The notes beneath the pieces are model-generated. The model did no database searches. It had not been told where the DNA came from and saw only the letters and a program-made list of their open reading frames with translations. A DNA stretch of 64,000 nucleotides from Massilia putida (GTDB lineage: Bacteria; Pseudomonadota; Gammaproteobacteria; Burkholderiales; Burkholderiaceae_D). Position 1 is the stretch's first letter; each line of letters opens with the position of its first letter. Both the position numbers and the translations under genes were made by a program. Shown here piece after piece: positions 1 through 64,000 of the stretch. The stretch lies in NCBI RefSeq assembly GCF_001941825.1, contig NZ_CP019038.1:1-64000 (forward strand), read 5' to 3'.

Positions 1-579
1 GGACGCTCTCTGTTCGTCGATAGGGGAGACCTTGCCGGCACCAACGCGAAGGTGTGCGACGCGTTCAGTCTGCACTGCCAGTTCCCGCCGTTGATCCGCT
101 ATCCTGAGACGCCGTTCGCTTGCCGCGACGGCAATGAACGCCTGGGTTATTTTTAACGTCAGGTCTGCTTTGGCGACGGCAACACCAATTTGTGCCGCCG
201 ACTGCTCGGCTTGTGCGACCCGAGTGCGGGAACTACGTTTCCCGCCAAGTTCCAGCGGCATCGCGACAGAGTAGGTCGTTTCGCTTCCGCCGAACCGTGC
301 ATAACGACCTGTGCCAAGAATGTTTTCAGCTTCCACGGATAATGTCGGGTTTGGAAGCAATCGTGCGGCCTGCACTGCAGCGTCGGCACTATCGACCGCG
401 GCCTTGGCGCCCTGAACCCCAGGTGCACTTTCCTGAGCGCGTGCAACAGCTTCCCGCAATGTGAATGCCTGTCCAGTCGCAAATACTGTTTCAGCATGAA
501 GCGGCTGTGCCGTCGACAAGACATTGGATAGTATCGCTATGAAGAGGAATTTCGATATGTTATGAGAGCAGTTCGCCAT
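1..579 (-). CDS. CzcC-like outer-membrane efflux factor (TolC family), 3' end outside window
   Basis: Reading leftward from the ATG at 579 gives 193 residues without a stop before position 1, so the gene is cut by the window edge. A hydrophobic leader ends near residue 29 (LHA). The mature part starts with the TolC-family pattern TLREAVARAQESAPGV, then LLPNPTLSVEAEN and PLELGGKRSSR, all typical of CzcC/CnrC proteins. Such proteins form the outer-membrane channel of a heavy-metal RND pump. A MerR-type promoter lies 30 to 60 bp upstream and overlaps the end of pbrT, so this gene probably starts its own transcription unit, with czcB/czcA-like genes expected beyond the edge. Confidence 0.85.
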   Translation of the reverse strand, partial: MANCSHNISKFLFIAILSNVLSTAQPLHAETVFATGQAFTLREAVARAQESAPGVQGAKAAVDSADAAVQAARLLPNPTLSVEAENILGTGRYARFGGSETTYSVAMPLELGGKRSSRTRVAQAEQSAAQIGVAVAKADLTLKITQAFIAVAASERRLRIADQRRELAVQTERVAHLRVGAGKVSPIDEQRAS

Positions 580-608
580 GCAGAACCTTTACGTACGGAT
601 ATTCGCTA

Positions 609-639
609 TTTATAAACTCTGCAGTTACTGGAGGGTCAA
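609..639 (-). promoter_or_regulatory. MerR-type (PbrR/CadR/ZntR class) promoter-operator of the czcC-like gene
   Basis: On the minus strand a -35 TTGACC (634-639) and a -10 TATAAA (609-614) are separated by 19 bp, the overlong spacer used by MerR-family activators. The spacer holds an imperfect dyad (CCTCCAGTAACTGCAGAG). The site overlaps the 3' end of pbrT. The regulator itself is not adjacent. Confidence 0.7.
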
Positions 640-2567
640 GCACTTTCTGCGTTCAAGTTTTTTCTAGAGCGCAGATTGTATGTAACGGAAATAATTACGA
701 CGGCGACGAGCAGCAGTTGGGCTGTCAAGGTCTGCAAAGACGGGTAAATACCAAGAATCTCGATGTGCGGAGCGCTAACCGCCGTGTTCTCGAATATCCC
801 CACTTTTTGCAGAGCGGCCACTCCCTTTCCGATCAATACCGTGGCGAGCACCGCAACCAGGGCTGAGCTGAATGCGAAGAACTGGCTTATCGGCAGACGC
901 GCAGACGACCGCAGCAGGACGACTGCGATCGCGCTTAAAATCGCGATTCCGCACCCCAGACCTGCGAGCATGTACGGACCGTTCCCATCGCTCCACAGAG
1001 CCGCGTAGAACAGTACTGTTTCGAAGACTTCACGATAGACGGTCACAAAAGACAAGGTAAACAGCATTAATGCCGAGCTCTTTGTCAGTGCCGAAGATAG
1101 CTTGTCGCGCACATACGCCTGCCAGCGGCCGGCAAGACTCTTCTGGTGCATCCAGATTCCCACCGTGAGCAGGACAATAGCGGCAAACACGGCGGAGAAG
1201 CCCTCTGTCATTTCGCGGCTGGCGCCAGACACATCTACAAGATAGGTGGCCACTCCCCAGGTCGCGGCGCCGGCAGTCAATGCGGCGACCCAGCCCGCGT
1301 GAATGTACGGCAGAACATCGCGACGATCAGCCTTCTTCAGGAAAGCGATCATTGCAACTACCACCAGCAACGCTTCTATGCCCTCCCGCAGCAGGATCGT
1401 CAGTGCACCGATGAAGGTCGAGAGTGGATCGCTGGCTCCGCCAAGCGCCGCCTGGGCTTCGGTCAACAGGTCCTGAAGGCGCTGCTCGATAACCCGCGCT
1501 TCGGCTGGTTTTCCCGACGTGATAGCGCTTCGAAACGCGCCCATCGTCGTTTCGATGTGGTTGAACAAAGATTCATCCTTTGCCGCAAGTGCAGGTTCTA
1601 CCGGCTCGAATCCATCGAGATAGGCAGACAGTGCCAGCCGCGATGCGCCTTGCATATCGCCTTTGTCGATAGCCGCCACGCTCTCTCGCAGCTTCGCCTT
1701 CGCCAATGGCAAGGTGTCTACGGTAGCGGCGCCTGCCGACGCCGGGGTTGACCGCAGGTACGCTACTAGCGGGCGAGCCACGTCAGCGCCAACGGTCGAC
1801 ACGAGGTTCGCTTCGGAGAGTTGGCTTAGCTTGGCTAAATCCGGCACGGCGGCGTGTAGATTCGGGCGCGACGCCCAAAGCGCTGCACCGGCCTGGCGGT
1901 CGTTGTCGCTGTACGAAAGTGATGAAGCGAAGTAGGCGAGTGCCCATCGGTCGTCATCGGACAGTTGGGCAAAACTGGGCATGGACGTACCTTGCACCCC
2001 ATGCGTGATGATCTGCTGTAGTGCGAAGACACTTCGTTCCCGCGCCCTCGTATGGTCGGCGAGGACAATCGGCGGTGGACTCAGTGTCACTGACAGCGGC
2101 CCGTCGGAACGGCCAGACACGCCATGACATGCCGCACAGTTCGACTGATACAGTTCTGCGCCACGCTTCAGGTCGGGCAGCCGAACCGGGGCCATTGGGA
2201 TTGGATAGATTGTGACGAGAGCAGCGGCTAAGGCGCGTGCTTGCGCCGAAACCACCTCGGCACTTGCTTTCTGGTCAATAGCGAGTCGAAGCTTATGAGC
2301 ATTGGCAACCAGATCCTGCGACGGTGGCGGAGCCAATTCACCTAGTTGGCGCTCGGCGGCAGTGGCGAACTCCTGCATCTCGGCATACTCGGCGGCGCTC
2401 GAAACCGTGCCATCCTTAACCGCCTTTCTATAGTCGACGGCTAGATAGTCCAGTAGTTGCCAGATCTGCTTGGCCTTCGTCTGTGTCGACTGTTCGTCGG
2501 CATTGGCCATCGAAACGGATAAGAACAGCCAGGAGACGGCAATAACAAAATTACGAATCAAGTACAT
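636..2567 (-). CDS. pbrT: PbrT-like lead/iron permease: FTR1 domain with periplasmic cytochrome c domain
   Basis: 643 residues. A signal peptide (cleavage near ANA-DE, residue 23) is followed by a cytochrome c domain with one heme motif CAACH (144-148) and a likely Met ligand in GTSMPSF. The C-terminal FTR1 permease domain (from about 385) has the cation motifs REGIE (394-398), REMTE (451-455) and REVFE (512-516) in membrane segments. This domain order is that of PbrT, the inner-membrane Pb(II) uptake protein of Cupriavidus pbr operons. It lies just downstream of a cation exchanger gene on the same strand. No pbrR, pbrA-pbrB-pbrC order or pbrD is present, so the pbr locus is rearranged. Confidence 0.85.
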   Translation of the reverse strand: MYLIRNFVIAVSWLFLSVSMANADEQSTQTKAKQIWQLLDYLAVDYRKAVKDGTVSSAAEYAEMQEFATAAERQLGELAPPPSQDLVANAHKLRLAIDQKASAEVVSAQARALAAALVTIYPIPMAPVRLPDLKRGAELYQSNCAACHGVSGRSDGPLSVTLSPPPIVLADHTRARERSVFALQQIITHGVQGTSMPSFAQLSDDDRWALAYFASSLSYSDNDRQAGAALWASRPNLHAAVPDLAKLSQLSEANLVSTVGADVARPLVAYLRSTPASAGAATVDTLPLAKAKLRESVAAIDKGDMQGASRLALSAYLDGFEPVEPALAAKDESLFNHIETTMGAFRSAITSGKPAEARVIEQRLQDLLTEAQAALGGASDPLSTFIGALTILLREGIEALLVVVAMIAFLKKADRRDVLPYIHAGWVAALTAGAATWGVATYLVDVSGASREMTEGFSAVFAAIVLLTVGIWMHQKSLAGRWQAYVRDKLSSALTKSSALMLFTLSFVTVYREVFETVLFYAALWSDGNGPYMLAGLGCGIAILSAIAVVLLRSSARLPISQFFAFSSALVAVLATVLIGKGVAALQKVGIFENTAVSAPHIEILGIYPSLQTLTAQLLLVAVVIISVTYNLRSRKNLNAESA

Positions 2568-2590
2568 AAAATTTACGAAAAAATTGCTGC

Positions 2591-3829
2591 TTATTGGATG
2601 GGGGCGGGACCGCGGACAACTGATCTGATCACTGAAGCGAGACCAGGAAGTTGCTTAAGGAATAAGGGGACAGACAAGCCTAGATATACCCAGGCCAATA
2701 TGGTCAATGAAGCGATAACCTTTCCTTCGTCGTGCTGAAACACGAACGCGATCGCAATCTGAGCGGCAAACAGCAGGATCAGAACCATCCCGCTCCATAG
2801 CGAGAAGCGAAGGCGTAAAAGCAGTGAAAGCGCAAAAATTGACTGCGCAGCGGTCAAGAAAAACTCCTCGTGCTGTCGCCCGTCCAGGCGCAACCCGATG
2901 ACATCGCCGGCACCGAAGCTCATAGCAAGGGGAAGCATCCCAACCAAGAGGGTCCACTGATTAATTTTGTCGCTGATCATGGTTGTCAGCGCATTGGCAG
3001 CACGTCGGGAAAGCACAAAGAGGATGGCGATTGAAATCGATGGGGCCTCACTGGCGATCGGCGCGATCCATTGAATGAGCAAAAACTCGTCGATGCCGAT
3101 TTGCCGTCCGGATGCGACAATAGCTTCGGCGAAGGGTTCAGCTGACATCAGGATGGCGAATGCCGCGAACAACCCGAGGCCTGCCATCCAGGCCCACTGG
3201 GCGCAAAGCGGCAGTGCCGACAGCGCAGCGGCGGGTCCTGGCTCCTCATCCTCTTCGGCCGCTTCGCTGTTCTCTGCTTTTGGAATGCGGCCCACCTGCC
3301 ATATATAGCATGCGAACACGGCGAACAAGACGGCAAAATCGATCAGATCGATCCGGTTTTTGAAAAGGATTACAAAGCCATACACGCTTGCGAGCAGCAG
3401 GAAACCAATTTCGAGCCTGTTCGCGGAGCCGAGCACGATGTGCCGCTCTCGATTACGCCACCAGTGCAGCAACATGATCGTAGGCCAGGCAAGACCGACG
3501 AGCATGCGATTGGCCCCGGTCATATTGGCGGCAGCATAATGGACGTAACTGGACTCTGGAGCTTTACCCGCCTGAAACGCGTAGTACATATCGACAGCGT
3601 ATTCGGGCAACACGGTGACCAGAGCAACTGCCGCGAGAATCAAGCCTTGGGAAATGTGCTTCTCAGCCGTCTCCGCTCCCCACGAGAGCATGAACCCGGC
3701 GGCTACCACTGCAATACCGAAAGTCGAGGCAGCAGCAAGAGGTGACAGCTTCCACCCTGTCATTCGGACGAAAAGCGCGGGAACAATAGCGGCGAACGCG
3801 ATGCCAACAAGCATCAAAAATCGTTTCAT
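2591..3829 (-). CDS. Sodium/calcium exchanger (CaCA) family membrane protein
   Basis: 412 residues from the ATG at 3829, chosen because AGGAG lies 8 bp upstream; the frame is open 13 codons further up without a better start. About ten membrane segments occur in two halves split by an acidic cytoplasmic loop (AEEDEEPGP, near residue 200). The repeats PEYAVDMYYA and APIASEAPSI resemble the alpha-1 and alpha-2 motifs of CaCA exchangers, with acidic residues in the ion path. Its role here is inferred to be divalent cation extrusion or exchange. It sits 23 bp upstream of pbrT and is probably co-transcribed with it and the lipoprotein upstream. Confidence 0.75.
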   Translation of the reverse strand: MKRFLMLVGIAFAAIVPALFVRMTGWKLSPLAAASTFGIAVVAAGFMLSWGAETAEKHISQGLILAAVALVTVLPEYAVDMYYAFQAGKAPESSYVHYAAANMTGANRMLVGLAWPTIMLLHWWRNRERHIVLGSANRLEIGFLLLASVYGFVILFKNRIDLIDFAVLFAVFACYIWQVGRIPKAENSEAAEEDEEPGPAAALSALPLCAQWAWMAGLGLFAAFAILMSAEPFAEAIVASGRQIGIDEFLLIQWIAPIASEAPSISIAILFVLSRRAANALTTMISDKINQWTLLVGMLPLAMSFGAGDVIGLRLDGRQHEEFFLTAAQSIFALSLLLRLRFSLWSGMVLILLFAAQIAIAFVFQHDEGKVIASLTILAWVYLGLSVPLFLKQLPGLASVIRSVVRGPAPIQ

Positions 3830-3929
3830 CTGTGAACTCCTGTCTTGCCACATGCGGGGTAACGACACAATTTGGTAAGTGCCTGACCAGACTCGTCGGC
3901 GTTGCCGAAGTAACTGATGCTGCGACCGT

Positions 3930-4286
3930 TCACGAAGCGGGCTTCAATATCTGGATTACTTGTGGCACCGTGCCATCCTTGCAGAATGGCGGTGAGATCT
4001 CGACCTTGTCGTGGACATGGAGTTTTATCGAAGCAGGGACCAACGCACTTACATATCGATAAGAGCGAAAGTGAGACACCGAAATTTCGGCATATCGGTT
4101 TTCTGCTATTTGCTCGGCGCTGAGCCCGGCAAGACACTTGGGGCGATCTTGCTGCAGTTTCTCCACAGTATAAAACTCGGTTACCCACCCGGTTTTACTG
4201 TTTGGCCCCAGTCGTGGATCAGCACACCCCGCCAAACCAATCAGCGTAACCAGTCCAAGGGCGTGAATTGTTATGTTTGTCATCAT
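3930..4286 (-). CDS. Small putative lipoprotein next to the pbrT cluster
   Basis: 118 residues from the ATG at 4286, preceded by GAAGGAAC. The N-terminus MMTNITIHALGLVTLIGLAGC is a lipoprotein signal with lipobox LAGC. The mature part (TEFYTVEKLQQDRPKC, then two further regions with single Cys residues) matches nothing I can name. It precedes the cation exchanger and pbrT on the same strand, so a periplasmic metal-related role is only an inference. The upstream region contains two hairpin-like dyads. Confidence 0.65.
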   Translation of the reverse strand: MMTNITIHALGLVTLIGLAGCADPRLGPNSKTGWVTEFYTVEKLQQDRPKCLAGLSAEQIAENRYAEISVSHFRSYRYVSALVPASIKLHVHDKVEISPPFCKDGTVPQVIQILKPAS

Positions 4287-4311
4287 TGTTCCTTCATCGA
4301 TCGGCGTTCCA

Positions 4312-4336
4312 CCGTGCGTCATGTACAAACGCACGG
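4312..4336. repeat. Inverted repeat upstream of the lipoprotein gene
   Basis: CCGTGCGT (4312-4319) and ACGCACGG (4329-4336) form a perfect 8-bp stem with a 9-nt loop. It would lie in the leader of the minus-strand transcript, about 26 bp before the start codon. It may be an RNA hairpin or an operator. Confidence 0.4.
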
Positions 4337-4348
4337 CAGTACAGGTGA

Positions 4349-4365
4349 TGTCACGCATGGTGACA
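4349..4365. promoter_or_regulatory. Dyad TGTCAC-N5-GTGACA, possible operator
   Basis: A perfect 6-bp dyad, extended by flanking CAGGT and ACCTG with a one-base offset. It lies just upstream of the hairpin before the lipoprotein-exchanger-pbrT genes. This is the size of a dimer-binding operator. I cannot assign it to a regulator family. Confidence 0.35.
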
Positions 4366-4459
4366 ACCTGACGGTACCTAGCAAGGAATTAAAACGACTA
4401 GGTCAGCGAGATCTCTCGCACGAGCCTTGAAAGAGCGTAGAAGAAGGCACGCCGTCAGC

Positions 4460-4816
4460 TCAGCTGACGTGACGCCACTGGGGCCGGATTGGCCCGTCTG
4501 GAATGTATGATCGATACTCGAGGAACGTCGATGGGAGGAGTATCGATACCTGAGCAGGCGAAGGTGCGACACCGAGCGTGCTCACCGGAAGCGGTGCGGC
4601 AAAGTGACAGAACACGTGGCATCCGGCACAGCAGCCCATCTTGTACTTGCTATCCTCACCCGTGAATGACGCAGGTAACTCAGACGCCGTCGAGGCACTC
4701 AGCGCTGGGGACGATGCAGTGCTGAACTCAGCCAGTTCACGCACGCCTGCCACCGCTGCCCACGTAGTGTGAAGCGGTATCAATGCCATCAGCAGGATGA
4801 GTAAAAGGCGTTTCAT
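4460..4816 (-). CDS. CzcI-like small periplasmic metal-resistance protein
   Basis: 118 residues with a clear signal peptide (MKRLLLILLMALIPLHTTWA). The mature region has a Cys/His cluster (MGCCAGCHVFCHF) and ends in RPQWRHVS, matching the (D/E)RPQW tail of CzcI proteins such as the one at 7367. The His-rich segment of classical CzcI is replaced by cysteines, so it is a divergent paralog. A TATAAT lies 8 bp before the ATG, so the transcript may be almost leaderless. Its czc partner genes may be the truncated czcC-like gene at the window start. Confidence 0.65.
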   Translation of the reverse strand: MKRLLLILLMALIPLHTTWAAVAGVRELAEFSTASSPALSASTASELPASFTGEDSKYKMGCCAGCHVFCHFAAPLPVSTLGVAPSPAQVSILLPSTFLEYRSYIPDGPIRPQWRHVS

Positions 4817-4942
4817 ACAAAGCGATTATACACAAGCACACCCAAGATGCCCGGAGTGGACTTCCGCCCACTGCGCTAAACATTCCTTGCCCCTAGCAAA
4901 ATTTCGCCGAGCCAACAATCTTCATAACTTCGCCGATTTTCC

Positions 4943-4973
4943 TTGACTCTGAGGTCGCTACAGGGTGTTAACT
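4943..4973 (+). promoter_or_regulatory. MerR-type promoter-operator of the Zn/Cd/Pb ATPase gene
   Basis: -35 TTGACT (4943-4948), 19-bp spacer and -10 TTAACT (4968-4973). The spacer contains the imperfect dyad ACTCTGAGG / CTACAGGGT, close to known CadR, PbrR and ZntR operators. It points toward the ATPase gene 75 bp downstream. No MerR gene is adjacent. Confidence 0.75.
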
Positions 4974-5048
4974 CCAAGCTTATGGTAGACATGGCTGCGG
5001 CCAAGTCTGGATTCAGTCGTGGTATTGCTTTTCAAATTTGAGACGCTT

Positions 5049-7283
5049 ATGAGTGAACTTAGCCGAACTACTTGTGACGCCGCTGGCAAGGCATGCGGAT
5101 GCTCGGAATCTGCCTTTGTCCCTGGTGCGGTCCCGGTCGCCGAAGGGACCACCGTCACTTATCGTATTGCCAACATGGACTGTCCGTCGGAAGAAGGACT
5201 GATCCGCCGTAGGCTTCACGGCATGGACGGAATTCTTGACTTGCGCTTCAACCTGATGGGGCGTTCGCTGGACGTCGTGCACGATTTGCGATCCGTACAG
5301 CCGATAACCGAAGCACTGCACGGCATCGGCATGAAAGCGGTTGTCGTGGATGAGAGTGCACCAGCGCCCGTCGTCGCAGAGGAGGCAGCACTCAGCCCTT
5401 TACAGAAGGTGGGACTGGGAGTGGCTGGTTTATGCGCCGTCGCGGCCGAAGTCCTTGCGTGGCAAGGAGCGGCAGAATCTTCCCCGCCTGTAATCGCCTT
5501 GTCCCTGATTTCCATCCTCACGGCAGGCATCCCAACGCTGCGCAAAGGGTGGGTAGCGCTCAAGACGTTCACCCTCAACATCAACTTCCTGATGTGCCTG
5601 GCAGTTGTCGGCGCCGTTCTTATTGGGCAGTGGCCGGAAGCGGCCATGGTGATTTTCCTGTTCGCGATTGCCGAATTGATCGAGGCTTTGTCCCTCGACC
5701 GTGCCCGGGGAACGGTCCATGGCCTGTTGCGCCTGGCGCCGGATGAGGCCAATGTGCGCGACGCGCAAGGACAATGGCAGGTAATCGAGGCCGATCGAAT
5801 CAATGTCGGGGCGATCGTACTAGTCAAGCCGGGCGAGCGGATCGCGGTAGACGGCGAAGTCGTCGAAGGGGAGTCGTCGGTGAACCAGGCTCCCATCACG
5901 GGCGAAAGCATGCCAGTACGGAAAAAGCCCGGCGACGCCGTCTACGCCGGCACGATCAACGAGCACGGCCTGCTCGAAGTGCGGGTCACGACGCAGCGCC
6001 GCAACAGTACGCTCGCCAAGATCGTATGCGTCATCGAAGAGACGCAGCAGAACCAGGCACCGACGCAGCGGTTCGTCGATACCTTCGCCAAGTACTACAC
6101 GCCGGCGGTCGTCGTGGCCGCGCTCCTGGTCGCCATTTTGCCGCCGTTGCTTTGGCATCAGCCGGTACACGAATGGTTGTACAAGGCGCTGGTGATGCTG
6201 GTGATCGCCTGCCCATGTGCATTAGTGATTTCGACGCCGGTCACCGTGGTCAGCGGGCTGACAGCTGCAGCCAAGCGGGGCATCCTCATCAAAGGCGGAC
6301 AGTTTCTCGAAGCCGGCTACAAGATCAAGGCGATCGCTCTCGACAAGACCGGTACGTTGACGCAAGGTCGGCCAGCAGTGGTCGCCGTTGCCCCGGTGTC
6401 CACTCATTCGCGCGATGAAGTCTTGAACATCGCCGCGAGCCTCGACGCGAATTCCGATCATCCGCTGGCTCGAGCCGTCGTGGCCGCGGTCACGCCAGGT
6501 ACGCAGTTGCAGCGCGTGCAGGGGTTCGAAGCTGTAGCCGGGCGCGGCGTGCGCGGCGTGATCGACGGACTCCAGTACTACTTGGGAAACCAGCGCCTGA
6601 TGACCGAGCATGGAGTTAATTTCGATGCGGTGCGCGACGACCTGGCGGAACAGGAAGCAGTCGGACGTACCGCCGTGATGCTGGCCAATGACAATGGCCT
6701 GATGGGCATCATTGCGATCGCGGATGTCTTGCGCGACAGCGCTATCCCCGCGGTCGAGCGGCTGAAGGCGCTCGGCGTTACGCCTGTCATGCTCACCGGC
6801 GACAACCTCGCGACAGCACAGCAGATCGGGTACCAGGTGGGAATCGACCAGATTCACGCTGACCTACTACCCGAGCAGAAGCTCGGCGCTGTCGAGGTCC
6901 TGGAATCGAAATATGGCGTGGTTGGCATGATCGGGGACGGCATCAATGATGCCCCTGCACTGGCCCGCGCAAAGGTTGGGTTCGCCATGGGCGCGGCCGG
7001 CAGCGATACCGCGATCGAAACAGCCGACGTTGCCCTGATGGATGACGACCTGCGAAAGCTGCCGGTCTTCGTCAGCCTGAGCAGGCAGACGCGCCGGATC
7101 CTGGTGCAGAACATTGTTCTTGCACTTGGGATCAAAGTAGTTTTCTTTGCGCTCGCCCTGTCGGGGCTTGCCACGCTCTGGATGGCGGTCTTTGCAGACG
7201 TCGGTGCGAGTTTGCTGGTCGTATTCAACGGACTCAGGCTACTGAGGTTCGATCAGGCTGCAGCCACGAACAAGAGGGTCTGA
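5049..7283 (+). CDS. cadA: P1B-type ATPase exporting Zn/Cd/Pb
   Basis: 744 residues from the ATG at 5049; the frame extends 10 codons upstream from a GTG or TTG that seems less likely. The N-terminal HMA-like domain has MDCPSEE (43-49), a C-x3-E-E variant of the metal site seen in Zn/Cd/Pb pumps. The transmembrane metal site is CPC (388-390), the phosphorylated Asp is in DKTGT (D432), and HPLAR and GDGINDAP complete the signature. It exports divalent soft metals from the cytoplasm. PbrA, CadA and ZntA cannot be separated by eye; the MerR-type promoter upstream and neighbouring pbrT fit Pb/Cd/Zn response. Confidence 0.9.
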   Translation: MSELSRTTCDAAGKACGCSESAFVPGAVPVAEGTTVTYRIANMDCPSEEGLIRRRLHGMDGILDLRFNLMGRSLDVVHDLRSVQPITEALHGIGMKAVVVDESAPAPVVAEEAALSPLQKVGLGVAGLCAVAAEVLAWQGAAESSPPVIALSLISILTAGIPTLRKGWVALKTFTLNINFLMCLAVVGAVLIGQWPEAAMVIFLFAIAELIEALSLDRARGTVHGLLRLAPDEANVRDAQGQWQVIEADRINVGAIVLVKPGERIAVDGEVVEGESSVNQAPITGESMPVRKKPGDAVYAGTINEHGLLEVRVTTQRRNSTLAKIVCVIEETQQNQAPTQRFVDTFAKYYTPAVVVAALLVAILPPLLWHQPVHEWLYKALVMLVIACPCALVISTPVTVVSGLTAAAKRGILIKGGQFLEAGYKIKAIALDKTGTLTQGRPAVVAVAPVSTHSRDEVLNIAASLDANSDHPLARAVVAAVTPGTQLQRVQGFEAVAGRGVRGVIDGLQYYLGNQRLMTEHGVNFDAVRDDLAEQEAVGRTAVMLANDNGLMGIIAIADVLRDSAIPAVERLKALGVTPVMLTGDNLATAQQIGYQVGIDQIHADLLPEQKLGAVEVLESKYGVVGMIGDGINDAPALARAKVGFAMGAAGSDTAIETADVALMDDDLRKLPVFVSLSRQTRRILVQNIVLALGIKVVFFALALSGLATLWMAVFADVGASLLVVFNGLRLLRFDQAAATNKRV

Positions 7284-7366
7284 ACGCAATGGTATATCGG
7301 ATGGCGAGTAGCAGCGGTGTACGAACTGGCCTGCGGAAGAAGGGCCATCCATGCTATATTTCGCGG

Positions 7367-7726
7367 ATGACTCGCCGCTTCGTCTACATCCTTCTCGCTG
7401 TCATTGCGCTCCAGTTCAGCTGGTCGGCGGTGGCTGCGTATTGCATGCACGAGACAGGCCGCGCCGCACAACATTTCGGGCACCACCAGCATGTCGAGGA
7501 CGGTGACGAGTTTCCTGTTGCCAATAAAGATACGCCTGCCGTAGTCAAGAAGTTCTCTGTGCACTCACACTGTGCATCGTGTCATCACGCTACGGTAGCG
7601 ATCGACACATTCCACGTTCCGCTGTATTTGCATGTGGCTGCCGCCGCTCCGGACACGGAAATTGTCCCGCTGTCGTCTGTCTACATCCCTCCGCCTGAAC
7701 GGCCTCAATGGAACTCCGCTGCGTAG
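7367..7726 (+). CDS. czcI: CzcI, small periplasmic regulator of Czc efflux
   Basis: 119 residues from the ATG at 7367. The open frame reaches 7289, but MTRRFVYILLAVIALQFSWS is the expected signal peptide. The mature protein has the CzcI pattern YCMHETGRAAQHFGHHQH, a second HCASCHH motif and the end PPERPQWNSAA. CzcI proteins are periplasmic and tune czc expression; the exact mechanism is unclear. It is followed by czcC, czcB and czcA in the classical order. Confidence 0.85.
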   Translation: MTRRFVYILLAVIALQFSWSAVAAYCMHETGRAAQHFGHHQHVEDGDEFPVANKDTPAVVKKFSVHSHCASCHHATVAIDTFHVPLYLHVAAAAPDTEIVPLSSVYIPPPERPQWNSAA

Positions 7727-7812
7727 ATCCGGCGGAACCATACTTTTCTCAAAGTTAGTACCTTTGCTTGAGGGCTCGATGCAGCCCTGACTTTGCTATG
7801 GCGCCGCCGGAT
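7727..7812 (+). promoter_or_regulatory. Predicted two-level RNA fold between czcI and czcC
   Basis: Directly after the czcI stop, ATCCGGCGG (7727-7735) pairs perfectly with CCGCCGGAT (7804-7812). Inside this long-range stem is a second perfect hairpin, AGGGCT (7771-7776) with AGCCCT (7783-7788). There is no U-run, so a simple terminator is unlikely; mRNA processing or stability is possible. Confidence 0.4.
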
Positions 7813-7841
7813 GACCTTCGTTTTCATTTTCGGAGTTATCC

Positions 7842-9134
7842 ATGCAAACCAGACTTATCATGCTGGGAGTTGCGGCTTTGTCCATGCCGCTGCTCGCAGT
7901 AGCTGCACAGCAAAGTGGTCAGCAAACAGTTTTAGTGGCCGAGCGCCCGCATACGTCGGCACCCACGACCACGGGCACGATCATTACGCTGGACGAGGCA
8001 ATACGCCTGGCTTTGGCGTCGAATCCGACATTGCGTTCTGCTACGCAAAGTGTCGCGATTGCCGATGCAACCAAGTCGCAGGCCGGTCTCATCGTCAATC
8101 CCGAGCTCTCCGTTCTACGCGAGGGCATGGATCGGGCGAACCGGACACAAACCGTCCAGATCAACCAGCGCCTCGAACTGGGCGGCAAACGCTCGGCGCG
8201 GGTCGACGTGGCTGAACGTGAGCGGCAGATGGCTCTTCAGGACGTCGCGGTCGCGCAAGCGCAGTTGCGTGCCGATGTGACTACCGCCTATTTCGAAGCG
8301 CTCATTGCCCAGGAGCGCCTGGAGCTCGCACAGGCATCGGTGCAGGTCGCCGAAAAGGCCACGCTAGCTGCGTCCAAGCGCGTCACTGCGGGCCGTATCT
8401 CACCCATTGAAGAATCGCGGTCAAAGGTCGCGGAAGCGGGTGTGCGGCTCGAGTTGGCGCAAGCGTTGTCCGAGCTAAGCCTGGCCAAGCAGCGGCTTGG
8501 CGCACTCTGGGGCCGCATCGACGCAGGGCCGCTGTCGCTGGAGCGGCCTGCCGGCGACGGCACGGCGTTGCCGCCTTTTGACATGCTGCGCCAGCAGCTT
8601 GAAGCGGGGCCCCAACTGCGCCGCGCCCGGAACCAGGTTGAGCGGGAAGAGGCCCAGGTACGGCTCGAACGCGCCCAGCGTGTACCGGATCTCACGGTCA
8701 CCGTTGGCAGTCAGCGCGACAACCAGATCGGCCATAACCAGGCTGTCGTCGGCGTATCGTTCCCACTGCCGCTGTTCAACCGTAACCAGGGCAACATGCT
8801 GGCCGCGCTGCGCCGTACCGACAAAGCGCGCAGCGATCTCGACGCAGAACGCCTGCGTGTGAGCCAGGCGCTGAGCGAGGCCTATCAGCGTGCCCAGTTG
8901 GCGCAGCAGGAAATCGCCAGCATTACGACCGACATCCTTCCAGTCGCGCAAACGACCTATAACGCCGCGGTAACAGGCTTCGAAGCCGGCAAATTCAGCT
9001 TCCTCGATGTGCTCGATGCCCAGCGGACCCTGTTCCAGACGCGTGCCCAATATTTGCGAGCGCTGTCCGATCGCTACCGCTCGGTAGCCGACCTCGGGCG
9101 CTATGTCCAGCTCAGGCCGGACCAGAGCAAGTAA
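7842..9134 (+). CDS. czcC: CzcC outer-membrane factor of the Czc efflux pump
   Basis: 430 residues with a signal peptide (ends near LAVAA) and a GGAG ribosome-binding site 7 bp before the ATG. Two outer-membrane-efflux repeats occur: TLDEAIRLALASNPTLRSA with QINQRLELGGKR, and later VVGVSFPLPLFNRNQGN. The end FSFLDVLDAQRTLFQTRAQY is typical of CzcC/TolC proteins. It forms the outer-membrane channel for CzcA and CzcB, encoded immediately downstream (18-bp gap to czcB). Confidence 0.92.
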   Translation: MQTRLIMLGVAALSMPLLAVAAQQSGQQTVLVAERPHTSAPTTTGTIITLDEAIRLALASNPTLRSATQSVAIADATKSQAGLIVNPELSVLREGMDRANRTQTVQINQRLELGGKRSARVDVAERERQMALQDVAVAQAQLRADVTTAYFEALIAQERLELAQASVQVAEKATLAASKRVTAGRISPIEESRSKVAEAGVRLELAQALSELSLAKQRLGALWGRIDAGPLSLERPAGDGTALPPFDMLRQQLEAGPQLRRARNQVEREEAQVRLERAQRVPDLTVTVGSQRDNQIGHNQAVVGVSFPLPLFNRNQGNMLAALRRTDKARSDLDAERLRVSQALSEAYQRAQLAQQEIASITTDILPVAQTTYNAAVTGFEAGKFSFLDVLDAQRTLFQTRAQYLRALSDRYRSVADLGRYVQLRPDQSK

Positions 9135-9152
9135 TTACACAGGAATCTCAAC

Positions 9153-10367
9153 ATGAAGTTCAATATCGATAAGAAGTCCCGGAAGTCCATTCTGGGCGTC
9201 GTACTCGTCGGCATTCTGCTCGGCGCCGCCATCATTTTCTGGAAGAAAGACGGGCAGACCGAAGGCGTGCAGGAAGCGCATAGCGAACAGGCGAGTTCGT
9301 CGAAAGAGGAAAAGGGAGAGGAGCACGCGGAAGCCAGTAACGGCCTCATCGTGCTGTCCGAGCAGCAGATCCGTACTGCCGGCATCGCCACCGCCAAAGC
9401 GGCGCCTGCAACCATCGGTGCGGTTGTCCAGCTGCCAGGCGAAGTACGTTTCAACGAAGATCGTACGGCCCATGTGGTGCCTCGGGTAGCTGGTGTGGCC
9501 GAGTCCGTTTCTGCCGACCTCGGACAGACTGTCAGGAAGGGACAGGTCCTGGCCGTCATCTCGAGCCCGGAACTGGCCGATCTGCGCAGCACGGCCCTGG
9601 CGGCACAAAAGCGCCTAGGCCTGGCGAAAGTGACTTACGAACGTGAAAAGAAGCTGTGGGAGGACAAGATCTCGGCCGAGCAGGATTACCTGCAGGCCCA
9701 ACAGGCTCTTCGCGAAGCAGAAATCGCTGCCCAGACGGCGAACTCGAAGCTCACCGCTCTGGGCGCCAATGGACCAAGCGGTCCACTCAACCGATATGTT
9801 TTGCGCGCTCCCTTCGACGGCGTCGTCGTCGAGAAGCACATTACACAAGGCGAAATGGTGAAAGAGGACGCCAATGTTTTCCTCCTGTCCGATCTGTCCA
9901 CGGTGTGGGTCAATATCGTGGTGACGGCAAAGGACCTGGAAGCGATCCGCGTTGGCGAGACCGCCACCGTGAAATCGACAGCATCGGACTCGTCGGCGAC
10001 CGGCAAGGTTAGCTACGTGGGTGCGCTGCTGGGTGAGGAAACCCGCTCTGCCAATGCGCGCGTCGTTCTACCTAACCCCAAGCTGGCGTGGCGCCCGGGG
10101 CTCTTCGTCAACGTCAACATGACCCGCGGGACGCGTGAGGTTCCCGTTGCAGTCGCCGCGGACGCAGTGCAGACGGAAAATGGCAAGTCGAACGTCTACG
10201 TGCGTGTTCCCCAGGGCTTTCAGGAGAAAAGCGTGAGCCTGGGTGCGAGCGACGGCAAGTTTGTCGAGATTGTCTCCGGGCTTGAGCCCGGAGCTGTGTA
10301 TGCCACGGCCGGCAGCTTCGTATTGAAAGCTGAGCAGGGCAAGGGCAGCGCCGAGCATGAAGACTGA
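9153..10367 (+). CDS. czcB: CzcB periplasmic adaptor of the Czc efflux pump
   Basis: 404 residues. An N-terminal membrane anchor (residues 12-28) is followed by a His/Glu-rich linker (EAHSEQASSSKEEKGEEHAE), then a lipoyl/barrel-sandwich half, a coiled-coil hairpin (KVTYEREKKLWEDKISAEQD) and beta-barrel and membrane-proximal domains. This is the membrane-fusion protein that links CzcA to CzcC and may hand metal to the pump. An AGGAA ribosome-binding site precedes the ATG, and czcA follows after 14 bp. Confidence 0.92.
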   Translation: MKFNIDKKSRKSILGVVLVGILLGAAIIFWKKDGQTEGVQEAHSEQASSSKEEKGEEHAEASNGLIVLSEQQIRTAGIATAKAAPATIGAVVQLPGEVRFNEDRTAHVVPRVAGVAESVSADLGQTVRKGQVLAVISSPELADLRSTALAAQKRLGLAKVTYEREKKLWEDKISAEQDYLQAQQALREAEIAAQTANSKLTALGANGPSGPLNRYVLRAPFDGVVVEKHITQGEMVKEDANVFLLSDLSTVWVNIVVTAKDLEAIRVGETATVKSTASDSSATGKVSYVGALLGEETRSANARVVLPNPKLAWRPGLFVNVNMTRGTREVPVAVAADAVQTENGKSNVYVRVPQGFQEKSVSLGASDGKFVEIVSGLEPGAVYATAGSFVLKAEQGKGSAEHED

Positions 10368-10381
10368 CAGGAGGCTGCCCC

Positions 10382-13300
10382 ATGTTTGATCGCATTATTC
10401 GCTTCGCCATCGAGCACCGCTGGCTTGTCATGCTGGCCGTGTTCGGCATGGCCGCAATCGGGGTCTACAGTTACCAGAAGCTGCCCATCGATGCAGTCCC
10501 TGATATCACCAACGTCCAGGTCCAGATTAACACGTCGGCGTCCGGTTATTCGCCGCTCGAGGTCGAGCAGCGCGTCACCTTCCCGATCGAGACCGTGATG
10601 GCCGGCCTGCCGGGGCTGGAGCAGACCCGATCGCTCTCGCGTTATGGCCTGTCCCAAGTGACCGTAATTTTCAAGGATGGCACGGACATCTATTTTGCTC
10701 GCCAGTTGGTCAACCAGCGCATCCAGGAGGCCAGGGAAAACCTGCCGGCCGGTGTCTCGCCGATGATGGGGCCGATATCGACCGGCCTGGGTGAGATCTA
10801 TCTGTGGACGGTCGAAAGCGAACCGGGCGCGAAGAAGCCGGACGGGACACCGTACACGCCAACCGACCTGCGCGAAGTCCAGGACTGGATCATCAAGCCG
10901 CAGCTGCGCCAGGTCCCGGGCGTCACCGAGATCAACTCCATCGGCGGCTTCGCCAAGGAGTATCACATCACGCCGGATCCTGCGAAGCTGAGTTCCTACG
11001 GCCTGACGCTCAAGGACGTCGTCGCGGCCATCGAGCAGAACAATGGCAATGTCGGCGCGGGTTACATCGAGCGCAGCGGCGAGCAGCTCCTGATTCGCGC
11101 CCCCGGCCAGGTGCGTACCCTCGACGACATCCGCAACACGATACTGCACAACGTTCGCGGTGTGCCGATCCGCGTGCGCGACGTCGCCGAAGTAGGCCTG
11201 GGCGCGGAACTGCGCACCGGTGCTGCGACCGAGAATGGGCGCGAGGTCGTGCTGGGCACGGTGTTCATGCTGATCGGCGAAAACAGCCGGGTTGTCGCGC
11301 AGGCAGTCGCGAACAAAATGGTACAGGTCAATCGCACGCTGCCTGCAGGTATCCATGCGGTCCCGGTGTATGACCGGACCGTACTCGTCGACAAGGCGAT
11401 CGCCACGGTGAAGAAGAACCTGCTCGAAGGCGCCGTGCTGGTCATCGTCATCCTGTTCCTTTTCCTTGGCAACTTCCGCGCGGCGCTGATTACTGCGATG
11501 GTCATTCCATTGGCCATGCTGTTCACCTTTACCGGCATGGTCACGTACAAGGTCAGTGCAAACCTCATGAGTCTTGGCGCGCTGGACTTCGGCATCATCA
11601 TCGATGGCGCCGTGGTCATCGTCGAGAACTGCGTGCGCCGCCTGGCGCATGCTCAGGAACACCATCGGCGCGAATTGACGCTGCGGGAGCGTTTCCATGA
11701 GGTGTTTGCGGCGGCCGGCGAGTCGCGCCGTCCGCTGTTGTTCGGACAGTTGATCATCATGGTCGTCTATCTTCCGATCTTTGCGTTGTCCGGCGTGGAA
11801 GGCAAGATGTTCCACCCGATGGCCTTCGCCGTCGTGGCGGCGCTGCTGGGGGCGATGATCCTGTCGATCACCTTCGTGCCCGCCGCGGTTGCACTCTTCA
11901 TCGGAAAGCGCGTGGCGGAGAAGGAAAACCGGCTGATGGGCTGGGCGCGCCAGGGCTATGCACCGATGCTGGAGAGGGTGCTGGGGAACGGCGCACTGGT
12001 TGTCACGAGCGCGATCGTGCTCGTCGTGCTGTCGGGTTTACTGGCGGTGCGGCTGGGCAGCGAGTTCGTGCCCAGCTTGAACGAAGGTGATATCGCGTTG
12101 CAGTCGCTGCGCATTCCGGCGACCAGCCTTACGCAGTCGCTTGATATGCAGAAGCGCCTCGAGGCCGGGCTGAAAGCGAAGTTCCCGGAGATCGACCGAG
12201 TCTTTGCGCGAACAGGTACGGCGGAGATCGCATCGGACCCGATGCCTCAGAATATTTCGGACGGCTACGTCATGCTCAAGCCGGAAGACAAGTGGCCGGC
12301 GCCAAAGAAGAGCCGCAACGAGCTGATTGCCGCAATCAAGGAAGAGGCCGAGAAGTATCCAGGAAACGGCTATGAATTCTCGCAGCCGATTCAGCTCCGC
12401 TTCAATGAGCTGATCTCGGGCGTTCGCAGCGACGTGGCGGTCAAGGTGTTCGGCGACGATATGGATGTGCTGGCCGAAACGGGGCAGCGGATCGCCGAGG
12501 TGCTCGGGCGCGTGCCGGGCGCAACCGAAGTCAAGGTCGAGCAGACGGGGGGCCTGCCTATGTTGACCGTCCAGATCGATCGCGAGAAGACGGCCAGGTA
12601 CGGCCTGAACATCAACGATGTCCAGGAAACGCTCGCCATTGCCACCGGAGGCCGTGAAGCCGGCACCGTGTTCGAGGGCGACCGTCGCTTCGACATCACG
12701 GTTCGCCTGCCGGAAACGCTGCGCGCCGACCTCGATGCGCTCAAGCGGCTGCCGATCTCGCGTCCGCCAAGCTCGCCTGAAGGCACGGCTTCCTTCATCC
12801 CGCTGGGTGAGGTCGCCACACTGTCGTTTGCCCCGGGGCCGAACCAGATCAGCCGCGAAAACGGCAAGCGCCGGGTGGTCGTCAGCGCGAACGTGCAGGG
12901 CCGCGACATTGGTAGCTTTGTGCCGGAGGCAGAGGCCGCGATTCAAAAGAACGTGAAGATCCCGTCCGGCTACTGGACGACCTGGGGCGGCACGTTCGAG
13001 CAGTTGCAGTCGGCAACGCGCCGCCTGCAGGTCGTGGTGCCTTTGGCGCTGTTCCTGGTCTTCACGCTTCTCTTCGTCATGTTCAACAACGTCAAGGACG
13101 GCCTGCTAGTGTTCACCGGCATTCCGTTCGCGCTGACCGGCGGTGTTCTTGCATTGACCTTACGGGGCATACCGATGTCGATTTCGGCGGCAGTCGGCTT
13201 TATCGCGCTGTCCGGGGTCGCAGTGCTCAACGGCCTGGTGATGATCTCGTACATCAGGTCACTGCGAGAGAGCGGCATGCCGCTGGAGGAGGCGATTCGC

Positions 13301-13549
13301 CACGGTGCGCTGACCAGGCTGAGGCCAGTATTGATGACAGCCCTGGTCGCGTCGCTTGGCTTCGTACCGATGGCTCTGGCCACCGGCACCGGTGCTGAAG
13401 TGCAGCGTCCTCTGGCTACGGTCGTTATCGGCGGCATCCTGTCCTCGACCGCGCTGACGCTGCTGGTGTTGCCGCTCTTGTACCGGCTGACGCACCGAAG
13501 CGATGACCTGGCGGACATCAAGTCGGAGCCGGTCCGGGTGCCTGTGTAA
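10382..13549 (+). CDS. czcA: CzcA heavy-metal RND proton antiporter
   Basis: 1055 residues, the usual length. A strong GGAGG site precedes the ATG. Membrane segment 4 carries DFGIIIDGAVVIVEN, the proton-relay signature of the HME1 group (Zn/Co/Cd). FDRIIRFAIEHRWLV at the N-terminus and the C-terminal segment with ISGVAVLNG-like sequence (LSGVAVLNGLVMIS) are also family hallmarks. It extrudes divalent cations from periplasm or cytoplasm through CzcB and CzcC, powered by the proton gradient. Confidence 0.95.
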   Translation: MFDRIIRFAIEHRWLVMLAVFGMAAIGVYSYQKLPIDAVPDITNVQVQINTSASGYSPLEVEQRVTFPIETVMAGLPGLEQTRSLSRYGLSQVTVIFKDGTDIYFARQLVNQRIQEARENLPAGVSPMMGPISTGLGEIYLWTVESEPGAKKPDGTPYTPTDLREVQDWIIKPQLRQVPGVTEINSIGGFAKEYHITPDPAKLSSYGLTLKDVVAAIEQNNGNVGAGYIERSGEQLLIRAPGQVRTLDDIRNTILHNVRGVPIRVRDVAEVGLGAELRTGAATENGREVVLGTVFMLIGENSRVVAQAVANKMVQVNRTLPAGIHAVPVYDRTVLVDKAIATVKKNLLEGAVLVIVILFLFLGNFRAALITAMVIPLAMLFTFTGMVTYKVSANLMSLGALDFGIIIDGAVVIVENCVRRLAHAQEHHRRELTLRERFHEVFAAAGESRRPLLFGQLIIMVVYLPIFALSGVEGKMFHPMAFAVVAALLGAMILSITFVPAAVALFIGKRVAEKENRLMGWARQGYAPMLERVLGNGALVVTSAIVLVVLSGLLAVRLGSEFVPSLNEGDIALQSLRIPATSLTQSLDMQKRLEAGLKAKFPEIDRVFARTGTAEIASDPMPQNISDGYVMLKPEDKWPAPKKSRNELIAAIKEEAEKYPGNGYEFSQPIQLRFNELISGVRSDVAVKVFGDDMDVLAETGQRIAEVLGRVPGATEVKVEQTGGLPMLTVQIDREKTARYGLNINDVQETLAIATGGREAGTVFEGDRRFDITVRLPETLRADLDALKRLPISRPPSSPEGTASFIPLGEVATLSFAPGPNQISRENGKRRVVVSANVQGRDIGSFVPEAEAAIQKNVKIPSGYWTTWGGTFEQLQSATRRLQVVVPLALFLVFTLLFVMFNNVKDGLLVFTGIPFALTGGVLALTLRGIPMSISAAVGFIALSGVAVLNGLVMISYIRSLRESGMPLEEAIRHGALTRLRPVLMTALVASLGFVPMALATGTGAEVQRPLATVVIGGILSSTALTLLVLPLLYRLTHRSDDLADIKSEPVRVPV

Positions 13550-13562
13550 AGGCAGACGGAGC

Positions 13563-13593
13563 GTGCGCCACTGGCTCCTTGCTTGTGGCGTAC
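13563..13593 (+). terminator. Inverted repeat after czcA, possible transcript end
   Basis: GTGCGCCAC (13563-13571) pairs with GTGGCGTAC (13585-13593) with one mismatch and a 13-nt loop, 14 bp after the czcA stop. There is no U-run, so its role as a terminator is uncertain; a stabilising 3' hairpin is an alternative. Confidence 0.35.
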
Positions 13594-13659
13594 GATTCCA
13601 ACAGTAGAGAGGTCGGGTGACAACCGCGGCCCATCGTTCAACTTCAGAGGAAACACAGT

Positions 13660-13842
13660 ATGGATCCGCACGCGGATTTTCATGGCCTGACGATTGTTAT
13701 TGCGATTGCAGTGGCAATTTGCGGTGTGTTGGCATTGCTGATTTTCTTTTTTTGGATTGAACGCCACAGCAAGCGCGGTTCCAGAACCGGCGCCGATCGC
13801 GGAAAAGTAGTACGGTCAGCACGCAAGAAAAAGCGAAAGTAA
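13660..13842 (+). CDS. Small single-span membrane protein downstream of czcA
   Basis: 60 residues with AGGAA 8 bp before the ATG. One hydrophobic segment (about residues 10-32, GLTIVIAIAVAICGVLALL) is followed by a strongly basic tail ending RSARKKKRK, so the C-terminus should be cytoplasmic. I do not recognise the family. Its place 110 bp after czcA on the same strand suggests a link to the efflux system, but the hairpin between them could separate the transcripts. Confidence 0.55.
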   Translation: MDPHADFHGLTIVIAIAVAICGVLALLIFFFWIERHSKRGSRTGADRGKVVRSARKKKRK

Positions 13843-13882
13843 CAGACCTGGTTTCAATACAAGTAGACGCGGCCTGCGCAGG

Positions 13883-14758
13883 TCACTCGGCAACAAATTC
13901 CCAAGTGACGCCCCGGTCGTTGCTGCGAATCAATTTGCCATTGATGGCCCCATACAGCCGGCTGGACGGCGTGCTGGCGAGTGCGGTAATCGGTGCAACT
14001 GGTGACCGCATCCGGATCCAATGGTCGCCGCCATCCTGGCTAATGAAGAATCCTTCACGCGCCGTGGCGTACACACGTTCCCGCCACCCGGTATCGCTGG
14101 CCACAACCTGGAAGTTCAGCTGGACTTCGCCGGCCTTACGCCATCCACAAAAACAATCCATAGCGCGACGAACACCTTTGGGTGTCGCCGCGAACAGCCA
14201 TCCGGTTCCGATTTCACCTGGCATCCTCGAGTGTGCAAGTTGCACGACTGACTCGCTGGGGCCGTGATTTACGAAGCTCCAGCTTGCGCCGGCATCCCGG
14301 CTACGGAAAATCCCTTTCCCAAACACGTAGGCATACACGGTTCGGGCTTGGGTAGCGTGCGCGGCCAATGCCACAACGCCGCTGTTGGTCAGTCCTCGAT
14401 TGCGCGACAGCCAGGTGCGTCCGCCATCGTGGCTGTGTAACACGCCTGAGCCGACGACTGCGACATAGATCGTTTTCGGGCGGCCCGCCGAGATCGTGAG
14501 CGAGGCGATATTGCCTTGCGCTGCGGCTGGCAGAGCCACGGACTTCCATGTCCGCCCCTCGTCATGGCTATGAGCAAGCGATCGGGAGGTCGCCTTCCAG
14601 AGCTTGCCGCTGGCATCGTCGAACTCGAGGGCAACAATCGGTGGAGCGGAGGGCGAGGGCGCCGCCTTTACCGCGCCAGGTAGCCCCGCCAGTCCAATCG
14701 AAACCGTTATGTTGCCAAGCGCCCATATGACTTGATCGCGTTGTTGCAGCAGTCTCAT
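13883..14758 (-). CDS. Secreted BNR/sialidase-fold repeat protein of unknown role
   Basis: 291 residues from the ATG at 14758 (GGAG 7 bp upstream); the frame is open 22 codons further. After a hydrophobic leader, at least five Asp-box-like repeats occur: SHDEGRTWKSV, SHDGGRTWLS, SRDAGASWSF, SQDGGDHWIRM and SNDRGVTWEF. This predicts a beta-propeller of the sialidase/YCF48 fold. Proteins of this type are found near CzcP-like pumps and other exporters, but no function is established. It is transcribed away from czcP across a 205-bp shared upstream region. Confidence 0.7.
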   Translation of the reverse strand: MRLLQQRDQVIWALGNITVSIGLAGLPGAVKAAPSPSAPPIVALEFDDASGKLWKATSRSLAHSHDEGRTWKSVALPAAAQGNIASLTISAGRPKTIYVAVVGSGVLHSHDGGRTWLSRNRGLTNSGVVALAAHATQARTVYAYVFGKGIFRSRDAGASWSFVNHGPSESVVQLAHSRMPGEIGTGWLFAATPKGVRRAMDCFCGWRKAGEVQLNFQVVASDTGWRERVYATAREGFFISQDGGDHWIRMRSPVAPITALASTPSSRLYGAINGKLIRSNDRGVTWEFVAE

Positions 14759-14851
14759 TGCGTTTCTCCGCGTTGAGTCAGTTAGGTGCCATCGCCCACC
14801 AAATAATCGCCATGACGAACACACAGTAACGTAAACATTACAAGCTCAAGC

Positions 14852-14871
14852 GCGACAGTATGAAGTGTCGC
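14852..14871. promoter_or_regulatory. Inverted repeat GCGACA-N8-TGTCGC between the BNR gene and czcP
   Basis: A perfect 6-bp dyad with 8-bp spacing in the divergent promoter region, 93 bp before the czcP start. Its size fits a dimer operator. No regulator is assigned. Confidence 0.35.
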
Positions 14872-14963
14872 CTGATGTGATTCATGAGTACGATTCGGTG
14901 CGCTTCTGCACGGACCAGGCAGGAGCTGGACTCCATACTGCTCGCGTCGAGGAAAGGAACTAT

Positions 14964-17633
14964 ATGAAAACCGCCGAGCGAGTCCGACTGGAACTGCCTT
15001 TGGTACTCCCAGAGATAGACGACCCGAACGACCCATGCATCGATCGGCTGATCGGTCTACTTGAGGGGCGCCCGGGCGTCGAGCACGTCCATATGAAAAC
15101 GCTTGAGAATGCCCAACCTGTACTCTGTCTGCATTACGATCCCGCAGTGATCAACGTGTCGAGGTTACGTGACCTGGTGAGGGCGATTGGAGCGCGCTTG
15201 ACGGAACAGTTTGCACATTACATCGGGCGCACGCCAGTGCCGCTGCATGCCCGGAGTGCCAGGGTGTTCGCTGATCGGCTGCGCCGGACCTCGGGTGTGT
15301 TGGAAGCAGAAGTATCACCGTCGGGAGCCATTCGCATCGAGTACGAGCGCTCTGCGATCACGCAGCGGGAGTTGGAGGAACAGATACGGTCGCTCGGCGC
15401 GGCGCTCGCGAACGACGCTTCTCCTGCCGAAAAACTCACTGAATCGACTGCCGCTACCGAGCAGCCCACGCATGGTCGCCATCAACACGAGCACGACAAC
15501 CATGCCGGCCACGGTCACAAGCATGACGAAAAAGAAGGGAAAGCACATGCTCATGAGGACCGGGATGGCCACGCGGGACATGCACATTCCCACGGTGGGA
15601 TATTCGGCGAACACACCGAATTAATTTTTGCTGTCCTTGCTGGTGTTTTCGTCCTGGCCGGCTGGCTGGTCGATCGGAGCGAATCTGCTCCTGACTGGGT
15701 ATCGCTAGCGCTATATATCGGGGCTTACCTGTGCGGGGGCTTTTTTACTGCAAAAGAAGCCATCGAAAACATCCGTGAGCGCCGCTTCGAAATCGATACG
15801 CTGATGCTCGTGGCGGCAGTCGGCGCGGCGGCCCTGGGTAAATGGGCAGAAGGGGGCCTGCTTTTATTCCTGTTCAGTCTCGGTCACTCCCTGGAACACT
15901 TCGCCATGGGACGCGCACGCCGCGCAATCGAGGCGTTGGCGGAGCTCGCTCCCGAGAAGGCGCTGGTCAAGCGTGGCGACGGCACAGAGGAGGTTGCGGT
16001 CGAAACCCTCAAACCCGGTGACGTCGTGCTGGTGAAACCGAACGAACGGCTGCCGGCGGATGGTGTCGTGGTGAAGGGTACGTCCAGCGTGAATCAGGCG
16101 CCGGTAACCGGTGAAAGCGTTCCGGTCGATAAAGTCGCTGTGAAGGATGGTCAGGCGGCGATCGCTGCATTCGACCGCGTAGACGCAAGTAACAGGGTGT
16201 TTGCCGGCACCATAAACGGGGCTGGGGCGATCGAAGTCATGGTGGCGCGCCTGGCGTCACAGTCGACCATGGCGCGGGTCGTCCAAATGGTTGCCGAAGC
16301 CGAAGCCCAGCGCTCGCCCACCCAGCAGTTTACCGACAAATTCGAGCGCATTTTCGTCCCCGTCGTCCTCGCGCTGGTAGCGCTGCTGATGCTTGCGTTT
16401 CTCGTCGTCGACGAATCCTTTTCGGACAGCTTTTATCGCGCGATGGCGGTGCTGGTGGCGGCGAGCCCGTGTGCGCTCGCGATCTCTGTACCGAGTGCCG
16501 TTCTTTCCGGCGTCGCGAGAGCTGGGCGCAGCGGTGTCCTGGTGAAGGGTGGCGGTCCTCTGGAAAATCTCGGCAGTCTCAGTTCGATCGCCTTCGACAA
16601 GACCGGGACTCTTACCGAGGGGCGTCCCAAGCTCACCGATGTGACGACGGCTGGCGGTGTCAGCGAAGCCGAGTTGCTATCCGTCGTCGTGGCCGTCGAA
16701 TCACATAGTGACCACCCCCTGGCTACGGCACTGGTGGAGGGCGGACGGCAACGGCTGCAGGCTGGCGGCCAAGTTGTACAAGCCGAAGACGTCCGCAGCA
16801 TCACCGGCAGGGGTGTCCAGGCGATGGTCGATGGCGAGAAGACGTACATCGCCAAGCCGGTGTTTTTCAGCGAAATGGATGGCATGAAGATGCCACCCGA
16901 GCTAATCGACGCCAACGACAGCTTGGTCAAGTCCGGACGGACCACGATGGTTGTGCGAAAAGGGGACCGATTCCTCGGTGTGATCGGCGTAATGGATACG
17001 CCGCGTCCGGCTGCAACGGCAGTAATGGCCCAGCTACGTGAGCTGGGAATCGAACGGCTGGTAATGATCTCGGGTGATAACCAGCAGGTTGCCGATGCCG
17101 TCGCACGTACGGTTGGCCTGACCGAGGCCAAAGGCGACCTGATGCCGGAGCAAAAGGTCGAGACCATCAAGGCCTTGCGCGAGCGCCACGGCAAGGTTGC
17201 GATGGTTGGCGATGGCGTCAACGACGCCCCGGCAATGGCGAACGCAACTGTCGGCATCGCCATGGGCGCAGCCGGTTCGGACGTCGCGCTCGAGGCGGCC
17301 GACGTCGCACTCATGGGCGATGACCTCAGCCAGTTGCCATTTGCGGTCGGGCTCTCGAGGCGTACCAGACGGGTGATCAAACAAAACCTTTGGGTGAGCC
17401 TTGGCGTTGTCGCGGTATTGATCCCCGCGACGAGCTTCGGCCTAAACATCGGCACCGCGGTTCTGTTTCATGAGGGGTCGACCTTGCTTGTCGTGATCAA
17501 TGCGCTACGCCTGCTGGCTTATCCAGGAACGCCTAAAGCAAGCGAGGGGCAGGAACCTGCTGCACGGGCTGGGAAAGATGCGGACATCTCTGTTGCCACG
17601 AAGTCGCCAGAGCCACCAAAGGTTTCGTCATGA
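14964..17633 (+). CDS. czcP: CzcP-like P1B-4 ATPase (SPC motif) with His-rich N-terminal region
   Basis: 889 residues from the ATG at 14964 (AGGAAAGGAA upstream); the open frame starts 33 codons earlier without such a site. Two HMA-like folds without CxxC come first, then a His-rich stretch around residues 170-215 (for example HGRHQHEHDNHAGHGHKHD). The membrane metal site is SPC (501-503), the hallmark of P1B-4 pumps (CzcP, CoaT; Zn/Co/Cd). DKTGT has D545, and GDGVNDAPAMAN completes the signature. CzcP proteins act with CzcCBA by exporting cytoplasmic Zn/Co/Cd to the periplasm. The stop overlaps the start of the next gene. Confidence 0.9.
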   Translation: MKTAERVRLELPLVLPEIDDPNDPCIDRLIGLLEGRPGVEHVHMKTLENAQPVLCLHYDPAVINVSRLRDLVRAIGARLTEQFAHYIGRTPVPLHARSARVFADRLRRTSGVLEAEVSPSGAIRIEYERSAITQRELEEQIRSLGAALANDASPAEKLTESTAATEQPTHGRHQHEHDNHAGHGHKHDEKEGKAHAHEDRDGHAGHAHSHGGIFGEHTELIFAVLAGVFVLAGWLVDRSESAPDWVSLALYIGAYLCGGFFTAKEAIENIRERRFEIDTLMLVAAVGAAALGKWAEGGLLLFLFSLGHSLEHFAMGRARRAIEALAELAPEKALVKRGDGTEEVAVETLKPGDVVLVKPNERLPADGVVVKGTSSVNQAPVTGESVPVDKVAVKDGQAAIAAFDRVDASNRVFAGTINGAGAIEVMVARLASQSTMARVVQMVAEAEAQRSPTQQFTDKFERIFVPVVLALVALLMLAFLVVDESFSDSFYRAMAVLVAASPCALAISVPSAVLSGVARAGRSGVLVKGGGPLENLGSLSSIAFDKTGTLTEGRPKLTDVTTAGGVSEAELLSVVVAVESHSDHPLATALVEGGRQRLQAGGQVVQAEDVRSITGRGVQAMVDGEKTYIAKPVFFSEMDGMKMPPELIDANDSLVKSGRTTMVVRKGDRFLGVIGVMDTPRPAATAVMAQLRELGIERLVMISGDNQQVADAVARTVGLTEAKGDLMPEQKVETIKALRERHGKVAMVGDGVNDAPAMANATVGIAMGAAGSDVALEAADVALMGDDLSQLPFAVGLSRRTRRVIKQNLWVSLGVVAVLIPATSFGLNIGTAVLFHEGSTLLVVINALRLLAYPGTPKASEGQEPAARAGKDADISVATKSPEPPKVSS

Positions 17634-18349
17634 CTAGCCTGCTACCGAAGGTATTGACGTATGCAGCGTTTCCGGCTGTCGCCATAGTGGTCGGCTCCCT
17701 TATCGCAGCCATACGTGAGCCTGGCGCAGGCTTACGCAGTGGTGTTCAGCATTTTGCTGCCGGCACGGTGTTCAGTGTTCTCGCGGTCGAACTGCTTCCC
17801 GATCTGATGCATCGCCGGATGCCGTGGCCTACCTTGATTGGATTCTCGCTTGGCGTGGCATTGATGCTGACGCTGAAATGGATTGGCGACCGAGCGGAAA
17901 AGGCGGAAGGTGAGCGCAGTACACGCGGCCTGGTCACAGCCATGGGCGTGGATGTCGGCCTCGACGGCACATTGATTGGCTTATCCTTTGCGGCCGGAGC
18001 GAAACAGGGATTGCTGCTGACAGTGGGGCTGGTCCTTGAGCTGCTTTTCCTTGGGGTTTCCTGCGCGACCTCGCTTCGCAGTGCGGGAAGGGCCAGGTCC
18101 GTGATCATCCGAACGACCGCGATGCTTGTTGTCGCACTACTGGTCGGCGCTGCAGCCGGCGCAATTCTATTAAGTTCCGTCACGCCGGTCTATGTAGACG
18201 CCATGCTCGCTTTTGGCGTGGCCGCATTGCTGTATTTGGTGACTGAGGAACTGCTGGTCGAGGCTCACGAGGAAATCGAGACACCGGTGCAGACTGCAAT
18301 GTTCTTTTTGGGGTTCATCCTGCTGTTTATCATAGACATGCTGATATGA
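17630..18349 (+). CDS. ZIP-family-like metal transporter
   Basis: 239 residues, starting in an ATGA overlap with the czcP stop, so the two are translationally coupled. Seven to eight membrane segments are predicted. HFAAGTVFSVLAVELLPDLM and the acidic stretch VTEELLVEAHEEIETP match conserved helices of ZIP/GufA-type transporters, although the usual His residues of the binuclear site are reduced. A role in balancing uptake and export of Zn or Co is an inference from the coupling to CzcP. Confidence 0.7.
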   Translation: MTSLLPKVLTYAAFPAVAIVVGSLIAAIREPGAGLRSGVQHFAAGTVFSVLAVELLPDLMHRRMPWPTLIGFSLGVALMLTLKWIGDRAEKAEGERSTRGLVTAMGVDVGLDGTLIGLSFAAGAKQGLLLTVGLVLELLFLGVSCATSLRSAGRARSVIIRTTAMLVVALLVGAAAGAILLSSVTPVYVDAMLAFGVAALLYLVTEELLVEAHEEIETPVQTAMFFLGFILLFIIDMLI

Positions 18350-18492
18350 CGTTGCCACGAACTTCCGTCGAACTACTCGTCGGCAGAATTCACTGCGACG
18401 TCTCGCTGCGGCAAGGAATGCATCGGTCCGATTCGACCGCGAAGCATGGCCAAGCGAACGGCACCGCCAATAGCAAATACCGAGGAAAAGCA

Positions 18493-18532
18493 ATGATAGA
18501 CTACATCAAGGGCAATCTCGTCGAGGCACGTG
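18493..18532 (+). pseudogene. gmhA: 5' fragment of gmhA, interrupted by the 22-kb element
   Basis: ATG at 18493 with AGGAAAAG upstream, then MIDYIKGNLVEAR (13 codons) up to the insertion. The frame continues only into transposon-end sequence. Joining position 18532 to 40527 gives GAG GCA CGT GAT GCG CTG, so the protein reads VEARDALER and continues as a complete sedoheptulose-7-phosphate isomerase (201 residues). The 3' fragment is at 40522-41092. Confidence 0.85.
18528..18532. repeat. Left copy of the 5-bp target duplication ACGTG
   Basis: ACGTG immediately before the element start at 18533. The identical pentamer follows the element end at 40522-40526. Only one copy is needed to restore the gmhA reading frame. 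Confidence 0.85.
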
Positions 18533-18544
18533 TGACAAACCGAG

Positions 18545-18580
18545 ATTATGTTTGTCAAACCGCAGATTCTGTTTGTCAAA
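18545..18580. repeat. Left-end transposase-binding-type repeats (two tandem copies, 21-bp period)
   Basis: ATTATGTTTGTCAAA (18545-18559) and ATTCTGTTTGTCAAA (18566-18580) differ at one base and are spaced 21 bp start to start. The terminus itself (TGACAAAC) is a partial inverted copy. The same motif occurs inverted at the right end. Confidence 0.85.
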
Positions 18581-18601
18581 TTGCGTTGAATAAACCTTGG
18601 C

Positions 18602-18620
18602 GGCGCCCAAACTGGGTGCC
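18602..18620 (-). terminator. Hairpin downstream of modC
   Basis: GGCGCCCA and TGGGTGCC form an 8-bp stem (one mismatch) with a 3-nt loop, 54 bp beyond the modC stop and just inside the element end. There is no clear U-run; it could end the mod transcript before it reaches the transposon terminus. Confidence 0.4.
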
Positions 18621-18673
18621 GCATTGCCTGACTGCCGGCAACTTATACGTTGAGACTGCTTGGACTCTGCAGA

Positions 18674-19753
18674 TCAGAGCTCGCGCCAATCCAGCAGTGC
18701 GACCGATTTCACTTGCACCCATAATGTTCGGCCGACGGCAACGTCGAGCGACGCGATCGCCCGTTTGGTGAGCCTTGCCAGCAACACTGACTCGCCGACA
18801 CGCACGCGCACTAGGGCCGTGCCGGGGTGCTCATCATCTCCGATTGCCTCGACATGTCCGCGCAGCACGTTCTGGATGCTGCTGGCCCCAGGATGTTCAG
18901 CCAGGCTAACGTCGCGGGCCAAAATGCGCACGCGAACTTTGTGCCCGACCCCCAGGCCGGCATCCCTGGTCCACAGGTGCCCGCCCTGAAAATCGACACG
19001 CGCCAGATGCCAATCGCGATCCACCATGCCGACCGCTGCCTCCACAATCACACCGGCGTCCTCGCCCATGCGGATCGGCAGGTCGAAACTGGCGAGGATC
19101 TTGGCAAGGGGGCCATCGGCCAACACCTGGCCTTCTTCCATGACCACCAGATGATCAGCCAGGCGCGTTACTTCGTCGGGTGAGTGGCTGACGTAGAGGA
19201 CTGGAATGTCCAGCTCGTCATGCAGCCGTTCCAGGTAGGGCAGTATTTCCCGCTTGCGTTTGACATCCAGCGCAGCCAACGGCTCGTCCATCAGCAGCAG
19301 GCGTGGTGCGACAGCCAGCGCGCGGGCAATGCCCACCCGCTGCCGTTCGCCGCCGGAAAGGCGCTCAGGCTTGCGATCCAGAAGATGGCCGATGCCGAGC
19401 AGTTCGATTGCCTGATCCAGGCCGATCGGCTGCGCCTTGGTGTTTCGCTTCATGCCGTAGCGCAGGTTGCCCACGACGGTCAAATGGGGGAACAGGCTGA
19501 CCTCCTGGAACACGTACCCGATAGGACGCCGGTAGGGTGGCAGCCACGTGCCGGCGTCTTGCCAGACCTCGTCCTCGACAATGAGCCGACCCAGCGCAGG
19601 CTGCTCGAGACCGGCGATACATCGAAGGAGCGTCGTCTTGCCGGAACCGGATGTTCCGAACAAGGCGGTCACGCCCCGTCCAGGCAGCTTGATATCCACG
19701 TCGAGTATGAATTCTCTTCGGACGAGGCGGAAACGCGCTTCGATGGCGGTCAC
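18674..19753 (-). CDS. modC: ModC, molybdate ABC transporter ATPase
   Basis: 359 residues from a GTG at 19753, two bases upstream of the modB stop; the longer open frame would overlap modB by 155 bp. Walker A is GTSGSGKTT, the signature LSGGERQRVG, and Walker B LLLMDEPLAALD. The C-terminal third is a molybdate-binding TOBE/Mop domain (ASSIQNVLRGHVEAI, RLTKRAIASLDVAVG). It energises molybdate import with ModB and ModA, encoded upstream in the same operon. It is the last gene before the left end of the mobile element. Confidence 0.92.
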   Translation of the reverse strand: MTAIEARFRLVRREFILDVDIKLPGRGVTALFGTSGSGKTTLLRCIAGLEQPALGRLIVEDEVWQDAGTWLPPYRRPIGYVFQEVSLFPHLTVVGNLRYGMKRNTKAQPIGLDQAIELLGIGHLLDRKPERLSGGERQRVGIARALAVAPRLLLMDEPLAALDVKRKREILPYLERLHDELDIPVLYVSHSPDEVTRLADHLVVMEEGQVLADGPLAKILASFDLPIRMGEDAGVIVEAAVGMVDRDWHLARVDFQGGHLWTRDAGLGVGHKVRVRILARDVSLAEHPGASSIQNVLRGHVEAIGDDEHPGTALVRVRVGESVLLARLTKRAIASLDVAVGRTLWVQVKSVALLDWREL

Positions 19754-19754
19754 T

Positions 19755-20432
19755 TCATGTGCCCTTTCGGGAATGCGGCCGCCAGACGTACAAAGCCAGA
19801 AGTACGACGAACGAAAAGATGAGCATGACAATTGCGAGCCGGTGCGCTCGCATGTACTCCAGTGCTTCGACGTGGTCGTAGATAGCGACGGAAGCGACTC
19901 GCGTTTCACCCGGCAGATTGCCGCCGATCATAAGCACAACGCCAAATTCTCCGACCGTATGGGCAAAAGTCAGGATAAAGGCAGTGAGGAAGCCGGGTGC
20001 AGCCAGCGGTACCGCAATGGTGAAGAATGCATCCAGTGGTGAAGCGCGCAAGGTGGCCGCCACTTCCAGGGGCCGGTCTCCGACGGCCTCGAACGCCGTC
20101 TGTAGCGGCTGCACCATGAAAGGCATCGAATAGAAGACGGATGCCACGACCAGGCCCCAAAACGTGAACGGCAGCGGTGCCAACCCCAAGGCCCCCGTGA
20201 GTCGTCCGACAGGGCCGTTCGGCCCCATCGCCAGCAGAAGATAAAATCCGAGTACCGACGGCGGTAACACCAGCGGCAACGCGACAATGGCGCCGATCGG
20301 GCCTTTCCACCAGGTCCTGGTACGTGCGAGCCACCACGCGATCGGCGTACCGATCAGCAAAAGAATGCACGTTACCGTGGCGGCCAAGCGCACAGTAAGC
20401 CAGATAGCCTGCAGATCGCCTTGGGTAAGCAT
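19755..20432 (-). CDS. modB: ModB, molybdate ABC transporter permease
   Basis: 225 residues from the ATG at 20432; the open frame is 44 codons longer but would overlap modA. Five to six membrane segments are present, with the permease coupling loop [23 protein letters not shown] and the family sequence [20 protein letters not shown], diagnostic of ModB/CysT-type permeases. It lies between modA (4-bp gap) and modC. Confidence 0.9.
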
Positions 20433-20436
20433 CCCA

Positions 20437-21207
20437 TCATTTTCCGGTAGTCTCGCCAGGCAAGGCAAATCCGTAGCGGACCATGATGGCCCGTGCCGTC
20501 TTGCTGCCCATGTCATCGGAAAAACCGCGAGCCAGGGCGTTGTTTTCCGCGCGTTTGGTGACAATGAAGCCTTGCTCCAGCGGTTGATGCAGATTGTTGG
20601 GGATTAAGGCGTAGCCTCCACGTTTGGCCAGTTCAGGATTGACCGCCAACGACAAGGCGATGATACCGACCTGTGCGTTGCCCGTTTGTACGATCTGGGC
20701 CGTTTGGGCGATATTTTCGCCATACACGAGCTTGGGTTCGACCTTCTGCCAGAGGCCGGCGCCGCGCATCGCTTCCTCGGCGCGTGCGCCGTAAGGCGCG
20801 TGTTTGGGATTGGCAATCGCGATGCGGGTGATCGCAGGATCGGTCAGGGCCGCCAATGTCATTTTGGTCGCGTCCTGGGTCACGCTCCACAGCACGATAC
20901 GGCCAACGGCATAGGGCTTGACGTCCGTGGCCGCGAGGCCGGCCTTGACAAGGGCTCGCGCGAAATCGATATCCGCCGAGAAGTAGAGATCGTAAGGTGC
21001 GCCTTGTTCGATCTGGGTGCGGAATTTTCCAGACGAACCGTAGATGACTTCCACCACATCGCCCGGGTGCGTCTTTCTGAAGGTCGAGGCGATCTCGTCC
21101 ATTGCAAACTTGAGATCGGCCGCAGCTGCGATAGTAATCTTCTCGGCATGGGCCACTGATGCCATCAATACTAAAGAGGCGACCGAAATAAGTTGTGTGA
21201 GTTTCAT
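20437..21207 (-). CDS. modA: ModA, periplasmic molybdate-binding protein
   Basis: 256 residues with signal peptide [21 protein letters not shown]. The mature start [19 protein letters not shown] and the motif [24 protein letters not shown] (written here in two parts: YGSSGKF and [14 protein letters not shown]) match ModA oxyanion-site loops. It delivers molybdate (or tungstate) to ModBC. First gene of the operon; a Mo-box lies about 55 bp upstream of its start. Confidence 0.92.
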
Positions 21208-21261
21208 TCTAGAAATTCTGTTTCTTTATCGCAAAATCACCAAGGATCGATGACGGTGAAC

Positions 21262-21285
21262 CGTTAAGTCAAAATTGACATAACG
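21262..21285. promoter_or_regulatory. Mo-box, putative ModE operator of modABC
   Basis: CGTTAAGTC-N6-GACATAACG is an inverted repeat (8 of 9 positions pair) closely matching known ModE-binding Mo-boxes (CGTTATxT type). It lies between modA and the divergent fluoride operon. A ModE-like HTH protein is encoded at 24421-24795. Confidence 0.75.
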
Positions 21286-21379
21286 CTTAGCATAATCGGA
21301 TTTCGCCAGCAAAAACAGGAATGTTGAACAAAGCGAAGGCGCTCGTTCCCAAGGCAGCCCTTGGCAGCGGCTTTTCGAA

Positions 21380-21410
21380 TTGACCCTTCGGGCCTCGGTC
21401 CTGCTACAAT
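21380..21410 (+). promoter_or_regulatory. Sigma-70-like promoter of the fluoride operon
   Basis: TTGACC (21380-21385) and TACAAT (21405-21410) with a 19-bp spacer. Transcription would start around 21417, at the first base of the fluoride riboswitch, which supports the assignment. Confidence 0.6.
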
Positions 21411-21413
21411 CCA

Positions 21414-21470
21414 GTCAGGAGATGGCATTCCTCCTTTAACCGCCCTTGGGGCTGATGATGCCTGCACAGA
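21414..21470 (+). ncRNA. Fluoride riboswitch (crcB motif)
   Basis: The sequence contains GGAGATGGCATTCCTCC (21418-21434), then TTTAACCGCC and GGCTGATGATGCCTGC, matching the conserved stem, pseudoknot and GAUGAUGCC core of crcB fluoride riboswitches, very close to the Pseudomonas syringae example. It is followed by CCCGGA (21473-21478) and TCCGGG (21520-21525), which can form a terminator-like or RBS-controlling stem ahead of the clcF start. It controls genes for fluoride export downstream. Confidence 0.9.
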
Positions 21471-21554
21471 TTCCCGGATTGGGAAGGTGTAGGTTCACGT
21501 CTGATCAGCCTTCTCCATGTCCGGGTTTGTGACCACACAAACAACAGGACATGC

Positions 21555-22868
21555 ATGAAACCTTCTAAACGCCCCGAGCAGATAGACCTGCTGCCCTACA
21601 TGGGCAAGTGGCTCTTGCTGGCCAGCGCAGTCGCCACGCTTGCCGGATCCGCCTCCGCGTTTTTCCTTTTCGCTCTCGAATGGGCTACCGCGATACGGGT
21701 TGGCCATCGCTGGCTGATCTGGCTGTTGCCGCTTGCTGGATTTGCAGTCGGGTTGCTGTACTTGCGCTTTGGCCAGCATGTCGAAGCGGGCAACAACTTG
21801 CTGATCGACGAGATTCACGATCCAAAGAAGGTCATTCCGCTGCGCATGGCTCCCCTAGTTCTGGGCGGCACAGTCGTTTCCCATCTCTTTGGCGCATCGG
21901 TAGGACGTGAAGGAACGGCGGTACAAATGGGGGGAGCGTTGGCTGACCAGTTCACCCATGTGTTCAAGCTGAAGCACGAAGACCGTCGCATCATCCTCAT
22001 GGCGGGGATCAGCGCCGGGTTCGCATCCGTGTTCGGCACGCCATTGGCGGGGGCTATCTTTGGGTTGGAAGTCCTGGCGATTGGCCGGCTGCGCTATGAC
22101 GCCATCCTGCCTTGCATGGTGGCGGCGATCGTCGCCGACCAGGTAGGGCTCCTCTGGGGTGTCCACCATACCCACTATGCCATCACTTCGATTCCGCCAA
22201 TCTCTGCATGGCTTTTGGTAGCCATGATTGTCGCCGGAGCCATTTTTGGTCTGACTGGCAAGGTGTTCGCCGATGCCACGCACGCCTTGAGCGCCTGGGT
22301 CAAGAAACGGGTACGCTACGCACCGCTGCGGCCTGTGCTGGGCGGTCTTCTGGTGGCGAGCATTGCCTGGTTCTTTGGAGCGGATCGCTATATCGGCCTG
22401 GGCATTCCAACCATTGTCGAGGCGTTTCGTCAGCCGTTGGCCCCTTACGATTTTTTGGGCAAGATGGCATTCACGGTCGTGTCACTGGGTACCGGATTCA
22501 AAGGCGGCGAAGTGACTCCGCTGTTCTACATCGGGGCAACCTTGGGTAATGCCCTTGGTCCTCTCATGAACGTACCGATTCCATTGATGGCTGGCGTCGG
22601 CTTCGTTGCCGTGTTTGCAGGCGCCGCCAACACGCCGATTGCGTCGACCTTGATGGCGATGGAATTGTTTGGTGCCGAAGCAGGCGTTTACGCTGCGGTA
22701 GCGTGCGTCGTGAGCTATCTCTTCTCTGGGCATACTGGCATCTACCGTTCGCAGCGTGTCGGCCACGCCAAGCATCGTCACGCGCCCGAGGGTATCAAGC
22801 TGGGTGAGCTGCCTGTTTACCGGAAGGCGCAGTTCGAAAAAGCCCCGGCCGATACCGCTGAACCTTGA
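21555..22868 (+). CDS. CLC-F type fluoride/proton antiporter
   Basis: 437 residues, with AGGAC 7 bp before the ATG. CLC fold motifs are present: GREGTAVQMGG (in place of the chloride-type GREGP), GISAGFASVFGTPLAGAIFG, and GTGFKGGEVTPLFYIGATLG. The fluoride riboswitch directly upstream and crcB downstream strongly support a fluoride-exporting CLC-F rather than a chloride channel. It is an inner-membrane protein that expels fluoride in exchange for protons. Confidence 0.9.
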   Translation: MKPSKRPEQIDLLPYMGKWLLLASAVATLAGSASAFFLFALEWATAIRVGHRWLIWLLPLAGFAVGLLYLRFGQHVEAGNNLLIDEIHDPKKVIPLRMAPLVLGGTVVSHLFGASVGREGTAVQMGGALADQFTHVFKLKHEDRRIILMAGISAGFASVFGTPLAGAIFGLEVLAIGRLRYDAILPCMVAAIVADQVGLLWGVHHTHYAITSIPPISAWLLVAMIVAGAIFGLTGKVFADATHALSAWVKKRVRYAPLRPVLGGLLVASIAWFFGADRYIGLGIPTIVEAFRQPLAPYDFLGKMAFTVVSLGTGFKGGEVTPLFYIGATLGNALGPLMNVPIPLMAGVGFVAVFAGAANTPIASTLMAMELFGAEAGVYAAVACVVSYLFSGHTGIYRSQRVGHAKHRHAPEGIKLGELPVYRKAQFEKAPADTAEP

Positions 22869-22877
22869 GGATCTGTT

Positions 22878-23216
22878 ATGCATGACATGACCGCCCTACG
22901 CCTGTACTTTCCCCACTCGGCACGTGCCAAACCGACTCGCTTCTGGCATCGGCTTTCCGCCCCACAGTTAAGCACTTATCTGCTCAGCGCGGCGCGCCGA
23001 GACGGTATCCAGCAGGCCCTGCTGCATGGCGTCCAAGCAGGCTACCTGCCGGGCAACAAGCTCAGCCGCCACCACATCGAGTCCACACCCTCGCATCACC
23101 CACTTTGCATCGAATTGATCGATGCGGAGGATCGGCTTCGAAAGTTTCTTCATGCACACGCGGAAGAGTTGCGGCACGTTCGCGCCGTCTTGTTCCGCTG
23201 CGAACTGGCAATCTGA
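22878..23216 (+). CDS. DUF190-like protein of the fluoride operon (first copy)
   Basis: 112 residues, GAGGA 6 bp before the ATG. The sequence [20 protein letters not shown], then [16 protein letters not shown], follows the DUF190 pattern (a PII-like small fold) in which an alpha-helix, a glycine-rich loop and an I-E-I-V-D-x-E strand alternate. DUF190 genes often accompany crcB; their role is unknown. Compared with the second copy at 23628 it is more divergent and His/Arg rich. Confidence 0.65.
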
Positions 23217-23229
23217 GAAGGGGCTTGCC

Positions 23230-23616
23230 ATGATCCGCTCTTTGCTTGCGATATCGATCGGCGCTTCGTTGGGCGCCATCTCGCGTTGGGGCTTGGGCAC
23301 GGCATTCAACGCCTTGTTTCCTACGATCCCACCCGGCACGTGGCTGGCGAACGTACTTGGCGGTTACCTGATGGGCGTCTCGCTCGCTTACTTTGGTCAG
23401 CATGCGAGCCTGGCGCCCGAGTGGCGACTGCTCGTTATCACAGGCTTTCTCGGGGGACTGACGACCTTTTCGACATTTTCTGGAGAGGTCACCGCATTGA
23501 TCCAGCAAGGGCGCATGCTATGGGCTAGCGCCGCCGTCGTTGCGCATGTAGCCGGCTCCTTGGTGATGACGCTTCTCGGGTTGGCAACCGTCGCTGTTCT
23601 TAAACCTATGACGTAA
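23230..23616 (+). CDS. crcB: CrcB/Fluc fluoride channel
   Basis: 128 residues from the ATG at 23230 (GAAGGGG upstream); the open frame extends 36 codons further into the preceding gene. Four membrane helices are predicted, with [27 protein letters not shown] and [15 protein letters not shown], the conserved Fluc motifs including the Asn and the Phe-box/TTFSTF segment. It works as a dual-topology dimer that lets fluoride leave the cell. Third gene of the riboswitch-controlled operon. Confidence 0.93.
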
Positions 23617-23627
23617 AGGAGTCTGCC

Positions 23628-23945
23628 ATGCAAGGCTATCAAATTACGTTCTTCACGCAGCAAGACCGCAAGCATGGGCATATATGCCTTGGCGATTGGC
23701 TGGTCAAGGAAGCGCGCAAGCTCGGGGTCGGCGGGGCGACACTAATCGCGGCATCCGAAGGATTCGGTCACGACCACAGGCTGCATTCGGCACATTTCAT
23801 CGATCTGGCAGACCAACCGATCGAAGTCACGATGGCACTGAGTGCCGAGGATGTGGAGCGTTTATTTCAGCGCCTGCACGAGGAGCGAATCGATGTGTTC
23901 TATGTCAAGACGCCGATCGAATTCGGCATGACCAGCGACGTATAG
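23628..23945 (+). CDS. DUF190 protein of the fluoride operon (second copy)
   Basis: 105 residues, GGAG before the ATG. YQITFFTQQDRKHGHICLGD, GVGGATLIAASEGFGHDHRLHS and FIDLADQPIEVTMALSAED give the typical DUF190 order (sheet, glycine loop, H-SA.F strand). The family is linked to crcB across bacteria; a signalling or metal/nucleotide-binding role has been proposed from fold alone. It lies between crcB and the half-size EamA gene. Confidence 0.75.
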   Translation: MQGYQITFFTQQDRKHGHICLGDWLVKEARKLGVGGATLIAASEGFGHDHRLHSAHFIDLADQPIEVTMALSAEDVERLFQRLHEERIDVFYVKTPIEFGMTSDV

Positions 23946-23955
23946 GGGGCTCAGG

Positions 23956-24387
23956 ATGACCTCCGGGAGCTGGTTTTATTGGGCGATCTTGTCCGCGTTT
24001 TTTGCGGCATTGACCGCTATTTTTGCGAAAATCGGCATCCAAGAGGTGGACTCCGATTTGGCCACCTTGATACGGACGGCGATCATCATCGTCGTTTTGT
24101 CGGCCTTCGTTGTTTGGGCCGGTAAATGGGCGAATCCCTTCGCGCTGTCCCGCAAAACCTGGCTATTTCTCGGATTGTCCGGCCTGGCCACGGGCGGATC
24201 ATGGGTGTGCTATTTTCGGGCACTCAAAATCGGGGATGCGTCCAAGGTCGCGCCTGTAGACAAATTCAGCCTTGTCCTGGTTGCCATTTTCGCCTTCACG
24301 TTTCTCGGGGAACGGCCTTCGTTTCGCGAGTGGTCCGGGATTGCAATGATAGCGGGCGGTGTGCTCCTGCTTGCCCTCAAGCGATAA
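23956..24387 (+). CDS. Half-size EamA/DMT membrane protein (first of a pair)
   Basis: 143 residues, about five membrane segments, one EamA domain instead of the usual two: FFAALTAIFAKIGIQEVDSD, then SGLATGGSWVCYFRALKIGD and APVDKFSLVLVAIFAF. GGGGCTCAGG precedes the ATG. Single-domain EamA proteins work as dimers. A paralog of the same length (143 residues) is at 25320-25751 on the other strand. Substrate unknown; the fluoride operon context is its only clue. Confidence 0.75.
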   Translation: MTSGSWFYWAILSAFFAALTAIFAKIGIQEVDSDLATLIRTAIIIVVLSAFVVWAGKWANPFALSRKTWLFLGLSGLATGGSWVCYFRALKIGDASKVAPVDKFSLVLVAIFAFTFLGERPSFREWSGIAMIAGGVLLLALKR

Positions 24388-24420
24388 AGCAGGCATGTCT
24401 TAAGGCAATGAGGTTTCACG

Positions 24421-24795
24421 CTAACGGGAAGGGGTGCCGGCCAGTTCGCACAATGCTTTTAGTTCCGCTGCCGCCTCAGCGTTGAGACGTTGCTCCAGCG
24501 TGTCATACGCGGCGATTAGCTTCTTTCCCAATTCGGTCAAGGATGCGCCGCCGCCGCCTCTTCCACCTGTCGCGGTGTCCATGACCGTGCTCGCCAAGCT
24601 CTTGTTCAGGGAGTCGATGAGGAGCCAGGCACGCTTGTAGGGAACGTCGAGCGAGCGGGCCGCGGCTGAGATCGAACGGGACGCACCGACCGCCCGCAGC
24701 AGATCGATTTTGCCTGGACCGATCGCGATACTGTCCCCGATGTAGATGCGTGGACGAAGAAGAACGGCATGGGGAAGAACGGGTTCTTTGGTCAT
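24421..24795 (-). CDS. ModE-like winged-helix regulator, DNA-binding domain only
   Basis: 124 residues from the ATG at 24795 (an ATG 7 codons upstream is also open; neither has a clear RBS). IAIGPGKIDLLRAVGASRSISAAARSL (cut here for length) and PYKRAWLLIDSLNK form the LysR/ModE-type HTH, followed by GGRGGGGASLTELGKKLI, the wing of ModE. The two C-terminal Mop domains of full ModE (about 260 residues) are absent, so molybdate sensing must be indirect or lost. Its expected target is the Mo-box at 21262-21285. Confidence 0.8.
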   Translation of the reverse strand: MTKEPVLPHAVLLRPRIYIGDSIAIGPGKIDLLRAVGASRSISAAARSLDVPYKRAWLLIDSLNKSLASTVMDTATGGRGGGGASLTELGKKLIAAYDTLEQRLNAEAAAELKALCELAGTPSR

Positions 24796-24884
24796 CGTTG
24801 TTCGTAAGCGAGACATTTCGGGCAGGCCGACTCCGTTGGCCTGAGTATCGTTTCCGGTGGCGTATGCTGCTCCTCACCTCATGG

Positions 24885-25217
24885 CTAGGGGGCGCGCCCC
24901 CAGCCGACGACGATTACCGTCATGCCGAACAAGGCGATCGCCGCGCCAATCCAGTCATACGTCGATAGCTTAACGCCGTCCACGAAACGCATCCACACGA
25001 GTGCAGTCGCGACATAAGCGCCGCCGTAGGCCGCGTACACTCTGCCACTGGCTGCTGGATGCAAGGTTAGCAGCCAGACAAAAAGTACCAGACTTGCGAC
25101 GGCGGGAACTAACAACCAGGTTGAGCCTCCTTTACGCAGCCAGAGATACGGCAGAAAACAGCCGATGATCTCGGCAAGTGCTGTGACAAGGAACAGCAGG
25201 ATAGTTTTCGACAGCAT
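24885..25217 (-). CDS. YnfA/UPF0060-family membrane protein
   Basis: 110 residues, four membrane helices, with the family motifs [38 protein letters not shown] and [16 protein letters not shown]. YnfA proteins resemble small multidrug-resistance exporters, but their physiological substrate is not settled. It stands alone on the minus strand between the ModE-like gene and the second EamA gene, inside the mobile element. Confidence 0.85.
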
Positions 25218-25319
25218 CGTTTCTCATGTCTACACGGACGATTCTGGATGATAACTGCCGTTCTACCGTCATGCAAACGGGTGTTCCTGCGAATACATCC
25301 AACGGAAATGAGGCAATTC

Positions 25320-25751
25320 TTATCCGCGTGAGATGACCAGAAGACCGGTCACGATCAGCAATCCGCCGAGCATCTTCGGCAGCGTGATTGCCTCATGAAG
25401 AATCCAATAAGAAAGAGCCAAGGCGATCACGACGCTGCCCTTATCGATCAGCGCGACTGTCGAGACGTTACCGGCCTTGATGGCTTTATAGTAGAAAATC
25501 CAGGACGCAGTGGTCGTGACGGCCGATGCACCCAGCCAGATCACATTCCTCCACGTCAGCAACTGCAGATCCTGTAGCGGCACCGTCAGGCTGGCAAAAC
25601 ACAGCATGAATACAAACACGAAGCAGGTTCGGACGGTGAGCCCGAGATCGCCGGAAATGCCAGCCAGTCCGAGTTTCGCGATGACTGAAGTGAACCCGGC
25701 GAATGCCATCGAGACGAAAGCATAGATGATCCAACGTTCCATATTTTCCAT
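25320..25751 (-). CDS. Half-size EamA/DMT membrane protein (second of a pair)
   Basis: 143 residues if started at the ATG at 25751; MERW at 25742 is also possible. Five membrane segments and a single EamA domain: AFAGFTSVIAKLGLAGISGD, ASAVTTTASWIFYYKAIKAG and ALIDKGSVVIALALSYWIL align along the whole length with the protein at 23956. The two could form a heterodimer or two homodimers. It is upstream of nothing and downstream of nothing on its strand except ynfA, so it seems to be a single-gene unit. Confidence 0.75.
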   Translation of the reverse strand: MENMERWIIYAFVSMAFAGFTSVIAKLGLAGISGDLGLTVRTCFVFVFMLCFASLTVPLQDLQLLTWRNVIWLGASAVTTTASWIFYYKAIKAGNVSTVALIDKGSVVIALALSYWILHEAITLPKMLGGLLIVTGLLVISRG

Positions 25752-25860
25752 TCCGTATAGAGTAGACAAGATATAGTCCGTTACTGCTGGCCATCAGTAT
25801 TCACGGTGCCGATTCATGACAGGCTCCGTGACTCGCCAGAAACGGAAGTTTGCGAGCACG

Positions 25861-26577
25861 TTATAATTTTTCGATCTGTCGATCGATCGCCTTGCGGGCA
25901 CGCTCGTTGCGCTCGCTATAGCGGTCCGTCAGATAGTCGCTACGACCACGCATCAGCAGCGTCATCTTGTAGAGTTCTTCCATCACGTCGACGACGCGGT
26001 CGTAGTAGGCTGAAGGCCGCATGCGGCCGGCGTCGTCGAATTCCTTGTAGGCCATCGGCACCGAGGACTGGTTCGGGATCGTGAACATGCGCATCCAGCG
26101 TCCAAGCAGGCGCAGCGTGTTTACCACGTTGAATGATTGCGAGCCGCCGCAGACCTGCATGACGGCCAGCGTGCGTCCTTGGCTAGGCCGGATCGCGCCC
26201 ATCTCCAACGGAATCCAGTCGATCTGGTTTTTCATCACCGCCGTGATCGCGCCATGGCGCTCGGGACTGCACCATACCTGGCCTTCGGACCATAGGCACA
26301 GTTCGCGCAGCTCGACCACCTTCGGGTGCGTCTCGGCCACGCTGCCGGCCATCGGCAGTTCCATTGGATCAAAGATTTTTACCTCGGCGCCGAAGTGCTC
26401 CAGGATGCGCGCCGCCTCCTCGGTAAGAAAGCGGCTGAAGGAGCGTTCGCGCAGCGAGCCGTACAGCATCAGGATGCGCGGCGGGTGGTTCAGATCGTCT
26501 ACCGGTTCGAGCTTCTCGATGGTCGGCTGGTCCAACAGCTCCGGCTTGATGTTTGGGAGATTCGGAATATTAGTCAT
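25861..26577 (-). CDS. arsH: ArsH, NADPH-dependent FMN reductase / organoarsenical oxidase
   Basis: 238 residues, starting in an ATGA overlap with the arsC stop. The flavodoxin-like fold shows [20 protein letters not shown] and the flavin-loop region [21 protein letters not shown], both typical of ArsH, as is [21 protein letters not shown]. ArsH oxidises trivalent methyl- and aromatic arsenicals to less toxic pentavalent forms. Last gene of the arsR-arsC-arsB-arsC-arsH run. Confidence 0.92.
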
Positions 26578-26996
26578 TTAATTCGCTTTCCTTCTGCATC
26601 GACAACAGGTTCGCCGTCCTCTTTCGTAAAGGCGCCGCGCTGCGGTACAGGCAGGATATCCAGCACGACCTCGGACGGACGGCACAGCCGTACGCCGGCT
26701 GGCGTGACCACGAATGGGCGGTTGATCAGGATTGGGTGGGCAAGCATGGCGTCAATCAACTGCTCATCCGTGGTCGCTGGATTGTCCAGGCCCAGCTCGA
26801 GGTAAGGCGTGCCTTTCTCGCGCACTGCGCCGCGCACCGCCAAGCCAGAGCGCTGAATCAGATCGACCAGCGTGATGTGGTCCGGCGGTTGCTGCAGGTA
26901 TTCGATGACGGTGGGTTCGATACCGGCATTGCGGATCAGCCCAAGCGTATTGCGCGACGTGCCGCAATCGGGGTTGTGGTAGATCGTCACTTCCAT
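26574..26996 (-). CDS. arsC: ArsC, glutaredoxin-coupled arsenate reductase
   Basis: 140 residues, GAAAGGA before the [21 protein letters not shown] carries the catalytic Cys of the R773-type ArsC, and [17 protein letters not shown] has the arsenate-site Arg residues. It reduces arsenate to arsenite using glutathione and glutaredoxin; ArsB then exports arsenite. It sits between arsB and arsH, and is unrelated in fold to the three LMW-phosphatase-type ArsC proteins in this element. Confidence 0.92.
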
Positions 26997-27009
26997 TTTG
27001 GGTCCTTTC

Positions 27010-28290
27010 TTAGCTCAGGCGTATAGCCAGCGCGCTTAGGGTTACCAGGAGAATCGGCAGCGTCAGCAGGATGCCGATACGGAAGTAGTAGCCCCAGGAG
27101 ATCTGGATGTTCTTGGCCGACAGCACATGCAGCCACAACAGGGTGGCAAGACTACCAATCGGCGTGATCTTCGGGCCGAGGTCGGCACCAATGATGTTCG
27201 CGTACACCATCGCTTCACGAACCACGCCTTGGGCCGTGGTGGCATCGATGGCAAGGGCGCCGACCAGCACGGTCGGCATGTTGTTCATGATGGAGGACAG
27301 GATGGCCGTGATAAACCCGGTTCCCAATGCTGCGCCCCAGATGCCGTGCTCGGCGCAGCGGTTGAGCAAGGCGGTCAGGTAATCGGTGAGGCCAGCGTTG
27401 CGCAGACCATAGACCACCAGGTACATACCCAACGAGAACACAACCACCTGCCACGGCGCCCCGCGCAGCACTTCGCGGGTCGAGATCCGGTGGCCGCGTG
27501 CCGCGACGGCGAGCAGAAGCACGGCGCCCACCGCGGCCACGGCGCTGATCGGGATGCCGACTTTGTCAAGTCCGAAGAAGCCGACGAGCAGCATCGCTAG
27601 CACCCACCAGCCGGTCACGAAGGTCGCACGGTCGTGGATCGCTTCCTCCGGGCGCTTGAGCTGGGCCAGATCATAGTCGGCGGGGATGTCCTTCTTGAAG
27701 AACCAGACCAGCGCAGCCAGGGTAGCGGCCACCGACACCAGATTCACCGGCACCATCACCGCGGCATAGCGTGCGAAGCCGATGTCGAAGTAATCGGCCG
27801 AGACGATGTTGACGAGGTTCGACACGACCAGCGGCAGGCTGGCGGTGTCGGCGATGAAGCCCGCCGCCATCACGAAGGCAAGCGTGGCTTTCGGCGAAAA
27901 CCGCAATGCGACCAGCATGGCGATGACGATGGGCGTTAGGATCAGTGCCGCGCCATCGTTGGCGAACAGCGCGGCCACGGCCGCACCAAGCAAGACGAGA
28001 AGCACAAACAGGCGTCGACCGTTGCCGCCACCCCAGCGCGCCACGTGCAATGCGGCCCATTCGAAGAAGCCAGCCTTGTCGAGAAGCAGGCTGATGATGA
28101 TCACGGCGACGAAGGCGCCGGTGGCGTTCCAAACGATGTGCCAGACAATCGGGATGTCGCTGACGTGGATGACGCCGGCCAGCAGGGCAACAATGGCGCC
28201 GGCTGATGCGCTCCAGCCGATGCCCAGCCCACGCGGCTGCCAGATGACAAAAGTAAGGGTGGCCAGGAAAATGAGAAATGCGGTAAGCAC
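27010..28290 (-). CDS. arsB: ArsB arsenite efflux permease
   Basis: 426 residues from a GTG (GAAGGA upstream), with about twelve membrane segments. [38 protein letters not shown] and [15 protein letters not shown] are characteristic of ArsB. It exports arsenite (and antimonite) by proton antiport and can be energised by ArsA, which is absent here. Follows an arsC gene by about 85 bp in the ars operon. Confidence 0.95.
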
Positions 28291-28376
28291 GAAAATCCTT
28301 CAGGCTGTCGTGGGCAGGGGCTCACGAAAAAGGCCGGGATCGTCGCCCCGGCCGTCGATGGTAATGTGGCGGTAGA

Positions 28377-28856
28377 TCAGGCTTCGATATGGCCGATGCG
28401 GTCGAGCTCGGTCTTGAGCTTCGCGCGGTCGCCTTTCAGCTCGTCCAGCGGCAAGGCCAGGAACGCCTCGATACGTGCGCGCAAGATCGCATAGGCCTTC
28501 TCGAAAGCGGCGCTGATCTCTTCCTCGGTGCCGACGACATGGCTCGGATCTTCCACACCCCAGTGCGTGCGCAGGACCGGGCCAAGATACGCCGGGCAGG
28601 TTTCGCCCGCGGCGCTCGCGCAGACAGTTACCACGATGTCCGGCGTCACCGGCAGCTTGTCCCAAGACTTGCTGTAATAGTCCTCGGTCGAGATGCCTTT
28701 GCTGGCCAGCAGGGCCAAGGCCCGTTCGTTAAGCTTACCGGTGGGCTGGCTGCCAGCACTGATCGCATGCCAGCCAGCCGGCGCCAAATGATTGAAAACT
28801 GCTTCACTAATGAGCGAACGGCAGGAATTGCCAGTGCAAAGGAAAAGGACGTTCAT
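28377..28856 (-). CDS. arsC: ArsC, LMW-phosphatase-type arsenate reductase (first of three)
   Basis: 159 residues, AAGGAG before the ATG. The P-loop CTGNSCRS (Cys10) and the redox pair in VTVCASAAGETCPAY match the thioredoxin/thiol-linked LMW-PTP ArsC family; DPSH carries the general acid Asp. It reduces arsenate. It lies directly after arsR, and before arsB, in the ars operon. Confidence 0.92.
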   Translation of the reverse strand: MNVLFLCTGNSCRSLISEAVFNHLAPAGWHAISAGSQPTGKLNERALALLASKGISTEDYYSKSWDKLPVTPDIVVTVCASAAGETCPAYLGPVLRTHWGVEDPSHVVGTEEEISAAFEKAYAILRARIEAFLALPLDELKGDRAKLKTELDRIGHIEA

Positions 28857-28941
28857 AGGTCTCCTTGGACAGTAACGTGCGGCGAAGCTGACAGCTTAAC
28901 CGCGAAGAAATAGGTGAGTAGAGTGACAGGCGCTTTAGGGC

Positions 28942-29286
28942 TTACGTTGAGAGCGCCTCAACTTCGCATGAATGGTCACACGCGGTCGTCTCGCAATGCT
29001 GGCCGCTGCAGCAGTTTTCAGTCAGGAAAGCCATCAGGGCGTTCATCGTGTTGAACTGCGCGGTATAGATGACGAACCTGCCCTCCTGGCGAGGTATGAC
29101 CAGTTCGGCGTGGGTCAGCTCCTTGAGGTGAAAAGATAGGGAGGATGGTGGGATCCCGAGCGTTTCAGCAATCTTGCTGGCCGGTACGCCGTTATCAGGC
29201 CCGGCTTGCACTAAAAGTCGAAACACTGCGAGGCGAGAATCCTGAGCAAGAGCTGCCAGGGCAGCGAGCGCATTTTTGGTTTCCAT
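28942..29286 (-). CDS. arsR: ArsR arsenite-responsive repressor, C-terminal Cys type
   Basis: 114 residues. A winged HTH (ASKIAETLGIPPSSLSFHLK) is followed by a C-terminal cysteine group, NCCSGQHCE (C92, C93, C98) with further C103 and C107. This resembles the Acidithiobacillus ferrooxidans ArsR, whose As(III) site is a vicinal Cys pair plus a third Cys near the C-terminus. It should repress the operon it heads (arsR-arsC-arsB-arsC-arsH). A TATAAT lies about 40 bp upstream of the ATG. Confidence 0.9.
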   Translation of the reverse strand: METKNALAALAALAQDSRLAVFRLLVQAGPDNGVPASKIAETLGIPPSSLSFHLKELTHAELVIPRQEGRFVIYTAQFNTMNALMAFLTENCCSGQHCETTACDHSCEVEALST

Positions 29287-29364
29287 TGTGTTTTAGCGAA
29301 AAAACAGCTTTTCATTGACGATGATTCCATTATAATCGAATCCTCGAAACACTGAAAGAAACCA

Positions 29365-29472
29365 TTGAAGTACCTCTACCTTCGTCGACGCACGGTGGAG
29401 AAGATAGCTGCGTATGTGTACCTGGTCGCATTTGTCATTTTAATCACGCTTTACGAACTGGGCCTGCTCTAG
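29365..29472 (+). CDS. Possible 35-residue membrane peptide with TTG start
   Basis: GAAAGAAACCA precedes a TTG at 29365, opening a frame MKYLYLRRRTVEKIAAYVYL..., then VAFVILITLYELGLL and two stop codons. One basic N-terminal segment is followed by one hydrophobic helix. It fills the arsR-pstS intergenic region, upstream of the Pho box. Evidence is limited to composition and a plausible start; it may be chance. Confidence 0.35.
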   Translation: MKYLYLRRRTVEKIAAYVYLVAFVILITLYELGLL

Positions 29473-29478
29473 TAGCTG

Positions 29479-29507
29479 CTGTCATCACCCCGTCATAAAT
29501 TTATAAT
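29479..29507 (+). promoter_or_regulatory. Pho box and -10 of the pst operon
   Basis: CTGTCAT (29479-29485), 4 bp, CCGTCAT (29490-29496): two 7-mers in the 11-bp periodic arrangement of PhoB boxes (consensus CTGTCAT-N4-CTGTCAT; one mismatch). A -10 TATAAT lies at 29502-29507. This predicts activation by a PhoB-type regulator under phosphate limitation. Confidence 0.75.
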
Positions 29508-29510
29508 AAA

Positions 29511-29544
29511 ATTCCATATTTCCACAACAATGGAAATATGGAAT
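29511..29544. promoter_or_regulatory. Perfect 14-bp inverted repeat in the pstS leader
   Basis: ATTCCATATTTCCA (29511-29524), 6-bp loop CAACAA, then its exact complement TGGAAATATGGAAT (29531-29544). It begins 4 bp after the -10 element and ends 20 bp before the pstS start. It could be an operator for an ArsR-type or other repressor, or a strong leader hairpin near the ribosome-binding site. Confidence 0.7.
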
Positions 29545-29564
29545 CTTTTCAAAAAGGGATGTTT

Positions 29565-30575
29565 ATGAAATCTACTTCACGGTTTGCACTCGCCATCGCA
29601 ACTTCCATTTTCGCACTGTGCGCGCATGCAGAGGAAATTACCGGGGCCGGCTCGACCTTCGTCTACCCCATCCTTTCCAAGTGGTCGGCAGACTACAGCG
29701 CGAAGACTGGCGTCAAGATCAATTACCAGTCGATCGGGTCGGGGGGCGGAATTGCCCAAATCAAGGCCGCCACAGTTGACTTCGGCGCATCCGACATGCC
29801 CATGAAGCCCGATGAGCTCGATAAGGTCGGACTGACGCAATTCCCAGTGATTATTGGTGGCGTCGTCCCAGTGGTAAACATGCCCGGCGTTGCGACCGAT
29901 CAACTAAAACTTACGGGTCCTGTCCTTGCCGACATCTTCTTGGGCAAGATCAAGCGCTGGAACGATCCCGCGATTTCGTCCCTCAATCCAGGCGTCAAGT
30001 TGCCTGACGCGATGATCACTGTCGTGCATCGTTCGGACGGCTCGGGGACCACGTTCAACTGGGTCAACTACCTATCCAAAGTCAGCCCCGAGTGGCAGAC
30101 CAAGGTTGGTGAAGGCACGTCCGTTCAGTGGCCGGCCGGCGTCGGCGGCAAGGGCAACGAGGGCGTCGCTGCTTACGTCAAGCAGATCAAGAATTCGATC
30201 GGCTACGTCGAGCTCGCTTACGCGATGCAAAACAAAATGACGACTACCCAGGTCAAGAACCGTGAAGGCAAATTCGTTTCACCGAGCCTGGAATCGTTCC
30301 AGGCTGCCGCAGCGAACGCTGAATGGGCCAAGGCCAAAGACTTCTATCTCGTGATCACTGACGCCCCGGGTCAAGCCTCGTGGCCCATCGCTGCGACCAC
30401 GTTTGTGATGATGTACAAGATCCCGAAAAACGCCAAACAGAGCAAGTCTGCGCTGGACTTCTTCAAGTGGTCCCTCGAGCAAGGTCAATCACAGGCAAAG
30501 CAACTTGACTACGTCGCACTTCCCGATTCCCTGGTCAAGCAGATCGAGGCTTCCTGGAAGGCGGAAATCAAATAA
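29565..30575 (+). CDS. pstS: PstS phosphate-binding protein
   Basis: 336 residues from the ATG at 29565 (AAGGGA 7 bp upstream; the open frame starts 9 codons earlier in the inverted repeat). Signal peptide ends at CAHA-EE. ITGAGSTFVYPILSKW, GSGGGIAQIKAATVDFGASD and VHRSDGSGTTFNW are the phosphate-site loops of PstS. In arsenic islands such PstS proteins may favour phosphate over arsenate. First gene of pstSCAB-phoU, under a Pho box. Confidence 0.93.
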   Translation: MKSTSRFALAIATSIFALCAHAEEITGAGSTFVYPILSKWSADYSAKTGVKINYQSIGSGGGIAQIKAATVDFGASDMPMKPDELDKVGLTQFPVIIGGVVPVVNMPGVATDQLKLTGPVLADIFLGKIKRWNDPAISSLNPGVKLPDAMITVVHRSDGSGTTFNWVNYLSKVSPEWQTKVGEGTSVQWPAGVGGKGNEGVAAYVKQIKNSIGYVELAYAMQNKMTTTQVKNREGKFVSPSLESFQAAAANAEWAKAKDFYLVITDAPGQASWPIAATTFVMMYKIPKNAKQSKSALDFFKWSLEQGQSQAKQLDYVALPDSLVKQIEASWKAEIK

Positions 30576-30631
30576 TCACCGGATCGACGCCGCAGCTTGA
30601 TTCGCGGCGTCATATTGGAATCGCGATCAAC

Positions 30632-31618
30632 ATGAACACCTCTGTCACTAACGCGACAACGGCAGCCGCGCCCACGCAAGAAGCAGTCAAGGACGATGCG
30701 CGAGGCGACCGCATCTTCGGCTGGGCAGTCACCTTCGCAGCCGCTTTCGTCATGTTGCTGCTCTTGGCTGTCGCAGCCGCGATGGCTTGGGGCGGCCACC
30801 TCGCATTCCAGACATTTGGCTTGCGATTCCTGGTCAATGGCGAATGGGACGCGGTAGGCAAACAATTCGGCGCCATGGTGCCAATCATGGGCACGTTGAT
30901 AAGCTCGGCAATCGCAATGTTGATCGCGGTTCCAGTCAGCTTCGGCATCGCTTTTTACCTGACCGAGATTGCGCCGACCTGGCTACGTGGGCCGGTCTCG
31001 ACTGCAGTGGAACTCCTTGCAGGCATCCCATCCATTATCTATGGGATGTGGGGCCTGTTCGTGTTCGTGCCTTTCATGAGCGAGCACGTCCTGCCATGGC
31101 TGAACGACAAAGTCGGCTCTCTACCGGTCGTAGGTCCTCTGTTCGAGGGGCCGCCGCTGGGAATCGGCATGCTCACAGCCGGCATTGTGCTTGCCATTAT
31201 GGTCATCCCCTTCATCTCGTCAATTATGCGCGATGTTTTCCGCACTGTGCCGTCAAGCTTGAAGGAGTCGTCATATGCGCTTGGCGCGACGACTTGGGAA
31301 GTGGTCTGGCACGTCGTGTTGCCTTATTGCCGATCAGCTGTCGTCGGCGGCATCTTCCTGGGTCTCGGCCGTGCCCTTGGCGAAACCATGGCAGTAACCT
31401 TCGTCCTTGGCAATTCGCACCAGTTGTCCTGGTCTCTGCTTATGCCGGGTAACTCGATCGCCGCCACGATTGCCAACGAATTTACTGAAGCGGATTCCGA
31501 CATTTACCTCTCTTCTTTGATCGCGCTTGGTCTCATCCTCTTCGTGGTGACATTCATTGTGTTGGCTGTCGCTCGGCTAATGCTCGCCAATCTGCGCCGT
31601 AAGGAGGGAGCAGCATGA
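30632..31618 (+). CDS. pstC: PstC phosphate ABC transporter permease
   Basis: 328 residues, six membrane segments after a cytoplasmic N-terminus of about 30 residues. ELLAGIPSIIYGMWGLFVF and SSYALGATTWEVVWHVVLPY (EAA loop) are conserved in PstC, and LGRALGETMAVTFVLGN in the Pst/Cys permease family. Its stop overlaps the pstA start. Confidence 0.93.
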   Translation: MNTSVTNATTAAAPTQEAVKDDARGDRIFGWAVTFAAAFVMLLLLAVAAAMAWGGHLAFQTFGLRFLVNGEWDAVGKQFGAMVPIMGTLISSAIAMLIAVPVSFGIAFYLTEIAPTWLRGPVSTAVELLAGIPSIIYGMWGLFVFVPFMSEHVLPWLNDKVGSLPVVGPLFEGPPLGIGMLTAGIVLAIMVIPFISSIMRDVFRTVPSSLKESSYALGATTWEVVWHVVLPYCRSAVVGGIFLGLGRALGETMAVTFVLGNSHQLSWSLLMPGNSIAATIANEFTEADSDIYLSSLIALGLILFVVTFIVLAVARLMLANLRRKEGAA

Positions 31619-32475
31619 GTTTCCAAGTGATCCGTTACCGCCGCCGCACGGCTATCGACTTCGTGGCGAAAGTGCTCGGCACTGCCGCGACACTGTTTGG
31701 CTTGTTCTGGCTGGTCTGGATTCTGTTTACCACCGTGCGCTTCGGCATTTCTGCGCTGCGGCCGGAAATCTTTTACGAGATGACGCCCCCGCCCGGCGCC
31801 GACGGCGGCTTGGCCAACGCCTTCTTCGGCAGTTTGGTCATGAGCGGCATCGCCTTAATGATCGGCGCACCGATTGGTGTCGCAGCCGGTACATACCTTG
31901 CGGAGTACGCGCGTTCGAAGACCTGGCGCGAATCCATCCGGTTTGTGAACGATATATTGCTGTCGGCGCCGTCGATTGTACTCGGCCTCTTCATCTACGA
32001 GTTGGTGGTTCGGCAGCAGGGCCATTTTTCTGGCTGGGCTGGCGCACTGACCCTGGCCCTGATCGTCTTGCCGGTCGTGGTGCGCACGACCGACGAGATG
32101 CTCCGCCTGGTACCGCATGCGATGCGCGAAGCGGCCCTCGCACTCGGCATACCGCAATGGAAAGTCACTCTCCAGATCCTGTACCGCGCGGCACTTCCTG
32201 GTATCACGACCGGGATTTTGTTGGCACTGGCAAGGATCTCGGGCGAGACCGCACCTTTACTTTTCACGGCGCTGAACAATCAATATTGGACGAACAGCCT
32301 GAATTCGCCAACGGCCAGCGTGCCAGTCGTCATTTTTCAGTACGCAATGAGCCCATATGACGCTTGGCATTCCTTGGCCTGGGCAGGAGCGTTCGTCGTC
32401 ACCATCTTCGTCCTGCTGTTGAGCATCGGATCGCGCTACATCTTGAAGAAGGCGCAAGGAGGTCAACATGGGTGA
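31615..32475 (+). CDS. pstA: PstA phosphate ABC transporter permease
   Basis: 286 residues, starting in an ATGA overlap with pstC. Six membrane segments; [38 protein letters not shown] and [20 protein letters not shown] are typical of PstA, as is [17 protein letters not shown]. It forms the phosphate channel with PstC. The end overlaps the pstB start by 8 bp. Confidence 0.93.
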
Positions 32476-33292
32476 GCCCGGCAATGTCACGCAGTTCGCA
32501 ATCGCAGCAACGAAGAAGGATCGGCAAAAACACATGACATCGACCAAGATCGCGGTGAAAAGCCTGAATTTCTACTACGGCACCAGCCACTCGTTGAAGG
32601 ACGTGACATTGAGTTTCCCGCAGATGAACGTGACCGCTATTATCGGCCCTTCCGGCTGCGGAAAATCCACGCTGCTACGCGTCCTGAATCGGATGTACGC
32701 GACCTACCCCGGTCAGCGGGCGACGGGCGAAGTCATCCTTGATGGTGAAAATGTCCTGGATAAAAGCTATTCACTCAACCGATTGCGCAAAAAGGTCGGG
32801 ATGGTTTTCCAGAAGCCGGTACCCTTTCCGATGTCGATCTACGAAAACATCGCTTATGGCCTGCGACACCACGAAGCGCTCAGCAAGTCGGAGCTCGATT
32901 TCAGGGTAGAGGAGGCACTTCGCGGCGCGGCATTATGGGATGAAGTCAAGGACAAGCTGAAGTCGAGCGGTCTTTCCCTATCCGGCGGCCAGCAGCAGCG
33001 CCTGTGTATTGCCCGCTCTCTGGCTGTGCGGCCTGAGGTGCTGCTGCTCGACGAACCGACTTCCGCGCTCGACCCGATTTCGACCGGCAAGATCGAGGAA
33101 CTCATCGCGCAATTACGTGACCAGTACACGATCGTGATCGTCACCCACAACATGCAACAGGCGGCTCGCTGCTCGGACTTCACTGCCTACATGTATCTTG
33201 GCGAACTGATCGAGTTCGGCGAGACGGACGATCTCTTCATGCATCCAGTCAAACGGGAAACCCAGGACTATATCACCGGCCGTTTCGGTTGA
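32468..33292 (+). CDS. pstB: PstB phosphate ABC transporter ATPase
   Basis: 274 residues from the ATG at 32468, which has a perfect AAGGAGG site inside the end of pstA. The N-terminus is about 20 residues longer than usual before [20 protein letters not shown]. Walker [10 protein letters not shown], signature LSGGQQQRL and Walker [14 protein letters not shown] are present. It drives phosphate import. phoU follows after 27 bp. Confidence 0.95.
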
Positions 33293-33319
33293 TGCTTGAT
33301 ACCTGACGGAGAACGTAAT

Positions 33320-34024
33320 ATGCAAGGTGAGCACTCCTCCAAGCAATATGATGCAGAGCTGGAGTCGATTCGCTCGGACGTCTTGATGATGGGTGGCATC
33401 GTCGAAGCCCAGCTCAGCGACGCGATGTGCAGCTTCAGGACAGGCAATCTGGTTCTGGCCGACGCGGTCATTCAGGCCGACTCAAACGTCAATCGCCTGG
33501 AAGTCCTGCTTGACGACGCCTGTAGCCACCTGATCGTCAAGCGTCAGCCGGCCGCGAACGACCTGCGCGCCGTGATCGGAACGGTCAAACTCATCACCGA
33601 CCTGGAACGCATTGGCGATGAGGCAAGCAAAATTGCGCGGACAGCACAGCGTCTTCATCGGGACGCACACCGCGGCAGCTTCGATTACTATGCCCATATC
33701 CGTACACTGGGCGAAGGCGCCGCCAGAATGGTGAATCGCGCTCTGGACGCGTTCGCGCGTTTGGACCAGGAGCAGGCTCGAACGATCATCACAGATGATG
33801 AAGCTGTCAATTTCGAGTTCCGGACGGTCGCGCGCACTACGATCACATACATGATGGAGGATCCACGACTGATTTCCGGCGCGCTGGACGTCCTTTGGGT
33901 CGCCAAAGCGCTAGAGCGCATTGCGGACCATGCCAAGGGCATCGCCGAATACGTCGTGTATATCGTCGAAGGGAAGGATATTCGTCATATCGGCGGCACC
34001 CATGCAGAGCGAATCCAATCTTGA
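33320..34024 (+). CDS. phoU: PhoU, phosphate signalling and transport regulator
   Basis: 234 residues from the ATG at 33320 (ACGGAG upstream). Two PhoU three-helix repeats are seen, each with the metal-binding signature: TDLERIGDEASKIARTAQRL and KALERIADHAKGIAEYVVYI. PhoU links Pst activity to PhoR/PhoB signalling. No phoR is present; instead an unusual PhoB-like gene overlaps its 3' end by 23 bp. Confidence 0.93.
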   Translation: MQGEHSSKQYDAELESIRSDVLMMGGIVEAQLSDAMCSFRTGNLVLADAVIQADSNVNRLEVLLDDACSHLIVKRQPAANDLRAVIGTVKLITDLERIGDEASKIARTAQRLHRDAHRGSFDYYAHIRTLGEGAARMVNRALDAFARLDQEQARTIITDDEAVNFEFRTVARTTITYMMEDPRLISGALDVLWVAKALERIADHAKGIAEYVVYIVEGKDIRHIGGTHAERIQS

Positions 34025-34730
34025 CGCGACCCGAGCCATACCAACGGTACTTGTCCTGGGTACCGACCTGCATTTCCCTAGACAGCTGACCTCGTCTTTC
34101 GCAGCGGCCGGACTGGAACCCATTGAGGCACGCTCGGTCGTGGAATGCCGCGGGCATGCATTGCGGTTTAACCCAACTGTCATCCTGCTGGCAGGCTCGG
34201 CGGCGGATCCATGCTGTCTCGGTTTCCTGTCATCGGTACGAAGTGATAGCGCTTTGCGCGAGCTTCCTGTCGCGATTGTATGTCATCGATGTCCGCAACC
34301 GCTGCGACTGGCTGCGCTTGAGCGCGGCGCGGACCTATGTCTTGCCGATACGACCTCTGATAGGGAAATGACAGCGTGGGTAAACGCGCTACTGCGAGCG
34401 CCGTCGCTAACTCAATCCAATGCAGAGAAGATCGTACGGGGTCGGTTATCGCTGGACCCTATTAACTACATCACGATGTTCGATCAACGCGTCCTGAAAA
34501 TTGGCCGGGCTGAGTTCAAGCTCCTCCTGTTCTTCGTGGAGCACCCGAATAAACCGTTTAGCCGAGAACAATTGCTCAAGTCAGTATGGGGACAGCAAGT
34601 TGCAATTGATGAGCGTACCGTCGACGTAAGCATCATGCGTCTTCGAAAAGCTTTTACAGGAGTACCAAACGGACTCCGAACCATACGCGGCATCGGCTAC
34701 CAGTTCGAACCCGAAGAGCTACAGGCTTGA
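34002..34730 (+). CDS. PhoB-like winged-helix regulator with degenerate, Cys-rich receiver domain
   Basis: 242 residues from the ATG at 34002. The C-terminal half is an OmpR/PhoB DNA-binding domain (LKIGRAEFKLLLFFVEHPNK, SREQLLKSVWG, VDVSIMRLRKAF, TIRGIGYQFEP). The N-terminal half aligns with a receiver, but the phosphoacceptor position is Ala64 (VILLAGSA in place of LILLDWML), the acidic pair is lost (VLVLGTD), the switch Thr is Cys94 and the Lys is missing. It has six cysteines: C49, C71, C72, C94, C97 and C113. Phosphorylation by PhoR seems impossible. A thiol/arsenite-controlled regulator of the Pho box is my inference. Confidence 0.8.
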   Translation: MQSESNLDATRAIPTVLVLGTDLHFPRQLTSSFAAAGLEPIEARSVVECRGHALRFNPTVILLAGSAADPCCLGFLSSVRSDSALRELPVAIVCHRCPQPLRLAALERGADLCLADTTSDREMTAWVNALLRAPSLTQSNAEKIVRGRLSLDPINYITMFDQRVLKIGRAEFKLLLFFVEHPNKPFSREQLLKSVWGQQVAIDERTVDVSIMRLRKAFTGVPNGLRTIRGIGYQFEPEELQA

Positions 34731-34796
34731 TAGTCTAAGTCCGCAGCCGATTGCAAGGTCGGCATACCAGTCGGAAGAGCCGCTTAAGAAGCACCT

Positions 34797-35306
34797 TTAT
34801 AGCTTCATTGTAGCGATCGCTCTAACCGCTTCGGTCCTGGCCTCCCAGTCGTCCATCCAATCCAACGGGAGCATGACGAGCTGCTCGACACGCTTGCGGA
34901 TCTGCAGGAAGGTCCGGGAAAAGGCGGCGCGCTTCTCATCGTCCGTTCCTTTCACCTGGACTGGATCGGCATATCCCCAATGTGCGGTTGTCGGATGACC
35001 AGGCCAATGCGGGCAAGCTTCTCCTGCCGCGTTGTCACATACCGTGATGATGAAATCCATCTGGGGCGCCTTAGGTAACGAAAATTCGAACCAGCTCTTG
35101 CTGTTCATCTGCTCGGTCGGAAACCTTGGATCAAACTGCTTGATCTGCTCGATCGCGAAGGGGTTGACGGTTCCCGTGTGGTGGCTGCCGGCCGAATATC
35201 CTTTGAAACGTCCTCTGCTCAGAATGGTGACCAGCGCTTCGGACATGATGCTGCGAGCGGAGTTACCGGTGCAAAGGAAGAGGACGTTGTAGGGCTTCTT
35301 TGTCAT
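34797..35306 (-). CDS. arsC: ArsC, LMW-phosphatase-type arsenate reductase (second of three)
   Basis: 169 residues. P-loop CTGNSARS and the redox cysteines in TVCDNAAGEACPHWPGHP mark the LMW-PTP ArsC family; YADPVQ carries the general acid. It lies 12 bp downstream of the third copy, convergent with the PhoB-like gene. It is closer to the third copy than to the one at 28377, with the shared insertion HWPGHP. Confidence 0.9.
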   Translation of the reverse strand: MTKKPYNVLFLCTGNSARSIMSEALVTILSRGRFKGYSAGSHHTGTVNPFAIEQIKQFDPRFPTEQMNSKSWFEFSLPKAPQMDFIITVCDNAAGEACPHWPGHPTTAHWGYADPVQVKGTDDEKRAAFSRTFLQIRKRVEQLVMLPLDWMDDWEARTEAVRAIATMKL

Positions 35307-35318
35307 CCGTCATCCACA

Positions 35319-35840
35319 TCAAACAGTATCGGCAGAGCGAGACGAAGACTGACCGATGACGCTCAGCTCCTTCTGGATCGCCAGGCGGGACAGCTTCTCG
35401 AGAGGCAGCATCGAAAACATGTCGAGCCGATTCTTGATCTCGCGGCAGACCCGGGTGAAGTGTTGGCGTTGGGCTTGGTCATCGCCTTGAAGGGAAGCGG
35501 GATCCTCAAAACTCCAGTGTGCGGAAATAGGATGGCCAGGCCATCGTGGGCACACCTCTCCGGCTGCCTTGTCGCAGACCGTGATCACGAAGTCCATATG
35601 AGGAGCATCCGCTGTGGCGAACTCGTCCCAGCTTTTGCTGCGTAGGTCCTCGGTCGAGAAGCCGAACCGATCAATCTGCTCGATCGCCAGCGGGTGGACT
35701 ACGCCGGTTGGATGGCTTCCGGCGCTGAATGCTCGGAACCGATGCGTGCTGGTTCCATTGAGCAGCGCCTCGGCAATGATGCTGCGGGAGGAGTTCCCGG
35801 TGCAAAGAAAAAGTACGTTGAAGATATGGTCATCGGTCAT
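35319..35840 (-). CDS. arsC: ArsC, LMW-phosphatase-type arsenate reductase (third of three)
   Basis: 173 residues with P-loop CTGNSSRS and TVCDKAAGEVCPRWPGHP. The general acid is in FEDPAS. First gene of a two-gene unit with the arsC at 34797. Upstream lies an ArsR-type operator motif (35923-35949) shared with the arsR gene at 38824, so this unit and the divergent flavoprotein gene are probably controlled by that ArsR. Confidence 0.9.
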   Translation of the reverse strand: MTDDHIFNVLFLCTGNSSRSIIAEALLNGTSTHRFRAFSAGSHPTGVVHPLAIEQIDRFGFSTEDLRSKSWDEFATADAPHMDFVITVCDKAAGEVCPRWPGHPISAHWSFEDPASLQGDDQAQRQHFTRVCREIKNRLDMFSMLPLEKLSRLAIQKELSVIGQSSSRSADTV

Positions 35841-35922
35841 GGCGGCCTCCAGCGAAGTCGGAAATATATTGCGACACTTCTAATTATATCGAAATATCTT
35901 GACAGCTTGATGACACACGAAT

Positions 35923-35949
35923 ATTCTTCATTCGTCGAACAACGAATAA
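35923..35949. promoter_or_regulatory. Putative ArsR operator, copy 1 (arsC / flavoprotein divergent region)
   Basis: ATTCTTCATTCG followed by TCGAACAACGAATAA contains the dyad ATTCGT-N6-ACGAAT (35930-35947). The same 27-bp motif, with 5 substitutions outside the conserved core ATTCT...TTCG...AACAACGAAT, recurs at 38792-38818 upstream of arsR. Confidence 0.65.
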
Positions 35950-36098
35950 AAGCGGTTTCTCATAGCGCCAAGTACCCTTTGTGTGCTCCAGACCAAATGC
36001 CGGAATCAAATTCGTTATTCGGGCGAACAAGGAATTCGGAGCCGACGAGTGCTTTGGCTTAACTCATACAACGTCCAGAACAAGATAGGAGAGCGAAC

Positions 36099-37508
36099 AT
36101 GAACGAAGAAACTAAAAATGCCGCAAGAGTGGCAGTGCTCGGTGCCGGTCCAGTCGGCCTCGCTGCAGCCTCACACCTGCTTGAACGCGGCCTGACCCCA
36201 CTGGTATTGGAGGCCGGACCCAGTGTCGGCGCCAACCTCGCGACCTACCGGCACGTGCGTCTTTTCTCGCCATGGCAGTACAATGTCGACAAGGCGGCCC
36301 GGCGCCTGCTGGAAGCTCATGGCTGGAAGGCCCCGGCCGATGACTCCCTGCCGACCGCCGGCGAACTGCTCGACGACTATCTGGCGCCGCTGGCCGGGAC
36401 GCCCGGGATTGCGGCCAATCTGCGGCTCGGCCATCGCGTTACCGCCATCACCCGCATCGGCTTTGACAAGGTCAAGACGAAGGGCCGCGAAGGCGCTCCC
36501 TTCCTCATCCGCGCCGAGACGGCCGAGGGCCCGCGCGAGTACCTAGCCAGCGCGGTGATCGACGCCACTGGCACCTGGTCGCACCCGAACCCGCTGGGCG
36601 CAGATGGTATTCCGGCGCTGGGCGAAGCCGCGCTGGCTGCGCGCATCGATTACGGCATGCCCGACGTGCTTGGCGCCGCACGGGAGCGCTTTGCAGGGCG
36701 GCGCGTACTGGTCGTGGGCGCCGGACACTCCGCGGCCGGCACGCTGCTCGCGCTTGCCCAGCTGGTCCAGGACCATCCTGGGACCAGCATCGTGTGGGCG
36801 ACGCGCGGCAGCCAGCTGGCCCGAGTGTTCGGTGGCGGCGAAGCCGATGGCCTGCAGGCGCGCGGCCAGTTGGGGATGCGCCTGAAAGCTTTACGGGATG
36901 CAGGCGGCCTGGAGCTCCACCAGAATTTCCGTATCCAGGAGCTGGTCGAGGTCGACGGAAGGGTTCGTGTCAACGGAGATCCGGTCGGCGGCTCGGTACC
37001 GGTGATCGACGGGATCGACCGCATCGTCTGCTCGGCAGGCGCCCGGCCCGATCTCGCGCTGACCCGGGAACTGCGCGTACGCCATGACCCGTGGCTCGAA
37101 AGCACCGATGCCCTGGCACCGCTGATCGACCCGAACGAACACAGCTGCGGCACCGTCCGCCCACACGGGCACCGCGAGCTGGCGCACCCGGAGCACGGCT
37201 TTTACGCCGTCGGCGCAAAGAGCTATGGCCGTGCGCCGAACTTCCTGCTGGCAACCGGGTACGAACAGGTCCGTTCGGTGGTCGCAGCCCTAGTGGGCGA
37301 CATGACGGCGGCTGACGATGTGCAGCTTGACCTTCCGGAAACGGGCGTCTGCAATACGCGCCTGGCGTACGAGGATGTTGCGGTCGAGCCGATCACCTCC
37401 TGCTGCAACGTGCCTGCCGCAACTGCCGCTGCCTGCTGCGTGCCCGCTCCAATGACGACCGGCGCCTGTGGCTGCAGCAAGCCCAAGGAAACGAGCTGCT
37501 GCGCTTGA
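36099..37508 (+). CDS. ArsO-like flavin monooxygenase/oxidoreductase with Cys-rich C-terminal tail
   Basis: 469 residues, AGGAGAG before the ATG. The first Rossmann motif is VLGAGPVGLAAASHLLERG (FAD) and the second VLVVGAGHSAAGTLLALAQL (NAD(P)H), the layout of FAD-dependent monooxygenases. The last 40 residues carry four vicinal or near-vicinal Cys groups: SCC, CC, CGC and CGCSKPKETSCCA covers the last two. Such a tail could bind arsenite. Similar flavoproteins occur in ars operons as ArsO; the reaction is not established. It is followed by an MFS gene and arsR on the same strand. Confidence 0.75.
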   Translation: MNEETKNAARVAVLGAGPVGLAAASHLLERGLTPLVLEAGPSVGANLATYRHVRLFSPWQYNVDKAARRLLEAHGWKAPADDSLPTAGELLDDYLAPLAGTPGIAANLRLGHRVTAITRIGFDKVKTKGREGAPFLIRAETAEGPREYLASAVIDATGTWSHPNPLGADGIPALGEAALAARIDYGMPDVLGAARERFAGRRVLVVGAGHSAAGTLLALAQLVQDHPGTSIVWATRGSQLARVFGGGEADGLQARGQLGMRLKALRDAGGLELHQNFRIQELVEVDGRVRVNGDPVGGSVPVIDGIDRIVCSAGARPDLALTRELRVRHDPWLESTDALAPLIDPNEHSCGTVRPHGHRELAHPEHGFYAVGAKSYGRAPNFLLATGYEQVRSVVAALVGDMTAADDVQLDLPETGVCNTRLAYEDVAVEPITSCCNVPAATAAACCVPAPMTTGACGCSKPKETSCCA

Positions 37509-37571
37509 TTTGAACGCAATTTGAACGACCTGCCGCCGGCGCGTGCTGGCGGCGTCATCCTGGAGTTGATC

Positions 37572-38786
37572 GTGCATCAGCCATCGAAAACCGTCGGCAT
37601 TCTTGCCGTTACCCAGATCATTTCCTGGGGATCGCTTTTCTACGCCTTCAGCATCGTTGCGCCCGATATCCAGCGAGACCTTACCCTTGGGCCGGAACTG
37701 GTATTCGGCGCCTTTTCCTGGGCACTACTTGCTGCGGGGCTGGTCGCGACACCGGCCGGGATCATGCTGGACCGCTACGGTGGCCGTTACGTCATGGCGA
37801 CCGGTTCGCTCCTGAGCTTCCTCGGATTGGTCTGGCTCAGCCGGTGCGAAGATGCCGCCTCTTACTATCTCGCCTGGTCGCTGATCGGCGTGGCGATGGC
37901 TCTGACGCTCTATGAGGCCGCTTTTGCAACGATTAACCGCAAGCTCGAGACCGGCTCAAGGCAGGCGATTTCTACCCTGACGCTGTTCGCCGGCTTTGCC
38001 AGCACCTTGTTCTGGCCCTTGACCGCCAAACTCCATACGATGCTCGGCTGGCGTGATACCTACCTGTGGTATGGGGTTGCGCAGCTTGTCGTGTGCATGC
38101 CGCTGCATCTCCTGCTTGGCACAGATCGCGCTCGCTCCACTGGAAAGCAGCATGCCAGCATGGGCCGGAGTCATACCCTGGCGGAAGCCTTGCGGCATCC
38201 CGCATTCTGGCTGCTCGCGGCCGCATTCTCGGCCAACCAATTCATCTTTTCGGCAATGGCCGCCCACCTCATCCCGTTGCTTGAGCGTCTGGGCCAGTCG
38301 ACGGCAGTGGCAGTGTTACTGGCTGCGCTGGTCGGCCCGATGCAGGTGGCAGGCCGTGTCGGGGAAATGACGCTTGCACGTGACACGCCGCCGCAAACGG
38401 TGGGCAAGCTGACCTTTGCCATGCTGCCTGGCGCCTTGCTCGTGCTCCTGCTTTTCGGTTCGGCAGGATGGGCGGTCGCCGTATTTTGTGTCCTCTATGG
38501 CCTGAGCAACGGCATCCTGACGATCGTGCGCGGTTCGATTCCACAGGTAATGTTCGGGCGCGAGAACTATGGTGCGATCTCCGGCGCCATGGCCGGACCT
38601 TCACTGCTGTCGAAGGCGGCCGGGCCGTTGGTCGCAGCGGCGGTCCTTCGCCAGGGCGGCGGTCCTGTGGTGTTGCTGTCCGCGCTGCTGGCGGTTTCGC
38701 TCGCCTCGCTCGCGTTTTACCTGCGTGCAGTTACGGCCGAACGGGATTTGCAATCCGCAAAGCCTTTTGACAAGAGCACGGTCTAA
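37572..38786 (+). CDS. MFS transporter of the arsenic cluster (possible arsenical exporter)
   Basis: 404 residues from a GTG at 37572 with GGAG 7 bp upstream; a TTG at 37521 is also open. Twelve membrane segments with the MFS loop GIMLDRYGGRYVMATGSLL. Two gene contexts fit: ArsK-type arsenite exporters and ArsJ-type exporters of arsenylated metabolites. No GAPDH gene is next to it, which argues against ArsJ. It lies 63 bp after the flavoprotein and just before arsR. Confidence 0.75.
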   Translation: MHQPSKTVGILAVTQIISWGSLFYAFSIVAPDIQRDLTLGPELVFGAFSWALLAAGLVATPAGIMLDRYGGRYVMATGSLLSFLGLVWLSRCEDAASYYLAWSLIGVAMALTLYEAAFATINRKLETGSRQAISTLTLFAGFASTLFWPLTAKLHTMLGWRDTYLWYGVAQLVVCMPLHLLLGTDRARSTGKQHASMGRSHTLAEALRHPAFWLLAAAFSANQFIFSAMAAHLIPLLERLGQSTAVAVLLAALVGPMQVAGRVGEMTLARDTPPQTVGKLTFAMLPGALLVLLLFGSAGWAVAVFCVLYGLSNGILTIVRGSIPQVMFGRENYGAISGAMAGPSLLSKAAGPLVAAAVLRQGGGPVVLLSALLAVSLASLAFYLRAVTAERDLQSAKPFDKSTV

Positions 38787-38791
38787 GGTCT

Positions 38792-38818
38792 ATTCTGCGT
38801 TCGGCAAACAACGAATGA
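38792..38818. promoter_or_regulatory. Putative ArsR operator, copy 2 (arsR promoter)
   Basis: ATTCTGCGTTCGGCAAACAA followed by CGAATGA, the second copy of the motif at 35923-35949. It ends at the presumed start region of arsR (ATG at 38815 or 38824), which fits autorepression. Confidence 0.6.
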
Positions 38819-38823
38819 GCTAC

Positions 38824-39141
38824 ATGTCAAAGTCCTGCTGTCCACCGGTAACCCCTCGCGAGCGCGCTACGGAAATCGACGTCGATGACCTGGCGCGCAT
38901 GTGCAAAGCACTCGCACATCCTGCCCGTTTGCAGTTGCTCCGGCACCTGATCGATCACGGCGAGTGCTACTTTGGGAGTCTGGCTGACGTGCTGCCCTTG
39001 GCGCCGTCGACGATCTCCCAGCACGTCTCGATCCTGAAGGAGGCGGGTCTGATCGAAGGTTCCTCGGATGTGCAGAGGGTTTGCTATTGCGTCAACCAAG
39101 AGCGCCTACGACAGCTCAAACTTGCGATTGAAGATCTCTAG
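38824..39141 (+). CDS. arsR: ArsR repressor, N-terminal Cys type (CgArsR-like)
   Basis: 105 residues from the ATG at 38824 (an in-frame ATG at 38815 is possible). MSKSCCPP places a vicinal pair at C5-C6, and HGECYFGSLADVL gives C48; this matches the Corynebacterium ArsR site (two N-terminal Cys plus one near residue 55) rather than the C-terminal type at 28942. The HTH is LPLAPSTISQHVSILKEAG. It probably controls its own gene and the arsC/flavoprotein promoters through the shared operator motif. Confidence 0.9.
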   Translation: MSKSCCPPVTPRERATEIDVDDLARMCKALAHPARLQLLRHLIDHGECYFGSLADVLPLAPSTISQHVSILKEAGLIEGSSDVQRVCYCVNQERLRQLKLAIEDL

Positions 39142-39173
39142 CCGATAGCGTTGAATAATCGCTAGACTGCATC

Positions 39174-40219
39174 GGCTTTGTTGAGCAAATCGAGCGAAGG
39201 CCGAGCTGACGCTATTTGTAGTTCGTTTTATAACACTGGGACCGTAATCGGCGTACCCAGCCGAGTAAAGCGGTTCAGCACGGCAGCTCGCACCTGCAGT
39301 TCGGCGACCTGACGGTCGAAGTCGCGTGCCATGACACGTTCGCCCAGCAGCTTGAAGCAGCGCATCTTGGTTTCAACAAGGCTGCGCCGGTGGTAGCCGC
39401 TCCATCGCTTCCATATTGCCCGTCCCACCCTTTTTGTCGTCCGCAGGATATTGTTACGTGCATCGGCACCGCAGCGGTTTGCCTTCCAAGGCTTGGCGTT
39501 CTTGCGGGTCGGGATGATGGCATGCGCGGCGCGCAACGCGATGGCTTCATGACAGTCCTTGGTGTCGTAGGCACCATCGCCACTGACGCTGGCAATCTTC
39601 TCGTCTGCAGGAATCTGATTCAGCAGCACTGGAAGGACAGGCGCGTCGACGATACTGTTGTCGGTCACCTCGATGGCCCGGATTTCAAGCGTGGACGCGT
39701 CAATCCCGAGGTGCACCTTGCGCCATTGGCGACGATAGTCCGCACCATGCTTCTTCGTCTTCCATTCGCCTTCGCCCAGCATCTTAATGCCCGTGCTGTC
39801 CACCAGCAGATGCAAACCCGTCGTGGTCGGTACAGCGCCGATGGCCACCTGCAGCGTCTTCTGCCGACGGCTTACCGTGCTGTAGTCCGGCACCGGCCAG
39901 TCAAGTCCCGCCAGGCGCAGCAGGCTTTGCGTCATGCCCATGGCCTGGCGCAGCGGCAAATTGAACATGCACTTGATGCTCAGGCAGAACTGGATAGCCT
40001 GATCGCTGAATGTCTCGCTGCGTCCGCGCTTGCCGCTCGGCTGACCATGCCAGTTCATCTTCGGATCAAGCCAGATGAGCAGCGAGCCACGTGCCTTGAG
40101 AGCTTCGTTATACGTCTTCCAGTTGGTAGTACGGTACTTCTGTGGAGCCGGTTTCATCCGCTTAGGCTACCAGACCTACCGGTTCTACGCCGGCCGAGCC
40201 TGATTTGCGCAACAAAGCC
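39174..40219 (-). mobile_element. IS903-like insertion sequence (IS5 family), 1046 bp, no target duplication
   Basis: The ends are inverted repeats: GGCTTTGTTGAGCAAATC at the left and its partner at the right with one mismatch (GGCTTTGTTGCGCAAATC), the IS903-group type. It holds one transposase gene. The 9 bp on the left (GACTGCATC) and right (GCCATGACG) differ, so there is no target duplication; an IS-mediated deletion or recombination is likely. Confidence 0.85.
39228..40157 (-). CDS. IS903-like transposase (IS5 family, DDE)
   Basis: 309 residues, the normal length for this group. TNWKTYNEALKARGSLLIWL at the N-terminus is typical. Catalytic residues are in LLVDSTGIK (first Asp), SVSGDGAYDTK (second Asp) and RRSLVETKMRCFK (Glu). 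The gene looks intact. It transposes only its own IS ends, which do not resemble the ends of the 22-kb element. Confidence 0.92.
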   Translation of the reverse strand: MKPAPQKYRTTNWKTYNEALKARGSLLIWLDPKMNWHGQPSGKRGRSETFSDQAIQFCLSIKCMFNLPLRQAMGMTQSLLRLAGLDWPVPDYSTVSRRQKTLQVAIGAVPTTTGLHLLVDSTGIKMLGEGEWKTKKHGADYRRQWRKVHLGIDASTLEIRAIEVTDNSIVDAPVLPVLLNQIPADEKIASVSGDGAYDTKDCHEAIALRAAHAIIPTRKNAKPWKANRCGADARNNILRTTKRVGRAIWKRWSGYHRRSLVETKMRCFKLLGERVMARDFDRQVAELQVRAAVLNRFTRLGTPITVPVL

Positions 40220-40383
40220 GCCATGACGGTCCAGCTGCCCTATCGGACGAGCACTATGCTCCCTGTGCTGGTTCTTACTTTAGGTCGCGCAGTGGTTGGG
40301 CACAAGGGTGCGTTCGACTGGTGGTACTGGTATCGGCCACTGATGGTCGCCGACTACTGTTCTGAGCGGTTGCATGCCTTAAC

Positions 40384-40509
40384 TTGACAAACATTGACGG
40401 CACGTCAACAGGGCACCGGACCACCGCAGAGCGAAATTTGACAAACATTGACGAACCAGTAACATGCCTAAGCTGTTGATTTTACAGGCGCAGATTTGAC
40501 AAACATAAT
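40384..40509. repeat. Right-end transposase-binding-type repeats (three copies)
   Basis: TTGACAAACATTGACG (40384-40399), TTTGACAAACATTGACG (40437-40453) and TTTGACAAACATAAT (40495-40509) are inverted relative to the left-end repeats. The last is the exact complement of the outermost left repeat and also lies 12 bp from the terminus. Spacing is 53 and 58 bp, wider than at the left. The 160 bp between the IS and the first repeat (40220-40383) holds an open frame without recognisable relatives; I see nothing else there. Confidence 0.85.
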
Positions 40510-40521
40510 TTGATCTATTCA

Positions 40522-40526
40522 ACGTG
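40522..40526. repeat. Right copy of the 5-bp target duplication ACGTG
   Basis: ACGTG directly after the element's last base (CTATTCA ends at 40521), identical to 18528-18532. Confidence 0.85.
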
Positions 40527-41092
40527 ATGCGCTGGAACGCCTCATCAATAACAGTGCGCAACTGGGCAATATTGAGGCAAGCGCAAGCCTTCTAATCGAA
40601 GCGCTGGAACGTGGACGCCGCGTTATTTCGTGTGGGAACGGCGGCTCGATGTGCGACGCCATGCACTTGGCGGAAGAGTTATCCGGGCGTTTTCGTGATG
40701 ATCGTCCTGCAATGGCGGCAGTCGCGATCAGCGATCCAAGCTATATCAGTTGCGTTGCCAACGACTACGGCTATGAGCAAGTTTTTGCTCGTTTCGTTCA
40801 AGGTAACGGTAGTGCGGAAGATATTCTTTTTGCCATCAGTACGAGCGGTAATAGTCCTTCGGTGGTCCTTGCTGCCCAGGCGGCGAGAGCTAAGGGGATG
40901 AGGGTAATTGGTCTGACTGGACGCCCCCATTCGCAATTGGAACTCCATGCCGATATTTGCATTTGCACCAGCGCGGGCCAATACGCTGACCGTGTGCAAG
41001 AGCTTCATATTAAGGTTATCCACATTCTGATTGAGCTTGTAGAACGTGCTTTGCAACCAAAAAATTATGAGAATGAATCGCCACGAGTTTAG
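40522..41092 (+). pseudogene. gmhA: 3' fragment of gmhA (phosphoheptose isomerase)
   Basis: The frame reads RDALERLINNSAQLGNIEAS and then the SIS-domain core VISCGNGGSMCDAMHLAEEL, STSGNSPSVV and QELHIKVIHILIELVE, including the catalytic Glu and His of GmhA. A TGA in the transposon end (40511) closes the frame upstream, and the first in-frame ATG (40649) would remove the first SIS segment. The enzyme isomerises sedoheptulose 7-phosphate in LPS heptose synthesis. The 5' fragment is at 18493-18532. Confidence 0.85.
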
Positions 41093-41226
41093 TTGATGGG
41101 TGTTACGAATGCCTGGCAGGCCGACGAGGAGTGCGATACCCCCAGCCGGAATCGGCCCGGCCCTAGCTAGTGCCACCGTCCTCGCCTTTAAGCCTAGAGT
41201 CAGTTAGGACAGCGTACCATGAACAA

Positions 41227-41400
41227 ATTCCTGAAAATGAACGTGGCGGCGAGCGCGAGGCCGCCGCCTATTCGCTGATCGGCATGGCGAAAGTGACTGG
41301 CGTGGGTTCTGAGACATGGTTGCGCCATGTGCTTGCCATATTGCCGACCATCCGGTGAATCGCATCGACGAGTTTTTGCCGCCGGATTGCGCGGAAGTGC
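41227..41400 (+). pseudogene. Remnant of an IS66-family transposase (C-terminal end, frameshifted)
   Basis: RGGEREAAAYSLIGMAKVTG, then WLRHVLAIL, is the conserved C-terminal part of IS66 TnpC proteins. After about 41340 the homology continues in another frame as HIADHPVNRIDEFLPPDCAE, so a frameshift is present. The rest of the gene and the IS ends are missing. The remnant lies where merA would be expected downstream of merP. The 130 bp before it (41093-41226) hold nothing I recognise. Confidence 0.7.
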
Positions 41401-41436
41401 TGTCGTCAGCAATAGCGAAGCTCCAAGGAACGTACG

Positions 41437-41649
41437 TTAGCCACAGCAGGGACGCTCCAGTTGAATCGGCGGGCACTTCACCGTACCGTATGAGCAAAAG
41501 ACACAGCAGTCACCGGCCTTTGGCCGCAGCACGACGGCACAGCCTTCGCACTCGTAGTAGAACTGGCATGCATCAGTCGGCATGGTTTCCAGTTTGCTCA
41601 GCCCGCAATGCGGACAGGTCAGGGTCGACTCTAAAATTGCCTCGGTCAT
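41437..41649 (-). CDS. GDCCVxC-domain small Cys-rich protein of the mer cluster
   Basis: 70 residues. LTCPHCGLSKLETM and FYYECEGC form a zinc-ribbon-like pair of CxxC motifs, followed by KAGDCCVFCSYG, the GDCCVxC signature, and CPPIQLERPCCG. Homologs occur in mer operons and some are selenoproteins; the function is unknown. It starts 4 bp after merP and is the last gene of the truncated operon. Confidence 0.8.
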   Translation of the reverse strand: MTEAILESTLTCPHCGLSKLETMPTDACQFYYECEGCAVVLRPKAGDCCVFCSYGTVKCPPIQLERPCCG

Positions 41650-41653
41650 CGCA

Positions 41654-41929
41654 TCACTTCCTGACGGTCGAAGGGAAGCCTGCGTCAGCGGTCGCTTTGG
41701 TCAGCATGGAGACGTTGGCTTTGTCCGTATCCAGGTGCACGGTGGCCGTCTTGTGCACGAAGTCGATGCTCACCTCGCTCACGCCAGGAACGTGTTCAAG
41801 CGCCTTCTTGACCGTGATCGGGCATCCGGCACAGGTCATGTTTTGCACGTTAAGGGTAAGCGTTTCTGAGGTGCCGGCGAAGGCTGATCCGCTCAGTAAC
41901 ACGGACACGATTAATGTAGAAATACGCAT
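41654..41929 (-). CDS. merP: MerP periplasmic mercury-binding protein
   Basis: 91 residues with a signal peptide (ends SGSAFAG) and the HMA motif NMTCAGCPITVKKALEHVPG. The two Cys bind Hg(II) and pass it to MerT. It follows merT by 12 bp. Confidence 0.93.
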   Translation of the reverse strand: MRISTLIVSVLLSGSAFAGTSETLTLNVQNMTCAGCPITVKKALEHVPGVSEVSIDFVHKTATVHLDTDKANVSMLTKATADAGFPSTVRK

Positions 41930-41941
41930 CGGGAAATCCTT

Positions 41942-42286
41942 TTAATAGAACAGCGGGGCGTACAAGGGAAACGTCAGCAGTAGTACGGAGGGGACGGCAA
42001 CGAACCAGAACATGATGCGCTGGTTCCTGAGGACACGGTCAACGGCGCAGGCGTCGCCAAGCGCGCAGGCGCGCCGGCGCAGGTACAAGTTGTGGAAGGC
42101 GGCTCCTAAAAATAGCACCGTCAGCGCGGTGAAGTAGGGGCTGTAGGGTTCGAACGCAATCAGGTGAGATGCCCATCCGCCGCTAATGCCGAGCAGCAGG
42201 AGGATGAGCGGACCGGCGCAACATGCTGAGGCGCCAAGCGCCGCCAACGCGCCTGCGACCAAGGATCCCTTCGTTCCGATTGCCAT
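41942..42286 (-). CDS. merT: MerT mercury uptake membrane protein
   Basis: 114 residues, three membrane helices. The first helix has SACCAGPLILLLLG (Hg-relay Cys pair), with EPYSPYF and the cytoplasmic RRRACALGDACAVDR Cys pair, as in MerT. It imports Hg(II) for reduction by MerA, but no merA is present in the window. Transcribed from the mer operator at 42318-42348. Confidence 0.95.
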   Translation of the reverse strand: MAIGTKGSLVAGALAALGASACCAGPLILLLLGISGGWASHLIAFEPYSPYFTALTVLFLGAAFHNLYLRRRACALGDACAVDRVLRNQRIMFWFVAVPSVLLLTFPLYAPLFY

Positions 42287-42317
42287 GCTCGCTCCAAACA
42301 GCTTTTATGGTGAAACA

Positions 42318-42348
42318 GGATAAACTCCGTACACATATACGGAGTAAA
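42318..42348 (-). promoter_or_regulatory. mer promoter-operator between merT and merR
   Basis: Minus-strand -35 TTTACT (42343-42348) and -10 TTATCC (42318-42323) with a 19-bp spacer. The spacer holds the perfect dyad ACTCCGTA-N6-TACGGAGT (42324-42345), the MerR operator. The right arm GGAGT lies 8 bp before the merR ATG and can act as its ribosome-binding site. Confidence 0.92.
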
Positions 42349-42352
42349 GTAC

Positions 42353-42751
42353 ATGACAGAGAAAATGACCATCAGCCGCTTGGCCAGCGCCGCCGGCGTG
42401 AATGTGGAGACGGTCCGGTTCTATCAACGAAGTGGACTGATCGATGAGCCGGCGCGGCCGTACAGCGGCTACCGCACCTATGCGGGCGAGGATGTACGCC
42501 GGATTCGCTTCATCAAGCGGGCACAACACCTTGGCTTTACGCTCGATGAAATCGCGAGTCTTCTCAAGCTGGAAGGCTCGCAGACCTGTGCCAGCACCCG
42601 CGACCTGGCAGCGAAGAAGCTCGCCATGGTAGAGGCTAAATTAAGCGATCTGCTTGCAATGAAGACAGCGCTCGCAACGATGGTATCGCGCTGTGATAGC
42701 GAGCATCCTGGTGCCGGTTGCCCAATAATCCAGGCACTGATCGATGACTGA
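42353..42751 (+). CDS. merR: MerR mercury-responsive regulator
   Basis: 132 residues. HTH and wing: ISRLASAAGVNVETVRFYQR and SGYRTYAGEDVRRIRFIKRA. The Hg-binding cysteines occur in SQTCAS, SRCDSE and GAGCPI, the three-Cys arrangement of MerR. It represses and, with Hg(II), activates the divergent merT promoter. Confidence 0.93.
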   Translation: MTEKMTISRLASAAGVNVETVRFYQRSGLIDEPARPYSGYRTYAGEDVRRIRFIKRAQHLGFTLDEIASLLKLEGSQTCASTRDLAAKKLAMVEAKLSDLLAMKTALATMVSRCDSEHPGAGCPIIQALIDD

Positions 42752-42836
42752 TTTCTTTCACGTCCTTGCCAGTGGCCGGCCAGTCGCAGCGGCAAACAAG
42801 GTGTTAACGGTTCGCATCTTACCTGCAAGAGCGTTC

Positions 42837-43034
42837 TCAAGGTATTAATCGACTCTCAGAGGAGAAAACAAGCCGGAGGTGGCGCGTCCTTCGTGCCTGT
42901 TCATCGGCCTGGTCGCGCTCGGACAGTGCTTCCAGTGCCTGGAGTAGGAACTCGGCAATTTGCCAGTCCTTCTCCCTGCACGCGCGTCCGAATGCCGCTG
43001 TGATGTCATCAGATAACGTGGTCGATTCGCTCAT
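42837..43034 (-). CDS. Small protein of unknown function after the CcdA-like gene
   Basis: 65 residues from the ATG at 43034 (GGTGA upstream). It is charged and helical (DDITAAFGRACREKDWQIAE, FLLQALEALSERDQADEQAR), with one Cys and no signal. I do not recognise it. It is 21 bp after the CcdA-like gene and likely the last gene of that operon. Confidence 0.6.
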   Translation of the reverse strand: MSESTTLSDDITAAFGRACREKDWQIAEFLLQALEALSERDQADEQARRTRHLRLVFSSESRLIP

Positions 43035-43055
43035 GGCGATCACCGTTGAGGCGGC

Positions 43056-43757
43056 TCACGCCGCCAGCGATGGAATGATGAAGAAATAGGCGTTCAGCAT
43101 GTATAGCCCCGCCGCGATCAGCGCGATGCCACCGATGACTTCGAACGTTTTCGAGTATTTGGAAAATGGCTTCAAGTTCTCCAGCCAGCCTATAGCCCAC
43201 GCCCCCAAGCCAACAGGGATCGAGCGCCCGATCGCGAATGCCAACAGCAACGCAGCGCCCAGTAGTGGCGAGCCGGCCGAAGCGGCCCCTCCCAACAGGA
43301 CCAGCAAGGCTGGCGTGCAAAATGGGCAGACCGCTACCGAGAAGACCATGCCCAACGTGAAGGCGCCCCAAACGCCGGTAACACGCCGCGCGCGAACGGA
43401 CACGGTCGGGAGCGGCAATCGAAGCCAGCCCGGCCAGATCAGACCGAGGAGAATCAGGAACGGCCCAAGCACGAGTCCCCATTGGCGCCCGAGCAGGCGC
43501 GCGACCCAAAGTCCGCTCAGGCCGGCCAGCAACCCGAGCAGCACGTGCATCGCGAGCATGCCAAGAATGAACATGCTTCCAAAGGTGATGGACTCGCTCC
43601 GGTCCCGCGCCTTTGTGACGTAAGCGAGCGACACCGGGATCGCCGCGACGGCCACGGGATTCAGGCTGAAGAAGAGACCGGTCAGAAACCCTACGCCAAC
43701 AGCAGCGAAACCGGCATGCTGGACGGCTTGCCCCAGCGCTGAGGGATCCATGATCAT
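43056..43757 (-). CDS. CcdA/DsbD-like thiol-redox membrane protein
   Basis: 233 residues, six to seven membrane helices. Helix 1 (GFLTGLFFSLNPVAVAAIPV) aligns with the CcdA core but lacks its Cys (usual SPC), while helix 4 has FSVAVCPFCTPALLVLLGG with a CPFC pair. It starts in an ATGA overlap with the thioredoxin-like gene. Such proteins carry electrons across the membrane to periplasmic thiols; the changed Cys pattern suggests a metal-thiol role or different partner. Encoded with a MerR regulator opposite an ATPase. Confidence 0.75.
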   Translation of the reverse strand: MIMDPSALGQAVQHAGFAAVGVGFLTGLFFSLNPVAVAAIPVSLAYVTKARDRSESITFGSMFILGMLAMHVLLGLLAGLSGLWVARLLGRQWGLVLGPFLILLGLIWPGWLRLPLPTVSVRARRVTGVWGAFTLGMVFSVAVCPFCTPALLVLLGGAASAGSPLLGAALLLAFAIGRSIPVGLGAWAIGWLENLKPFSKYSKTFEVIGGIALIAAGLYMLNAYFFIIPSLAA

Positions 43758-44020
43758 GACCTTTCCACGCTGGCCGCCTTACGAGCGATGGCAGCGGCAA
43801 ACTGCTTCACGTTTGGCAGCGCCGGGAACTCGAGCACTCCCTCGATGGCGATGGCCGGCAAGGTAAGCACCCCAAGTTCGACGGCATATTCCATATGCTC
43901 GAGCACGTTCAACTCGCACCACTCGACGTCAGGGATGCACTGGCTGGCAGCTGCCTTGAGATTCTCACGATTGGCAGCGCATTTGTCGCAGCCTGGTGCG
44001 TAGAACAGTTCAATCTTCAC
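43754..44020 (-). CDS. Thioredoxin-fold small protein with CDKC motif
   Basis: 88 residues from a GTG that overlaps the MerR stop (GTGA). KIELFYAPGCDKCAANRENL gives a CxxC active site; TLPAIAIEGVLEFPALP has the cis-Pro loop. No signal peptide, so it is cytoplasmic. Translational coupling with the regulator upstream and the CcdA-like gene downstream suggests one redox or metal-thiol pathway. Confidence 0.8.
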   Translation of the reverse strand: MKIELFYAPGCDKCAANRENLKAAASQCIPDVEWCELNVLEHMEYAVELGVLTLPAIAIEGVLEFPALPNVKQFAAAIARKAASVERS

Positions 44021-44445
44021 GTTTTTCCTTCGTTGTCGGAAGATGTGCTTGCCTTCTCGAGAGCCGCCAGGATCGGGCAGCCGTTGATAGGGTGGGTTTC
44101 ATTGGCACAGTCAGCGATCAAATGGTCCAGCGCCTTGGACATGGCCGAGAGTGCCCGTATCTTTCCCTCCACCTGCAGCTTCTTTTCGATCGCCCGCTGC
44201 CGGACATCGCCACAGCAGGCCTCGCTCTGGCCGCGCAACACCAGCAACTGCTGGATTTCGCCCAGCGTGAAGCCGCAGTCCCGCGCCTGTTTGATGAACC
44301 GGAGCCGGACGACCGAATCCTCATCATAGAGCCGGTAACCGCCTTCGCTCTTGCTCGCCGGAGCGAGTAGGCCCTCGCGCTCATAAAACCGCAGCGTATC
44401 GACCGTCACGCCCGACAATGTTGCCAGTTTTCCTATCGTTATCAC
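44017..44445 (-). CDS. MerR-family heavy-metal regulator (PbrR/CadR/ZntR type)
   Basis: 142 residues from a GTG at 44445 with GGAGG 5 bp upstream; the open frame is 16 codons longer. ITIGKLATLSGVTVDTLRFY and GGYRLYDEDSVVRLRFIKQA form the HTH. Metal-site residues: SEACCGDV in the region of ZntR Cys79, then IADCANETH and INGCPI (Cys114 and Cys124 equivalents). Three thiolates plus a His suit Pb, Cd, Zn or Hg. Its own promoter (44463-44493) resembles those before cadA and the czcC-like gene. Confidence 0.88.
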   Translation of the reverse strand: MITIGKLATLSGVTVDTLRFYEREGLLAPASKSEGGYRLYDEDSVVRLRFIKQARDCGFTLGEIQQLLVLRGQSEACCGDVRQRAIEKKLQVEGKIRALSAMSKALDHLIADCANETHPINGCPILAALEKASTSSDNEGKT

Positions 44446-44462
44446 TTGCACCTCCGATTGCA

Positions 44463-44493
44463 TTCTAAACCCTGGAGGTAGGTCCAGAGTCAA
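44463..44493 (-). promoter_or_regulatory. MerR-type promoter-operator of the regulator-thioredoxin-CcdA operon
   Basis: Minus-strand -35 TTGACT (44488-44493), 19-bp spacer and -10 TTAGAA (44463-44468). The spacer has the dyad ACTCTGGA-N6-TCCAGGGT (7 of 8 pairs). This indicates metal-dependent autoactivation. The divergent ATPase gene starts 87 bp away. Confidence 0.8.
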
Positions 44494-44579
44494 GCCCTGT
44501 CTTGCGAGCGAAAAGGCCTTGACCCTTGACTATGCTCCAGCCTTCAGAATGGCGGCATTCGACAACTTCGGACCAACTC

Positions 44580-47039
44580 ATGAGCACGGCTGAAAGCACT
44601 CTGGAGGCTTCTTCTAATCTGGAAAGCCCTATGTGGACACAGGAACCAGGTAGCCACCCCGACCGGATGCGCATGCGAGCGCGGGTCGCCGGGATGCACT
44701 GCTCACTTTGCACGGGCACGATTGAAAAGGCGCTGCGCCAGCACCCGGGCGTCGACGCCGTGGCCGTCAGCCTTACGCACGAGCAGGCGCTGGTGGAGTA
44801 CGACCCGGCCAAGGTTCGGCCACAGGTACTGCTGGAGACTCTGCGCCAGATGGGCTACAGCATTTCGGATCCACGCAAGCTAAAGCCCTTTGAAGAGGAT
44901 GAACGCGATCTGGTACATGGAGCAAGGCGGTTTCTTTGGGCGACGTTCTTCAGCCTGGGGTCGCTGACGCTGGTCGCGCGGCCGGGGGATTTCTGGTACG
45001 CACTACTCGAAGCGTTTGTCGCCGTATCGCTCATTGCGGCGGTGTTCCTCGTATTGCGCCCGCGCGGCTGGGCGCAAGCGACTGCAGGAACACTCCTTGC
45101 GCTGGTCGAAGTCATTGGCCTGACATGGCTGCGGCAAAGCGGGCGGATGGGGGGCCACGAAGCTTGGCTCGCTGCCGTTCTTGCCGTGGTAGTCGTCTTC
45201 GTGCTCGCGCGGCAAATCCTTTACATCGCCTGGCAATCGCTGCGACGCCGGATCATCAACCAGCACGTCTTGCTGGAAGGAGCGGCGTTTGCGGGCCTGG
45301 CCGGCGGCGTGTACGGCATCGTTGCCGGCGGCCCGACCTTTCCGGCAGCCCCCTTCTTCTGTGTGGCTGTCATGGTCTGCAATTACCACATCTTTTCGGA
45401 GTGGCTATCGCTAATCGTGAAGACGCGCAGCTCACAAGCGGTGCGGCGCTTGCTTGATCTGCAGCCCGACACCGCGTACGTGCTGCGTAATGGCCAGGAA
45501 CAAGAGCTTCCGATCGAACAGGTCGTTATCGGCGACCTGGTGCGTGTCCGTCCTGGCCAGCGTATCCCGGTCGACGGCGTCGTGGCCGACGGCCATTCGT
45601 CCGTCGACGTCTCGCTGGTCACCGGCGAGCCGCTTCCGGTCGAGTGCAGGGCCGGCGGCACTGTCGTCGGGGGATCGATGAACGGACTGGGTACATTACT
45701 TGTTCGCGTGACCGCGGTCGGAGCAAGCAGTTTTCTGCAGCGCGTAGTGCAAGAGGTCGAGGATGCCCGCGCCTTGAAGCCCGGAATGCTGCACCTGGTC
45801 GACAAGGTGCTGAAGCTCTACGCTCCTGCCGTGCTGTCGCTGTCCGCACTTTCCTTTCTCGCCTGGTGGATTCTCCCTTTGCTGACCGGCAACAGCCCGG
45901 GCATCGAGCGTGCCGTGTTTGCAGGCCTTACGGTTCTCGTGATGGGCTACCCTTGCGCCCTCGGCATCTCGGCGCCGCTGGCGATCGTTCGCGGTGCTGG
46001 CGAAGCTGCGGAGCGCGGCATACTGATGCGCACGGGCGAAGCCTTCCAGGGGTTGCGGCTGGTGACACACATCGTGTTCGACAAGACGGGGACGCTTACC
46101 GAAGGCAAGCCGGATCTGCTTGAACTGGAAGCTGTGAGCGACACGGAAGACGAATTACTTGGCGTGGCGGCCGCGGTGGAAACGGCTTCGGAGCACCCGC
46201 TGGCAAAAGCCGTAATGACTGCAGCGCTGGAACGCGGGATTGGACTGCCGCCGCTCGACCACTTTGAAGCGGTGCCGGGCCGGGGCGTGCGGGCGACGCT
46301 GAAGAATCAAATGGTCCTGGTCGGAAATATTGTGTTTTTCAAAGAGCAGGCAGTGCCCTTGGGGGACATCGAGTCGCGGGTACGAACGCTGGAAGAAAAA
46401 GGCAGGACCGTCGTTCTCGTAGCGCGCGAGAACGCAGTTCTCGGGTTGCTCGCCTTCGGTGATGCCGTTCGGCCGAACGCCAAATATACGATAGACCGGC
46501 TACGCCAGGCAGGAATACGCACGATCCTGATGAGTGGCGATAACAGGGCTGCCGTCGAGCGTGTAGGAAACGAGGTCGGGGTCGATGAGGTTCATGCAGG
46601 CTTGCTTCCGCAGGAGAAGGCAAGCCTGATCAGGACGATGCAGCAAGCCGGAAGTGTCGCGATGGTCGGCGATGGGATCAACGACTCGGTCGCCCTGATG
46701 CAGGCAAACGTCGGAATCGCGATGGGGAATGGCGCCGACATCGCGATTGATGCGGCGGACATCATCATCTTGAACAACCGCCTGGAAGCGGTTCTGGATG
46801 CCCGCGAGATCAGCCGCTGGAGCTACCGCAAGATGTTGCAGAACGTCTGTCTGGCCATCATGTTCAACGGGATCGGGATCCCGCTTGCTGCGACCGGCCT
46901 GGTCTACCCCATCTGGGCGATGGCGGCAATGGCGTTCAGCGTCACCGCCATTTTTTCGAACTCGCTACGCGGTCGGCCCCGCCTCTTCTTCGATGCGATT
47001 TTGAGCGTCGGACGCGCGGCGGAGCCGGTCAGGATTTGA
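44580..47039 (+). CDS. P1B-type ATPase with atypical YPC metal motif
   Basis: 819 residues from the ATG at 44580; the frame is open to a TTG at 44526. One HMA domain with [15 protein letters not shown] (CSLC 41-44). The transmembrane site reads [13 protein letters not shown] (457-459) where CPC, SPC or TPC is usual. D501 is in DKTGT, SEHPLAK is present, and the hinge reads [12 protein letters not shown] instead of APAL. The last helices ([28 protein letters not shown]) resemble Cu-type pumps. Metal specificity is open. It is divergent from a MerR-thioredoxin-CcdA operon and followed by an HMA protein. Confidence 0.85.
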
Positions 47040-47063
47040 ACTGTTATAGGAAAGGATATCAAC

Positions 47064-47291
47064 ATGATTGCCAAGGTCGATTTCGAGGTGATTGGCGAGG
47101 AGAAGATGCATTGCGGTGGCTGCGAGACCCGGGTCCGTTTTTCGCTGGGACGGATGCCCGGCGTTCAAGAAGTGGTTGCCAGCGCGAAGACACAGCGCAT
47201 CGCTGTTGTCATCACCCCCGAACTGGTGACAGCTGAACAAATATTGGCGACCCTGAAGATTGCGGGCTTCGAAGCCAGGATCTTGAGCTGA
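47064..47291 (+). CDS. HMA-domain metallochaperone
   Basis: 75 residues with KMHCGGCETRVRFSLGRMPG, a CGGC metal site, and the beta-alpha-beta-beta-alpha-beta length of an HMA domain. No signal peptide, so it is cytoplasmic. It is 24 bp after the YPC ATPase gene and probably delivers metal to it. Confidence 0.85.
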   Translation: MIAKVDFEVIGEEKMHCGGCETRVRFSLGRMPGVQEVVASAKTQRIAVVITPELVTAEQILATLKIAGFEARILS

Positions 47292-47449
47292 TTGCGAGAC
47301 GATTGACGACTGAAGTGCGCGGCGAGCATTCAACGTAAGTACATTTTGCCGCCATCCGCCAAGCGGGTTCAAGACACCGTCAGCTTGTCCTTGATGAAGA
47401 AGCAGCCGCCGCCGAATGATCACTATTTCCCGAAACGAGAATATTAACA

Positions 47450-48646
47450 ATGACCTCAACGACCATTGATATGAACCGACAGCGCGAAGCGCTGCTACGC
47501 GTGCTCGCTGCCGCAACGTTCATCATCTTCTTTCAGGCCTTCATGGTGGCCCCCATCATTCCCCAGCTAGCGGCCACATTCGCGGTCTCGCCGCACGAAA
47601 CCGGGTTCATCGTCCCTGCGTATCTCATTCCATACGGTGCGGCAACGCTCGCCTACGGTTTGTTGGCCGACCGCATCGGCATCTGGCGGATCATGGCCGC
47701 CTCGCTGTGCGCGTTTGCGCTGCTGACGTCCTTGACAGCTACGGCACAGTCGATCACGCAACTCGCGTTTTGGCGCCTGATGACCGGCCTCGGCGCAAGT
47801 GGCGTCGTGCCGCTGGCCCTTGTCCTGATCGGCCGGTTATTCCCTTATGAGCGGCGAGGGCGCCCCCTGGGCTGGCTGTTTGGCGCCATGGCCGGCGGTA
47901 TGGCTTTCGGTTCCACCATCGGCGCCGTTCTGGAGCCGTACACTGGATGGCGCATCATCTTCATCGGCGTCGGCATCGCGGGGGCTGGCATCTTGGCCGT
48001 TCTGCTTCCGTATCGGAATCTGATCGCAGACGCGACCCAGTCCATCCAGGGCGGCTGGAGCATGCTATTTCAAGCATATCGCGGTCTGATCACATCGGCA
48101 CGGGGCCAGCGTACTTATCTCTTTGTGTTGCTCAATTCGATTTTCCACTCGGGCGTCTTCACATGGCTCGGCTTGTATTTCGAGCGGCAGTATGGCCTGG
48201 GCCCCGTCGGTATCGGCTTGGCATTGCTCGGTTACGGCGTCCCCGGCTTTTTGTTCGGACCCTTGATCGGACGCGCCGCAGATCGCTTCGGCCGCGGGCG
48301 CATTGTGCCACTCGGCCTGGGCCTCGGCGCACTGGCCGCTGCAGCGCTGCTCTCGCATACATCGTTGCTGGTCGCAGCGCTTGCGGTAACTGTGTTGTCG
48401 CTGGGTTATGACATGACCCAGCCGCTGTTCGCCGGCATCGTGACATCCCTCGGGGGCCAGCGCCCAGGACAAGCGATGGGCCTGAACGTATTTATGTTAT
48501 TCATCGGTTTCGGGCTGGGCAGTCTCATCTTCGGGGAGGTGCTGAGCTTATTTGACTTCGGAAAGGCATTGACCCTTTTTGCCGTGGTGGAAGCGGTACT
48601 TTGTTTACTCGCGTTTAGGCTTTTCCGTGAGGAAACCGCGTCCTGA
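47450..48646 (+). CDS. MFS transporter
   Basis: 398 residues, twelve membrane segments. MVAPIIPQLAATFAVSPHET and GLLADRIGIWRIMAASLCA give the MFS start and loop 2-3; RPLGWLFGAMAGGMAFGSTI and RPGQAMGLNVFMLFIGFGLG follow. The family (drug/proton antiporter 1 type) does not reveal the substrate. 158 bp separate it from the HMA gene, so co-transcription is uncertain. It ends 16 bp before the left repeat of the Tn3 unit. Confidence 0.75.
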   Translation: MTSTTIDMNRQREALLRVLAAATFIIFFQAFMVAPIIPQLAATFAVSPHETGFIVPAYLIPYGAATLAYGLLADRIGIWRIMAASLCAFALLTSLTATAQSITQLAFWRLMTGLGASGVVPLALVLIGRLFPYERRGRPLGWLFGAMAGGMAFGSTIGAVLEPYTGWRIIFIGVGIAGAGILAVLLPYRNLIADATQSIQGGWSMLFQAYRGLITSARGQRTYLFVLLNSIFHSGVFTWLGLYFERQYGLGPVGIGLALLGYGVPGFLFGPLIGRAADRFGRGRIVPLGLGLGALAAAALLSHTSLLVAALAVTVLSLGYDMTQPLFAGIVTSLGGQRPGQAMGLNVFMLFIGFGLGSLIFGEVLSLFDFGKALTLFAVVEAVLCLLAFRLFREETAS

Positions 48647-48662
48647 ACGGAAAGATGGATTA

Positions 48663-48700
48663 GGGGCGAACAGGGAAAACGGAAAAAATCGGGCGCTAAG
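48663..48700 (+). repeat. Left 38-bp terminal inverted repeat of a Tn3-family unit
   Basis: Begins GGGGCGAACA, contains GGGAAAACGGAAAAAATC and ends GGGCGCTAAG, a Tn3/Tn21-type terminus. It matches the inverted copy at 57033-57070 at 35 of 38 positions. Confidence 0.9.
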
Positions 48701-48705
48701 CCCTA

Positions 48706-51672
48706 TCACCGCTCCTTGAAGTCCCGCAGCGGCCGGTATTTCCCCTCATCGACCTTCCGGTTCTGCCTCCAGACGTAATCCCCGGTCAGGTTGATGTGCT
48801 CCCAGCCCAAGGGCGACAAGAATTGCAGCAGGCGGGCATCGGGGAGCTTGCCCGACTCGCGCAAGGCCTGCGTTGCCCTCTCCAGATAGACCGTATTCCA
48901 CAGCACGATGGCGGCTGTCACCAGGTTCAGGCCGCTGGCGCGGTACCGTTGTTGCTCGAATGTCCGGTCGCGGATTTCGCCCAACCGATGAATGAAGACC
49001 GCCCTGGCCAGCGCGTTGCGCGCCTCCCCTTTGTTCAAACCGGCGTGCACGCGGCGGCGCAGCTCGACGTTCTGGAGCCAGTCCAAGATGAACAACGTGC
49101 GTTCGATCCTGCCCAGCTCGCGCAGCGCGATCGCCAAGCCATTTTGCCGCGGGTAGCTGCCGAGCTTGCGCAGCATGAGGGAGGCCGTGACGGTCCCATG
49201 CTTGATCGAGGCGGCCAGGCGCAGCACGTCGTCCCAATGAGCGCGCAGGTGCTTGATGTTCAAACTACCGCCGATCATGGAGCGGAGTGCCGGGTGGTCC
49301 GCTACCTTGCCGGGCACGTACAGCTTGGTGTCGCCCAGGTCGCGGATGCGTGGCGCGAAGCGGAACCCGAGCAAGTGCATCAGCGCGAACACGTGGTCCG
49401 TGAACCCGGCAGTGTCAGTGTAGTGCTCCTCAATGCGCAGATCCGATTCATGGTACAGCAGGCCGTCCAGCACATAGGTTGAATCGCGAACGCCGACGTT
49501 GACCACCCTGGTGCTGAAAGGGGCGTATTGGTCCGAGATGTGGGTGTAGAACAGCTTGCCCGGCTCGGCGCCGTATTTCGGGTTGATGTGGCCCGTACTC
49601 TCCGCCCGTCCGCCGGCGCGGAAGCGCTGGCCGTCCGACGAGGACGTCGTGCCGTCGCCCCAGTTCTCAGCGAACGCATGCTTGAACTGGGCGTTGACGA
49701 GATCGGCCAGGCCCGCCGAATATGTCTCGTCCCGGATGTGCCAGGCCTGCAACCAGGACAGCTTCGCATAGGTCGCCCCCGGGCTGGATTCCGCCATCTT
49801 GGTCAGGCCGAGATTGATCGCGTCGGCCAGGATCGCCGACAACAGCAGCGTGCGGTCTTTGGCCTGTTCGCCGCTCTTGAGGTGGACGAAATGGCGGGTG
49901 AATCCGGTCCAGTCGTCCACGTCCATCAGCAGCTCCGTGATCTTGATACGAGGCAGCAGGCCGCCGGTGATGTCGATCAGCGCCTGGGCCTCTTCCGGAA
50001 CCACGGCATCCTGCGGGCTGATCCGCAGTCCGGTTTCGGTGATAATCGCGTCGGGCAGTTCATTGGTCAGCGCCAGGTGGTTGACCTTGGCCAGTTGCTG
50101 TTCGAGCAGCAACAAGCGGTTATGCAGGTATTGGTCACAGTCCTGGTTGACCGCGATCGGCAGTTCGCACGCTGTCTTCATGGCGCCGAATTTCGCCGTC
50201 GGCAGCAGGTATTCCTCGAAGTCGCGGAACTGGCGCGATCCCTGGACCCAGATATCGCCGGACCGCAGCGAATTCTTCAACTCCGACAGCACGCAGATTT
50301 CGTAGAAACGGCGGTCAAGCCCCTCGTCGGTAATGACGAGCGGCTTCCAGCGCGCCTTGACGAAAGTGATTGGTGCGTCGTCGGGCACCTTGCGCGCGCC
50401 GGTCATATTCATTTCGCGCAGCACGTCGATTGCGTCGAGCACCGCTTGCGCGGCCGGCGCCGCCTTCAGCTTGAGCCCATCCAGGAACTCGGGTGTATAG
50501 CGGCGCAGCGTGCTGTATTGGTCGCCGACCAGCGACAGGTGGTCGAACGACTCGGGCTGCGCCAGCTGGCCGGCCTCGGTGACGCTCAGCGCGAACTCAG
50601 ACCATGGAAGGATCGCCTCGATCGCGGCGTATGGGTCGCCGCCCGATTCCTTGGCTTCAACCAGTGCTCGGCCGACCTTCGAATACAGCCGCACCTTGTC
50701 GTTGATCGCCTTGCCCTGCTTCTGGAAGTCCTGCTGATGCTTGTTCTTGGCGGCGCTGAACAGCTTGATCATGATTCGGTCGTGCAGGTCGACCAGTTCG
50801 TCCGTCACGGTGGCCATGCCCTCGATGGCCAGCGCCGCCAGCGTCGCGTAGCGTCGCTCATCCTCGAACTTGGCCAGGTCGCGCGGCGTCATCTGCGCGC
50901 CTTCGCGGGCCATCTTCAGCAGCCGGTTCTGGTGGATTTGGCGGCCCAGCCCGTCCGGCAGGGCGAGCGACTGGAACACTTTGAGGCGTTCGATGTGCTC
51001 GCGCATGTAGCGGGAATTGGGCTTGAGCGGCGACTGGCGGAGCCACACGAGCCAGGTAATGCTCATGTCAGGCGCGACGTTGAGCAGGTTGTCCAGGGAG
51101 CGCTTGTGGTGGCGCTCCAGCGGCTCGATCAACGTGCGATAGAGCCGCCGGTTCGCCCTCGTCACGGCCTCGGCGCAGGCGCGCTCGATGACGGTCAACG
51201 CCGGCAGAATGATGCGCTTCTGGCGCAGCGTTTCGAGGGAATGCGCAGCCAGGATCATGGCCTTGTCGGTCTGCATGGCGAGGTCAGCCAGGCTGTGTAC
51301 CAGCTTGCGGAAATCAGGCAGGCCAAACACGGACAGCCCGAGGTAAGCGCGCAGCTCGTGCAGGTGCTCGTTGCGCGTTTTCTCCCGTCCGCCATATTCC
51401 GGCCAGGCGCCGGCGTCGCCGCGCACCTGCTTGGCAACCCAATGGATCACAGGATCTGGCAGCATGGTGTCGCTGGCCAACGCGTAGCCAGGGTAGCGCA
51501 GCAGGCACATCTGCACGGCGAAGCCGAGGCGGTTTGCGGCGCCACGGCGTTGCCGGATCAACGCCAGGTCGGCGTCCGTGAAGCTATATTGTTGGATCAG
51601 ATCATCCTGACTTTCGGGCAACACGAGCAGGCTGTCGCGTTCAGTATCGGAAAGCAGTGAGCGGCGTGGCAT
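48706..51672 (-). CDS. tnpA: Tn3-family transposase TnpA (Tn21-like)
   Basis: 988 residues, full length. The N-terminus [20 protein letters not shown] and the C-terminus [20 protein letters not shown] are typical of the Tn21/Tn501 branch; [20 protein letters not shown] and the region with [20 protein letters not shown] contain catalytic-domain motifs. It catalyses replicative transposition from the 38-bp ends. Its stop lies 6 bp inside the left terminal repeat. No frameshift was seen. Confidence 0.93.
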
Positions 51673-51762
51673 TTGTTCGATTTCTTGGAAATCTGATGAA
51701 AGAGAAGCACATGGAGCAGAGAATCCGGGCTCAGGGCTGTCCGATCATGAGTGCATGAACGT

Positions 51763-52326
51763 TCATACGGTGCGCGTTTTTAGGTACTGGTAGAGGGTTT
51801 CTCGACTGATGCCAAGGTCGCGGGCCACGACCGCTTTCGGCTCGCCGGCGGCGACCCGAGTGCGTAGCTCAGTCACACGCTCGGGCGCGAGCGCTTTTTT
51901 GCGGCCACGGTAGGCCCCACGTTGCTTGGCCAGCGCGATCCCCTCGCGCTGCCGTTCACGGATCAGGGCGCGCTCGAACTCGGCAAAGGCGCCCATGACC
52001 GACAGCATCAGGTTCGCCATTGGCGAGTCCTCACCGGTAAAGGCCAAACACTCCTTGGCGAACTCGATGCGTACGCCGCGCCTGGTCAGGCTCTGCACAA
52101 GGCGCCGGAGGTCATCCAGGTTGCGGGCCAAGCGGTCCATACTGTGCACGACCACGGTATCCCCCTCGCGCACGAAGCCCAGCAGCGCTTCCAGCTGCGG
52201 CCGTTGAGTGTCTTTGCCCGATGCCTTGTCGGTGAATACCCTGTCGACTTGTGCATGTTCGAGCTGCCGGTCCGGGTTCTGGTCGAAACTACTGACCCTG
52301 ACGTAACCGATTCGTTGGCCCTTCAA
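51763..52326 (-). CDS. tnpR: Tn3-family serine resolvase TnpR
   Basis: 187 residues from a TTG with AAGGAGG upstream. IGYVRVSSFDQNPDRQL carries the catalytic Ser (VSS); VVVHSMDRLARNLDDLR and the E-helix MLSVMGAFAEFERALIRERQ follow. The C-terminal HTH is AVVARDLGISRETLYQYLK. It resolves cointegrates at res, expected in the 52340-52440 region upstream of its start. Confidence 0.93.
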   Translation of the reverse strand: MKGQRIGYVRVSSFDQNPDRQLEHAQVDRVFTDKASGKDTQRPQLEALLGFVREGDTVVVHSMDRLARNLDDLRRLVQSLTRRGVRIEFAKECLAFTGEDSPMANLMLSVMGAFAEFERALIRERQREGIALAKQRGAYRGRKKALAPERVTELRTRVAAGEPKAVVARDLGISRETLYQYLKTRTV

Positions 52327-52339
52327 GGAACCTCCTTGT

Positions 52340-52440
52340 TGTGAATGTCAGGCTGAAATCTATGAGCCTTCCGGTCAGGTGTCAATAAAATGTTTATATG
52401 ACTCTATCCTGACGCATTTTGCAGGGCCCTCCTGACGCCT
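52340..52440. other. Probable res site region of the Tn3 unit
   Basis: Upstream of tnpR this stretch contains repeated TGTCAGG, GGTCAGGTGTCA and CCTGACGC half-sites in both orientations, as expected for the subsites of a res site. Exact subsites were not resolved. The remaining intergenic DNA to 52581 holds one inverted repeat and no gene. Confidence 0.5.
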
Positions 52441-52453
52441 AATTGGGGTGTAG

Positions 52454-52473
52454 CCTAAGCTCACATGCTTAGG
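52454..52473. repeat. Inverted repeat CCTAAGC-N6-GCTTAGG
   Basis: A perfect 7-bp dyad with a 6-bp loop between the res region and the tauE-like gene, on the downstream side of that minus-strand gene. There is no U-run. It could be a terminator hairpin for the sulfur operon or a recombination scar. Confidence 0.4.
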
Positions 52474-52581
52474 TGACGGCGAAAATGCGAACGGGGTTTC
52501 TTAATGCTGTTCTACGAACGAGTGATTCTCTGGCCAAGAGAGCCAGCAGGAGCATATGGGTTGTGTTATCGATCGTTTCCT

Positions 52582-53379
52582 CTACAGTGATTTAAAAGTC
52601 ATCATTGCAGCGACCCCGAGACATATCACCCCGAAAGCAGCTTTCAGATACTTTTGCGGAAGCCGCGAGGTGAGCACACTGCCGACTCCCATCCCGACTA
52701 TGCTTCCTGCTGCGAACGGGAGCGCGACACCAAGGGGAAATTTTCCTGTAGATAGGCTGGCCGCTACGCCAGTTAGCGAAACAAGTGCGATAACACCGAG
52801 CGAGGTAGCGACGACCGATTGCACCGCTAAATCCGTGAAACGCTGCAAGGCCGGCACCATGACGAACCCGCCGCCTACCCCGAGCAAACCGGACAGAATG
52901 CCCGCAATGGCACCTGCGATCGATAAGGCGCCGGCGCACTTGCTCGTCCAGATAAACCGTCCACTCATGTCGTCCCGAATGCAGGGTCGATCCAGAGTAA
53001 GAGAGGTGGACTCGACACTGCGGCCGACGATTTCACGGAAGGTTTTATATGCGACCCAGGCGAGAATAGCGGCAAACAACAGGCTGAGCAGTCGCGTGTC
53101 CAAACGGTGAGCCAACCATACACCGAGTGGCGCGAGCAGGATGCCAGTGCCGGCAATGAGCACGGTCGCGCGGTAGCGCACAATCCCAGCCTTTAAGCCC
53201 ATCAAAGCACCTGCTGCGGCAGAAACACCGACGGCGAGCAGGCCAACGGGGCCGGCTTCGGCGATCGTTAAGTGCATGCCGGAGACAAGAAGTGGGACCG
53301 CGAGAATGCCTCCCCCAGCTCCTGTCAGACCCATGACAATACCTACCACCGCCCCCAAGAGAAGACCCGTAATCATCAC
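52582..53379 (-). CDS. TauE/SafE-family sulfur-compound exporter
   Basis: 265 residues, eight membrane segments in two repeats, each with the family motif: GLTGAGGGILAVPLLVSGM and GLLGVGGGFVMVPALQRFTD. TauE/SafE proteins move sulfite, sulfoacetate or similar anions. It is the last gene of the BigR-YeeE-YedE-TauE run on the minus strand, which points to removal of sulfite or thiosulfate formed in persulfide oxidation. Confidence 0.85.
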   Translation of the reverse strand: MMITGLLLGAVVGIVMGLTGAGGGILAVPLLVSGMHLTIAEAGPVGLLAVGVSAAAGALMGLKAGIVRYRATVLIAGTGILLAPLGVWLAHRLDTRLLSLLFAAILAWVAYKTFREIVGRSVESTSLTLDRPCIRDDMSGRFIWTSKCAGALSIAGAIAGILSGLLGVGGGFVMVPALQRFTDLAVQSVVATSLGVIALVSLTGVAASLSTGKFPLGVALPFAAGSIVGMGVGSVLTSRLPQKYLKAAFGVICLGVAAMMTFKSL

Positions 53380-53387
53380 AGCCCCGG

Positions 53388-53825
53388 TTACGCGGCCGGT
53401 GATGCGGCTTTGGCTTTTGCTCGTTCGAGCAGTTCAAACAACGCCATTCCGACCAGCATGGCGATGAAGAACAGCAAGGGTTTGGCGCCGCCTTGTGCGA
53501 GCGATGCGAGCGCAGGACCGGGACAATAGCCGGCCAGGCCCCAGCCGACGCCGAACGCGAGTCCGCCGAGCACGAGACGGCGGTCAATTTGCGTAGCCGT
53601 CGGCAAGCGCATGGCGTCGCCCAGGATCGATCTCGGACGTTTGGCCGCGAACGGAAACACCAGCGCGCCGACGACTACAGCGCCGCCCATCACGAACGCA
53701 AGCGACGGGTCCCAGTTTCCGGCCAGGTCCAAAAAGCCGAGCACCTTCGCGGGGTCGCTCATGCCGGACAAAATAAGCCCCAAGCCGAACAACAGGCCGA
53801 CCAACAGCGACATGAAGATTTTCAT
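53388..53825 (-). CDS. YeeE/YedE-family membrane protein (DUF6691-like half)
   Basis: 145 residues from the ATG at 53825 (GGGAG upstream). Four to five membrane helices with GLILSGMSDPAKVLGFLDLA and GLAGYCPGPALASLAQGG, the conserved Gly/Cys motif. It pairs with the upstream YeeE protein to make a two-gene version of TsuA-type thiosulfate/sulfur transporters. 9 bp before the tauE-like gene. Confidence 0.85.
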   Translation of the reverse strand: MKIFMSLLVGLLFGLGLILSGMSDPAKVLGFLDLAGNWDPSLAFVMGGAVVVGALVFPFAAKRPRSILGDAMRLPTATQIDRRLVLGGLAFGVGWGLAGYCPGPALASLAQGGAKPLLFFIAMLVGMALFELLERAKAKAASPAA

Positions 53826-53835
53826 TTTTGCTCCC

Positions 53836-54267
53836 TTAGCCGACAAGATGGCGAACAACGTAGACGGTCACGAATCCGGCGGACATAAAGGCTACGGTAG
53901 CCACCATCGAACGCGGGGAGCGACGCGACAGCCCGCACACGCCATGTCCGCTAGTGCAGCCCGAACCGTAACGGGTACCGATCCCTACCAGCAGTCCGGC
54001 CAGGATCAAGACCGGGTAACCGGCCTCGATGTGCACTTGGGGCAGGGGAGCGATGCTTGAAAACACGAGAGGAGAAAGCACTAGGCCGCCCACGAACGCA
54101 AGACGCCAGGCGATATCGCCCCTTGCGGGCGTTAACAGGCCACCCACGATGCCACTGATGCCCGCAATTCTTCCGTTAAATACCAAGAACAGTGCCGTGG
54201 CTATTCCGATCATCAGCCCACCCGCCAGCGACGTCCAGGGCGTGAAATTGTTCCAGTCAATCATCAT
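53836..54267 (-). CDS. YeeE/YedE-family membrane protein (first half)
   Basis: 143 residues. [20 protein letters not shown] and [20 protein letters not shown] carry the conserved Gly-rich and Cys motifs of the family. With the following protein it should form a sulfur-compound (thiosulfate or sulfane sulfur) uptake system. First gene after the BigR-type regulator. Confidence 0.87.
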
Positions 54268-54279
54268 TACAGCCTCCTA

Positions 54280-54588
54280 TTACGTTGGGCAGTAAAGTTG
54301 GTACAACACCTGTAGCACTGCCAGTGCCTCACTACTGGAGATGCTGTAGAAGATCTGCTTGCCCTCACGGCGCGTATTCACTAGTCGCTCTTCGCGGAGC
54401 ACGGTCAGCTGCTGTGAAAGCGTAGGCTGCAAGATCCCAGTGATGGTTTCCAGCTCTTTGACCGAGAACTCGCCCTGCGTCATCTGGCATAGCAAGAGCA
54501 TACGGTCGGGGTTGGACAGTACCTTCAGAAGCTTGCTAGCCTCCCCAGCTGCGGCATGCAGTTTCACTAAATCAATTTGCTTTGGCAT
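54280..54588 (-). CDS. BigR/SqrR-type persulfide-sensing ArsR-family repressor
   Basis: 102 residues from the ATG at 54588 (a GTG two codons upstream is open). The HTH is ITGILQPTLSQQLTVLREE. It has just two cysteines, C34 (LLLCQM) and C100 (LYCPT), 66 residues apart, the exact spacing of the disulfide/tetrasulfide-forming pair in BigR. In the presence of sulfide or persulfide the pair links and the repressor releases DNA. It probably controls both divergent operons. Confidence 0.87.
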   Translation of the reverse strand: MPKQIDLVKLHAAAGEASKLLKVLSNPDRMLLLCQMTQGEFSVKELETITGILQPTLSQQLTVLREERLVNTRREGKQIFYSISSSEALAVLQVLYQLYCPT

Positions 54589-54642
54589 GGCCACGTAGAT
54601 CCGTTTAAAAGTAACACTTTACACGAACATTATACCATAACA

Positions 54643-54652
54643 TAATATATTA
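54643..54652. promoter_or_regulatory. AT-rich palindrome, putative BigR-type operator
   Basis: TAATATATTA is a perfect 10-bp palindrome in the AT-rich stretch 54625-54655 between the divergent bigR and blh genes. BigR/SqrR operators are AT-rich palindromes of this kind. Confidence 0.5.
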
Positions 54653-54712
54653 AACGTAGAGACGATGATCCATGTGTCGAACTCTGATCACGACGACTAT
54701 TAAGGAGCGCCC

Positions 54713-55462
54713 ATGATTTTTAGACAACTGTACGAACCCCTGTCGAGCACTTATACCTATCTGCTGGGGGACGAGGACACGGGACAGGCAGTCCTCATCG
54801 ATCCCGTGATTGCGACCATGGATCGGGATCTGGCCGAGGTGCACAGGTTAGGTCTGACCTTGGCTTACACGGTCGATACCCATATCCATGCCGACCACAT
54901 CACCGCAGCTTTGGAAATGAAGCGTGCCGTGGGTAGCAAGATTGCCGCGCCTGCCTACGATCAGTTGTCATGTGCCGATGTCGGCATCGAAGAAGGCAGG
55001 CCATTTCAGGTCGGGGGTATTACTTTGCAGCCCCTGCATACCCCCGGCCATACCGACGGGCACTTTGCCTATCTTTTAAATGACCGCGTATTCACAGGCG
55101 ACGCCTTACTTATCGAGGGGTGTGGCAGGACTGACTTTCAAAACGGTGATGCCGATGCGCTCTACAAAAGCGTGCGAGAGAAGCTGTTTGCTTTGCCCGA
55201 CGAAACCTTGGTCTACCCGGCGCACGACTACCAGCAGCGTTTTGTCTCCTCGATCGCGCAGGAAAAGAAGCGTAATCCCCGCCTGGGCGGGGAAAAGACG
55301 CTCGAAGAGTTCAGGGACATCATGGCCAAGCTGAACCTTCCATACCCTAAGTTCATTGACTACGCTGTCCCGGGGAATAAGCAATGTGGCGTCTGTCCCC
55401 CAGACCTGCCAGAGAACTTGGCCAGCTATTGCCGCCAGATGACCCAGAGCCCGCAGGGCTGA
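54713..55462 (+). CDS. Blh/ETHE1-like persulfide dioxygenase
   Basis: 249 residues, AAGGAG before the ATG. Metallo-beta-lactamase fold with THIHADHIT, TPGHTDGH, FTGDALLI and YPAHDY; the spacing matches ETHE1-type persulfide dioxygenases, which oxidise glutathione persulfide to sulfite with a single iron. The C-terminal VPGNKQCGVCPPDLPENL is common in bacterial Blh proteins. Divergent from the bigR homolog. Confidence 0.88.
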   Translation: MIFRQLYEPLSSTYTYLLGDEDTGQAVLIDPVIATMDRDLAEVHRLGLTLAYTVDTHIHADHITAALEMKRAVGSKIAAPAYDQLSCADVGIEEGRPFQVGGITLQPLHTPGHTDGHFAYLLNDRVFTGDALLIEGCGRTDFQNGDADALYKSVREKLFALPDETLVYPAHDYQQRFVSSIAQEKKRNPRLGGEKTLEEFRDIMAKLNLPYPKFIDYAVPGNKQCGVCPPDLPENLASYCRQMTQSPQG

Positions 55463-55490
55463 CGTGCCGCTAACCAACGGAGAAATTGAA

Positions 55491-55919
55491 ATGACAAACT
55501 TCAAGCAAATAGGGGATGGCCTGTTCATCGGTCCCCAGCCTTCGGGGCAGGATTTGGTGGAGGCGAAGCAGCAAGGCATTCACACCGTAATTGACATGCG
55601 TACGCCTGGGGAAACGGCCACCTCGAACGCCGAGTTGGTCAGGAACAGTGGACTGGATTACTTCAATGTACCAGTCAACAAGACAGCCCTGTCAGAGCAG
55701 CAGATTGACGAGTTAAGTCAAGTAATGCAGAGAACACAAGGGCCGCATTTACTGCATTGCGCCACTGGCACGAGGGCCGCGTTGCTGCTCGCGCTTAGTC
55801 GTGCAAAGCAGAATGGGTGGACAGCGGAACGCACGTTCGAGGAAGCGCAAACCATGGGGTTCAACCTTCAGGGTTCCGCTGATTTCGCCAGCTTCGTCAG
55901 GCAAGTCACGGCCAAATAG
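55491..55919 (+). CDS. DUF442 protein-tyrosine-phosphatase-like sulfurtransferase
   Basis: 142 residues from the ATG at 55491 (GGAGAAA upstream); the open frame is 9 codons longer. The fold has GQDLVEAKQQGIHTVIDMRT and the P-loop LLHCATGTRAALL (HC-x5-R variant). In Blh proteins this domain is often fused to the hydrolase; here it is a separate gene right behind it. It likely handles persulfide sulfur. Confidence 0.82.
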   Translation: MTNFKQIGDGLFIGPQPSGQDLVEAKQQGIHTVIDMRTPGETATSNAELVRNSGLDYFNVPVNKTALSEQQIDELSQVMQRTQGPHLLHCATGTRAALLLALSRAKQNGWTAERTFEEAQTMGFNLQGSADFASFVRQVTAK

Positions 55920-55982
55920 ATGTTCATTCGCAACTAGAACTGCAAGTTAAAGTTCACAAATTTCGATTCAGGGAGCCACTTT

Positions 55983-56795
55983 TTGGATGCTGTACGATTT
56001 GGGCCGCTCGTCGTCCCTGTACAAGTAGCACTACTCTTAGCAGGCATAACGCTTGCCCATTCTGTTGCCGCGTGGTTCCGCACGAGGCGCGGTGTCGATC
56101 CGGGCCCCGTTCTTTGGAAGATGATCGTGTTCGGTTTCCTCGCCGGACGCTCGATCTTCGTATTAAGACATCATGAGATTTATTCCAATGCTCCATTGTC
56201 GATCATCGACTTTCGTGATGGAGGCTTCGACAACCTGGCCGGTTTCGCGACGGCCGTTTTGGTTGGCATGGAATTGTCACGGCGCTCGACGACACTACGT
56301 AGGCCGCTTCTGACTGCAACCTTGACGGGTTGCTTTGTCTTTTTCGGAGGAAGTGCGCTGAATCATGCCCTTACGCCGGTGGGTGTGCCTGTCCCGACAA
56401 TTGAGGTACGCCGCCTCGACAACACAACTGTGCCGCTCAGTGCCTTTGTGGGCCGCCCCTTGATTATCAATCTTTGGGCAACTTGGTGTCCGCCGTGCCG
56501 ACGTGAGATGCCTGTATTAAAGGCTGCACAGCTAGCCCATCCAGAAATCCACTTCGTGTTTGCGAATCAAGGAGAATCAGCAGCAACCGTACAAAGCTAC
56601 CTCGACGCGAATGGGTTACAAATGCCAAATATCGTTCTCGATCCGGCCAAGCAGGTAAGTGCCCGAACTGGTTCGTCTGGTTACCCCACAACGCTGTTCT
56701 ATGATGCTCAAGGCCGGCTATACAAGCGGCATATGGGTGAGCTTTCGCGCGCAACACTAACCGAGAAAATCGACAGCTTCTTCGGCTCTCGCTGA
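55983..56795 (+). CDS. TlpA-like thioredoxin domain fused to an Lgt-like membrane domain
   Basis: 270 residues from a TTG at 55983 with GGGAG 7 bp upstream. About four helices in the first 130 residues (VPVQVALLLAGITLAHSVAA, FGFLAGRSIFVLRHHEIY) resemble the core of prolipoprotein diacylglyceryl transferase without its catalytic motif. The rest is a TlpA-like thioredoxin fold with LWATWCPPCRREMPVL and the cis-Pro loop SSGYPTTLFYD. It should act as a periplasmic thiol reductase in the persulfide module. Confidence 0.78.
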   Translation: MDAVRFGPLVVPVQVALLLAGITLAHSVAAWFRTRRGVDPGPVLWKMIVFGFLAGRSIFVLRHHEIYSNAPLSIIDFRDGGFDNLAGFATAVLVGMELSRRSTTLRRPLLTATLTGCFVFFGGSALNHALTPVGVPVPTIEVRRLDNTTVPLSAFVGRPLIINLWATWCPPCRREMPVLKAAQLAHPEIHFVFANQGESAATVQSYLDANGLQMPNIVLDPAKQVSARTGSSGYPTTLFYDAQGRLYKRHMGELSRATLTEKIDSFFGSR

Positions 56796-56797
56796 GC

Positions 56798-57000
56798 ACT
56801 GGGATACCGCTGCTGTTTTATGTCAGCTCTGATGTTCGAGATGATGACATGGCCAGGCTGCCGCCGTTACTGCATGAGCACATCAACATGCTTGGCCAGT
56901 ATTCCTACTCTGTGTTGGAAGCAGTAGCCAAGGGCTGGCTGCGGCCACTGCATAACCCAGCAAGCAACGAAAAAGTCAGGAGTGGCCTTAACCTGGTTTG
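56798..57000 (+). pseudogene. C-terminal remnant of a second Tn3-family transposase
   Basis: The frame with RLPPLLHEHINMLGQYSYSV, then LEAVAKGWLRPLHNP, is the C-terminal end of Tn3-family transposases (HEHINMLGRYSF type), a branch different from the intact tnpA at 48706. No upstream part of the gene exists. It runs toward the right terminal repeat as in an intact transposon of that branch. Confidence 0.7.
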
Positions 57001-57032
57001 CCGTTCCGCTGCACCTCGACCCCTCATTATGT

Positions 57033-57070
57033 CTTAGCGCCTGATTTTTTCCGTTTTCCCTCTTCACCCC
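57033..57070 (-). repeat. Right 38-bp terminal inverted repeat of the Tn3-family unit
   Basis: Read on the minus strand it starts GGGGTGAAGA, contains GGGAAAACGGAAAAAATC and ends AGGCGCTAAG. Three mismatches to the left repeat. The stretch from here to 57231 has two small dyads, ATCGAC-N6-GTCGAT (57155-57172) and GTAAC-N4-GTTAC (57193-57206), and no gene. Confidence 0.88.
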
Positions 57071-57231
57071 TACTTGGCCGCAATGGCTCTTGCGTCGCTT
57101 CCTCATTCTGAAATGCGGCCAACTGCCTTGGCGCTTAACGTCCTAGTGTAGATTATCGACACCGATGTCGATCCGCAGCGTGCTATCCTGCCGTAACCCC
57201 CGTTACAAGCCCGACCGCGAGCAACACAGCC

Positions 57232-58248
57232 ATGGCCACCCCCGAACCCGCCGACAACGGCGCCGAAAATAACGATGCACACCCAGCGTCGGCGCTGCAC
57301 TCTGCCGTTACAGCTGTGGACGCCGTGCTCGCAGCCCAGCACCGCGCCGTCCTGGCCGCCGCCACGGCCGACAACACGCGCCGGGCGTACCGGTCCGCCG
57401 TAAACCACTACCTGGCGTGGGGCGGCGTGTTGCCGGCCGACGAAGCGGCGATCATCCGATACCTGCTCACCTACGCGCCGACCCTCAATCCCCGCACCTT
57501 GGCGTTGCGCCTGACGGCACTGTCGCAGTGGCACGTCCACCTGGGCTTCCCCAATCCGGCTTCGACACCGACCGTGCGCAAGACACTGACGGGGATCGCA
57601 CGCACGCACGGCCGCCCGAAGAAGAGGGCCAAGGCCCTTCCAATCGAGGACCTGGAACGTATCGTGGTGCAGCTGGTCAGCGCCGGCACGTTGAAGGCGA
57701 CGCGCGACAACGCACTTTTGCAGATCGGTTTTTTCGGCGGATTGCGGCGCAGCGAGCTGGTCGCCATCGAGGTCGGACATATTGGCTGGACACCCGAGGG
57801 CATCGAAATCATGCTGCCGCGCTCGAAGACTGACCAACTGGGCGAAGGGATCATCAAGGCGATCCCGTACAGCGACGGCCCTTGCTGCCCGGCGGCGGCG
57901 TTGCGCGCCTGGCTCGACGCCGCCGACATCATGGCCGGACCGGTGTTTCGGTCTATCAGCAAGTGGGGGACGGTGGCCAGCGCCGCTCTGGGCGTGGGCA
58001 GCGTGAATACGATCCTGGAGGATTGCGCGACACTGGTCAAACTCGACTACGTGCTAGACCTGTCTAGTCACAGTCTGCGGCGTGGCATGGCCACCAGCGC
58101 GCACCGCGCCGGCGCCGACTTCCGCGACATCAAGAAGCAAGGAGGCTGGCGCCACGACGGCACGGTCCATGGCTACATTGAGGAGGCCAGCCGGTTCGAG
58201 GATAACGCGGCCGGCAGTCTGTTGCGTAAGCGGGTCAAACCGGCCTGA
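57232..58248 (+). CDS. Tyrosine recombinase/integrase
   Basis: 338 residues. A SAM-like N-terminal domain (NTRRAYRSAVNHYLAWGG) is followed by a catalytic domain with R172 (GLRRSEL), K199 (RSKTDQ), H280 and R283 (HSLRRG), W306-R-H308 and the nucleophile Y315 (HGYIEEA), so all catalytic residues are present. It lies 160 bp outside the right repeat of the Tn3 unit and may belong to an older integrative element. Two dyads upstream are candidate binding sites. Confidence 0.9.
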   Translation: MATPEPADNGAENNDAHPASALHSAVTAVDAVLAAQHRAVLAAATADNTRRAYRSAVNHYLAWGGVLPADEAAIIRYLLTYAPTLNPRTLALRLTALSQWHVHLGFPNPASTPTVRKTLTGIARTHGRPKKRAKALPIEDLERIVVQLVSAGTLKATRDNALLQIGFFGGLRRSELVAIEVGHIGWTPEGIEIMLPRSKTDQLGEGIIKAIPYSDGPCCPAAALRAWLDAADIMAGPVFRSISKWGTVASAALGVGSVNTILEDCATLVKLDYVLDLSSHSLRRGMATSAHRAGADFRDIKKQGGWRHDGTVHGYIEEASRFEDNAAGSLLRKRVKPA

Positions 58249-58297
58249 TTTGTCTCAGCGCCCGCTTGCCCGTTGTTGAAAAGCAGCACCGGCCGGC

Positions 58298-58314
58298 CCC
58301 CGGCTGTGCCGGGG
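58298..58314. terminator. GC-rich hairpin between the convergent integrase and cytochrome c genes
   Basis: CCCCGGC and GCCGGGG form a perfect 7-bp stem with a TGT loop in the 146-bp convergent region. There is no U-run on either strand. It may act as a bidirectional transcript end. Confidence 0.4.
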
Positions 58315-58394
58315 CGAGCGACGGCATGGCGCGAAGCACGTCCCCGGCGGGCATGCTCAGTAAAGGCGTCTACAGGAAGGGGATGGCATCAAAT

Positions 58395-59033
58395 TCATTG
58401 CGCCAGGACATAATGCGCCAAGGCCATCGCTTCGCCCTCGCTCAGTTGGGAGAAAGCTGGCATCGGTACAGGCCCCCATTTGCCAGCGCCGCCCGCTCGA
58501 ATATTCCTCGCCACCAGTGATACCGCGTCTGCCTTGCCCTTGTACTTTGCCACCACTTCCTTGAATGCCGGCCCGACGACCTTTTTGTCGATCGAATGAC
58601 ATCCCATGCAAGCATTTGCGGCAAGCAACGCTTTCGTATCGATTGCTGCGGTGGCGCCGGCCTTCGGTGCAACTGCAGCTGGCTTTATCGCCGCGTTCGC
58701 AATCGGCACTGCGTTACTGCGTTCGGCACCGTAGGTCTTGACCAGGTAATCGACCATGTCCGGGATATCCGCGTCTGAGAATTGCGCACCGAACGGTTTC
58801 TTCATCTTTCTCACGGTGGCATCCCAGTAGCCGCGCGGCGATGTCGTGGGCTGCGACTGGATGTAATGGACCGAGTGACATGTCATGCAGTTGCGCTGGG
58901 CCAGCGCATATCCCGGCAACTCGCTGGGTTTGAAGACAGCAGTTTCAGGCGGAAGCTGAATGTCGAGGGCGAAAGCTGGGGCCGCAGCCATCAGACTGAT
59001 GGTGAACAGAGAGCAAATCAGTGGATGTTTCAA
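58395..59033 (-). CDS. Diheme c-type cytochrome, partner of the sulfite dehydrogenase
   Basis: 212 residues from a TTG at 59033 with AAGGGG upstream; the longer open frame would overlap sorA. Signal peptide ends near APAFA. Two heme motifs: CMTCH (49-53) and CMGCH (142-146), joined by an Ala/Pro/Lys-rich linker (KPAAVAPKAGATAAIDTK). A Met ligand is likely in PMPAF. SorB of Starkeya-type sulfite dehydrogenase has one heme, so this is an enlarged version. It should accept electrons from SorA, encoded 11 bp upstream. Confidence 0.85.
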   Translation of the reverse strand: MKHPLICSLFTISLMAAAPAFALDIQLPPETAVFKPSELPGYALAQRNCMTCHSVHYIQSQPTTSPRGYWDATVRKMKKPFGAQFSDADIPDMVDYLVKTYGAERSNAVPIANAAIKPAAVAPKAGATAAIDTKALLAANACMGCHSIDKKVVGPAFKEVVAKYKGKADAVSLVARNIRAGGAGKWGPVPMPAFSQLSEGEAMALAHYVLAQ

Positions 59034-59044
59034 TGTGGTTCCCC

Positions 59045-60298
59045 TTATACCGCGACGACGCGCGTCGATTCGACCACATTGCGCATGTAGCCGGCAGGGT
59101 TCCACAGGGCGCTCGCGGGTTGGCCTTGACCGATCCGGTTGCCCGCCCGAACCAGCAGTTCGTGGTTTCCTTTTTGTTTCGGCGTGAACGCCGCGCTCCA
59201 CTCTCGAAAAGAGTAGCGCCCCAGGTCCTTGCCCAGTTGTGCGGCTTGCCAGTTCTTGCCACCGTCGGATGAAAACGCCACCTCATTCACGCCGTAGCCG
59301 CCGTCGAACGCAATCCCGCGCACCACCGTCTGGCGCCCGACCTTGACGTGCATGCCGTCGGTCAGGCTGGTCACGAACGAGCGCACGTTGAGGCGATTGA
59401 TCGGGACGGTCTTGGTCGGCGCCTTTCCCGGCTCGGTACAGGCGCACTGATTGTCGGGGATGCGATAGGCCGTGCTCATCCAAAATCCGTCGAATACCTT
59501 GTCGGTCACGGTAATGTCGGACAGATGCTTGACCCAATAGGTGCCGTAGTAGCCGGGCACCACCAGGCGCAGTGGGTAGCCATTCAACATCGGCAGATCG
59601 GCACCGTTCATTTGCCAGGCCAACATGACTTCGCCGTCGAGCGCATGGTCGATATTGAGCGCCTTCATGAAATCGGGCCCGTCGCCAACGGGCGGCGTGT
59701 CAAGGCCGTTGAACGAGACCTGTACCGACCCGGCCTTGACGCCGGCCTTTTCCAGCACCTTGCGTAGCGGCACGCCAGTCCAGCGTGCGTTGCCCATGGC
59801 ACCATTCGATAGCTGGCCGCCGTTGGCGCGCGGCGACAGGTGGCCGCGGCTGTTACCGGAACACTGGTTCACGGCAACCAGTTCGGTGGCGTCAGCCATT
59901 TGCTTGAGGTCGGCGAGCGAGAGCTCCAGCGGCGTATTAACATTGCCGCCGACTTTGAGACGGTATGTTTGCGCATCGATCGCGGTGGGAATGCCGCTCC
60001 AGTGATATCGGACGAAAAACGCATCGTTCGGCGTAATCACCGATTCGTTGAACACACTGAACGGAGTTTCCAGCTGCGGCGGACGGGCGGTCAGCAGGAT
60101 CAGCGGCCGCTTTTGAGGATACACGACCAGTTCGCGCTCGCCGTTTTCAAACGGCAGCGTGACGTGGCCTGCCTCCGCCGCGAGCGCGCTCAATACCGGA
60201 CTGCCGAACACGCCGGCGGCACCGAGCGTGCCGGCCTGCCTCATAAAGGAACGGCGCCGCAACGCCTCCGCCGTCAATATCAACGAGTTCTTCGCCAT
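59045..60298 (-). CDS. SorA-like periplasmic sulfite dehydrogenase (molybdenum enzyme)
   Basis: 417 residues. The N-terminus LRRRSFMRQAGTLGAAGVFG is a Tat signal. NQCSGNSRG holds the Mo-ligating Cys (C146), with GNARWTGVPL, VVPGYYGTYWVKHL and the C-terminal dimerisation domain (NEVAFSSDGGKNWQAAQLG) of the sulfite oxidase family. It oxidises sulfite to sulfate and passes electrons to the cytochrome encoded next. It needs molybdopterin; molybdate uptake genes are on the 22-kb element. Confidence 0.9.
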   Translation of the reverse strand: MAKNSLILTAEALRRRSFMRQAGTLGAAGVFGSPVLSALAAEAGHVTLPFENGERELVVYPQKRPLILLTARPPQLETPFSVFNESVITPNDAFFVRYHWSGIPTAIDAQTYRLKVGGNVNTPLELSLADLKQMADATELVAVNQCSGNSRGHLSPRANGGQLSNGAMGNARWTGVPLRKVLEKAGVKAGSVQVSFNGLDTPPVGDGPDFMKALNIDHALDGEVMLAWQMNGADLPMLNGYPLRLVVPGYYGTYWVKHLSDITVTDKVFDGFWMSTAYRIPDNQCACTEPGKAPTKTVPINRLNVRSFVTSLTDGMHVKVGRQTVVRGIAFDGGYGVNEVAFSSDGGKNWQAAQLGKDLGRYSFREWSAAFTPKQKGNHELLVRAGNRIGQGQPASALWNPAGYMRNVVESTRVVAV

Positions 60299-60363
60299 AC
60301 TGGTCTCCGTTATTATTGTGAAATCGGTTAGCTCGATACTGCCACAGTATTGTCGTGATTTGC

Positions 60364-61758
60364 TTACTGCACGCTACTCAATACGGCTTTTTGTGGATCG
60401 ACGGCCACGTCCCCTTCCATCACCAGGATGCGACTCGCCGTCGCGGCCTTGTCGTTGAGGCCGTTGCTCACGGCGCGCATCGGTCCGATCGCAGTGCCGT
60501 TCGCCATCCCCATCGGATTCGTCTTGAAACTGGCCACCGGCGCGGCCTGGCCGGTGACGTACACGCTGTACGCGGTCTGCGGCTTGAGTTTGAACAGCGA
60601 CACTTCCAGCGCGTCCACCACGCCCAGGTTACGGGCCACAACGAATCCCTTGGCCTCGCCGGCAGCGGGTTTAAGCGCAATGTTGATTGGCTCGCTGTTG
60701 GCGCGCGGGACCAGGTTGGTCATGCCGTCGCCGTGCGGCACGGCGTTCGAAACGTACACCAGTGCCTGCGGCGCCTGGCCGACCGGTGCGCGCGCAATCA
60801 CCTTGTTGGTGGCGCTGTCGATGACATCGACCGCGTCGCCGTTTTCAAGTCCCACATACAGACGTGTGCCGTCGTCGGAGGTCCAGATGCCGTGGGGCAA
60901 CGCGCCGGTAGGGATCGTCGCAACCAGCGTCGGCGTGGCGTCGGTGGTGTACACCTTGACGACATTCTCACCGCCGATCGTTACGTAAGCACGGGTGCCA
61001 GCCGCAGTCTTCGCGAACGCCAAGTGGTTGGTAATGAAGCCGGTATCGATGACGCCCTTTACTTCCAGGCTGGCAGTATCGATGCGCGTCACTTTGCCGG
61101 CATCCTTGTGCGTCATCCACATTTCCTTGAAATCAGGGGTGAACTGAAGGAACGGCGAGAACGGGCTGACGACCTTAATGTGCTTGATGACCTTGTGCGA
61201 CTTCATGTCGATCACGTCGACCACGGGATTGAAGCTGGAGACGACGAACGCCAGCTTGCCGTTCGGCAGGAACTGCACCATGCCGGGGCCGGCGGTCGTC
61301 TCGATCCGCTTTTTCTCCTTGAAGGTGACCGGGTCGATCACCGAGATGTAGTCTTCGCCGCGCACCACCGCCCAGACTTCGCGGCCGTCGGCAGTGAAAA
61401 ACCCTTCATGGGGCGAGCGACCGATATAGGTGATTCCTTTGACCTTGTTGGTCGCCGTGTCGATGAATGCCACCGAGTTAGAGCCGTTTGAAATGGCAAT
61501 CAGGGTCTTGTGGTCGGGCGAAAAGCCCAGGCCGTGCACATTGATCTCGCCCTTGTATAGCGGCGACAACACGTCGGGACGCTGGTTGCCCAGTTTGATC
61601 TGGCCGAGCAGCAAATTGGTCGCCGGGTTGATCACTGAAACGGTATTGGTATTCTGGTCAGCGGTGTAGACGCGGTCTTGCGCGCCAGGAGCGGCAAACG
61701 CGGAGGCGGTGAGCAGGCTGCTGACGGTCAACGAGAAAACGCAGTGACGGAGTTGCAT
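60364..61758 (-). CDS. YncE-like periplasmic beta-propeller (YVTN repeats)
   Basis: 464 residues with signal peptide (ends SAFA-AP). Repeats such as RVYTADQNTNTVSVINPATN, SNGSNSVAFIDTATNKVKG, GEDYISVIDPVTFKEKKRI and NGDAVDVIDSATNKVIARAP form a seven-bladed propeller of the YVTN/YncE type; a C-terminal beta-rich domain follows. Function unknown, but such proteins often go with periplasmic metal or redox enzymes. It lies between the DUF305 gene (3-bp gap) and sorA. Confidence 0.82.
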   Translation of the reverse strand: MQLRHCVFSLTVSSLLTASAFAAPGAQDRVYTADQNTNTVSVINPATNLLLGQIKLGNQRPDVLSPLYKGEINVHGLGFSPDHKTLIAISNGSNSVAFIDTATNKVKGITYIGRSPHEGFFTADGREVWAVVRGEDYISVIDPVTFKEKKRIETTAGPGMVQFLPNGKLAFVVSSFNPVVDVIDMKSHKVIKHIKVVSPFSPFLQFTPDFKEMWMTHKDAGKVTRIDTASLEVKGVIDTGFITNHLAFAKTAAGTRAYVTIGGENVVKVYTTDATPTLVATIPTGALPHGIWTSDDGTRLYVGLENGDAVDVIDSATNKVIARAPVGQAPQALVYVSNAVPHGDGMTNLVPRANSEPINIALKPAAGEAKGFVVARNLGVVDALEVSLFKLKPQTAYSVYVTGQAAPVASFKTNPMGMANGTAIGPMRAVSNGLNDKAATASRILVMEGDVAVDPQKAVLSSVQ

Positions 61759-61761
61759 GAT

Positions 61762-62214
61762 TTATTCTTTCTTGGTGATCGAAGTGGGAGCAACTTTTGC
61801 CTGAGCCGATTGGTAGCGCTGCAACCAGGCCTGCATAATGTTGATTTCGTTTTGCTGTTCCGTGATGATGCCTTGGGCGACGTTGCGCAATTCAGGATCC
61901 TTGGTGGTGAGCAGGAGCGCTTTCGCCATGTCGATGGCGCCCTGGTGGTGCGGAATCATCATCGTCACGAAATCATGTTCCGCAACGCCATTCATTGGCG
62001 CGCGCTTCATGCCGTCATCCATGACGGCCATGGCATCGTCCGTCAGCGCGGCAAACGGCTTGGCCGTGCTGGCGATAAATACGGGGGGCTTTGCCGCTGG
62101 CGACTGGCCATGATGGTGGGCCATGGCCTGTCCGAGAGCACTAGCGCCAATCAGGGCGGCAACGGCGAACGTGGCCAAGCGTCGAAGGTACAAGGGACGG
62201 TTCATTAAGGTCAT
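61762..62214 (-). CDS. DUF305 secreted His/Met-rich protein
   Basis: 150 residues, starting in an ATGA overlap with the anti-sigma gene. Signal peptide ends near QAMA-HH. The DUF305 core shows DFVTMMIPHHQGAIDMAKAL and IITEQQNEINIMQAWLQRY, a four-helix bundle of the ferritin-like type. DUF305 proteins are associated with copper and other metals. Its coupling to a sigma/anti-sigma pair is notable. Confidence 0.87.
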   Translation of the reverse strand: MTLMNRPLYLRRLATFAVAALIGASALGQAMAHHHGQSPAAKPPVFIASTAKPFAALTDDAMAVMDDGMKRAPMNGVAEHDFVTMMIPHHQGAIDMAKALLLTTKDPELRNVAQGIITEQQNEINIMQAWLQRYQSAQAKVAPTSITKKE

Positions 62215-63008
62215 GACGGTTTCTCCAGTTGGTCGTACACGGCGGTGGCAACGCGCGCCAGTTCGGCCTTGTTAATTCCAGCCGACAGCGCATAGCCGAA
62301 TTTGCCGTCGATCCAATAAAACACATTCACCGGTCCCTCCTGGGCGAAGCGAAAACCTGTGTCCTTGTTGTGCGCCTGGTCGGTCGACACGTACAAGGTG
62401 AGGCGCTGCCCGGTCGCGTCGTGGTACATGAACTGCGCCACCGCGCCTTGGGCGCCAGGGAGCAGGCGACCACCGATCAGCTCGTAGCCGAGTTTGCCCA
62501 GCCGGGGTGGCCGAATTGCCGTGCCGAGGCGTTTGGACAGCCATGCCACTAGCTGCTCTTCCTGGTCAGCCCCGATTTCCACCGGCCGCTTGACATCCGG
62601 GCTATAGACAACGTGGGCGATTGCGGCCTGATGGGCCAAGCCGGCAACGTACAGCGCCGGCCTGGCCTGCATGGAATCACCTTGGGCGTACTGAATCTCG
62701 CCTGCCTGCTGGCCATGCAGCAGCCACCCTGTCGTGCCGCTGAACAGGGCGATGGCAAGACCGGCTACCAGCCGCTGCCATTGCCACTGGCGCGGTCGCG
62801 CTGCGCTTAAGCGCTCCGGCACCGCTTCGTCGAGCACGGGATTGAAAAGCGCGCGCAGTTCATCGTTTTGCGCTGTATAGGCGCGCAGTCGCTCCGCCTC
62901 TTCCGGGCGCTGCGCCAGATAGGCGTCGACCTCGAGTCGGCGCGCGGCAGGCAGCTTGCCGTCGACGAAGGCGTGCAAGTCGGCTTCCGTGATGGGTAGG
63001 GTATTCAT
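62211..63008 (-). CDS. Anti-sigma factor, single-span membrane protein
   Basis: 265 residues. The N-terminal LPITEADLHAFVDGKLPAAR with LEVDAYLAQRPEEAERLRAY is the anti-sigma domain seen in RsiW/PrtR-like proteins, without the zinc His-Cys-Cys set. One membrane helix (LVAGLAIALFSGTTGWLLHG, about 79-98) leads to a periplasmic sensor domain of about 160 residues. It overlaps the sigma gene by 4 bp. The signal is unknown. Confidence 0.87.
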   Translation of the reverse strand: MNTLPITEADLHAFVDGKLPAARRLEVDAYLAQRPEEAERLRAYTAQNDELRALFNPVLDEAVPERLSAARPRQWQWQRLVAGLAIALFSGTTGWLLHGQQAGEIQYAQGDSMQARPALYVAGLAHQAAIAHVVYSPDVKRPVEIGADQEEQLVAWLSKRLGTAIRPPRLGKLGYELIGGRLLPGAQGAVAQFMYHDATGQRLTLYVSTDQAHNKDTGFRFAQEGPVNVFYWIDGKFGYALSAGINKAELARVATAVYDQLEKPS

Positions 63009-63511
63009 TTGACCACCTTCAAGGGTGCGATGTACGCTCTCCCTTCCATATTCGCGCGCATTTTTTCACGCGCGCGCGACAGGCGCGACATGACCGTACC
63101 GATGGGAATCTTGAGCGTTTGCGCGACGTCGTCGTAACTCATTTCTTCCAAGGCCACCAGCAGCAGGATTTCACGCTGTTCCTCTGGCAGCGCACGCAAG
63201 GCCGTTTCCATGTCGCGCAGTTCGAGTCCGCTTGAAGGACTGCCAGGTGCTAGTGCCATCGATGTCTCCTCGTTGAGCGCTTCCGTCGGCACTGAAGGCC
63301 GCCGCGCCTGGTCGATACGCAGGTTGTGCATGATGCTGAACAACCATGCGCGCATATCGCTACCACCCTCCCATGACGCCAGTCTCCCCCATCCGCGCTC
63401 GACCGTGTCCTGCACCAGGTCGTCGGCGCCGGCCCGATCGCCGACCAATGCCCGCGCATAGCGGCGCAGACGGGGAATGCAGGCCAGCAGCTGGTCGCGC
63501 GAATTGGGCAT
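63005..63511 (-). CDS. ECF-type RNA polymerase sigma factor
   Basis: 168 residues from the ATG at 63511; a GTG three codons upstream is equally open. Region 2 has RRYARALVGDRAGADDLVQD and RAWLFSIMHNLRIDQAR; region 4 has LPEEQREILLLVALEEMSYD and IPIGTVMSRLSRAREKMR. It is held by the membrane anti-sigma factor encoded next and should drive this gene array. Confidence 0.92.
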   Translation of the reverse strand: MPNSRDQLLACIPRLRRYARALVGDRAGADDLVQDTVERGWGRLASWEGGSDMRAWLFSIMHNLRIDQARRPSVPTEALNEETSMALAPGSPSSGLELRDMETALRALPEEQREILLLVALEEMSYDDVAQTLKIPIGTVMSRLSRAREKMRANMEGRAYIAPLKVVK

Positions 63512-63539
63512 GGATGTCACTGGAGTATCGGTCGATTAA

Positions 63540-63968
63540 TCAATAAGCTGCTGCGGTCAGTTTCGGATCGATCTGCCAGGTTTCGTTGACCAGCTTGCCA
63601 TCGCGGTAGGTCAGCACATAGCGCACATTGACCTGTGCCTTGCCTTCGAACTGCACCTTGGCGACGATCGTCGCACCCTTTGGGTTCGCCGATTCCTCCA
63701 GAGCAAGCACAGTCACGCGCGCCGGCCCGACAGCCTTGCCGAACTTTTCCCAGGTGGCGCGAATGGCATCGGAACCGGCGTACATGCCGTCAAGCGGCCC
63801 GCCGACCCATGTCAGCTGGGCGTTGTCGGCATAGCCACGCATGATGACGGACGTGTCACCGGCGCCAATGGCGCTAAAGTGAATCTGCGCGGCATCGCTC
63901 ATCGGGCTGGCGACAGCGCTGCCGATCGAAGCAATAGCGAGGATGACGGCGAAGATCGCTTGTTTCAT
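63540..63968 (-). CDS. Secreted NTF2-like (SnoaL-fold) protein
   Basis: 142 residues, GGGAG before the ATG, signal peptide ending ASIGSAVA-SP. The fold reads QIHFSAIGAGDTSVIMRGYA, GPLDGMYAGSDAIRATWEKF and LTYRDGKLVNETWQIDPKL, a cone-like NTF2 domain that may bind a small molecule. It is 28 bp upstream of the sigma gene and is the first gene of the array seen in the window. Confidence 0.8.
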   Translation of the reverse strand: MKQAIFAVILAIASIGSAVASPMSDAAQIHFSAIGAGDTSVIMRGYADNAQLTWVGGPLDGMYAGSDAIRATWEKFGKAVGPARVTVLALEESANPKGATIVAKVQFEGKAQVNVRYVLTYRDGKLVNETWQIDPKLTAAAY

Positions 63969-64000
63969 GAAATTCTCCCTGGTTGGGTCAGTCGGACGGA

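Follow-up and report, generated by a model that had tools for sequence, protein, structure and literature searches.

The stretch of DNA analyzed here (the window) comprises 64,000 nt of Massilia putida (GCF_001941825.1, contig NZ_CP019038.1, positions 1-64,000, forward strand). As the first-pass annotation had proposed, it holds a discrete 22-kb insertion with exact borders (Table 1): ACGTG lies at both edges, codons 1-13 of a gmhA-like gene (MIDYIKGNLVEAR, 18493-18531) stand on the left and the remainder on the right, and fusing the flanks at one ACGTG restores the reading frame (...VEARDALER). GC content is 0.585 inside the element and 0.596 outside, so the insert is invisible from composition alone. 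The predicted cargo classes, molybdate (mod), fluoride, arsenic, and phosphate (pst) genes, were borne out. A riboswitch that precedes the CLC and CrcB genes strengthened the fluoride label. The CLC protein matches chloride-channel models below cut-off, and its fluoride specificity is suggested by the riboswitch.

Table 1. Features of the 22-kb element and its borders, in window coordinates
Feature	Positions	Strand	Remarks
SIS-domain/gmhA-like gene, 5' fragment (codons 1-13)	18493..18532	+	ends in left duplication copy
Target-site duplication ACGTG, left copy	18528..18532	.	single copy in G347
Transposed element	18533..40521	.	21,989 bp; termini TGACAAAC...TCTATTCA
Dense (Tn7R-like) end	18533..18582	+	predicted TnsB-type sites 18545-18561, 18566-18582; 21 bp spacing
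modC-like ABC ATPase with TOBE domain	18674..19909	-	ORF as listed
modB-like permease	19755..20564	-	
modA-like binding protein	20437..21207	-	
Fluoride riboswitch (RF01734)	21409..21471	+	Rfam, 57.2 bits; gathering score 34
CLC-family channel/antiporter, likely fluoride type by context	21555..22868	+	CLC fold
DUF190 protein	22878..23216	+	
CrcB/Fluc fluoride channel	23122..23616	+	
DUF190 protein	23628..23945	+	
EamA-type transporter half	23956..24387	+	
ModE-like winged-helix regulator	24421..24816	-	weak HTH_1, 24.6 bits, below 26.6 cut-off; ModE name by context
YnfA/UPF0060 membrane protein	24885..25217	-	
EamA-type transporter half	25320..25769	-	
arsH	25861..26577	-	TIGR02690 above cut-off
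arsC, ArsC family	26574..26996	-	PF03960
arsB	27010..28290	-	
arsC, low-molecular-weight phosphatase (LMWP) type	28377..28856	-	LMWPc domain; arsC name by context
arsR	28942..29286	-	
pstS, pstC, pstA, pstB-like phosphate ABC transporter	29538..33292	+	Pfam domains; phosphate from pst/phoU gene order
phoU and phoB-like regulator	33296..34730	+	ORFs overlap at 33921-34024
Two more LMWP-type arsC-like genes	34797..35840	-	
Flavoprotein monooxygenase, distant ArsO relative	36099..37508	+	43 bits, far below 425-bit cut-off
MFS transporter, ArsK-like	37521..38786	+	285.9 bits, below 400-bit cut-off
arsR (C-terminal part of ORF)	38569..39141	+	
IS5-family insertion sequence, inverted ends GGCTTTGTTGMGCAAATC	39174..40219	-	transposase 39228-40157; flanking 9-mers GACTGCATC and GCCATGACG differ
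Spread (Tn7L-like) end	40220..40521	-	first bases of lost tniQ2; predicted TnsB-type sites 40381-40397, 40435-40451, 40493-40509
Target-site duplication ACGTG, right copy	40522..40526	.	single copy in G347
SIS/gmhA-like gene, 3' part	40522..41092	+	rest of interrupted gene

An uninterrupted gmhA with the same flanks, for which the first-pass annotation had recommended a search, was found in a second genome of the genus (G347), where the flanks are joined by one ACGTG. The surrounding island is 99.97% identical there, the aligned flanks covering 26,676 bp (827 + 18,532 + 7,317) with 7 mismatches and 1 gap, whereas the nodT-type region targeted by a second element of the M. putida genome is ~77-82% identical in G347. 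From this difference we infer that the metal-resistance island hosting the element itself travels horizontally between genomes of the genus; by the same measure, the jump into gmhA is very recent. Alternatively, G347 might once have been occupied and have lost the insert by precise excision, which would make the insertion older than it appears. The double-strand break left by excision requires an uninterrupted template for precise healing. We consider this history very improbable, since the junction is precise and holds a single ACGTG, and since a screen of 392 family genomes (presumably including G347) for TnsB relatives at E<=1e-100 yielded 11, none of them G347, although Tn7 elements are described as leaving completely by cut and paste (PMC11406308). 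The likelihood of an assembly or recombination artefact is negligible: nothing beyond the IS near one edge speaks for it, and it is contradicted by the exact duplication, the arrays at both ends, and the naturally empty site in G347, an independent genome.

Both ends carry an identical terminal repeat, ATTATGTTTGTCAAA, inverted and beginning 12 bp inside each terminus, just as had been noted before. Across 7.5 Mb there are exactly four perfect copies of the 14-mer TTATGTTTGTCAAA, two at the 22-kb element and two at the second element; four further places in the genome match it with one mismatch, and two of these likewise lie at the ends of these elements. The paired terminal repeats exceed chance. 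The left repeat is doubled (18545, 18566) and the right one tripled (40493, 40435, 40381). A site matrix was built solely from relatives and from the second element of the genome, with the 22-kb element left out; scanning the window with it gave exactly five strong sites, a pair at the left end and a trio at the right end. These score 21.8-31.2 bits, compared with 14.6 for the next-best site and 14.6 for the maximum of 10 shuffles. Sites are spaced 21 bp apart at one end and 54-58 bp apart at the other, and the combination of one dense and one spread end is a Tn7 trait. The termini of Tn7 are TGT...ACA; those of the 22-kb element and of its tns-bearing relatives are TGA...TCA. The two arrays (2 + 3 sites) are inverted with respect to each other and the outermost site of each is 12 bp from the terminus, which is the median offset that the end analysis in PMC8649781 gives for Tn7-like elements; the same source gives three and four end sites for Tn7 itself. 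The dense end has two recognizable sites, whereas each of the four related dense ends in the training set has three (20-21 bp spacing), and we count this against the best explanation.

The last 302 bp of the element share ~84% identity with the ends of elements that carry tns genes in two relatives, G387 and G311 (84.2% over 304 bp against L021; 84.7% over 294 bp and 79.8% over 292 bp against the two spread ends of G311). The relatives with homologous ends encode TnsA/B/C and two TniQ/TnsD proteins, and the dense ends in G387 and G311 lie 24 and 22 bp after glmS, respectively. TnsB and TnsC of G387, the one relative tested, match the solved Tn7 TnsB (4.7e-66) and TnsC (6e-65). The inner and outer spread ends of G311 have no 5-bp duplication in common with its dense end, an array that does not parse as simple insertions.

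The earlier guess of a 'TnsB/TniA-like' recombinase thus holds and, because elements with homologous ends carry TnsABC and TnsD genes, can be sharpened to the Tn7 (TnsABC + TnsD) lineage. The 5-bp duplication (ACGTG on both sides, once in G347) is that of the Tn7 family. Tn7 at attTn7 sits ~25 bp downstream of glmS; the 22-kb element sits in the SIS/gmhA gene. Tn5053/Tn402 elements have TniA/TniB/TniQ/TniR and 25-bp ends; judged by genes, the relatives have TnsA together with Tn7-type TnsB and TnsC. It is scarcely credible that the insertion is the work of another recombinase family, of the Tn5053/TniA, Mu, or IS21 type, and that the repeats merely resemble TnsB sites. TG...CA ends with a 5-bp duplication are common to several DDE families, and the TGA...TCA termini would fit such an origin, but the tns-bearing relatives end likewise, ~300 bp of end homology is shared with elements carrying TnsA, TnsB, TnsC, and TnsD relatives, and dense ends 22-24 bp after glmS point to the Tn7 target. 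TnsE is described as almost universal in glmS-targeting elements (PMC11406308).

Inside the 22-kb element, tblastn and six-frame searches detected no TnsA, full-length TnsB, or TniQ; tnsA, tnsB, tnsC, and TniQ-domain genes are found in the elements with homologous ends. Homology to these relatives ends at codon 2 of their second tniQ, exactly where the IS5-family copy starts. This copy, which we take to be IS903-like, has no target duplication and probably marks the point where the tns genes were lost. The genome has no near-identical copy of it elsewhere (the next best is 81% identical over 936 of 1,046 bases), so it probably arrived with the 22-kb element. An IS composite transposon was rejected, the IS being single, internal, and at neither terminus. 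The doubled and tripled repeats, the absence of transposition genes, and the IS5-family scar had gone unmentioned in the first-pass annotation.

The same searches located TnsA, full-length TnsB, and TniQ (two genes) nowhere in the genome but inside the second element (C3:3.95 Mb), which has the same terminal 14-mer; its TnsABC and TniQ genes lie at C3:3969-3977 kb. TAAAT is the target-site duplication of this element; each of the four relatives checked (eight loci fetched) has the target uninterrupted. Its TnsC also matches the TniB model, and its TnsB can be aligned to that of Tn7 over the catalytic regions, which presumably include the DDE positions. Between the resident TnsB and the TnsB of the relative whose ends are closest, identity is 75%, a value that makes recognition of the 22-kb element's ends likely and that we count as a limit on the best explanation. 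A TnsABC in the same genome provides a nameable candidate donor.

Tn7-type ends without transposase genes of their own suggest carriage by the enzymes of a related transposon. Judging from these sequence comparisons, we think it reasonably probable that the insertion is a Tn7-family cargo element that lost its tns genes by an IS-linked deletion and was probably mobilized in trans. Its ancestor would have carried tnsABC and two tniQ genes, one adjoining the spread end; the second tniQ would have received an IS5-family copy in its codon 2, and a deletion next to this IS would have taken out the whole tns block. Since both ends survived, the 22-kb unit would still be open to cut-and-paste by TnsAB(C) from a different element with ends of this type. 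It would then have moved, very recently, into the SIS/gmhA gene of the mobile metal-resistance island, served by the resident TnsABC at C3:3.97 Mb or by a TnsABC on incoming DNA.

A complete, self-mobile Tn7-family transposon might instead have landed in gmhA and lost its tns genes in place by an IS-adjacent deletion, with no need for transposition in trans. An IS at the scar without target duplication and relatives with homologous ends that carry tns genes are consistent with such a sequence of events, but the very recent insertion (7 mismatches in the 26,676-bp flank) leaves little time for it and we consider it unlikely. The IS, with its next relative at 81%, was probably present on arrival; a later adjacent deletion is still compatible with this, and the deletion could have arisen after landing from an IS that already sat in tniQ2. 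The favored history, loss of tns followed by movement in trans, can be extended, as a tentative proposal, to a mobile satellite: an ends-only 22-kb stress-resistance cargo unit, moved in trans by a distant TnsABC and steered away from glmS by a second TniQ into mobile metal islands, might spread its cargo unseen by tnsB-centered surveys.

The spread-end pattern matched 3 of 392 family genomes, with no second copy of the tns-less unit among them, and a single stretch in the genome contig collection, on a Telluria antibiotica contig; as DNA, the spread end matched none of 72,556 plasmid records. With no second tns-less copy found, movement after the loss of tns is something that we infer. Recurrent targeting of gmhA is unsupported, the other pattern matches in these three genomes lying at glmS or in the second element; a gmhA-related stretch is present in 22 of the 62 genus genomes. 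The ars cargo block has a match in 40 of these 62. In the best cargo match outside the genome (G397, 89%), the genes are arranged differently, and the inspected 40,000 bases of its 45,605-base contig show no element end. Among the matches listed, plasmids share with the cargo only pieces covering at most 11% of any query.

A literature search found no paper on the 22-kb element or on Tn7-like elements of Massilia. With Tn7 and glmS-directed Tn7-like transposons (TnsABC + TnsD), the element shares the 5-bp duplication, TnsB-type site arrays, dense and spread ends, and 12-bp offset, and its relatives carry TnsA/B/C and two TniQ/TnsD after glmS; unlike them, it lacks tns, lies in a metal-island gene, and has TGA...TCA termini. 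CMGI-E of Cupriavidus metallidurans CH34 (TnsABC D1 D2), as far as PMC3384475 describes it, resembles the second element in being a Tn7-like element of the Burkholderiales that has two tnsD genes and lies away from attTn7, and its tns block was also broken by IS activity; there, however, tns is kept but split by an inversion, and the cargo serves aromatic degradation. Tn7-like transposons catalogued by tnsB resemble the element in end arrays, arsenate/metal cargo, internal IS, and multiple nested ends, according to the corresponding sections of PMC8649781. The scan described there reaches up to 125 kb from tnsB in both directions, which would pick up a tns-less element only near the tnsB of another element. 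A further parallel is offered by units that have ends without a transposase and are moved by a related enzyme, among them Tn3-type TIMEs (PMC4133298); these belong to another transposase family, and mobility of the 22-kb element is predicted from sequence.

If the unit moved in trans, surveys starting from tnsB undercount the spread of Tn7-type cargo, and one resident TnsABC could serve several cargo units. The case also illustrates a probable route, linked to an IS, from self-mobile island to passenger. The occupied and empty sites, with flanks at 99.97% identity, form a natural before-and-after pair for a Tn7-family insertion outside glmS, and the pair concerns a unit without transposition genes.

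The window element inserted recently and exactly, with a 5-bp duplication; it has Tn7-family ends and lacks tns genes. The first-pass annotation had claimed a precise insertion in gmhA, an interrupted SIS-domain gene, and its borders and ACGTG flanks were borne out by the coordinates and by a genome of the same genus (G347) in which the two flanks run together and share just those five bases. This uninterrupted gmhA, a check that the annotation had proposed, came from searching the DNA of the genus for the right-hand part of gmhA, which had matches in 22 of 62 genomes and is 100% identical in G347; the empty-site partner is unusually clean. More diverged (90%) uninterrupted copies are present in G355 and in the genome under study itself (C3:1289076). 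GC content of the element (0.585) is nearly equal to that of the flanks (0.596).

Over 26,676 bp, the surrounding metal-resistance island of G347 shows 7 mismatches and 1 gap against window positions 1-18532 plus 40522-48664, whereas identity of the two genomes is no more than about 77-82% in the nodT-type region targeted by a second element of this genome. The island has thus moved horizontally, and the gmhA insertion is younger than that move. The interrupted gene is close to gmhA models. Its intact relatives, which are carried by plasmids of Massilia and Janthinobacterium, fall slightly short of the gmhA model cut-offs and have metal transporters as neighbors, so the gene may be a metal-island paralogue rather than housekeeping gmhA. 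A 74% relative lies on a Massilia sp. H6 plasmid, also among metal transporters.

Features of the window element, the second element, and related loci (C3, a contig of the genome under study, G000; L-numbers, fetched loci; G387, G311, and G079, relatives' genomes)
Feature	Position	Detail
Window element	18533-40521	21,989 bp
Target duplication	18528-18532 and 40522-40526	ACGTG
Interrupted SIS gene	18493-18532 and 40522-41092
Molybdate-type cargo		modABC, ModE-like regulator (some names by context)
Fluoride cargo		fluoride riboswitch with CLC and CrcB genes (some names by context)
Arsenic cargo		arsH-arsC-arsB-arsC-arsR
Phosphate-type cargo		pstSCAB-phoU with phoB-like regulator (some names by context)
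Further cargo		two LMWP-type arsC-like genes, distant ArsO-like flavoprotein, ArsK-like MFS pump, arsR
IS5-family copy	39174-40219	transposase NF033579
Second element	C3:3954521-3983768	duplication TAAAT; inside NodT-type outer-membrane gene
Spread ends of second element	3977327 and 3983768
Genes between these spread ends	L010 8486-12544	ThiF/E1 protein, 177-aa gene, multi-ubiquitin protein, CapP-like peptidase
ACAATAAAGTCGGACAC-type dense end	L100 1409-1465 (G000:C3 near 4016220)	26 bp downstream of the glmS stop codon in this genome
ACAATAAAGTCGGACAC-type dense end	L010 8344-8400	just outside inner spread end R1 of second element
ACAATAAAGTCGGACAC-type dense end	L089 16176-16232	outside R2 in G311
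Adjacent spread and new dense ends (G387)	L021 12520-12600	3 bp apart
Lone spread end	G079:C1:258128-258154	25 bp after glmS-type stop

The inverted end repeat was seen at both termini as described, ATTATGTTTGTCAAA starting 12 bp inside. At the left end, which we take to be the dense, Tn7R-like one, the core occurs twice at a spacing of 21 bp; the right end, taken as the spread, Tn7L-like one, has three copies, 54 and 58 bp apart. Four related dense ends have three sites. A matrix of 17 positions, for which 26 sites were drawn from relatives and from the second element but not from the window, ranked these five sites as the best in the window (31.2, 28.7, 27.5, 24.8, and 21.8 bits); the next scored 14.6, and maxima in ten shuffled windows were 10.0-14.6 bits. 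The outermost sites lie 12 bp from the termini, and PMC8649781 gives a median of 12 bp for Tn7-like elements. The 7.5-Mb genome contains TTATGTTTGTCAAA exactly four times, twice in the window element and twice in the second one.

Among 392 family genomes, 11 encode a TnsB relative at E<=1e-100 and three match the spread-end pattern (G000, G387, and G079). Over its final 302 bp the window element shares 84.2% identity with the spread end of G387; identity to the two spread ends of G311 is 84.7% (294 bp) and 79.8% (292 bp). G387 carries TnsA-TnsB-TnsC-TniQ, a helicase-like gene, and a second TniQ before the spread end; its TnsB and TnsC match their solved Tn7 counterparts (4.7e-66 and 6e-65, respectively). 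AGATG adjoins its dense and spread ends, which are on two contigs. The dense end lies 24 bp (G387) or 22 bp (G311) after the stop codon of glmS (models above cut-off). These tns genes, protein matches, and dense-end positions place the family in the glmS-targeting Tn7 lineage. The first-pass annotation had its facts right, and its TnsB/TniA-like class was close and is now sharpened by the tns-bearing relatives: the element belongs to a well-known transposon family as a variant that lacks the transposase. At the ends lying 3 bp apart in G387, AGATG, the duplication belonging to one element, shares bases with the other element's terminal TG. G079 had no TnsB relative at E<=1e-100 in the same 392-genome search, and no partner end was found within the 40 kb read; its spread end, after a stop that we take from its 3' codons to be that of glmS, is a remnant at attTn7.

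When the window was searched by tblastn with the proteins of both tns sets, no convincing hit emerged; the best one (E 0.093) fell outside the element. Homology to the relatives' ends stops at 40220, codon 2 of their second tniQ gene, exactly where the IS5-family copy starts; the mutual match of G387 and the first G311 copy runs on into that gene. The outer 9-mers of the IS are unlike (GACTGCATC versus GCCATGACG), so it lacks a target duplication, which for this IS group we expect to be 9 bp. An IS-adjacent deletion is the simplest account of the tns loss. No near-identical IS copy is present elsewhere in the genome (best, 81% over 936 of 1,046 bases), which suggests that it arrived together with the window element.

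The element would have moved by cut-and-paste through TnsAB, under TnsC and a TniQ from another element. In six-frame searches of the whole genome, a single TnsA, two TniQ, and the only full-length TnsB all fell within the second element (another TnsB match, at C3:1980921, is partial, 31%); no set other than this resident one was detected in the present-day genome. Both insertion sites here, gmhA and nodT, differ from glmS. PMC3384475, citing Parks and Peters, records elements that carry two tnsD genes and lie away from attTn7, and the proposal that one TnsD permits non-specific targeting. It counts against movement by a TnsAB set of another element that a second copy of the tns-less unit was not found, so movement after tns loss rests on timing and the single-copy IS, and the wider interest of the element hinges on proof of movement in trans.

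The annotated combination of mod, fluoride, arsenic, and pst genes was recovered, all classes being present with several names by context. A similar ars block (89%), arranged differently, is found in another genome (G397), with no element end in the 40,000 bases read out of 45,605.

The second element encodes TnsA, TnsB, TnsC, and two TniQ/TnsD proteins. Its TnsB has no Pfam match and aligns with solved Tn7 TnsB at 1.2e-60, through the catalytic regions. The target gene fragment scores 201.9 bits with TIGR01845, just below the 210-bit cut-off, and the target is uninterrupted in the four relatives checked, of eight loci fetched. Although the element has two spread ends, it is the outer one that shares the target duplication with the dense end, as though two tandem units had moved together. 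The genes between the spread ends are probably ubiquitin-like or defense cargo; the 177-aa gene has no Pfam or PADLOC match and looks JAB-like only by eye. Since the genome's only TnsA and TniQ genes lie in the second element, the insert at this genome's glmS may also be without tns genes. The ACAATAAAGTCGGACAC-type ends there and elsewhere are a second dense-end type, Tn7-like, with three repeats at 20-bp spacing. G311 has a layout similar to that of the second element, with a decayed second tns set.
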